Position numbers and translations under genes: made by a program. Below, one piece after another: positions 1 to 30,672 of a stretch of DNA of 30,672 nucleotides. The stretch's first letter is position 1, and every line of letters starts with the position of its first letter. Source of the stretch: a virus. Under the pieces are notes generated by a model. It saw only the letters and a program-made list of their open reading frames with translations. It was not told the origin of the DNA and did no database searches. The stretch spans positions 1 to 30,672 of IMG/VR virus record IMGVR_UViG_3300017917_000578; one strand, written 5' to 3'.

Positions 1-28
1 ATTTAATTTTACTCTACTTTGGTTTTTT

Positions 29-102
29 GGACCTTTAGCTCAGTTGGTTAGAGCAGCTCACTCATAATGAGAAGGTCACAGGTTCAAGTCCTGTATGGTC
101 CA
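29..102 (+). tRNA. tRNA with CAT anticodon (elongator Met, possibly Ile2)
   Basis: A cloverleaf can be folded by eye. Acceptor 29-35 pairs with 95-101, the D stem is 38-41 with 51-54, the anticodon loop 61-67 has CAT at 63-65, and the T stem 78-82 pairs with 90-94 around a TTCAAGT loop. The discriminator is A102 and is followed by CC then G, so a full CCA is not encoded. Two stem positions are mismatched: T34 opposite T96 in the acceptor and G56 opposite A72 in the anticodon stem. The first pair is G-C, which argues against an initiator tRNA. Because CAT is also the anticodon of lysidine-modified tRNA-Ile2, Met identity is likely but not certain. Confidence 0.9.
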
Positions 103-127
103 CCGCAGTCAGATGCTCATGAGTATT

Positions 128-164
128 AAGGATCTATCATTCAGTTGGTAGGTCCTTTTTTTTT
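128..164 (+). terminator. Rho-independent terminator after the tRNA
   Basis: The 8-base arm 128-135 pairs with 150-157 with one G-T wobble and is followed by an uninterrupted T run to 164. It lies directly before the class 2 promoter motif at 166-174, so it separates the tRNA transcript from the next gene. Confidence 0.75.
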
Positions 165-165
165 G

Positions 166-174
166 CTATTTATA
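166..174 (+). promoter_or_regulatory. Class 2 (late-type) promoter motif CTATTTATA
   Basis: CTATTTATA ends 4 bases before the ATG at 179 and starts 2 bases after a terminator T run. The core TATTTATA is the reverse complement of the T4 late core TATAAATA. It recurs before many starts in this window, and the gp55-like sigma gene at 5500-6234 is the likely reader (inference). Confidence 0.6.
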
Positions 175-178
175 AAAT

Positions 179-2146
179 ATGCCAAGTATAAATTTTTCGG
201 TTACCTCGAGCAGACAGCAGCTACCTTACCCTCTACCTGCAAATACTGAGTTGACAATGAGTATTGGAAACCCTTTAAGCTATGCTTCTTATGCTGGTTT
301 GGAAAGTACTTCTAACGTATCAGGTTTTTATACTACCCTATCTCCTAAAAGTTTATCTGGTTCTATTATTAGTTCAAGCGGACTTATTGATATCATTCAG
401 GATGACTATAAGATGCTTGCAGTAGTTAAGCCGGGCGGTGGTTCTATTGTGTACAAACCTTCTAATTATGTTTCCGGTTCTGATTTATATATGACCGGTG
501 TAGGTGCAGGGGAGAATTACTACTTCTCTTTTACTATAGATACAACAGCTGTTGCATCAACAGGCTCTACTAGCGGTGGAACTTTTAAGCTTCCTTTATC
601 CGGATCTTTTCCGTTTACAGCAAGTGTTGATTGGGGAGATGGTACTTTAAGTTATATTAGTTCATCAACTCAAGCGGAGGTGACTCATGTATATCCTGCA
701 ACTGCAAGTTACTTGGTTCGAATATCGGGATCTCTTCCAAACTGGTCTTTTAGAGCTCCGGCATCTGGTGATATGTTGAAGTTAAGGACTATTAATTCTT
801 GGGGAGGGTTACAACTGGGTTTCCCTAACATGTTTTATAGTTGTAGTAATATGGTAGTTCTAGCATCAGACGCTCCTTCTTTTTCTTCTACTTCTATGAT
901 GTTCATGTTTAGGGATTGCCACCTCTTTAATGGATATGTAAACAACTGGGATGTTTCTAGAGTAACTAGTTTTAGAAGTTGTTTTAATAGCTGTTCTATA
1001 TTTAACCAACCTATGGATAAATGGGATGTAGGCAGTATTACTTTATTTCAATTCATGTTTGCGAACAACCATCCTGCTATCTTTAACCAGGATATAGGGA
1101 TGTGGAATGTTAGTAACGGTACTAACTTCTCAACGATGTTTCAGGAACAGCGTTTATTTAATCAGGATCTAAGCCGTTGGAATGTATCGAAAGCTACAAG
1201 TATGAATTATATGTTCTTTAACTGTTCAGCTTTCGATAAGCCTTTAAATACCTGGAATGTTAATAATGTTACTACTATGGCTGCGATGTTTGGTGTTGAT
1301 TTAGGAGAAGGTTTTGGTACCTTTAATCAGCCTTTGTCAAACTGGAATGTCAGTAAAGTTACCGATTTTAGCTCTATGTTTCAAGTTCAGAGAAGGTTTA
1401 ATCAAGATATCTCTATGTGGAACGTTTCAGGAGGTTTAAACTTTTCCTATATGTTTGCTGCAGCTCCAGAATTTACTGGTTCTATAGGTAGTTGGAATAT
1501 GTCTAATGCTACTAACTTAGAAGCAATGTTCTTTGGGGCTAGTAAGTTTAATAGTGATATATCTAAGTGGAATACCGCTAAGGTAACTAATATGTCTTGG
1601 ATGTTCTCTACCTACTGGGCGGGTGTTTCTACTGTATCTAGCAGTTTCCCTACTACTGTGATCTTCAACCAACCTTTAGCTACTAGTGGATCATCTTGGA
1701 ATGTTAGTAAGGTTACTACTTTTAAAGGTATGTTTGCATCTAACTCTTTCTTCAATCAAGATATTAGTAATTGGAATGTTAGCGGTGCAGTAACTATGTC
1801 CGGTATGTTCTACAGTGCTTCTTCTTTCAATCAGAATATAGGTAGTTGGAATGTTAGTAGTTCTGTGTTGATGGACTCTATGTTTGCTGGAGCTACGTCT
1901 TTCAATCAGAATTTAGGGTCTTGGAATGTTAGAAATGTTACTGATATGAGTTTGATGTTTGAAGGAGTTACGTTATCTACTGCTAACTATGATGCACTAT
2001 TAATCGGCTGGAATTCTCTACCTTCTCTAAAACTAAATGTTAATTTCCACGGTGGATATTCTAAGTATAGCCCAGCTGCTTCTGCTTCGAGGTCTAATCT
2101 TATATCAACTTATGGATGGACAATTATTGACGGTGGACCTGCTTAA
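179..2146 (+). CDS. BspA-type (DUF285) repeat protein with PKD-like domain; putative virion adhesin
   Basis: The 655-residue protein has three parts. Residues 1-125 are of unknown fold, possibly a virion anchor. Residues about 130-185 look PKD-like, with WGDGT at 152-156 and HVY at 170-172. From about 257 to 590 there are about 13 BspA-type repeats, each built around FNQ-x-(I/L)-x-x-WNVS-x-x-T-x-M-x-x-MF. The C-terminus (YDALLIGW, then WTIIDGG) matches the usual end of such repeat arrays in Bacteroidota surface proteins. No signal peptide is visible, which fits a virion protein better than a secreted one. It is the first gene after a terminator and a late-type promoter. A role in binding host surface or polysaccharide is inferred. 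The repeat family assignment is firm; the function is not. Confidence 0.85.
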   Translation: MPSINFSVTSSRQQLPYPLPANTELTMSIGNPLSYASYAGLESTSNVSGFYTTLSPKSLSGSIISSSGLIDIIQDDYKMLAVVKPGGGSIVYKPSNYVSGSDLYMTGVGAGENYYFSFTIDTTAVASTGSTSGGTFKLPLSGSFPFTASVDWGDGTLSYISSSTQAEVTHVYPATASYLVRISGSLPNWSFRAPASGDMLKLRTINSWGGLQLGFPNMFYSCSNMVVLASDAPSFSSTSMMFMFRDCHLFNGYVNNWDVSRVTSFRSCFNSCSIFNQPMDKWDVGSITLFQFMFANNHPAIFNQDIGMWNVSNGTNFSTMFQEQRLFNQDLSRWNVSKATSMNYMFFNCSAFDKPLNTWNVNNVTTMAAMFGVDLGEGFGTFNQPLSNWNVSKVTDFSSMFQVQRRFNQDISMWNVSGGLNFSYMFAAAPEFTGSIGSWNMSNATNLEAMFFGASKFNSDISKWNTAKVTNMSWMFSTYWAGVSTVSSSFPTTVIFNQPLATSGSSWNVSKVTTFKGMFASNSFFNQDISNWNVSGAVTMSGMFYSASSFNQNIGSWNVSSSVLMDSMFAGATSFNQNLGSWNVRNVTDMSLMFEGVTLSTANYDALLIGWNSLPSLKLNVNFHGGYSKYSPAASASRSNLISTYGWTIIDGGPA

Positions 2147-2157
2147 AATTTAAATTT

Positions 2158-2388
2158 ATGAATAGTATACAATTTCCAACACAAACAACCTTTTACATCG
2201 CTTCTACTGGAGCTGATTATAGCTTCGGCTCAGTAACTTCGGAACAGGAATTAATTACCCCACATACAACTTTATGGACGACTTTAGATGAGTCTGAGTG
2301 GATTTCCAAACTAGAGGTTGACTACGGGATCAGCCCATATAAACGTCTTGATGGGGTGAGTTTTGCTGCTAATAATGATCTTTTCTAA
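2158..2388 (+). CDS. Small protein of unknown function, possibly virion-associated
   Basis: This 76-residue protein follows the BspA-type gene after 11 bases and probably shares its late transcript. I recognise no family. It is acidic and aromatic-rich and contains no membrane segment or Cys. Phrases such as TTFYIASTGADYSFG resemble the N-terminal parts of short phage fibre or decoration proteins, but this is only an impression. Codon use resembles its neighbours. Confidence 0.65.
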   Translation: MNSIQFPTQTTFYIASTGADYSFGSVTSEQELITPHTTLWTTLDESEWISKLEVDYGISPYKRLDGVSFAANNDLF

Positions 2389-2395
2389 CAGGTAA

Positions 2396-2403
2396 TATTT
2401 ATC
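2396..2403 (+). promoter_or_regulatory. Degenerate class 2 promoter motif TATTTATC
   Basis: TATTTATC ends 7 bases before the ATG at 2411 and differs from TATTTATA in the last base only. Confidence 0.4.
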
Positions 2404-2410
2404 AGAGACT

Positions 2411-2563
2411 ATGGCACCATCAAAAGGAAAATCAAAATCAGCCGCTGTTATTGTAAAGATTGCAAAGAAGCAGGTTAAAAGAAAAGGCATTCATGCTAAG
2501 ACTAAAATGTCTAAAAACAAAGGATCTAAGAACTACGTAAAAGTTTCTAGAGGACAGGGTTAA
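2411..2563 (+). CDS. Very basic 50-residue phage protein
   Basis: An ATG at 2411 opens 50 codons ending in TAA at 2561-2563, filling the gap between two other genes. The product has about 16 Lys/Arg residues and no Asp or Glu. Its second half (KGIHAKTKMSKNKGSKNYVKV, ending SRGQG) resembles, from memory, a short conserved protein seen in environmental phage genomes. A late-type motif lies 7 bases upstream. The composition fits nucleic-acid binding or a packaged basic protein, which is inference only. Confidence 0.7.
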   Translation: MAPSKGKSKSAAVIVKIAKKQVKRKGIHAKTKMSKNKGSKNYVKVSRGQG

Positions 2564-2564
2564 T

Positions 2565-2595
2565 TTGCTTTCTTAGTTATTTTTACTTATATTAA
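2565..2595 (+). promoter_or_regulatory. Class 1 (Bacteroidota housekeeping-like) promoter
   Basis: TTG at 2565-2567, exactly 20 bases, then TATATTAA at 2588-2595. The ATG at 2601 is 5 bases further on. Spacing and composition match the Bacteroidota -33/-7 pattern and three other sites here. Confidence 0.55.
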
Positions 2596-2600
2596 CTGTT

Positions 2601-2831
2601 ATGAACAGTTCATGGAGAATTATTGCAGTTCAACCTGATAAACACATTGCAGGTGTTTTGAGATTATCGGATAGTAAAAAATTCTTTCTCGGTGATATAA
2701 CACCATACGGTCCTATAAGTAAATTCAGTGTTTACCAAGGGTCTATCCAAGTAGAAATGGGGCTTAATAATGTTCATGGGATTAAAGAAATTCAACGAGC
2801 AACCCTTATGTATTTGCAGGAGTTGCCGTAA
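2601..2831 (+). CDS. Small protein of unknown function
   Basis: The 76-residue product starts MNSSWRIIAVQPDKH and appears to be mostly beta-strand with a C-terminal helix. No catalytic motif, Cys pair or membrane helix is visible. It has its own host-type promoter, so it may be expressed early, unlike the flanking late-type genes. A T-rich run follows at 2832-2840 without a convincing hairpin. Confidence 0.7.
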   Translation: MNSSWRIIAVQPDKHIAGVLRLSDSKKFFLGDITPYGPISKFSVYQGSIQVEMGLNNVHGIKEIQRATLMYLQELP

Positions 2832-2852
2832 TTTTTTTTCTTTAATCTGTCG

Positions 2853-2861
2853 CTATTTATA
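2853..2861 (+). promoter_or_regulatory. Class 2 promoter motif CTATTTATA inside a small palindrome
   Basis: CTATTTATA lies 17 bases before the ATG at 2879, a longer gap than usual. It is embedded in an imperfect inverted repeat (CGCT 2851-2854 with AGCG 2866-2869) followed by five Ts at 2871-2875, so the site could also act as a weak hairpin. Confidence 0.5.
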
Positions 2862-2878
2862 TAAAAGCGCTTTTTAAA

Positions 2879-3643
2879 ATGAACAAAGAATTTGATAGAA
2901 TGTTGAAACTTGCTGGTCTTATGACTGAAGGTTTGTATACCTCTGATAAGAAGGCCCCTATGGGTAGGATGATGAAACTTGCCGGTCTTATGACTGAAGG
3001 CTTGTATACAAATCAAGAAGCTTACGAAGAGCCTGTATCAGAAGCTCCCGTAGAGAAAATGACTAAAAGTAAGTTGAAGGCGAAGATTAAGGAGTTAATG
3101 CTTCCTGAAGAAACTATTGGTCAAGAAGCTTATGCTGAGATGGGCAGTATGGATGAGGCTTCTCCTGAAGCTATGAATAGAATGTCAGGGTTGTCTCCAG
3201 TATCGTCTGTTGGTTCGTTAGTCGATGCAGCAAGAAGGATTATTTCTGCTTTGAAGGAAGAGGGCTTTGAGGAGGAGGATATCTACGACTATATCATGGA
3301 TAAAGTTAAGACTTTGTCTATAGATGAAACTCTTTTTGAAGCTAAAAAAGATGAAGAGGAGGAGGCTCCTGAAGATGTTGATATAGATGTTGAAGCTCCT
3401 GTTGAATACAATCCTAACCCGGCAGGTACAGAGGATACAGCAGATACTTCGGTAGATGTTAATATGGACGGTGTTCCTGATGTTGATACTGGTTCTTCTG
3501 AATCTAAGAAAGCTTTCACGAATTTGGTTGATACCTACAATGCTGCTAAAGAATTAGGTGATCCTAAGTTAACCCAAATGATTGCTAATGCTATAACTTA
3601 CTACAATAAGAATATCATTCTTAAGACTGGTCAACAAGCATAA
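2879..3643 (+). CDS. Acidic protein with duplicated KLAGLMTEG N-terminal motif; candidate head-internal protein
   Basis: The 254-residue protein opens with two near-identical 15-residue segments, RM(L/M)KLAGLMTEGLYT, at residues 7-21 and 30-44. The sequence MTE followed by G resembles a T4-type prohead protease site, (L/I)-x-E before a small residue, but with Met at the third position. Residues about 155-205 are very rich in Asp and Glu. They end in DVNMDGVPDVD, which resembles a calcium-binding DxNxDG loop. The C-terminal 50 residues are helical. A late-type promoter precedes it and a strong terminator follows. A head core, scaffold or packaged role is inferred from these traits; no homologue was identified. 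Confidence 0.8.
   Translation: MNKEFDRMLKLAGLMTEGLYTSDKKAPMGRMMKLAGLMTEGLYTNQEAYEEPVSEAPVEKMTKSKLKAKIKELMLPEETIGQEAYAEMGSMDEASPEAMNRMSGLSPVSSVGSLVDAARRIISALKEEGFEEEDIYDYIMDKVKTLSIDETLFEAKKDEEEEAPEDVDIDVEAPVEYNPNPAGTEDTADTSVDVNMDGVPDVDTGSSESKKAFTNLVDTYNAAKELGDPKLTQMIANAITYYNKNIILKTGQQA
2900..3009 (+). repeat. Tandem in-frame duplication of a 41-base segment
   Basis: Bases 2900-2940 and 2969-3009 match at 38 of 41 positions by my count, with a period of 69 bases (23 codons). The differences include two synonymous T/C changes, so the copies look recent or are under selection at the protein level. Confidence 0.9.
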
Positions 3644-3661
3644 TTAAACTTAAAAATATTT

Positions 3662-3689
3662 GGAAAGGATGCCTTACGGTGTCCTTTTC
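3662..3689 (+). terminator. Rho-independent terminator
   Basis: A 10-base stem, 3664-3673 with 3678-3687 (two G-T wobbles), encloses a TTAC loop and ends in TTTT. It closes the transcript of the 2879-3643 gene and abuts the promoter motif at 3690-3698. It argues that the gene downstream begins at 3705 and not at the in-frame TTG at 3660. Confidence 0.75.
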
Positions 3690-3698
3690 CTATTTATA
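3690..3698 (+). promoter_or_regulatory. Class 2 promoter motif CTATTTATA
   Basis: CTATTTATA directly follows the terminator at 3662-3689 and ends 6 bases before the ATG at 3705. Confidence 0.6.
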
Positions 3699-3704
3699 AT
3701 ATAT

Positions 3705-4142
3705 ATGGATCCTAAATTAGTATTTGGATTATTTCAAGACCCTGAAGATAAGTCAGAGAGCAAGGTGAAAGAGATTTCAGACTTCTCAGAGCATCCGTAT
3801 ATTTACATGGGAATGTTTACCCGGATTATATTCAGAGGAGATGTGTTGAATGATCAGGTACTAAAATTTTTTACAGAGATTAATAGGGATATAGATAAAA
3901 CAAATCTAGAGCAGGCTAATAAGAATTTGATTTTCAATAGAGCTTATTCGTATCTCAAGCAATTGAATTTAGAGAATTCTTTCCACGTTGATACGCTTTT
4001 AGATAAGGGGGATGACACGTTCCTACAAGCTTGTACAGTTGCTTTAAATCATTTTTTGGAGTTGGAAGAATATGAAAAGTGTAGTTTCTTAAAAAATATT
4101 ATTGGATTTGTAGAATTTTCTCAAAATAAGTTGCCTTTGTAG
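3705..4142 (+). CDS. Conserved-looking phage protein of unknown function
   Basis: I chose ATG 3705 because the longer reading from TTG 3660 would run through the terminator and promoter; the protein is then 145 residues. It begins MDPKLVFGLFQDPEDKSESK and is predicted mostly alpha-helical with several hydrophobic stretches but no clear membrane span. No catalytic motif is recognised. The late-type promoter and position among virion-linked genes suggest a late role such as assembly or structure. This is inference. Confidence 0.75.
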   Translation: MDPKLVFGLFQDPEDKSESKVKEISDFSEHPYIYMGMFTRIIFRGDVLNDQVLKFFTEINRDIDKTNLEQANKNLIFNRAYSYLKQLNLENSFHVDTLLDKGDDTFLQACTVALNHFLELEEYEKCSFLKNIIGFVEFSQNKLPL

Positions 4143-4220
4143 TTTTCCCTTCGTATCATCTATACATGGGGGTTGGGAAAAAGAGGAGACAAGAAGGGAC
4201 ATAATAAAGTATATAACAAT

Positions 4221-4430
4221 ATGAGATATAGAGATCAAGTAATTAACAAAGTAGAGGTATTAGAAAGTACCTTAAAAGTATTAAGACAGGTTGTCCAAAG
4301 ACAAGAGCCGATCAAGACTTATTTAGAAACTATCGAAAGAGCGGAAGCACAACTCGAACAAGTTAAACAATATGTTGAGATGGAGCCGGTAACTTCTAAT
4401 GAAATAGGTGGCTTTTCCGGACAAAGGTAA
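4221..4430 (+). CDS. Short coiled-coil protein of unknown function
   Basis: From ATG 4221 the product has 69 residues. Residues about 7-53 form a heptad-like helix (VEVLESTLKVLRQVVQRQ onward), suggesting a coiled coil. The frame also stays open back to a TTG at 4173, which would add 16 basic residues. That start would sit 4 bases after TATACATG (4161-4168), 21 bases from a TTG at 4137-4139, so a class 1-like promoter with a TTG start cannot be excluded. An inverted repeat (4143-4149 with 4175-4181) lies in the same interval. The next gene follows after 13 bases. Confidence 0.6.
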   Translation: MRYRDQVINKVEVLESTLKVLRQVVQRQEPIKTYLETIERAEAQLEQVKQYVEMEPVTSNEIGGFSGQR

Positions 4431-4431
4431 C

Positions 4432-4439
4432 TATCTTTA
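4432..4439 (+). promoter_or_regulatory. Class 1-like -7 element TATCTTTA
   Basis: TATCTTTA ends 4 bases before the ATG at 4444. No TTG is found at the expected -33 distance (TGG at 4409-4411), so only half of the promoter is convincing. Confidence 0.4.
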
Positions 4440-4443
4440 AAGT

Positions 4444-5232
4444 ATGAATTTAACAGCAGAACAAATCCAATCAAATTGGGAAGAATTTTTAGGATATATT
4501 GATACCTATATTTCAACACCAAGGAAAGAAGCTTTGCGTAAGTTTTATGAAGACCGTGTGGATAGATTTATCTTGATGCCGGCAGCTCATACTACTAAGT
4601 ACCATAACTGCTTTCCCGGAGGTTATATAGAGCATGTTAACCGTGTTATTAAAGTTTCTTTACATTTTGCAAAACTTTGGGAGAAGTTCGGCTGTGATAT
4701 GTCTACTTTTACAATCGAAGAGTTAGTCTTTGCTGCTATGAATCACGACTTAGGTAAAGTAGGTGATAGTCAAAATGACTTATACTTGCCTGGAAAAGAT
4801 GAATGGCGTAAGAAGAACTTGGGTGAGGTTTATTCTTACAACAATGAGGTTGCTTTCATGACAGTCCCTGATAGATCTTTATTCTTACTTCAAGAAGCTG
4901 GAATTAGGTATTCTATGAATGAGATGTTAGCTATCAGGACTCATGATGGACTTTATGAAGAAGCTAACAAAGCTTATTTAATTTCCAGAATGCCAGAAAG
5001 CAGACCTAAGTCCGTAATCGTTTACATTCTACATCAAGCAGACTTAATGGCTTCAGTAGTTGAGATGACCGTTAATCCTACAGAACAACCTAAGTCAAAA
5101 CAGTTCTCAATTTCAAAAGAGACTACTCAGAAAAATCCAACCACACATCAACAACAAGCAAAAAATAAAGCGTTATCTAACATTCAGAGTGACGGTTTAA
5201 AAAATGCGATGTCTAATTTCTTTACAGACTAA
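4444..5232 (+). CDS. HD-domain metal-dependent phosphohydrolase
   Basis: The 262-residue protein carries a typical HD-superfamily signature: H64 (in GGYIEHVNRV), the H101-D102 pair in NHDLGK, H167-D168 in RTHDGLY and D200 in HQADLMA. These would bind one or two metal ions for phosphoester hydrolysis. The substrate cannot be read from sequence; nucleotides, RNA 3' ends (YhaM-like) or cyclic nucleotides are possible. The last 50 residues are Gln/Lys/Asn-rich and probably disordered. The stop overlaps the next start (TAATG). It is likely early, given the host-type -7 element. Confidence 0.85.
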   Translation: MNLTAEQIQSNWEEFLGYIDTYISTPRKEALRKFYEDRVDRFILMPAAHTTKYHNCFPGGYIEHVNRVIKVSLHFAKLWEKFGCDMSTFTIEELVFAAMNHDLGKVGDSQNDLYLPGKDEWRKKNLGEVYSYNNEVAFMTVPDRSLFLLQEAGIRYSMNEMLAIRTHDGLYEEANKAYLISRMPESRPKSVIVYILHQADLMASVVEMTVNPTEQPKSKQFSISKETTQKNPTTHQQQAKNKALSNIQSDGLKNAMSNFFTD

Positions 5233-5519
5233 TGGTAGCTTTAGTAGTAATATTGAGTCTAGTAGTATGTGTATTAGGATACACTACGTTTAACTTATTA
5301 CGTAAAAATGAAAAGCAGGAAGATGTTTTAACAGCTTATTTACTGTATATGGATAATCTATCCAAGATTATCGAACATAGTGATCAACAGCTAGAAAAGA
5401 TTGATAGTAAAGGCACATTCAAAAGTGATGACGAGATCGGTTGGTTCTTCGAGCAAATAAAGGTTATTCAAAGCAGATTAAATAACTTTAAATTGACCGA
5501 TGGCCGAGAAGAAAAATAA
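5232..5519 (+). CDS. Small single-pass membrane protein
   Basis: The 95-residue protein begins with a hydrophobic helix (residues about 2-22, MVALVVILSLVVCVLGYTTF) followed by basic residues, so an N-out, C-in bitopic topology is probable. The remaining part is helical and acidic. Its start overlaps the HD gene stop by one base, indicating coupled translation. The 20-base overlap with the sigma gene downstream ties the three together. It could be a spanin-like or anchor protein, but nothing proves either. Confidence 0.75.
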   Translation: MVALVVILSLVVCVLGYTTFNLLRKNEKQEDVLTAYLLYMDNLSKIIEHSDQQLEKIDSKGTFKSDDEIGWFFEQIKVIQSRLNNFKLTDGREEK

Positions 5520-6234
5520 AAATTACTTTACTCACGATACCGAGCTTGCAATAATCAAATATGTTAACACAGAGGATTATGCAGAACGTAATAAGATCTA
5601 TAGAGAAGAGATTCACTATGCATTGTATAAGTTAACACAAAACTTAATACACACTTTTAAATTCTACTACACAGAAGAAACAAACCTAGAAGACCTACAG
5701 CACGAAGTAATAACCTTCCTACTAACCAAACTCGATCGCTTTGATCCTTCGAATGGGGCCAAAGCGTATTCTTATTTTGGAACCGTAGCTAAGAGGTACT
5801 TAATTGCATCCAACCAAAAGAATTATAAAAAGCGGATGGAGTTACTTTCGCTGGATAGTTTAAATACAGAGCAGGAGGACGGAGAGGTTGTTTACGGTGA
5901 CATCTTAGATCAGAACGGAGTACAAGCTGACACTGAAGTATTTCATCCAGTAGATCAAGTATCTGAGTTTTTAGATATCTACGTTACGTATTGTACGGAT
6001 AACATTTATGAATTATTCCCTAAGGATGAAGATGCACAGATTGCTGATGCTATCCTTGAATTATTTAGGAAAAGAGAGCATATCAGAATCTTTAATAAGA
6101 AAGCCCTCTACATTTATATCAGAGAGATTATCGATGTTAAGACCCCTAGAATTACGAAAGTAGCAAATGAATTAGGAGAACTCTACAAGAATCAGTATGC
6201 ATTCTACGTAGAGAATGGTTACGCAAGCTTCTAA
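5500..6234 (+). CDS. gp55-like late-transcription sigma factor
   Basis: This 244-residue protein resembles phage T4 gp55, the sigma-like factor that directs host RNA polymerase to late promoters. Residues about 60-105 look like sigma region 2: NLEDLQHEVITFLLTKLDRF, then an aromatic and basic helix with YSYFGTVAKRYLI. The N-terminus (NKNYFTHDTEL) also parallels gp55-type starts. It is longer than T4 gp55 (185 residues), with a C-terminal extension including a basic helical part (residues about 185-235). The start overlaps the upstream gene by 20 bases. The many TATTTATA motifs in this window are its likely targets (inference). gp55-class sigma assignment is probable, not proven. Confidence 0.75.
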   Translation: MAEKKNKNYFTHDTELAIIKYVNTEDYAERNKIYREEIHYALYKLTQNLIHTFKFYYTEETNLEDLQHEVITFLLTKLDRFDPSNGAKAYSYFGTVAKRYLIASNQKNYKKRMELLSLDSLNTEQEDGEVVYGDILDQNGVQADTEVFHPVDQVSEFLDIYVTYCTDNIYELFPKDEDAQIADAILELFRKREHIRIFNKKALYIYIREIIDVKTPRITKVANELGELYKNQYAFYVENGYASF

Positions 6235-6247
6235 ACTGTACTACTTT

Positions 6248-6256
6248 CTATTTATA
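6248..6256 (+). promoter_or_regulatory. Class 2 promoter motif CTATTTATA
   Basis: CTATTTATA lies 13 bases after the sigma gene stop and 15 bases before the ATG at 6272. It probably opens the baseplate transcript. Confidence 0.55.
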
Positions 6257-6271
6257 AAAAATAGACTACTC

Positions 6272-6607
6272 ATGAGTTTAGATAAATTAATATTTAAGAA
6301 TAAAAAATTTGCAGACCTTCTGGAAGAGATTTATGACAATCAGAAGAAGAAGGAGAAGCAAATCTCTACTCTCATTTCTGAGTTACGTCCTCTAATTGAA
6401 GATACTGGAGATGCGACTTTGATCGTACCTCTTATTAAAGAGTATTTAGAGATTGGAGTTAAGAATGACGACCAACTTGTAAAGGTTGCAACAATCATCC
6501 AACGTATATTTCAGAATCAAGACTCTGCTACCGACTCATTCGGTATTTCTGATGAAGAGAGAGAACAGTTGTTAAAAGAGATTAACAACATCAAGGAAGA
6601 TAAATAA
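6272..6607 (+). CDS. Small helical protein at the head of the baseplate operon
   Basis: ATG 6272 is preferred to the in-frame ATG 6215 because the latter overlaps the sigma gene and precedes the promoter motif; this gives 111 residues. The product is almost wholly alpha-helical (KKFADLLEEIYDNQKKKEKQ, later DEEREQLLKEINNIKEDK) with no Cys or membrane segment. Its stop overlaps the gp5-like start (TAATG), so it is cotranslated with virion genes. A baseplate assembly or structural role is suggested by context only. Confidence 0.75.
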   Translation: MSLDKLIFKNKKFADLLEEIYDNQKKKEKQISTLISELRPLIEDTGDATLIVPLIKEYLEIGVKNDDQLVKVATIIQRIFQNQDSATDSFGISDEEREQLLKEINNIKEDK

Positions 6608-7845
6608 TGGCAAAATTTGGCTTTGGAGCTTTAAATGATAACTACAATACTGGAGCTTCAGGCACCAGTAAGACTCTCGATGCACTAAAGCTTGCAAATT
6701 TAAATTCAACCGGTAGGGTACTTAGCGTTGTCTTAGATGATACTCATCCAAAATACAAAGAGCTAGGAGGTCCAAAAGCTATCGGTGCAGTTGAGTTAAT
6801 AGACCTTTCCGGAGGTACGGCAGACTATTCAACAACATCTGATAATCAAAATTATAGAGTTGCTTATCCTTTACAGCCTGGTATTAAGAACTACCCGCTT
6901 ATAAACGAAGTTGTTTATCTAGTATCACAGCCGACAAATAAGATAATGCAGAGAAATTCTGCAAAAGCTCTATATTATATTAGCGTAGTTAACCTTTGGA
7001 ATCATCCACATCATAACGCTATTCCCTATTCTGCAGGATCATCTACCCCTGAGAACTCTAAGAATTATCAAGATTCAGCTCTAGGAAGCACAAACAAGTT
7101 AACAGATACCTCAGGTACGATCAAGTTTGGAAACTACTTTAAAGAACGTCCGGACATTTACCCGCTTCAACCTTTTGAAGGAGATTTGATCTATGAAGGA
7201 AGGTGGGGCAACAGTATTCGACTAAGCGGTACAGCTCCTAATAGAAATCCATGGTCTGCTGTAGGTACTCAAGGAGATGCTATAACCATTATCAGGAATG
7301 GACAAACAGACAATCCTAACAAGAACGGATGGGACTTTACAATAGAGGATATAAATACAGATGCTTCATCAATCTACTTAACAACCACCCAGAAAGTACC
7401 TCTTACTGCTAATACAAACTATTTTAGTTATAAGTCGAACCCTCCTACCCTACCTAACGAATACGTAGGAAAGCAGATAATCTTAAACTCAGGTAGGTTA
7501 GTATTCAATACAACAGAAGATCATTTACTACTCAGCTCTGCTAAAAGCATTAGTTTAAGTTCTACAGGAACAGTAAACATAGATGCTTCAGAAATGACGA
7601 TCCAAACAGAGAAAATATACTTAGGGTCTAAATCTGCAACTGAACCTTTACTGCTAGGTGATACAACAGTAGAACTACTAAAGACAATGATTGATGTATT
7701 AAAAGACCTAGTTATAGCCTCTCAGACAGCAGCTAACTCAGGAGGTCCAATACCAAGTCTAAACCAGAAAGCACCTGCATTGTTGAAAAAACTTTTAACC
7801 TTAAACCCAGACCTTCTTAAGTCTAATTCTAATTTTACAGTATAA
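6607..7845 (+). CDS. Baseplate hub/central spike protein, gp5-like, without lysozyme domain
   Basis: The 412-residue protein has an OB-fold-like N-terminal half (residues about 36-135, starting GRVLSVVLD). A conserved linker follows (PLQPFEGDLIYEGRWGNSI, residues about 186-204), then GDAITIIRNG at 223-232. Residues about 290-340 show the short alternating strands of a triple-stranded spike beta-helix (LVFNTTEDHLLLSSAKSISL). T4 gp5 has a lysozyme domain between these parts; none is present here, so peptidoglycan digestion must be done elsewhere. It sits in a TAATG-coupled run with the next gene, followed by gp25 and gp6 homologues, as in other T4-like phages. Confidence 0.8.
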   Translation: MAKFGFGALNDNYNTGASGTSKTLDALKLANLNSTGRVLSVVLDDTHPKYKELGGPKAIGAVELIDLSGGTADYSTTSDNQNYRVAYPLQPGIKNYPLINEVVYLVSQPTNKIMQRNSAKALYYISVVNLWNHPHHNAIPYSAGSSTPENSKNYQDSALGSTNKLTDTSGTIKFGNYFKERPDIYPLQPFEGDLIYEGRWGNSIRLSGTAPNRNPWSAVGTQGDAITIIRNGQTDNPNKNGWDFTIEDINTDASSIYLTTTQKVPLTANTNYFSYKSNPPTLPNEYVGKQIILNSGRLVFNTTEDHLLLSSAKSISLSSTGTVNIDASEMTIQTEKIYLGSKSATEPLLLGDTTVELLKTMIDVLKDLVIASQTAANSGGPIPSLNQKAPALLKKLLTLNPDLLKSNSNFTV

Positions 7846-8792
7846 TGACACCAGAAGAATTAGAAAAGCAAAGAAAACAGGAAGCAGCTAAGAGAGATGC
7901 TGTTAACAAGAAGTTAAAGTTACAAAGAGCCTTAGCTACCGCAACCGCTGTTGCAACTGCAGTACAACTTGCTCCCTTAGATAGGATTAACCAAACAATC
8001 AATACTAAGATTGAAGACCTACGAGATAAAGCAACATCAACACTACTAGCCTTAGCTTCTCAGTTAGGAATAGAAGGCTTAGATACTCCCAACCCTACCC
8101 TACCAAACCTATGCCCTTCACAAGATATTCTTGATAGAGCACTACAAATACGTAACTCTTTAGGCACAGATATTGAAAACACTGCTAAGTACATTGATAC
8201 TATAAACGTATCTTTAGAGATATTAACTCCGATTGTAAACGGAACAGTTACATCCCTAGATGCTTTAAACCTGGTAAAAACCGCTACCTCTGTGGCAGCT
8301 AAACTAGCACCGACAGTCCCTGGAGCAGTAACAGCTTTAATAAGTGACTTAGACGACATTAGAACCTTAATAACATTCAAATCAGACGGAACACCTAAAC
8401 TTCCAGAACTAAAAAGAGCTTTGACGTTGGGTAGTCAATACACCTCTGATGCAGCTAAGATAATGCAGACGATCGTAACAGTGTTAGCAGTAATCGATGT
8501 TGTGTTAGATAAATGCGGTAAGAAGCCTGATCAACTAGGGGCAAACACTAACAAACTCTTGGATACCATAAAATTAGCAGCTACCTCTAATATCGACTCA
8601 ATTTACAAAGGATTCACTTTCGAAATAGTAGAGAAAGCGTTTAGTCCAACCCTTAAACAGAAGATAGGGCAAGCTAAAAACAGTCAAGGAATCGTTCTAT
8701 TACAAACAGAACCATCCTTCACAACAGATCCTCAAGTCCTTGTTGAAGAATTAAAACTCATTATTGATAGGGATAATCTAAAAGCCAATTAA
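7845..8792 (+). CDS. Helical structural protein of the baseplate cluster
   Basis: The 315-residue protein begins with a strongly charged helix (PEELEKQRKQEAAKRDAVNK). This is followed by Ala/Thr/Leu-rich helical segments (about 35-75 and 115-230) and a compact C-terminal part with YKGFTFEIVEKAFSP. Only two Cys occur. It could be a hub-associated or tail-completion protein analogous in position to T4 hub proteins gp27 to gp29, but no specific homology is recognised. Its start is coupled to the gp5-like gene by TAATG, and a late-type promoter follows it. Confidence 0.75.
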   Translation: MTPEELEKQRKQEAAKRDAVNKKLKLQRALATATAVATAVQLAPLDRINQTINTKIEDLRDKATSTLLALASQLGIEGLDTPNPTLPNLCPSQDILDRALQIRNSLGTDIENTAKYIDTINVSLEILTPIVNGTVTSLDALNLVKTATSVAAKLAPTVPGAVTALISDLDDIRTLITFKSDGTPKLPELKRALTLGSQYTSDAAKIMQTIVTVLAVIDVVLDKCGKKPDQLGANTNKLLDTIKLAATSNIDSIYKGFTFEIVEKAFSPTLKQKIGQAKNSQGIVLLQTEPSFTTDPQVLVEELKLIIDRDNLKAN

Positions 8793-8796
8793 GAAA

Positions 8797-8804
8797 TATT
8801 TATA
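8797..8804 (+). promoter_or_regulatory. Class 2 promoter motif TATTTATA
   Basis: TATTTATA ends 4 bases before the ATG at 8809, the commonest spacing in this window. Confidence 0.6.
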
Positions 8805-8808
8805 AAAG

Positions 8809-9204
8809 ATGGACATCAGAATTTTTAAAAAACTTATTAAAGAAGCTGTTAAGGAAGCTATTCAAGAAGAACTGAAAGAGGTCCTTTTGGAAGCAGTTAA
8901 AGCTCCTAAAGTAGCGCCTATAGGAGTTGGAGGTTATGGAATGCCTAATCAATCAATTACAGAAGGAGCAGTAGGTTCTTCGCCAACAGGTATAAATGCA
9001 AGAGAAAAATATAGAGAGTTGTTAGGTAATATGATGGATATTAGAAACGGAAATATCTCTATGACTGCAAACAACGCACTCGGCTTTGGGCAACAGGCAG
9101 GTTACAGACCGCCTGGAGCTGTCAACACTACTTCGGAAGGATCTGCACTACCTGCAGGAGAAGTTAACCTAGACCAGATCATGGGTCTTATCAATAAGAA
9201 GTAA
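8809..9204 (+). CDS. Small protein with amphipathic N-terminal helix, baseplate cluster
   Basis: This 131-residue protein opens with a Lys/Glu amphipathic helix (FKKLIKEAVKEAIQEELKEV, residues 6-25). The helix contains IKE-A (10-13) and LLE-A (26-29), which would fit a T4-type prohead protease pattern but may be chance in a KEA-rich helix. The rest is Gly/Asn-rich and probably flexible. Its stop overlaps the gp25 start. No family is recognised; a minor virion protein is likely from context. Confidence 0.7.
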   Translation: MDIRIFKKLIKEAVKEAIQEELKEVLLEAVKAPKVAPIGVGGYGMPNQSITEGAVGSSPTGINAREKYRELLGNMMDIRNGNISMTANNALGFGQQAGYRPPGAVNTTSEGSALPAGEVNLDQIMGLINKK

Positions 9205-9611
9205 TGGCATTTGGCGCAAAGAAGATATTCCCGATAGATAAGAAACCCTCAGTCGCTGTAGGAGTGGGAATACCTTTTGCTGCACCTGGTGTATTTACTT
9301 CTACTTACACAACCCAGCAAGCCATTAAGAACAACTTAATTAATTTCTTCTTAACTGGAACTGGTCAAAGATATTTAAACCCGCTATTCGGAGCAGGACT
9401 ACAGGTTTATATTTTTGAGCAATTAAACAACAATACAGATGCAGCTTTAGAGGAAGACATACAGAGTATTATAAGCGAGTATTTTCCAAGTGTTATTGTT
9501 GAAAATTTAACGGTAGTTGGCAATCCCGACACAAATCAAATTACAGTTACGTTAAAGTATTCTATAAAAGATACAGGTATAACAGATAACCTAGAAATAT
9601 CATTCAACTAA
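9204..9611 (+). CDS. Baseplate wedge protein, gp25-like (GPW/gp25 family)
   Basis: At 135 residues it matches the usual length of T4 gp25 (132). It shows the family layout: a helix then INFFLTGTGQRYLNPLFGAG, an acidic helix EEDIQSIISEYFP, and C-terminal strands ITVTLKYSIKDTG. gp25 is a structural wedge component that initiates sheath attachment; despite old claims it is not certain to be a lysozyme. It starts within the TAATG of the previous gene and is followed one base later by the gp6-like gene. Confidence 0.9.
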   Translation: MAFGAKKIFPIDKKPSVAVGVGIPFAAPGVFTSTYTTQQAIKNNLINFFLTGTGQRYLNPLFGAGLQVYIFEQLNNNTDAALEEDIQSIISEYFPSVIVENLTVVGNPDTNQITVTLKYSIKDTGITDNLEISFN

Positions 9612-9612
9612 G

Positions 9613-11469
9613 ATGGCAGTAAAAAGAGACATAAAATACTTAAATAAAGATTTTAGCACATTAAGGGCTTCCTTAATAGACTATGCTAAAACTTATTTCC
9701 CCACAACCTATAATGACTTCAGTCCATCATCTCCTGGAATGATGTTTATGGAAATGGCTGCCTATGTTGGAGATGTAATGTCTTTCTATTTAGACAATCA
9801 GATTCAAGAGACATATTTACAGTATGCTCGCCAGACTGATAACTTGTTTGAGTTAGCTTATATGTTTGGATACAAACCAAATGTAACAGGAGTTGCTACA
9901 ACAACCATTGACTTTTATCAACAAGTACCTGCAAAAACAGCAGGTTCGGATATAATCCCTGATTTTGATTATGCTTTATTGATTGCTGAAAATGCAGTTG
10001 TAACATCAACCTCTAACAGCGAGATTAAATTTTTAGTTCAAGATAGTATAGACTTTTCAGTATCATCATCACAAGATCCAACAGAAGTTACAATCTTCCA
10101 AACAGCAGGATCAGATCCAGTTAGTTACCTTTTAAAGAAAAGCAGACAAGCAATCTCTGCTACAATTAATACCGCTGCATTAACTTTTACTACACCGGTG
10201 CAATTTGACACTAGAGTAATTAATGCAGATAAAATCGTTGGTATATTGGATGCTACAGACAGTGACGGTAATACTTGGTACGAAGTAGATTATTTAGCTC
10301 AAGATGCAATCTACTCCGGTATTAAGAATACAAACCCCAACGACCCTAATCGTTCATCTGATAATGCAGACACACCTTACATTCTACAATTAGAACAAGT
10401 ACAGAGAAGATTTGCAACCAGATTCCTAGATTCAGGATCATTACAGTTACAATTCGGAGCAGGTACTGCAACAGATACTGACGAGATTATTACACCAAAC
10501 CCAAACAACGTAGGTCTTGGATTACCTTTCCAACAGGCTAAGTTGACGACTGCTTACTCACCTACAAACTTCATCTTCACAAAGACATACGGCATTGCCC
10601 CTTCAAGTACAACCATCAACGTTAGATATTTAACAGGAGGAGGAGTAGCTGCAAACGTTCCATCAAACGATCTAACAACTGTTACTGGAGATATTAGTTT
10701 CTTAAATTCAAACCTTAATGCAACTACAGCAAACACCTATAGAGCATCTTTGGCAGTAAATAACCCAAATGCAGCAGTTGGAGGTCAAGATGGTGATAGC
10801 ATTGAGGAATTAAGACAGAACACCTTATCTAACTATCAAACTCAATTACGTAACGTAACTCAAGACGACTATCTGGTAAGAGCATTATCAATGCCAGCTA
10901 AGTACGGAGTTATCGCTAAAGCATATATTGAACAAACTAAGGTTGCTAATTTAGGAATAGGTGAAACACCAACAACACTAGACTTGTACGTGCTAACTTA
11001 TAACAGCAACAAAAACTTAGTTACTGCCTCTACTGCATTAAAACAAAACCTCGACACTTATTTATCTCAATACAGAGTAATAGGTGATTCAGTTAGGATT
11101 AAAGATGCTTTCGTAATTAACATAGGAGTTAATTTTGATATAACAGTTGCTGCAAACTACAATAGTAACGAAGTAATTTTCAACGCTATTGCTGCAGTTA
11201 AAGAATACTTTAACATAAACAACTGGCAGATCAATCAACCTATCTTACTGAAAAACTTAAGCCTTTTGATCGATAATATTGACGGAGTACAGACAGTTAA
11301 GAATGTTGAAATCGTTAACTTATCTGGACAAGCTTTAGGTTATTCTAACTACTCATACGATACAAAAGGAGCTACAATTGATAACGTAGTGTACCCTTCT
11401 ATAGATCCTATGATCTTTGAGGTTAAGTATCCAAACGTAGACATTAAAGGGAGAGTAGTTTCTCTTTAA
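9613..11469 (+). CDS. Baseplate wedge protein, gp6-like (baseplate J family)
   Basis: The 618-residue protein is close in length to T4 gp6 (660). The N-terminus (DIKYLNKDFSTLRASLIDYA, then SPGMMFMEMAAYVGDVMSFY) is the classical gp6/baseplate J opening. A central domain carries GDSIEELRQNTLSNYQTQLR around residue 395-415, typical of the J-type core. The C-terminal third forms the wedge-interacting domain. gp6 dimers make the iris-like ring that holds baseplate wedges together. The gp25-gp6 order is conserved in T4-like phages. Confidence 0.9.
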   Translation: MAVKRDIKYLNKDFSTLRASLIDYAKTYFPTTYNDFSPSSPGMMFMEMAAYVGDVMSFYLDNQIQETYLQYARQTDNLFELAYMFGYKPNVTGVATTTIDFYQQVPAKTAGSDIIPDFDYALLIAENAVVTSTSNSEIKFLVQDSIDFSVSSSQDPTEVTIFQTAGSDPVSYLLKKSRQAISATINTAALTFTTPVQFDTRVINADKIVGILDATDSDGNTWYEVDYLAQDAIYSGIKNTNPNDPNRSSDNADTPYILQLEQVQRRFATRFLDSGSLQLQFGAGTATDTDEIITPNPNNVGLGLPFQQAKLTTAYSPTNFIFTKTYGIAPSSTTINVRYLTGGGVAANVPSNDLTTVTGDISFLNSNLNATTANTYRASLAVNNPNAAVGGQDGDSIEELRQNTLSNYQTQLRNVTQDDYLVRALSMPAKYGVIAKAYIEQTKVANLGIGETPTTLDLYVLTYNSNKNLVTASTALKQNLDTYLSQYRVIGDSVRIKDAFVINIGVNFDITVAANYNSNEVIFNAIAAVKEYFNINNWQINQPILLKNLSLLIDNIDGVQTVKNVEIVNLSGQALGYSNYSYDTKGATIDNVVYPSIDPMIFEVKYPNVDIKGRVVSL

Positions 11470-11472
11470 TTC

Positions 11473-11481
11473 CTATTTATA
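11473..11481 (+). promoter_or_regulatory. Class 2 promoter motif CTATTTATA
   Basis: CTATTTATA begins 4 bases after the gp6 stop and ends 4 bases before the ATG at 11486. Confidence 0.6.
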
Positions 11482-11485
11482 ACAA

Positions 11486-12598
11486 ATGGCAGTATACAAA
11501 ATCTTCCCGGAGAAAGACGCTACCCTGTATAGTGAATACCCGAATATGAATTCTGGTATCGATGAAATTATTGAAGCAACCACCGGTACTGCAGTAGACG
11601 GAAGTACAGCAACCGTTAGCCGGTTTGTTACAAAGTTTAATCAAGCAGAAATTCAGGACATAATCGCTAATAAAGCAACCGGATCTATTGCAGCATATTT
11701 AAAAGTATTCGTAGCAAAAGTTCAAGGATTAGGTCAAGAAACAACACTGTACTGCTACCCAGTATCAGGCTCTTGGCAAAACGGTACAGGTAAGTATCTA
11801 GACACTCCAGCCACAACCAACGGAGTAAGCTGGAATTCCAGAACAACATCAGGGTCTGGAGATTGGCTAACAGCAGGCTTCGGAACATCCGGTGCTACTG
11901 CTTCATTCTCTGCTTCTAATCCTGGAGGCGGTAACTGGTATACAAGCTCAGTTTATGTACAAAGTGCTTCCTATCAATATAGAAGTGATTTTGACATCGT
12001 AATGGACACAACCAACACAGTATTGGCTTGGTACACCGGTTCACTTCCTAACGATGGATTTATTATAAAACAAGCCGATTCAGCAGAATTTTCAACAGAT
12101 CCTGCTAAGAAGGTAGAGTTTAAATACTTCTCAGTAGATACAAATACAATCTACCCACCTCAGTTAGAAATCAGATGGAATGACTTTACTTTTAATACAG
12201 GATCGTCAACACAAACAATTCTAACAGACCCAGACGTAGTTGTAACATTACCGAACAATTCAGGAGTCTACTATTCAGGATCAGTACAGAGATTCAGAGT
12301 TAACGCTAGACCTCAATTCCCACCTAGAGTATTTACAACCGCTTCATTCTACACTACAAATTATTACTTACCAACTGCATCTTACTGGTGCATAAAAGAT
12401 TTAGATACAAATGAAGTTGTAATTGACTTCGATAGTACTTATACTAAGATTAGCGCTGATTCTACTAGTAATTACTTTGATGTGTATATGACCGGTTTAG
12501 AGCCTGAAAGATACTATCAAATCCTAATTAAGACGCAGATTGACGGTGCTACAGAAATATTAGATGAGAAGTATTACTTTAAAGTTGTAAATGGATAA
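11486..12598 (+). CDS. Baseplate or tail structural protein of unknown fold
   Basis: The 370-residue protein is rich in Ser, Thr, Gly and aromatic residues and is predicted all-beta. Its first 200 residues (KIFPEKDATLYSEYPNMNSG, later LYCYPVSGSWQNGTG) resemble the DNRLRE-type carbohydrate-linked fold; this is a tentative reading. The C-terminal part (PPRVFTTASFYTTNYYLPTA, then GLEPERYYQILIKTQIDG) looks like a separate Ig-like domain. It lies where T4-like phages encode wedge gp7 or gp8 and is translationally coupled (TAATG) to the next gene. Confidence 0.75.
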   Translation: MAVYKIFPEKDATLYSEYPNMNSGIDEIIEATTGTAVDGSTATVSRFVTKFNQAEIQDIIANKATGSIAAYLKVFVAKVQGLGQETTLYCYPVSGSWQNGTGKYLDTPATTNGVSWNSRTTSGSGDWLTAGFGTSGATASFSASNPGGGNWYTSSVYVQSASYQYRSDFDIVMDTTNTVLAWYTGSLPNDGFIIKQADSAEFSTDPAKKVEFKYFSVDTNTIYPPQLEIRWNDFTFNTGSSTQTILTDPDVVVTLPNNSGVYYSGSVQRFRVNARPQFPPRVFTTASFYTTNYYLPTASYWCIKDLDTNEVVIDFDSTYTKISADSTSNYFDVYMTGLEPERYYQILIKTQIDGATEILDEKYYFKVVNG

Positions 12599-12957
12599 TG
12601 AGCTCGGTAGTTGATTTAAGCAAGCAGGTATTTGAAAAACAACAATACCAACAGGTTATTGATACCTCATTTACACAGCTCACAATAGGAGGTGTTTCAC
12701 CAGCAGCAGCTACTGCAGCTACACCTCTACCTACCGTTCAAGAATTTTTTGATAACTACTCTCAACTATTCTACCAAATACCGAAAACAGGGGAGACAAA
12801 CTCTCACCAATACTTAGTAAATCAGAGTAGTGCATACATAGGAGGAGAGGGTACCAACGAAGAAGTAACCGCACTACTTGCAGAAGTTACAGCTTTAAGA
12901 GAGGAGAATTTACAATTGCAACAACAACTATTAGATATAAAACCAATTAATGGATAA
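12598..12957 (+). CDS. Small tail-cluster protein with C-terminal coiled coil
   Basis: The 119-residue product ends in a Glu/Leu/Gln heptad helix (EEVTALLAEVTALREENLQL, residues about 90-109), suggesting oligomerisation. The front part has no recognised motif. It overlaps the previous gene by one base and the next by eight bases, so all three are coupled. It may be a trimeric connector between the flanking structural proteins; this is inferred from context. Confidence 0.7.
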   Translation: MSSVVDLSKQVFEKQQYQQVIDTSFTQLTIGGVSPAAATAATPLPTVQEFFDNYSQLFYQIPKTGETNSHQYLVNQSSAYIGGEGTNEEVTALLAEVTALREENLQLQQQLLDIKPING

Positions 12958-15900
12958 GCAGATATACATACAGGATGTACCCTCGATTGAACTAGGTGGA
13001 CAGACTTATACTCCGTCTGACGATTCCCTTATTACTTCTTTTAGAGCAGATATAACATTTAACAGCTCTACGGACTACATTGAGTATTACGTTTACAATG
13101 CTAACAAGCAGATAATCGACTCTGTAGAAAGACTAACAAGTTTTGCAATTTACGGAGAAGATTTAAGCATTAATCCAGAAAAAGATCTGGAAAGCAGAGC
13201 TTACCAGGAAGGAAAGTACTATACAGTTTACAATTTCCTAAGACCGGTACTATCTTCGAGTATATTAGAACCATACTACATTTCTGAAATATCAACAGAT
13301 AGAACAGAGATTAGACTTGCTAGCACTGACATAGTAGCTGGAGATATAGTTGATTCAACAGTTGCATTAAAGGAAGCTATTCAAGCAGCTCCCTACCAAA
13401 GAGATTTTAACTTAGACTTTGGAGCAAATAACTTAATTATAGCAAACAACGTCTTACTCGATGATACAGATCCTAACAACGTTACTGTTTTAATTAAGTT
13501 ATACGAACCGCTTCCTTCTCAATTTGACTTACAGTCAAAATGTTGGGGTGTAGAAAAAATTGCTGAATCAAAAGCATATTTAATAAACATCCAGACAAAC
13601 TATACGTTAGAGGACGGTACAGTAAAGTTAAAAGGTCCTAACCTTAACTTACAGGTTTCACCGGAGCAGAATAAAACAACAGAGTATCAGAATACAGAAA
13701 CGTTAGGTAATTCAAACAGTTCTGCATTAACATACCAACTTAACAGCTTACTTGCTGAATCTGGAATTGAGTTAAACATAGATTATAGCAACTACGGTAA
13801 CTTTGTATTCTTCTCTAGTGCACAGACTAGATTAGAAAACTTCTATTACAAGCTAGGGTTGATCGAGGAGTACACCGTTAGTAGCAGTTATGGAAGCACT
13901 TCTAATGCTTATTATAACTCTGCAAGTGTTAGTTACTGGGATTCAAAAATAAACGAAGTTATTACTAACTTTGACGGGTATGAGTACTTCTTATACTACG
14001 AATCTGGAAGTACAGCATGGCCTAAAACAAATAGTGTACCACCTTATACAAATACTGCAACAACCTCTGCATTAGGTTTAAATTGGTTTGCATCTCAATC
14101 AGCAATCGCACAAACCTTTGATGAGAATAACAAAGATGGTTTGGTGGAAGCTATACCGATGTACATCAAAGAAGATCCTTCAAATGCCAATTTCGAATTG
14201 TTTGTCGAAATGGTTGGTCAACACTTTGATAGCATTTGGGTCTACACTCAAGCAGTTACTCAAAAGTATAGCTCTGATAACCGAGTAGAATCAGGATTAT
14301 CAAAAGACCTAATCGGAACTGCTTTGAAAGATTTTGGTATTAAATTATATCAGAACAATTTCACATCAGATAATCTATACAACACCTACCTAGGATATAC
14401 TCCGTCAGGAAGCTTACTACCTTATACAGGCCAGGAATTAATTACTAGCTATGTAACAGCTTCTGCAACTGGATCGTTAATACCCCTAGATAATCTTTCA
14501 TCAGAAGTTTACAAGAGACTTTACCACAACCTTCCTTATCTTTTAAAGAAAAAGGGAACAGTTGAAGGACTAAACACCCTAATTACAACATTCGGTATTC
14601 CGGATACTATTCTAAGGGTATATGAATATGGAGGGAAAGATAAAGCGTTAAATACTTGGGACCAATGGCAGAATGAATACGATTATGCTTTTGATACGAA
14701 AGGTACAAATTATGCATCATCTTCTTTCGTTTTAAACTCAAACTGGAATGCAGATAACAACAGACCTCAAGCTGTAGAGCTTAGATTCCAAACCAGAGGA
14801 ATTCCGACAAACACAGGGTATTACTCACAGAGTTTATGGTCCACAGATGGTAGTTGTGCATTAGTACTTAAGTACAACGGAACAGCAAATACATCGGGAT
14901 CTTATACTGGATCAATAGTTAGTCCATACAATCAGTATGGAACATTAGAATTCTACCCAGACACTACAAACACTACTGCAACTGCAAGCGTATACTTGCC
15001 GTTCTTTAACGAAGGTTGGTGGTCGGTATTGATAAACAAATCCGGAAGCACCGGGTTTACATTATATGCAAAAAATAACCTATACACAGGACAAGACGGA
15101 AATACTTTAGGATTCCAAGGAAGTTCCTCAGTGAGTTTATCGAATGCATGGAATACAAGCACAAAAGCTTATTTTGGATCAGCATCGTTTAGTGCTAAAG
15201 TATTCTCAGGATCTTTACAGGAGGTAAGGTATTACAAAGTAGCGTTGAGTGAGAGTTCATTTAACGACTACGTAATGAATGCTTCTTCTACAGAAGGTAA
15301 TTCTATAAACTCAGCACCAGACGAATTAGTATTCAGAGCAACCCTAGGAGGAGAGCTTTACACTAGTTCAATCTCAATACACCCTAAAATTACAGGTAGT
15401 CAAGCAACGACGTCTTCTTTTTCAGGAACAAGCAATTTTTACTTTTTAAGCACTCCGACATTCGTACCTAATACAGAAATTACATTCTACGATCAACCAG
15501 CAGTTGGTATTAAAAATGCTGTCACTGATAAAATTAGAGTAGGTACTACGGATGTGTATGGAACAGTTTTATCTGGATTAAACACCTTACAGCAGAACTA
15601 CGCAGTAAGTCAAAGTTACACTAGAGATGTAAACTACTTAGAGGTAGGATTCTCTCCTCAAAATGAAATCAACGAAGATATTAATTCACAGGTTGGTTAC
15701 TTTAATGTTGGAGAGTACATCGGAGATCCTAGAGATATTTCCAATGATACTACTAGATACCCTGCATTAGATCAATTAAGCTTAGAATACTTTAAAAAGT
15801 ACACCGCATCTTATAACTACACAGACTATCTTAGATTAATTAAATTCTTTGATAATTCCCTATTTAAATTAATAAAAGACTTTATTCCTGCTAGAACAGG

Positions 15901-17545
15901 AGCTGCAACCGGTGCAATTGTTAAGCAGCATTTACTAGAAAGAAACAGACAGAGACCTGCTCAATTAGATTACACACAACCGGAATATACAGGATCAGTT
16001 ACGTCTCTAGCAAGAGACTATCAAACAGGGTCTATAGAGGTTTTCACAGGCGGTGCCGGTGGATCAGTTAACGTGTTAACCAACATATCACAATCATGGA
16101 CTTCTTCTATCTTGACTAAGGCCGGACTGGTAACTGAAATAGAATCTTCGCAGTATGAATTCTTTAACGGAGAGTATTCCGGTTCAGTAATTGACGTAGT
16201 TAAAGGTAAGCTTCAAGACAATCCATTGCTAGAACCTGCTTTTAGAGTAAGCATTCCAGACCTGCAGAATTTAGATGTAGAGTTAACTTCCAACTTCAAT
16301 ACAGGAGCAATCAACAACGGACCCTATACATTACCGTTCGGTACCTTTTACTCAACCAACGGAGGAAACTTTGTAGGATTCCCGCTAAACGAAGTAAATA
16401 AAGCCCCAACCTACTATAATACAGGTACTTACACTTATACTCCTGGATATAGCGTACAAGGAGATCTACTTTTTAATTTCTCAGGATCAGTAACAAACTC
16501 GGTAGGAACATATTTCTTTATTGAATTTTTAATAACAGAAAATGATAATCCTATAGGAAGTTACTTATACGGACCTAATTATCAAGACACAGGAACAGAA
16601 GCCTTTCAAGGTTTATTATCAGTACCTAACTGCTCCCTAACTGCTGGAAAGCAATACATGGTTAAGTATAGATTTGGAAGTAGTATTGGTGGAGCTACAG
16701 TAGGTATCGTAGATTCTGATTACACAAGCTGGACCATTACAGTAGATAACCTAGCCGCACAATCAACCTACTACCTAGATCCAACAGTATACACTCAACA
16801 GAACTTCCCTGGAGACATAAACGATTATTCAGACTATAATAGTTTATTAAATAACGTTTATTCAAATAGAGTATCAAATCAATACTTTGATGTAGATTAT
16901 TCACAAAATGCTCTAAACCCTGTAAACTTTGGACCAATAGTAAGCCAATCAGCAATCTATGCTCAGGTACAAGATTCAAATTACACAACAGGAAGTGCTT
17001 GGAGCAAAGGAAGGTATGAAGGAACAAAACTGCAGACTTACAATAGTGAATCCGCTGTAAATAACTACACAGACTACTTCCTATACTTTAGCAGCATTAC
17101 ATCTCAAACTCCGGACTTAAGTTTAATACCTTACGGAGGTAACGTTAGAGGAGTTGCTTTAATTAATACAAACGGAGATGTTATCTCATTAACTCCTGAT
17201 AACCAGAACATAGGCTTAATACAGCAAATCTTCGGAGTTTTCGATACAGTTAAAGCAATTTTCCCAACACAGTATTTAGGTACAGACGTATCTGATTTAA
17301 CACTAACAGTCATAATTGCAGGAGGAGTGCAGAATTATTTAGAAACAAATAATATCTTGACAAGTACACCAAATGAAACTAATATCTTCCTAGGTGTAGT
17401 AGATTCTCAACCAGCATCAATATCAACATTAAATACCGCTATCTTCTCAGACTCTGCAGGATATTTAATCCCAGCTAACTTTAACGTTAACTACTTAAGT
17501 AAAATCTCAGATATCGCCAAGCAAGCCGGATTTCCAATAAACTAA
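12950..17545 (+). CDS. Giant tail/baseplate protein with tail protein I-like and lectin-like domains
   Basis: At 1531 residues this is the largest gene here. Around residues 515-565 it contains VYKRLYHNLPYLLKKKGTVE followed by GLNTLITTFGIPDTILR. This is the hallmark segment of phage tail protein I (P2 gpI-like), which bridges wedge and fibre. Residues about 620-780 look like a LamG/concanavalin-type beta-sandwich (EGWWSVLINKSGSTGFTLY, then FSGSLQEVRYYKVALSES), a fold often used for glycan binding. The first 300 and last 500 residues are beta-rich with no recognised family. By position it may replace T4 gp7 or gp10. Ser, Tyr and Asn are abundant, as in other tail proteins. Confidence 0.8.
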   Translation: MDKQIYIQDVPSIELGGQTYTPSDDSLITSFRADITFNSSTDYIEYYVYNANKQIIDSVERLTSFAIYGEDLSINPEKDLESRAYQEGKYYTVYNFLRPVLSSSILEPYYISEISTDRTEIRLASTDIVAGDIVDSTVALKEAIQAAPYQRDFNLDFGANNLIIANNVLLDDTDPNNVTVLIKLYEPLPSQFDLQSKCWGVEKIAESKAYLINIQTNYTLEDGTVKLKGPNLNLQVSPEQNKTTEYQNTETLGNSNSSALTYQLNSLLAESGIELNIDYSNYGNFVFFSSAQTRLENFYYKLGLIEEYTVSSSYGSTSNAYYNSASVSYWDSKINEVITNFDGYEYFLYYESGSTAWPKTNSVPPYTNTATTSALGLNWFASQSAIAQTFDENNKDGLVEAIPMYIKEDPSNANFELFVEMVGQHFDSIWVYTQAVTQKYSSDNRVESGLSKDLIGTALKDFGIKLYQNNFTSDNLYNTYLGYTPSGSLLPYTGQELITSYVTASATGSLIPLDNLSSEVYKRLYHNLPYLLKKKGTVEGLNTLITTFGIPDTILRVYEYGGKDKALNTWDQWQNEYDYAFDTKGTNYASSSFVLNSNWNADNNRPQAVELRFQTRGIPTNTGYYSQSLWSTDGSCALVLKYNGTANTSGSYTGSIVSPYNQYGTLEFYPDTTNTTATASVYLPFFNEGWWSVLINKSGSTGFTLYAKNNLYTGQDGNTLGFQGSSSVSLSNAWNTSTKAYFGSASFSAKVFSGSLQEVRYYKVALSESSFNDYVMNASSTEGNSINSAPDELVFRATLGGELYTSSISIHPKITGSQATTSSFSGTSNFYFLSTPTFVPNTEITFYDQPAVGIKNAVTDKIRVGTTDVYGTVLSGLNTLQQNYAVSQSYTRDVNYLEVGFSPQNEINEDINSQVGYFNVGEYIGDPRDISNDTTRYPALDQLSLEYFKKYTASYNYTDYLRLIKFFDNSLFKLIKDFIPARTGAATGAIVKQHLLERNRQRPAQLDYTQPEYTGSVTSLARDYQTGSIEVFTGGAGGSVNVLTNISQSWTSSILTKAGLVTEIESSQYEFFNGEYSGSVIDVVKGKLQDNPLLEPAFRVSIPDLQNLDVELTSNFNTGAINNGPYTLPFGTFYSTNGGNFVGFPLNEVNKAPTYYNTGTYTYTPGYSVQGDLLFNFSGSVTNSVGTYFFIEFLITENDNPIGSYLYGPNYQDTGTEAFQGLLSVPNCSLTAGKQYMVKYRFGSSIGGATVGIVDSDYTSWTITVDNLAAQSTYYLDPTVYTQQNFPGDINDYSDYNSLLNNVYSNRVSNQYFDVDYSQNALNPVNFGPIVSQSAIYAQVQDSNYTTGSAWSKGRYEGTKLQTYNSESAVNNYTDYFLYFSSITSQTPDLSLIPYGGNVRGVALINTNGDVISLTPDNQNIGLIQQIFGVFDTVKAIFPTQYLGTDVSDLTLTVIIAGGVQNYLETNNILTSTPNETNIFLGVVDSQPASISTLNTAIFSDSAGYLIPANFNVNYLSKISDIAKQAGFPIN

Positions 17546-17563
17546 AAACTTAAATTAGACACA

Positions 17564-17571
17564 TATTTATA
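17564..17571 (+). promoter_or_regulatory. Class 2 promoter motif TATTTATA
   Basis: TATTTATA ends 7 bases before the ATG at 17579. Confidence 0.55.
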
Positions 17572-17578
17572 ATAAATT

Positions 17579-18235
17579 ATGGCATACTTAAACAATACTG
17601 CTGTCACAGTTGATGCAATCTTAACAAAAAAAGGTAGAGAACTACTTGCCCGTGGGGATGGTTCTTTTAGAATTACTCAATTTGCATTATCTGATGACGA
17701 AATCGATTACACTCTTTATAACCCGTCTCAACCATCCGGTTCTGCTTTCTACGGAGAAGCTATCGAGAATATGCCTCTTCTTGAAGCATTTCCTGATGAG
17801 ACTCAAATTATGAAGTATAAGCTAGTCACTCTTCCAAGAGGTACAGCTAAGATGCCAGTACTGGATATCGGATATTCTTCAATTACTATTAAGCAAGGCG
17901 CTGGATTAGCAATCACCCCTCAGACTTTGAATTACCTGTCTCAGACTGCTCTTTACGAAGCTTCTGGATATACATTCACAATTTCTGATGTTAGATTGTT
18001 CACAACCTTTAATGGTGTAGGAATTAACACTCCAGACGTTCAAGCAGCAAATCAAACTACTACAATCGGTACTAACGTATCTAAGACAGTAATCGGAACT
18101 ACATTGAACTTGAGTGCAACCACAGTAAATACATTATTTGGATCAAATACAAGCTTATCTGCAACCTTGCAAGTAATCGGTAGAGATTCAGGTGCAAGAC
18201 TTCAAATTCCAGTAATCGTTACTAAAACAACATAA
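17579..18235 (+). CDS. Virion structural protein
   Basis: The 218-residue protein starts AYLNNTAVTVDAILTKKGRE and continues with a Gly- and Asp-rich segment FRITQFALSDDEIDYTLYNP. From memory this pattern occurs in structural proteins next to the baseplate genes of environmental T4-like phages. The rest is beta-rich and Thr/Ser-rich, without Cys. Its promoter and the tandem structural genes downstream support a late virion role. Tail-tip or neck location cannot be settled from sequence. Confidence 0.75.
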   Translation: MAYLNNTAVTVDAILTKKGRELLARGDGSFRITQFALSDDEIDYTLYNPSQPSGSAFYGEAIENMPLLEAFPDETQIMKYKLVTLPRGTAKMPVLDIGYSSITIKQGAGLAITPQTLNYLSQTALYEASGYTFTISDVRLFTTFNGVGINTPDVQAANQTTTIGTNVSKTVIGTTLNLSATTVNTLFGSNTSLSATLQVIGRDSGARLQIPVIVTKTT

Positions 18236-18245
18236 ACTATAAAAG

Positions 18246-19244
18246 ATGTCATTTAAAAGATTAGACCCAGAAGATTTTTTAGTAAGCGTTGATTCCGTAA
18301 CGGCAACCGCTTGGTCTACCAATAGCCCAACTTTATCAACATTCTTCACTTCATCAGTAGCTTCTACTAACGACAGTTACTACAAGAATGTATACCAAAC
18401 TGCCTCAACCGTATCTGGATCTGCAGTTCAATTTGCAATCGCATACGGTAATAAACAAGGATCAGGAAGTGCATTATTTAATGATGCAGTAACCGGTTCA
18501 TCACCAACTAGAACTGTTTACGGTCAGTATCGTAATTTAGTTTATGGAAGTGAAACTGCCGAATTTATTTTCGGAACAGTAACTGCTTCAGATTTCTGGG
18601 CAATCTCTGTTGATAGATCAAGATACAAAGAGCATTTATTAAAAGGTACTTTCAACCTAACTCTATCAGGATCTGGAATTCAAACATTAAAATTAACAGA
18701 CAATTCCGGAATGGTATCAACCGATACCTATTTGGATTGCGGTAGAGTTTATGAAATTATATCAGGTTCAAACGGAACAGCTTATTCTGGCACAGGATAC
18801 TCTCCTTCATCAGGATCTTATGGTTTATTCCTCCCTGATATTGCAACCATCCTACTTAACCCATTAGCATTATCACAGTCAATTAATTTGAGCCCTTCTA
18901 GATCTTTTGATATAGATGGACAGAATATCTCTAGATTATTTAATGCTATGTCTGCGTCAAGTGCAGCTTCTTTCCAACTTAACAGTGAAGAAACAGTTAC
19001 ATCTGATTACGTATTCGTTAGAGCAAGAAACAGTGAATTTAACTACTCTGAGAATCCATCATTCATTTCAGGTTCTACAGGAGACGTTCTTTACAGTACA
19101 TTCATTAATTCTCCACAGACTTACATGACTACTGTTGGTTTCTATAACGATACTAACGATCTACTTGCTGTAGCTAAATTATCAAAACCATTAACAAAAG
19201 ACTTCACAAAAGAAGCTTTAGTGAGAGTTAAGCTTGACTTCTAA
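18246..19244 (+). CDS. Virion structural protein, paralogue A
   Basis: This 332-residue protein shares its plan with the next gene: an N-terminal unique part, a middle RNLVYGSE segment, a GTFNLTLSGSG strand region and the C-terminal FNYSENPSFISGSTGD block ending with VGFYNDTNDLLAVAKLSKPL. The pattern is familiar from cyanophage-type T4-like structural proteins. The start ATG lies after ACTATAAAAG, which matches only the end of the late-type motif. A neck, tail or fibre location is not decidable here. Confidence 0.75.
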   Translation: MSFKRLDPEDFLVSVDSVTATAWSTNSPTLSTFFTSSVASTNDSYYKNVYQTASTVSGSAVQFAIAYGNKQGSGSALFNDAVTGSSPTRTVYGQYRNLVYGSETAEFIFGTVTASDFWAISVDRSRYKEHLLKGTFNLTLSGSGIQTLKLTDNSGMVSTDTYLDCGRVYEIISGSNGTAYSGTGYSPSSGSYGLFLPDIATILLNPLALSQSINLSPSRSFDIDGQNISRLFNAMSASSAASFQLNSEETVTSDYVFVRARNSEFNYSENPSFISGSTGDVLYSTFINSPQTYMTTVGFYNDTNDLLAVAKLSKPLTKDFTKEALVRVKLDF

Positions 19245-19249
19245 AATGA

Positions 19250-20221
19250 ATGACTGCGTTCAAACAACTATTAGCATCCGACATTATAGTCACTCCATTT
19301 GAAGTGAATAAAGCCTTCCGGTTCTCCGGATCGGCTGGTTTATCTGATTCTAATGTTAGTATTGATAGATTTTTAGGTCAAAACATTCAAGGCTTATTTA
19401 GCTTAGGTGAAGCAACCACCGGTACTGTTAGTACAGAGTATAGAAGGTTAATATACAACTCAATAAAAGAGCTTTACTATTCTAATTACCTAAGTTCAAG
19501 TTACGGATCTTCTGTTAGTATTCCGTATATAATTCCCGGTTCAGATCCATCTGGAGATATTCTTGTAGGACCAACAAGTTCTGTAGGAAGGTTTGATAAC
19601 TACCTACAAACTAGTTTAGCTTACGATAGGTACTTTCCAACTGCATCTGATGCTATTATTGGAGTTATTTCAATACCTTCTAAACTGTACGGAGATAAAA
19701 TACAACCAGGTTCATTTAATATAACATCTGATTCTGGAAGTATTATAGACGACGGAAACGGCAACCTATTAGTTTCATCCTCAGGTGATTTATGCGGGGT
19801 ATTAATCTACCAACATGGACTGGGAGTAATAACCTATGACGGTGCTTCCGGCTCTTTTTATGGAACTGCAAGTTACGGAGTTGATACATACGGAGGGGAT
19901 ACTGCTGCATTTGTAACAAACTTTATAAGTTCTAACAACGTTACCTGTTCTTTTTCTAGCTCATACACACTCTACGAAACTCAATTCAAATGCACTTTTG
20001 ATCCTTCAGAGTTTAACTTCTCATTGAATCCATCCTTGATCTCAGGATCAACCGACGGAACTGTTTATGACTTTGTTACAGGTTCTTACTTTAATCCATA
20101 CGTTACAACAGTTGGACTCTATAATGAGAATCAAGATTTAATTGCAGTTGGTAAATTAGCAAAGCCGTTACCAAGCAATAACGTAACAGATACAACAATC
20201 CTAATTAACATCGATAGATAA
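19250..20221 (+). CDS. Virion structural protein, paralogue B
   Basis: The 323-residue protein is a diverged copy of the preceding one. It repeats the YRRLIYNS segment, the PGSFNITSDSGS strand region and the C-terminal FNFSLNPSLISGSTDG block, with VGLYNENQDLIAVGKLAKPL. It starts 5 bases after its paralogue stops and has no promoter of its own. The pair probably arose by tandem duplication and may form a hetero-oligomer. Function is otherwise unknown. Confidence 0.75.
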   Translation: MTAFKQLLASDIIVTPFEVNKAFRFSGSAGLSDSNVSIDRFLGQNIQGLFSLGEATTGTVSTEYRRLIYNSIKELYYSNYLSSSYGSSVSIPYIIPGSDPSGDILVGPTSSVGRFDNYLQTSLAYDRYFPTASDAIIGVISIPSKLYGDKIQPGSFNITSDSGSIIDDGNGNLLVSSSGDLCGVLIYQHGLGVITYDGASGSFYGTASYGVDTYGGDTAAFVTNFISSNNVTCSFSSSYTLYETQFKCTFDPSEFNFSLNPSLISGSTDGTVYDFVTGSYFNPYVTTVGLYNENQDLIAVGKLAKPLPSNNVTDTTILINIDR

Positions 20222-20224
20222 AAT

Positions 20225-20674
20225 ATGCCTAATTGGTTTTACGAGAATAAAGAAGTTACAGAAGAATATCAATTTAACGAAAAAGCAGTCGGATTTGTTT
20301 ATATGATAACAAACATCGAGACTGGAAAGTTTTATATTGGTAGAAAGATATTCACCAACACAATTACTAAAAAGCTAACAAAAAAAGAGCTAGCAGTACA
20401 ATCCGGTCCTGGAAGAAAGCCTACTAAGAAAAAAGTAAGTAAGGAATCTAACTGGAGAGACTATTGGGGATCTTGTAAGCCGTTACTTGCTGAAGTTAAA
20501 GAGATTGGAGAAGATAAGTTTAAAAGAGAAATTTTAAAGTTGTGTTTTTCAAAAAAACAGCTAACTTACTATGAAATTGCTTACCAATGTAAATATGACG
20601 TACTCGAAACAAACTCATACAACGACAACATTATGTCCCGAATTTTTCGAAAAGACTTGCTCTTACCCGATTAA
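20225..20674 (+). CDS. GIY-YIG nuclease-like protein
   Basis: The 149-residue protein has a GIY-YIG core: GFVYMITN at 23-30 in place of GIY, TGKFYIGRK at 33-41 with YIG and the following Arg40, Glu117 in YYEIAYQ, and Asn133 in YNDN. These positions suggest an active endonuclease fold. A Lys-rich insert lies at about 48-75. Similar stand-alone proteins occur in many T4-like phages, some as homing endonucleases. It begins 3 bases after the structural paralogue and precedes the primase promoter, so it sits at a module boundary. Confidence 0.75.
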   Translation: MPNWFYENKEVTEEYQFNEKAVGFVYMITNIETGKFYIGRKIFTNTITKKLTKKELAVQSGPGRKPTKKKVSKESNWRDYWGSCKPLLAEVKEIGEDKFKREILKLCFSKKQLTYYEIAYQCKYDVLETNSYNDNIMSRIFRKDLLLPD

Positions 20675-20687
20675 ATTCGTATATTCG
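20657..20687 (+). promoter_or_regulatory. Class 1 (Bacteroidota housekeeping-like) promoter for the primase
   Basis: TTG 20657-20659, exactly 20 bases, TATATTCG 20680-20687, then 4 bases to the ATG at 20692. It overlaps the end of the upstream gene. Confidence 0.6.
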
Positions 20688-20691
20688 CTTA

Positions 20692-21618
20692 ATGGTCAAT
20701 CATCTACTAGTAAGTCTAGTAAATAGTGTAATCGGGACAGGTAAGCCAACGTCTGGAGATAATTACTCCTACACATGTCCTTTTTGTCATCATTACAAAC
20801 CGAAATTAGAGATTAATTTTAAGGAGAATGAAGAAGGTATTCATGATTGGCATTGCTGGGTTTGTAATAGGAAGGGAAAGAGGTTAGTTAAGCTATTTAA
20901 GGCAGTCTCTGCCCCGGACCATAAAATCCAAGAACTTAAGAACTACGTTAAGATCTCGTACCAGGAAGAGCATGGAGTTAAAGTAGAAGCTCTAGCTCTA
21001 CCTAAAGAATATAAAACCCTTTACGATGCTAGTACTTCAGAAGTTACCGTACGTCAGGCACTAAGATACTTACGGGAGAGAGGAATAACATCGACAGATA
21101 TAAAAAGATACAGCTTAGGGTATTGTGAATCAGGTCGGTATAAAGATATGATTATTATTCCTAGCTACGATGAGAACGGAGTACTAAACTACTTTGTAGG
21201 ACGTAACTTCGGTCCCGGGGATATAAAATACAAGAACCCTCAAGCATCTAAAAACATTATAGGATTCGACTTACTCATTAACTGGGATAGTCCAATCGTA
21301 TTATGCGAAGGTACTTTCGATGCAATGGCAATTAAACGTAATGCAATTCCGCTACTAGGGAAAACGTTACCGGAGAAGTTAATGAAGAAGATTGTATCTT
21401 CTAATGTTAAACAGATATTCATTGCATTAGATAATGATGCATTAAAGCAAGCAATACAATACTGTGAGACCTTGCTAAACCATGGAAAAGAAGTATTTTT
21501 AGTAGATCTTAACGAAAAGGATCCGTCCGAGCTAGGATTTGCTAATTTTGCAAAGTTATTACATAAAAGCACTCCTTTAACGTTTAGAACGTTGATGGAG
21601 AAAAAATTTGAATTATGA
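20692..21618 (+). CDS. DNA primase (zinc-finger plus Toprim)
   Basis: The 308-residue protein has an N-terminal zinc-binding site (C29-x-x-C32 and C55-x-x-C58, in CPFC and CWVC). A Toprim domain follows, with VLCEGTFDAMAIK (E206, D210) and IFIALDNDAL (D247, D249), the acidic residues that bind catalytic metals. It makes RNA primers for lagging-strand synthesis and would work with a replicative helicase outside this window. Its length is near that of T4 gp61 (342). Its last 4 bases overlap the nuclease gene downstream (ATGA), so the two are coupled. Confidence 0.88.
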   Translation: MVNHLLVSLVNSVIGTGKPTSGDNYSYTCPFCHHYKPKLEINFKENEEGIHDWHCWVCNRKGKRLVKLFKAVSAPDHKIQELKNYVKISYQEEHGVKVEALALPKEYKTLYDASTSEVTVRQALRYLRERGITSTDIKRYSLGYCESGRYKDMIIIPSYDENGVLNYFVGRNFGPGDIKYKNPQASKNIIGFDLLINWDSPIVLCEGTFDAMAIKRNAIPLLGKTLPEKLMKKIVSSNVKQIFIALDNDALKQAIQYCETLLNHGKEVFLVDLNEKDPSELGFANFAKLLHKSTPLTFRTLMEKKFEL

Positions 21619-22409
21619 TAGAAAAAAACAACAACGTAAAGAAGGATAAACGAATTAATCGTATTGTTCAAGCCGATCCAACATCAAGGCAGATTACCAT
21701 TTTAGATTCTAGATACTACCAGAGAAGCGAAGGCGTATTTTACCCATCAGTAACTTACGTGCTTTCTTATTTTCCAAAAGATAGATTCTTCGAAAGCTGG
21801 ATTAAAGACGTAGGACACAATTCAGACATTATTATGCGTAGAGCTGGAGACGAAGGTACTCAAGTTCACAATGCTATTGAAGATTACCTGAAAGGAGAGG
21901 AGATTACTTGGATTGACGATAACGGAAACGTAAAGTATAACTTGGAGGTTTGGAAGATGATTCTTAAGTTTGCTGACTTCTGGGAAACACACAAACCAAA
22001 ACTTATTGAATCAGAAACTCACTTATTCTCTGACGATTTACAAATTGCAGGAACGGGTGACCTAGTTGTTGAGATTGCTGATGAATTATGGCTTTTAGAT
22101 ATTAAAACTTCTAATTCATTGCACGATACTTACGACCTGCAGCTTGCTTGTTACAGAAAGGCTTGGTCTGAATTATTCGATACTCCTGTACAACGAACTG
22201 GTATTTTGTGGTTAAAAGCAGCAACAAAAGGACCAGACAAAACAGGAAAGAAAATTCAAGGTAAAGGCTGGCAGTTAAAAGAAACAGAATCTGATTACGA
22301 AGAAAACCTACAAACATTCAGACACCTATACGAAATCTTTAAATTTAAAAACCCAGAGCTTAAGCCATACTCAGAGCTACTTCCAACATCCATTAAGTTA
22401 CAAGCGTAA
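21615..22409 (+). CDS. PD-(D/E)XK (RecB/Cas4-like) exonuclease
   Basis: The 264-residue protein shows the RecB-type nuclease motifs in order: GTQVHNAIEDYL (H85), GTGDLVVEI (D149), LLDIKTS (D162, K164) and YDLQLACYRKAW (Q176, Y180). These form a metal-dependent DNase active site. Likely roles are recombination, repair or processing of DNA ends during replication. There is no Cys cluster, so it is unlike iron-sulfur Cas4. It overlaps the primase stop by 4 bases. Confidence 0.82.
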   Translation: MIEKNNNVKKDKRINRIVQADPTSRQITILDSRYYQRSEGVFYPSVTYVLSYFPKDRFFESWIKDVGHNSDIIMRRAGDEGTQVHNAIEDYLKGEEITWIDDNGNVKYNLEVWKMILKFADFWETHKPKLIESETHLFSDDLQIAGTGDLVVEIADELWLLDIKTSNSLHDTYDLQLACYRKAWSELFDTPVQRTGILWLKAATKGPDKTGKKIQGKGWQLKETESDYEENLQTFRHLYEIFKFKNPELKPYSELLPTSIKLQA

Positions 22410-22418
22410 CTATTTATA
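22410..22418 (+). promoter_or_regulatory. Class 2 promoter motif CTATTTATA
   Basis: CTATTTATA starts directly after the nuclease stop and ends 4 bases before the ATG at 22423. It separates early DNA-metabolism genes from a late-type gene. Confidence 0.62.
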
Positions 22419-22422
22419 GTAT

Positions 22423-23112
22423 ATGGAGTTGAACGGCTTAGTATACGACATGATAAAAGACCTCCTACCAGAAGGTATGGAAGAAACCTATAAGGGTAAA
22501 AGAACCGACAACGGCGCTCCTGGAACTTTTAAAGCAAAAATTACAAAAGCGTACGGTGGGGATGTGACTATTGAGAAGGCTAGAAAATTTAAGAATAGAG
22601 AGAATGCTACCCCGCATGATAAACGTCAGGCAAATTGGTTTATTAATTTCCATTCGAAAAATGAAAATCTAGAACCAGCCGGTCTACAAAATACTGGAAA
22701 AGCAGCTCCTTACGGATCGGAATATACACCTGCTCAAGAAGTTTTAGTAGGATACATCCAGGAACTATCAAACTACATGAAGGAGGAGGGTTTAAACATT
22801 GAACCTGCCCCTGGTGTAAAAATGGAAGATGATGAAGAGAATGCAAAAGATCCTCTAGGGAAAACTGCTTATTACGATCCGAATAACAAAGTAATCGTAC
22901 TTTACATTACCGGAAGACACTTAAAGGATATTTTAAGATCGTTTGCTCATGAAATGATTCACCACAATCAAAACTTAGAGGATAGATTAGGTAAGATTGA
23001 AACAACAGACATCAACGAAGATGATAACCTAAAGGAGGTTGAAAGAGAAGCTTATGAGAAAGGAAACATGTACTTCAGAGGTTGGGAAAATTTAAAGAAA
23101 AGTAAAGTTTGA
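22423..23112 (+). CDS. Zinc metallopeptidase-like protein (HEXXH)
   Basis: The 229-residue protein contains FAHEMIHHNQ with HEMIH at 176-180, the classic zincin motif. A helix with REAYEKGN (about 208-215) could supply the third zinc ligand. The front half is Lys/Asn-rich, with an acidic stretch near 135-141. Residues 1-20 (VYDMIKDLLPEGMEE within them) contain LPE before G, which fits a T4-type prohead protease site. A late-type promoter precedes it. It may act on virion or host proteins; peptidase activity is probable from the motif, the target unknown. Confidence 0.72.
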   Translation: MELNGLVYDMIKDLLPEGMEETYKGKRTDNGAPGTFKAKITKAYGGDVTIEKARKFKNRENATPHDKRQANWFINFHSKNENLEPAGLQNTGKAAPYGSEYTPAQEVLVGYIQELSNYMKEEGLNIEPAPGVKMEDDEENAKDPLGKTAYYDPNNKVIVLYITGRHLKDILRSFAHEMIHHNQNLEDRLGKIETTDINEDDNLKEVEREAYEKGNMYFRGWENLKKSKV

Positions 23113-23139
23113 TAATAACAATAAAAATTCATATCTTTA
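23109..23139 (+). promoter_or_regulatory. Class 1 (Bacteroidota housekeeping-like) promoter
   Basis: TTG 23109-23111, exactly 20 bases, TATCTTTA 23132-23139, then 6 bases to the ATG at 23146. Confidence 0.6.
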
Positions 23140-23145
23140 GCACAA

Positions 23146-23748
23146 ATGAGAACATATAAGAGTTTATACGAGGAAGACGAACGAGACAACTACCTACTAC
23201 AAGACAGAGACTTAATAGTCGTAATTAAAAAACCACACACTGCTGAAGAAGCAGATAAAGCACTGCATACCAAAGACAACTACGGAATATATATCAGTAC
23301 TATGAGAAACTCAAAAGTTTCTGATAAAGATGTAGACGACTACTTTGGACCTAGAAGCCCTAACGTTAGAAACGTAAGGTTAAAAGCTCGCTTTGACAAA
23401 TTCAAAGAAGTAAATCCAGAAAGTACAATGGAGTATAGTGAGTGGTTAACAAAAGGACCTGTAGGTACTGATGTGGGGCCATACCCAATCAGAACAAAAG
23501 ACAACTACGATGCCTTTATAAATAAGTTTATAACTAAGCCAAACTTACTAAACTGGACAGTTAAGGATAACACTTTGGTATTCCCGAAAGATATAAACCC
23601 AGGAAGGAATAAAATTAAATCAATCGTAACTACAGTTTTACAGAATGCTGGGTTCGGTGAAAAAACCTTTACTTTTAAGACAGACGTATCTGAAGCAAAA
23701 CTAAAAGCATACTTAAAAGAAGAAATACTTAAGGTATACAAAAAATAA
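23146..23748 (+). CDS. Protein of unknown function
   Basis: The 200-residue protein begins MRTYKSLYEEDERDN, reminiscent of the T4 internal-protein leader MKTYQEFIAEA. The promoter is of the early host type, which weakens a virion role. The remainder is mixed alpha/beta and Lys-rich, with repeated KDNY motifs (residues about 43-46 and 125-128). The C-terminal helix EAKLKAYLKEEILKVYKK is strongly basic. No catalytic motif or Cys is seen. The next gene follows after 3 bases and is probably cotranscribed. Confidence 0.7.
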   Translation: MRTYKSLYEEDERDNYLLQDRDLIVVIKKPHTAEEADKALHTKDNYGIYISTMRNSKVSDKDVDDYFGPRSPNVRNVRLKARFDKFKEVNPESTMEYSEWLTKGPVGTDVGPYPIRTKDNYDAFINKFITKPNLLNWTVKDNTLVFPKDINPGRNKIKSIVTTVLQNAGFGEKTFTFKTDVSEAKLKAYLKEEILKVYKK

Positions 23749-23751
23749 CTT

Positions 23752-24321
23752 ATGTCAGAATCGGTTTTAAAGAAAGAATTTAAGGGGGCAGATCTTCAAC
23801 GATTACGTAATCTAGTTCAAGGAAAGATGGGAGAAAAAACTTCCGTCTCTTCCGGCTACACCAAAGACTACATTGAAAGAAAAGAAGGAGAGGTCTGGGA
23901 AGAAGACGGTCGTCAATGGACTATCAAGAACGGAGTTAAACAAACTATCTCAAAATTACAGGCAGTTAGGGATGTTGCATTAACCCCCCTATTCTGTCCA
24001 GACTGTAAAGCGTTAATGAAACATCGTTACGATAACCAGTTTTATAAAATACACCGTCACTGTTTTGACTGCCACGTTAAATTTGAAACAGAATTAAAAA
24101 GAACAGGGCAGTGGGAAGAATATCAGAACAAAATTCAAAACTCAGAAATTGATGGAATGATCAATAATTACGAGGTTTGGGTTGATGATTTACTAAATGA
24201 AAGTAACGATGGCTTCGTAACAGAACTTGGAGAGGTTGAAAGCTGGTCTAAAGTCAACAGGGATAAAATCTTGAAGCAGAAAGAAGAAGCTGTAGAATAC
24301 TTAAAAAAGTTAAAGAAATAA
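23752..24321 (+). CDS. Zinc-ribbon protein
   Basis: The 189-residue protein has a four-Cys zinc ribbon: C82-x-x-C85 in FCPDC and C104-x-x-C107 in HCFDC. It is preceded by a segment with VWEEDGRQWTIKNGVKQT and followed by a charged helical tail ending VEYLKKLKK. Similar proteins occur in T4-like phages of diverse hosts (from memory) but lack a known function. Nucleic-acid or RNA-polymerase binding is a reasonable guess for a zinc ribbon. It lies in the class 1 transcript that starts at 23146. Confidence 0.75.
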   Translation: MSESVLKKEFKGADLQRLRNLVQGKMGEKTSVSSGYTKDYIERKEGEVWEEDGRQWTIKNGVKQTISKLQAVRDVALTPLFCPDCKALMKHRYDNQFYKIHRHCFDCHVKFETELKRTGQWEEYQNKIQNSEIDGMINNYEVWVDDLLNESNDGFVTELGEVESWSKVNRDKILKQKEEAVEYLKKLKK

Positions 24322-24323
24322 AG

Positions 24324-24332
24324 CTATTTATT
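24324..24332 (+). promoter_or_regulatory. Near-consensus class 2 promoter motif CTATTTATT
   Basis: CTATTTATT ends 3 bases before the ATG at 24336 and differs from CTATTTATA in the last base. Confidence 0.5.
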
Positions 24333-24335
24333 AAT

Positions 24336-24965
24336 ATGACGAACTCTTTCAACATGTCTAACTGGAGACGTAGGCATATTTTAATGGCCGAAAACGACAG
24401 TGATCCTAAAACTACTCAACAGTACGATGAAGCTATACATGGAAAAATAACTAGTTTTGAAGATGTGCTTTTTGAACCACAAGAAGCCCCTGTAAACGTT
24501 GTTTTCAGTGTAGCTACAGAAAAAGATCTAGAGAACGCAAAAGATATTGTAGTATCTTTTGAAAAGTTTGCAAAATGGGCTAACGAAGAAGGTTATGACC
24601 TAGAAGATGAATATGCAAGTATAGATGCTGGTAAAAAGTATTTTGCAGAATATTATTCAAACTACTTAACCGATGAAGGTAGAAAGTCTTTAAGAGCTCA
24701 AATGCAAGAAGCAGAAGGACCTTCAGAAGAAGAGAATCCCGTTGATATTATCAGCATGGATGTACCTTTGTTTATTAGAATGCTTGAATTCGCAAGAGAA
24801 GATGCTTCTACAGATATGGACCTTCATGACTTAGCTGAGAAAGCAGTTAAGATGAGTGCTGAAGGACAGCCTATGTCTATGATGCATTACGATGAATTAA
24901 TAGCTAAAGAAGTTCCTGCAGTTGATGCAATGAGCTTATACGAAAAATACTTTAACGCTGAATAA
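24336..24965 (+). CDS. Acidic protein of unknown function, candidate packaged protein
   Basis: The 209-residue protein is acidic and helical. Its basic N-terminus (SNWRRRHILMAENDSD, residues 8-22) ends in MAE before N, loosely like a prohead protease site. Helical blocks such as FAKWANEEGYDLEDEYASID and FIRMLEFAREDAS follow. Cys is absent and no catalytic motif is evident. The late-type promoter and the one-base gap to the next gene suggest a late operon 24336-25917. A virion-internal role is speculative. Confidence 0.72.
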   Translation: MTNSFNMSNWRRRHILMAENDSDPKTTQQYDEAIHGKITSFEDVLFEPQEAPVNVVFSVATEKDLENAKDIVVSFEKFAKWANEEGYDLEDEYASIDAGKKYFAEYYSNYLTDEGRKSLRAQMQEAEGPSEEENPVDIISMDVPLFIRMLEFAREDASTDMDLHDLAEKAVKMSAEGQPMSMMHYDELIAKEVPAVDAMSLYEKYFNAE

Positions 24966-24966
24966 A

Positions 24967-25917
24967 ATGCCTATACGTAAGAATGCTTCTATGGAAAAAT
25001 ACATCAAGGACTTTGAAAAGTCTGATGCTCCTCAATTCAAAGGTAAATCTAAAGAGAAGAGAAGAGAAATGGCAGTAGCTGCAAAACTACAAGCTATGGA
25101 CAAAAAAATGGAAGAGGTTGACAGTATGGAAGAAGCTAAAGGTACCCTATGTGGAAGATGCGGACACGTTCATGTTAAAGGAACTCCGTGTCCAAGACCT
25201 TTCAAAGAAGGAGCTAAACCTGATTACCTAGATTTTGATAAAGACGGCAACACTACTGAGCCTATGAAAAGTGCAGTTAAAGACTCTAAATTAAAACATG
25301 AGGTTGTTGCTAACGTATTAGGTAAGATAAAAGAAGCTGAAGTATCACCTGCTGAAAAATCAGCAAAAGACGCTGAAGTAAAAGCTTTACAGCTTAGAAA
25401 AAAAGCTATTGATGATGAACTAACTAGAATTCAAAGAGCAGGATTAACAGAAGGATTAGATAGAGACTATGAAGGTGAAATGGCTAAGTCTCAACTGTTT
25501 TCTATTGTAAAAAATGCTAAGGAGCTTTTTGATATGATAGATAATAACACGCAATTAGAAGGTTGGGTACAATCTAAATTAACAAAAGCAGAAGACTATC
25601 TTTCAGCGGTTGCAAGTTACTTAGAAGGACAAAGCATCACTTCAACAACTCCGGTTATGGTAGCAGAAGAAGCTATTAAAGACGAAGGGGGAAGTAGCTT
25701 AAGTGTAGGTGATGTAGTTAAAGCCGGAGACGGTGGAATATACCAGGTTATATATTCTTACTCAGAAGGAAAACCTTTCCTAGTACCTTTTGATTTAAAG
25801 AAGAGAAAAGTGGTAAACCTACGTAATAGAATTTACTTTGATAGTGATTCATCTATTTCTAAAAGATTACATAAAGTAATGTCTCACTCTGCTACAAAAG
25901 GCGGGTTTATCAAATAA
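24967..25917 (+). CDS. Modular phage protein with Cys/His knuckle and Ca-loop-like motif
   Basis: The 316-residue protein begins with a Lys-rich helix (FEKSDAPQFKGKSKEKRREM, residues 16-35) that I recall from many environmental T4-like phages. A possible zinc knuckle follows at C62, C65, H68, H70 and C75. DYLDFDKDGNTTEP at 86-99 resembles a DxDxDG calcium loop. The second half is helical with a C-terminal beta domain (VGDVVKAGDGGIYQVIYSYS). It seems to be a string of short modules shared among phage proteins. Function is unknown. Confidence 0.72.
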   Translation: MPIRKNASMEKYIKDFEKSDAPQFKGKSKEKRREMAVAAKLQAMDKKMEEVDSMEEAKGTLCGRCGHVHVKGTPCPRPFKEGAKPDYLDFDKDGNTTEPMKSAVKDSKLKHEVVANVLGKIKEAEVSPAEKSAKDAEVKALQLRKKAIDDELTRIQRAGLTEGLDRDYEGEMAKSQLFSIVKNAKELFDMIDNNTQLEGWVQSKLTKAEDYLSAVASYLEGQSITSTTPVMVAEEAIKDEGGSSLSVGDVVKAGDGGIYQVIYSYSEGKPFLVPFDLKKRKVVNLRNRIYFDSDSSISKRLHKVMSHSATKGGFIK

Positions 25918-25935
25918 GTATTTTAGATATATCAT

Positions 25936-26448
25936 ATGCTTAATAAACATCAACTCAGGTCTTTAATTAAAAAAACTATTGTAGGAAAACTACAGAGACA
26001 GGGTATTAACAAATACAAGGAGTATAAAGTTTTAAACCACGTACCTGACTTGATTTCAATCTTAACAGACTTAATGTCTCCTAAGTTTGATTTGTTTGTT
26101 AAAGACATAGAGTGGGTATCACCAAAACCACCTACCTTTAGAATCGTATTAGAAAACGATCAATACTTCTACCTATCAGACCTTGCGAGATCTTGGGTTG
26201 CTGAAGTACAAGGTAAAAAGTACTACCTACTAAATCTAGGAGAAGAAGAAATGGCAGTCTCTGCTATCTCTAGAGTACTACGTTATGGCGCACCAGTTAA
26301 TCCAGATATGGGATTTGGAGAAGCTAGCGGCGGTACTGGAGGCGGCGGTGGGATGGAAGCACAGCTTGACCAAGCACCCGAAGGAGGGGCAGAAGCAGCA
26401 CCCGCAGAAGAAAAGCCGGAAGGAATACCTGACGAACTACTTTACTAA
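25936..26448 (+). CDS. Phage protein of unknown function with Gly/Ala-rich tail
   Basis: The 170-residue protein starts with a basic helix (KHQLRSLIKKTIVGKLQRQG, residues 4-23). A compact alpha/beta domain follows, to about residue 120. Then comes a low-complexity tail with a Gly run (SGGTGGGGG) and Ala/Glu/Pro residues ending DELLY. The tail looks flexible. No enzyme motif is seen. The stop overlaps the next start by one base (TAATG), so its product may work with the candidate ADP-ribosyltransferase-fold protein encoded next. Confidence 0.7.
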   Translation: MLNKHQLRSLIKKTIVGKLQRQGINKYKEYKVLNHVPDLISILTDLMSPKFDLFVKDIEWVSPKPPTFRIVLENDQYFYLSDLARSWVAEVQGKKYYLLNLGEEEMAVSAISRVLRYGAPVNPDMGFGEASGGTGGGGGMEAQLDQAPEGGAEAAPAEEKPEGIPDELLY

Positions 26449-27155
26449 TGGACGCACTACAGCGCTTTATAGAATTAAACAGTTATAAATTCCCTAAAGG
26501 ATACCCAGACATTAATGTTAAGGAAGACAAGGATTTGCTATTCGCTCTCATAAGAGAAGCAATAGACGGTATGGATCTAGGATACCACATAGGAGACTTT
26601 AAGAACCCCGCAGAAAGCCTCTCTGATAGGAACTGGAACTTTAAGACAAAAACAGGTTACTTAGGTACAGGGTTTTATTTTTATGGAGATTTAGAAAACG
26701 CAAAGCAAGATAGTGATTACCTAAAAGGAATCGGAAAAGGGCAAATCTCAGAAATAGACTTATCAAAATATAAACTGTACCGCAGTTCTAATCCAACCGA
26801 CTTCTACGACACAATGTCAGAGGTGACTAAGCAGGTAGGGCAGGCAGCTCCTAACATTCAAGAAGACGACCTACAATCTCCGGAAATTAAAGAAGCTATG
26901 AAAGAAATAGTGGATGTAATTACCAAAGAGTTAGGGCTTCCTATAGAAGAAGGTACCGTCGTAGGTATTGTTTCTAAGTTTATAAAGGATGTAAGAGAGA
27001 AGGTGAACGGAGAAATGCTAAGTAATAGACTACTAAAAACATTAGGATACGAAGGTATCGATAATAGAAATACTAACCTAGACCACTTCGGAGTAGGTTC
27101 AGTACTATTTACTTATAAACCAGGTTCTGCAAAATTAGTTGCAGATATAAAATAA
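26448..27155 (+). CDS. Candidate ADP-ribosyltransferase-fold protein
   Basis: Several features of the 235-residue protein recall the ART fold: YHIG with H47, then GYLGTGFYFYGDLENAK at 70-86 (the lGxGfYF...A pattern), strand-like ISEIDLSKYKLY at 100-111, and C-terminal LGYEGIDNRN at 199-208 followed by GVGSVLFTYKPG. Phage ARTs such as T4 Alt modify host RNA polymerase and other targets, and Alt is injected with the DNA. No clear catalytic Glu/Gln could be assigned, so activity is uncertain. Gene order and TAATG coupling link it to the preceding protein, which could be a partner. Confidence 0.55.
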   Translation: MDALQRFIELNSYKFPKGYPDINVKEDKDLLFALIREAIDGMDLGYHIGDFKNPAESLSDRNWNFKTKTGYLGTGFYFYGDLENAKQDSDYLKGIGKGQISEIDLSKYKLYRSSNPTDFYDTMSEVTKQVGQAAPNIQEDDLQSPEIKEAMKEIVDVITKELGLPIEEGTVVGIVSKFIKDVREKVNGEMLSNRLLKTLGYEGIDNRNTNLDHFGVGSVLFTYKPGSAKLVADIK

Positions 27156-27169
27156 AATCGTTATATTTA
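27139..27169 (+). promoter_or_regulatory. Class 1 (Bacteroidota housekeeping-like) promoter
   Basis: TTG 27139-27141, exactly 20 bases, TATATTTA 27162-27169, then 6 bases to the ATG at 27176. Confidence 0.6.
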
Positions 27170-27175
27170 GAGCAC

Positions 27176-28270
27176 ATGAATACTGAAAAAGTTATAACCT
27201 CTGAGGTAACCAACCGTGTTGTTACTATTGAGAAGTTATTAGAAATCTACAATATCGACCTAGAAATTTGGGAGATAGAGAAAAAAGTAGTCAATACATG
27301 GGAAGTAGGAGCTAAAGATCCTAATGGAGCAATCGTAACTACGCCTTTATTTCAAGTAAAGCTTTGGCTTAAAAAGAAGCAAGCTGCCTACGACTTGAAC
27401 GTACTTAGAACACAATTCTTAGAAGACCTTAAAAAACTATCGCCGGTAGTTAAGGAATACAAAAGAACTTTATCTTTAGAGACTCCAAAGTTATTAGAGA
27501 TTAACGTTTTTGATTTACATTTTGGCAAAGTAGCTTGGGATGAAGAAGTAGGTGAAAACTACAGCATCGATATTGCAACCAAACGTTTTAATGATTGTAT
27601 CGAATACTTTATTAATACTTACAGAGGACATAACATCGAAAAAATCCTTCTACCGATCGGAAACGACTTCTTTAACTCAGATAGATCTCACCCATTCAAT
27701 TCAACAACAAGTGGAACCCCTCAAGAAGAAGATGCTCGTTGGCAGAATACATTCAGAAAAGGGAGAGAGTTGATTATTAACAACGTACAGAAATTAACAC
27801 AGCTTGGACCTGTCGAAATTAAAATTATACCAGGTAACCACGACTACGAAAGAACTTTCTACTTAGGTGATTCATTAGAAGGATGGTTCTCAAACAACGA
27901 GAATGTAGTTGTAGATAACAGTCCAAACCCACGTAAGTATTTTATGTTCGGAAAATGTTTGATTGGATATACACACGGTAATAATGAGAAAATAGCAGAC
28001 TTGCCGATGATTATGGCTCAAGAAAATCCTGTGCAGTGGGCTAAGACTTTCTACCGTGAATTTCACTTAGGTCATTTGCACCATAAGAAAGAAACACAGC
28101 TTAGATCTACCAACGAATACCAGGGAGTAATCATAAGATTTATGAACTCATTATCAGGAACTGATAGCTGGCATCACAAAAAAGGATACATTGGAGCAAG
28201 AAAATCTGCTGAAGCTTTCCTATGGGATAGCGAGAAAGGATTGCAAAACCAGACTTACTTCAATATTTAA
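27176..28270 (+). CDS. Calcineurin-like metallophosphoesterase
   Basis: The 364-residue protein carries the metallophosphoesterase motifs in order: DLH (D113, H115), GND (N163, D164), GNHD (N221-H222-D223), THG (H267) and GHLHH (H300, H302). They form a two-metal centre. The first 100 residues are helical with TWEVGAKDPNG, perhaps a DNA-binding or specificity domain. It may be a DNA exonuclease or phosphatase in DNA metabolism, in line with its early promoter. It is not an obvious gp47/SbcD, since no gp46-type ATPase is adjacent. Confidence 0.85.
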   Translation: MNTEKVITSEVTNRVVTIEKLLEIYNIDLEIWEIEKKVVNTWEVGAKDPNGAIVTTPLFQVKLWLKKKQAAYDLNVLRTQFLEDLKKLSPVVKEYKRTLSLETPKLLEINVFDLHFGKVAWDEEVGENYSIDIATKRFNDCIEYFINTYRGHNIEKILLPIGNDFFNSDRSHPFNSTTSGTPQEEDARWQNTFRKGRELIINNVQKLTQLGPVEIKIIPGNHDYERTFYLGDSLEGWFSNNENVVVDNSPNPRKYFMFGKCLIGYTHGNNEKIADLPMIMAQENPVQWAKTFYREFHLGHLHHKKETQLRSTNEYQGVIIRFMNSLSGTDSWHHKKGYIGARKSAEAFLWDSEKGLQNQTYFNI

Positions 28271-28271
28271 T
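28264..28271 (+). promoter_or_regulatory. Degenerate class 2 promoter motif TATTTAAT
   Basis: TATTTAAT overlaps the upstream stop and ends 4 bases before the ATG at 28276, keeping the usual spacing but with two mismatches. Confidence 0.3.
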
Positions 28272-28275
28272 ATTG

Positions 28276-28848
28276 ATGGAGGATATCCTTTTTGAAGATT
28301 TAATTAATAATATGTATTCACTTCTGGAACAAGAGAACCCAGAAGAGCCAGAACCTTTACCTGGAGTTAATACCTTAACTAAAGAGCAGCTACGTTATAT
28401 CTTAAAGAATAGTAAAGGTAAAATTATGACCGTTGTATACAGAAAAAAAGACGGGAGTATTAGAACCATTAACACACGTACTGGAGTTAAGAAAAACATT
28501 ACCGGAGCTGGGTTAAAATATAATCCAGATGAACATGGGTATGTTATTTTATGGGATTTAAGGAAGCAAGCTTACAGGACAGTTAATTTAAATACAGTAA
28601 CTGCACTTAAAGGCGGTGGAAAGGTTTATGCTATAAAAGAAGCTATAACTAAAGTACCACTTGTTTTTAAAAACGGAGGTATTAATCTAACCGGGGAAGC
28701 TGCTTGGAATAAATGGAGAAAGTGGGCAGATCTTAATAGAAGGGATGATTTTGTGTATAAAGTGCTAGACACTATTAAAAGGCAGGGCTACTTTGCTACT
28801 CCTAAACAGCATCAAGTTTTAGTTACTTGGTTTAACCGGAAGAGGTAA
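28276..28848 (+). CDS. SH3-like small domain protein of unknown function
   Basis: From ATG 28276 (preferred to TTG 28273) the product has 190 residues. The first 30 are acidic (ILFEDLINNMYSLLEQENPE), with LFE-D near the start, a possible leader. Residues about 45-110 are strand-rich (MTVVYRKKDGSIRTINTRTG, then GYVILWDLRKQAYRTVNLNT) and suggest an SH3-like barrel that could bind nucleic acid. A basic C-terminal helical part follows. A weak late-type motif precedes it and a good one follows the stop. Confidence 0.72.
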   Translation: MEDILFEDLINNMYSLLEQENPEEPEPLPGVNTLTKEQLRYILKNSKGKIMTVVYRKKDGSIRTINTRTGVKKNITGAGLKYNPDEHGYVILWDLRKQAYRTVNLNTVTALKGGGKVYAIKEAITKVPLVFKNGGINLTGEAAWNKWRKWADLNRRDDFVYKVLDTIKRQGYFATPKQHQVLVTWFNRKR

Positions 28849-28857
28849 CTATTTATA
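28849..28857 (+). promoter_or_regulatory. Class 2 promoter motif CTATTTATA
   Basis: CTATTTATA directly follows the TAA of the upstream gene and ends 4 bases before the ATG at 28862. Confidence 0.62.
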
Positions 28858-28861
28858 CCAT

Positions 28862-29878
28862 ATGAGTACCGAGATTAAATCCTGTTCTTGTGGATGCAAT
28901 TCTTGCGGAAACAAAGCACCTCTGCTTGCAGAAGGGATAACCTTCCAGCAACCAATTTCAGAAAACCTTTTATACCATATCAATAATAAAAAGCCTTTAA
29001 CAGAAAATACTTTTAGGTATGGCTCAACAGCTTTTTTAAACTTATGGAGAGAAGCTAGAACTTTATATTCAAGAAATATTTTGAGCGTAGGGGATGAAGA
29101 TGAACATATTTTACTTGAAACAAATTTAGGAGAGTATGGAATGTTTGAAGGAGATAGAGTTCCTTTAGACTTACCAATCCTTGATGAAGGTACCTTCTAC
29201 TCTAAAGAACACATTGCAACTTATGGAGACGATGAAGGGAACATGGCAGACATCTATAAGAACTACAACGGAAAAAATTTCTATGTAGATACTAACGAAT
29301 ATGACTTTGATGCAACTACCTTACATGACCTAAAAGAGAAACTTAAAGGTTATGGATTTATTCATTGGATCAGCGGTAGATTAGAAGAAAGAAATCTTGA
29401 GGAAGTTAATATTAAATCAAACAACGTTAAGGATGTGATTAAAAAACTATATACAGATCCTAAACTAGTAGACTTTTTAGATTTCAAAAATTTTAAAAAT
29501 GCTTTAGCGTTTATTAAAAATGCATCTTTGGACGACTGGTACAGCTTAGTAGCTGATATTAATCAATACGAAACCTCATTAGCAGAAGCTAAATATCAAG
29601 GTAAAGAAGTAGCTTTAGGAAAACCTAAGAGAGGTGGAGCTAAGAAGTTCTACGTTTATGTAATGAACCCTAAAACTAAAAAAGTAAAAAAACTTTCTTT
29701 CGGAGATACCTCTGGATTATCAGCTAAAATCAATAATTCAAAAGCAAGAAAAGCTTTCGCCGACCGCCACGATTGTAAGAATAAAAAAGATAAAACTAAA
29801 GCAGGGTACTGGTCTTGTAGATTACCAAGATACGCCTCCTTACTTGGACTAAAAGGATCTTATTCAGGATACTGGTAA
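28862..29878 (+). CDS. Multidomain phage accessory protein with Cys-rich start and conserved basic tail
   Basis: The 338-residue protein opens with a Cys cluster (C8, C10, C12, C15) and then LLAEG (21-25), ISEN (32-35) and LTEN (46-49), three sites resembling prohead protease cleavage points. The middle is acidic alpha/beta with no known motif. The last 90 residues (KKFYVYVMNPKTKKVKKLSF, then KARKAFADRHDCKNKKDKTK and YWSCRLPRYA) match, from memory, a small domain repeated in many environmental phage proteins. The late-type promoter and TAATG coupling to the next gene suggest a late operon of packaged or structural proteins. Confidence 0.75.
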   Translation: MSTEIKSCSCGCNSCGNKAPLLAEGITFQQPISENLLYHINNKKPLTENTFRYGSTAFLNLWREARTLYSRNILSVGDEDEHILLETNLGEYGMFEGDRVPLDLPILDEGTFYSKEHIATYGDDEGNMADIYKNYNGKNFYVDTNEYDFDATTLHDLKEKLKGYGFIHWISGRLEERNLEEVNIKSNNVKDVIKKLYTDPKLVDFLDFKNFKNALAFIKNASLDDWYSLVADINQYETSLAEAKYQGKEVALGKPKRGGAKKFYVYVMNPKTKKVKKLSFGDTSGLSAKINNSKARKAFADRHDCKNKKDKTKAGYWSCRLPRYASLLGLKGSYSGYW

Positions 29879-30270
29879 TGGTTAAGCTATTAGACATACT
29901 AAAAACCGTCCTTGAAGAAGAAAAGGAGAAACGTGATAGATGTCTACGTATTGCTGACCGTAAATACGATAAACCTTCGGCATATAAATCAGGTGCTGTA
30001 GTAAGGTGCCGTCAAGGTAAAATCTGGAAAGATATTAAAGAAGAAGAAGAGCTTGAAGAGGCTGAGTCGCTCCACAAATGGTTTAACCGTCAAGGAGCAA
30101 AAGGAAAAGAAAAGGGGTGGGTAGATTGTAACGCACCAGACGGAGACGGAGGATATAAATCTTGCGGAAGAAAAGAAGGAGAAAAACGCTCTAAATACCC
30201 TGCCTGTAGACCAACAGCAGCACAATGTAAAACACCTGGAAAAGGAAAAACTTGGGGAAAAACAAAATGA
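29878..30270 (+). CDS. Small basic Cys-rich two-module phage protein
   Basis: The 130-residue protein has a leader-like helix (KLLDILKTVLEEEKEK, residues 3-18). A first module runs from DRCLRIADRKYDKPSAYKSG to VVRCRQG. A second has KWFNRQGAKGKEKGWVDC and ends SCGRKEGEKRSKYPACRPT followed by QC. Both modules recall short domains found in many phages; the second may be DUF5872, which I could not verify. The Cys spacing suggests metal binding. It overlaps its neighbours by 1 and 4 bases. Confidence 0.75.
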   Translation: MVKLLDILKTVLEEEKEKRDRCLRIADRKYDKPSAYKSGAVVRCRQGKIWKDIKEEEELEEAESLHKWFNRQGAKGKEKGWVDCNAPDGDGGYKSCGRKEGEKRSKYPACRPTAAQCKTPGKGKTWGKTK

Positions 30271-30672
30271 CAAACCTAATAGACATACTAAGCGAAGCAG
30301 AGGTAGCAAAGTGTCCTGCACCTACTCAAAATATCGAACTAAACCTTCAGAATAGACAGAAGGCAATTAATGAATATGGATACGGACCATTGAATCCTAA
30401 CGAACCTAATGAAAAGTTCTGGCAGGCTAAGGTCGATATGTGGAAGCTTGATTCTGCAGAAGAAGCTAAAAAGTCTAGGTGCGGTAATTGTGCAGCATTT
30501 GATATAACAAAAAAGACTTTGGATTGCATAGCTAAAGGAATAGGTGATGATGAAGGTTCTGAAGATCCTTTCGATGTTATTGAAGCCGGTCATTTAGGTT
30601 ATTGCAGGTTCTTAAAGTTCAAATGTGCAGCTGCTAGAACTTGTGATGCTTGGGTTGTTGGTGGTCCAATAA
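30267..30672 (+). CDS. Cys-rich phage protein, 3' end beyond the window
   Basis: An ATG at 30267, overlapping the previous stop (ATGA), opens 135 codons without a stop before the window ends. The start (MTNLIDILSEAEVAK) has LSE before A at 8-11, a good match to the (L/I)-x-E/small pattern. Later residues hold at least six Cys: RCGNCAAFD, LDCIAKG, GYCRFLKFKCAAARTCDAW, then VVGGPI. This block is, from memory, a recurrent domain in environmental phage proteins and may bind an iron-sulfur cluster or zinc. The missing part could carry another domain. Confidence 0.7.
   Translation, partial: MTNLIDILSEAEVAKCPAPTQNIELNLQNRQKAINEYGYGPLNPNEPNEKFWQAKVDMWKLDSAEEAKKSRCGNCAAFDITKKTLDCIAKGIGDDEGSEDPFDVIEAGHLGYCRFLKFKCAAARTCDAWVVGGPI

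Follow-up and report, generated by a model that had tools for sequence, protein, structure and literature searches.

The box TATTTATA as the probable late promoter of a large group of T4-related phages, frequently placed for predicted leaderless mRNAs

In the 30.7-kb virus contig analyzed here (the window) the box TATTTATA recurs shortly upstream of start codons, and the question is whether it serves as a promoter for late genes, as a signal for translation, or recurs by chance in AT-rich DNA. The window carries the T4-like baseplate genes gp25 and gp6, and its closest isolate is the Flavobacterium phage immuto 2-6A, with a gp6 that is 47% identical over its length. A tRNA-Met at positions 29-104 is 93% identical to the Cellulophaga phages phi4:1 and phi17:2, in which no other DNA near-identical to positions 1-25000 was found; the relationship to immuto and the likeness of the tRNA together indicate a Bacteroidota host. 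Several long contigs served as relatives for comparison, among them G007 (166 kb), in which one protein is 97% identical.

An earlier note on this DNA had listed nine exact copies of TATTTATA, and all nine were found in place on the plus strand. Five of them end exactly four bases before an ATG (gap 4), and for these five genes leaderless mRNAs are predicted as described below: the boxes at 167..174 (ATG 179), 8797..8804 (ATG 8809, the gene upstream of baseplate gp25), 11474..11481 (ATG 11486, the gene after baseplate gp6), 22411..22418 (ATG 22423) and 28850..28857 (ATG 28862). The gap is 6 for the box at 3691..3698 (ATG 3705), which is kept in L008 and L009, and 7 for the box at 17564..17571 (ATG 17579), also kept by the orthologues. 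The distance of 3-7 bases given in the note thus applies to seven of the nine exact boxes, and has to be given up for those at 6249..6256 (gap 15 to ATG 6272) and 2854..2861 (gap 17 to ATG 2879, leadered, with the same box in G007). Three variants on the same strand could also be located: TATTTATC at 2396..2403 (gap 7 to ATG 2411), which is uncertain, TATTTATT at 24325..24332 (gap 3 to ATG 24336), a variant also seen at late genes of relatives, and TATTTAAT at 28264..28271 (gap 4 to ATG 28276), a weak variant with two mismatches that is probably no promoter, although it completes the six gaps of exactly 4 counted earlier. The product of the gene at 179-2146 consists of DUF285 repeats and is a probable tail-fibre or receptor-binding protein, with two matches among the gp6 loci.

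For quantification of the enrichment, the window was compared with shuffled sequence on both strands, as the note had proposed. It contains 11 exact matches to TATTTATA (9 forward and 2 reverse) against 4.7 expected, and none of 100 shuffles reached 11. Matches with one mismatch were not in excess in the window (87 against 90.5 expected), and therefore only near-exact boxes count. We then ranked all 8-mers, without presetting a motif, by how strongly they are enriched in the 60 nt that precede ORFs. TATTTATA came out as the top 8-mer of the window, with 7 of its 11 sites in only 3.1% of the sequence (p=8e-9), and it is likewise first in immuto, which is complete and annotated, and in the close relative G007 (32 sites). 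It ranks second in G001 and G011, third in G002, fourth in G012, 13th in G010 and 39th in G008. In the more divergent contigs the ranking is led not by the exact TATTTATA but by ATATTTAT, the same box taken one base earlier, which is the top 8-mer in G001, G002, G008, G010 and G012 and ties with TATTTATA in G011. The whole genome of the relative Mel-JY01 (PP395634) has ATATTTAT at rank 1 and TATTTATA at rank 3, whereas 50 kb of it alone showed no enrichment. Compared with the 55 other permutations of T5A3, TATTTATA is among the top three in all of the nine genomes or contigs except G008. The sites are also well placed: in immuto a start follows within 60 nt for 24 of the 30 forward sites, and for 13 of 14 in its structural block at 112-160 kb. 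When the same script was applied to T4 it returned TATAAATA at rank 1 and TATTTATA at rank 166, and with S-PM2 it returned ATAAATAA (ATAAATA) first, which shows that the ranking picks up established late promoters and that an enriched TATTTATA is not common to T4-like or AT-rich genomes at large. A recurrence by chance would agree with the lack of excess among the one-mismatch matches, but it is at odds with the excess of exact matches, the strand bias, the permutation control and the replication in nine genomes or contigs; it is refuted by the 8-mer rankings, and we consider its probability negligible.

As TATTTATA is the reverse complement of TATAAATA, the note had proposed a promoter in reverse orientation to T4. 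This part of the proposal does not hold, since TATTTATA points the same way as the T4 box relative to the gene and the likely start A. Read in place, the two boxes share six of eight bases, including the adenines at -12 and -8, and the only two differences are AA to TT at the middle positions (-10/-9 in T4 numbering). Two substitutions and a common direction make a flip unnecessary, and the reverse-complement relation simply follows from the box being near-palindromic. T4 gp55 holds both of these adenines in its pockets, stacking on the one at -12 (PMC7892883), and it is the in-place reading of TATTTATA that keeps both.

It is clear from the genes behind the boxes that the motif is specific for late functions. 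Among orthologues from eight genomes or contigs, the exact TATTTATA was found in 35 of 107 orthologue-genome pairs for late genes and in none of the 69 pairs for replication or metabolism (p=2e-9, which is only indicative because the genomes are related and the pairs non-independent), and in several genomes it stands before the sheath, tube, hub, tape measure and portal genes. In none of eight genomes did the major capsid gene (immuto 126896) have an exact TATTTATA in the 60 nt before its start, and the gene may be expressed by read-through from upstream promoters or from a variant box. As in T4, a single 8-bp AT box near -10 reads toward virion genes with no -35 element, the positions from -45 to -2 of the box containing no information in 67 sites. 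The idea of a late promoter is therefore strongly supported, by the virion genes, by the lack of the box at every replication gene tested, by the missing -35 box, by the gp55-like sigma treated below and by the recurrence in nine genomes or contigs. TATTTATA is most likely the late (virion-gene) promoter of a large T4-related phage group, and in this phage often occupies a position from which the mRNA would be leaderless.

Alignment of homologous phages, also proposed in the note, shows that the box is kept at orthologous genes while the flanks have diverged and the distance to the ATG varies, from 7 to 21 bases for the 17579 gene, from 13 to 31 for the sheath gene and from 12 to 22 for the 6272 gene, whose orthologues have the exact box in seven of eight genomes. 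This conservation of the box alone argues for an element acting on the DNA level in transcription and against a ribosome-binding site. An A/U-rich ribosome-binding or enhancer element in place of a Shine-Dalgarno sequence would explain why the gap is exactly 4 at five genes of the window, and another start signal is to be expected in phages devoid of Shine-Dalgarno sites. Such an element should, however, have a fixed spacing at most genes, and the box, which all replication genes tested lack, is found before a minority of the genes, at distances that range from 1 to 49 over all sites; furthermore the gap-4 genes mostly lack the A at -3, a base favourable to initiation in Flavobacterium (PMC6847099). 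We regard a translation signal of this kind as very improbable. The role in translation starts that the note had considered as an alternative is thereby dismissed for ribosome binding, and survives only indirectly, in that a gap-4 mRNA is predicted to begin on the start codon.

The box could also be a variant of the host sigmaA promoter rather than a promoter for a phage sigma. The Bacteroidota sigmaA promoter consists of a -33 TTG and a -7 box TAnnTTTG, and TATTTATA falls in the same register as this -7 box, -12 to -5 relative to the start (PMC9723704), with a partial likeness (TAnnTnT). Yet TATTTATA has neither the terminal TTG nor any information at -33, and it marks virion genes, whereas other genes of these genomes are preceded by a different motif of host-like design, in which a TTG stands some 20 nt ahead of TTCGTATATT or TATATTTAG. 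A host sigmaA promoter is thus an unlikely explanation for TATTTATA. The two-box motif itself has GGA instead of TTG in some contigs, its downstream box also reads TATATTTAGgTAT, and in immuto TATATTTAGgTATcaATAATTAAAA; it is located before many non-structural genes in immuto NC_055915 (L088, L006), G007, G010, G012 and G001, and is probably an early or middle promoter for the host sigma.

Returning to the late promoter, the strongest signal on the 3' side of the box is an A at the fifth base (index 12), present in 85% of 67 sites. The same A is found in 86% of 116 sites with a gap of at least 8, against a background of 47%, and with the ATG this far away the signal is not the ATG itself. At the leadered sites index 11 is equally rich in A (88%), so that the +1 could be one base earlier, an uncertainty of about one base. 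If the A five bases after the box is taken as +1, the register matches the promoter-to-start spacing measured in Flavobacterium, where the sigmaA box at -12 to -5 (PMC9723704) is followed by the transcription start after 4-5 nt (PMC6847099); T4 late boxes are quoted at -13 to -6 (PMC1524935). We propose that the promoter of the immuto-like lineage of T4-related phages would be A or C followed by TATTTATA, approximately four bases and an A as +1, and that host RNA polymerase carrying the phage gp55-like sigma would recognize the single box, located around -12 to -5, make no -35 contact and fire the virion genes.

The distances from box to ATG have two peaks, with 23 sites at gap 4, 22 at gap 13 and few at 6-9. 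In G007, gaps below 10 are equal to 4 in 11 of 13 cases (p=6e-10), and about a third of all promoters (11/32) lie exactly four bases from the ATG. The distance is 13-52 in T4 and never under 13, and TATAAATA-N4-ATG is absent from both T4 and S-PM2. If index 12 is the +1, a box at gap 4 has its +1 on the A of the ATG, as predicted for five genes in the window; in immuto (NC_055915) gap-4 sites include those at 10515 and 142462. The simplest reading of these distances is that the late mRNAs of gap-4 genes would be leaderless, with transcription starting on the A of the start codon, while most of the remaining promoters in the genus of the window would give short leaders. Only 13% of the gap-4 genes have an A at -3 compared with 64% of the leadered late genes (p=6e-6), which is what is expected if the bases before the ATG lie outside the mRNA, and the gap-4 spacer follows the composition of a promoter and not that of a leader. 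In 17 of the 23 gap-4 genes the end of the box forms an in-frame TAA or TAG two codons before the ATG, which excludes an upstream start in those genes. Shine-Dalgarno sites were not found in phages of the window lineage, and are used by T4, S-PM2 and Mel-JY01. In Mel-JY01 they are present in 30% against 5% in the control, and the gaps are 8-52 and mostly above 26, corresponding to long leaders; across the group the leader length seems to go with the use of Shine-Dalgarno sites.

It could be argued that the promoter is correct and that the +1 lies a few bases off, so that gap-4 mRNAs have leaders and the genes are translated in another way. The A-richness of index 11 at the leadered sites would agree with this, as would the existence of gaps 3 and 5, but gap 4 is sharply preferred over these (23 against 6 and 9), the box and four bases leave no room for a leader beyond a base or two, and the spacer is promoter-like in composition. 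We find leadered gap-4 mRNAs rather unlikely. Conversely, there is a high probability that the lineage has a new late promoter consensus which works like that of T4, is probably read by the gp55-like sigma and is frequently placed for leaderless mRNAs. Our literature searches found no paper on TATTTATA as a phage late promoter and none of relevance on Flavobacterium phage promoters. If leaderless late mRNAs are confirmed, this would be the first T4-related phage with a systematic use of them, as far as the literature searched shows. Leaderless genes in Actinobacteria and Deinococcus have a -10 box about 10 nt before the ATG. They resemble the present case in having a promoter box at a fixed short distance from the ATG and the start codon at +1, and differ in that the arrangement described here is linked to a phage late sigma. 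In the hosts of the lineage leaderless mRNAs are few, amounting to 5.5% in F. psychrophilum (PMC9723704).

The gene for the putative late sigma is located at 5500..6234 on the plus strand and encodes 244 amino acids. The note had called it gp55-like, and it does contain sigma region 2, although the match to gp55 in sequence is weak. Region 2 is present in all 16 family members, 15 of which weakly match the PHROG late-sigma family. The single protein matches gp55 with E ~0.01, the family aligned by hhalign with T4 and S-PM2 gp55 gives E=1e-4 and a probability of 55%, and no match to PDB sequences was obtained with the window sigma. A structure model (mean pLDDT 62) resembles sigma region 2, with T4 gp55 as the third structural match by Z (10.4), tied with other sigmas. 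The phage sigma of the lineage, KNV73_gp118 in immuto, is probably related to gp55 through region 2. Beyond region 2 the window protein has a conserved C-terminal helical region, approximately residues 151-244, with which it exceeds T4 gp55 in length by about 60 residues. Profiles for gp33 (PF16805) and the gp45 C-terminal domain (PF09116) found nothing in G007, G008, G001, immuto or Mel-JY01, a result that could miss diverged forms, and both match T4 and S-PM2 as positive controls. PF09116 was used for gp45 since PF02916 misses S-PM2 too; a PF02916 match in G008 was rejected as a clamp, the long frames there reading by eye like a glycosyltransferase and a phosphoesterase. Either activation differs from that of T4 or the proteins are too diverged, and the profile searches suggest that the clamp-based activation of T4 may be absent in the lineage. 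A tentative and rather doubtful extension is that the late sigma might work independently of gp33 and the sliding clamp by means of its extra C-terminal domain, and that a large share of virion mRNAs might be leaderless, so that the late switch would change the mode of translation. Were both true, the synthesis of late proteins would rely on 5'-AUG initiation, which the host rarely uses.

The late consensus is known to vary among T4-like phages, with NATAAATA in S-PM2/Syn9 and CTAAATA in Aeh1, the latter paired with a diverged gp55 (PMC1524935, PMC2984593), and the Aeh1 example shows that it is not fixed. The present phages have TATTTATA enriched instead of TATAAATA or NATAAATA, and so share with S-PM2/Syn9 and Aeh1 a lineage-specific late consensus in which different bases are changed; gap 4 is found neither in S-PM2 nor in T4, where the leaderless-position arrangement of the box is absent. 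Our IMG/VR scan gave at least 594 stretches encoding relatives of the window gp6, and for this large, mostly uncultured aquatic lineage, which has one sequenced Flavobacterium isolate group (immuto), the box provides a concrete and testable late-promoter rule by which late operons can be recognized in contigs. With it comes one more kind of alteration of the T4 late box to set beside alterations of the gp55 pocket, which amounts to a natural experiment on sequence choice by a minimal sigma. For the gp55 pockets, the hhalign alignment maps Y97 to a kept Y92, and N13, H95 and T99 to the changed residues T11, Y90 and G94, which would fit the changed -9 base; we did not accept this mapping as evidence, because of its uncertainty and because H95 is changed in S-PM2 as well. 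In G008, the most different contig, the late box takes the form ATATTTAT with a T or an A after it, and TATTTATT is found upstream of genes more often than TATTTATA (31 against 12), possibly reflecting a further drift of the consensus.
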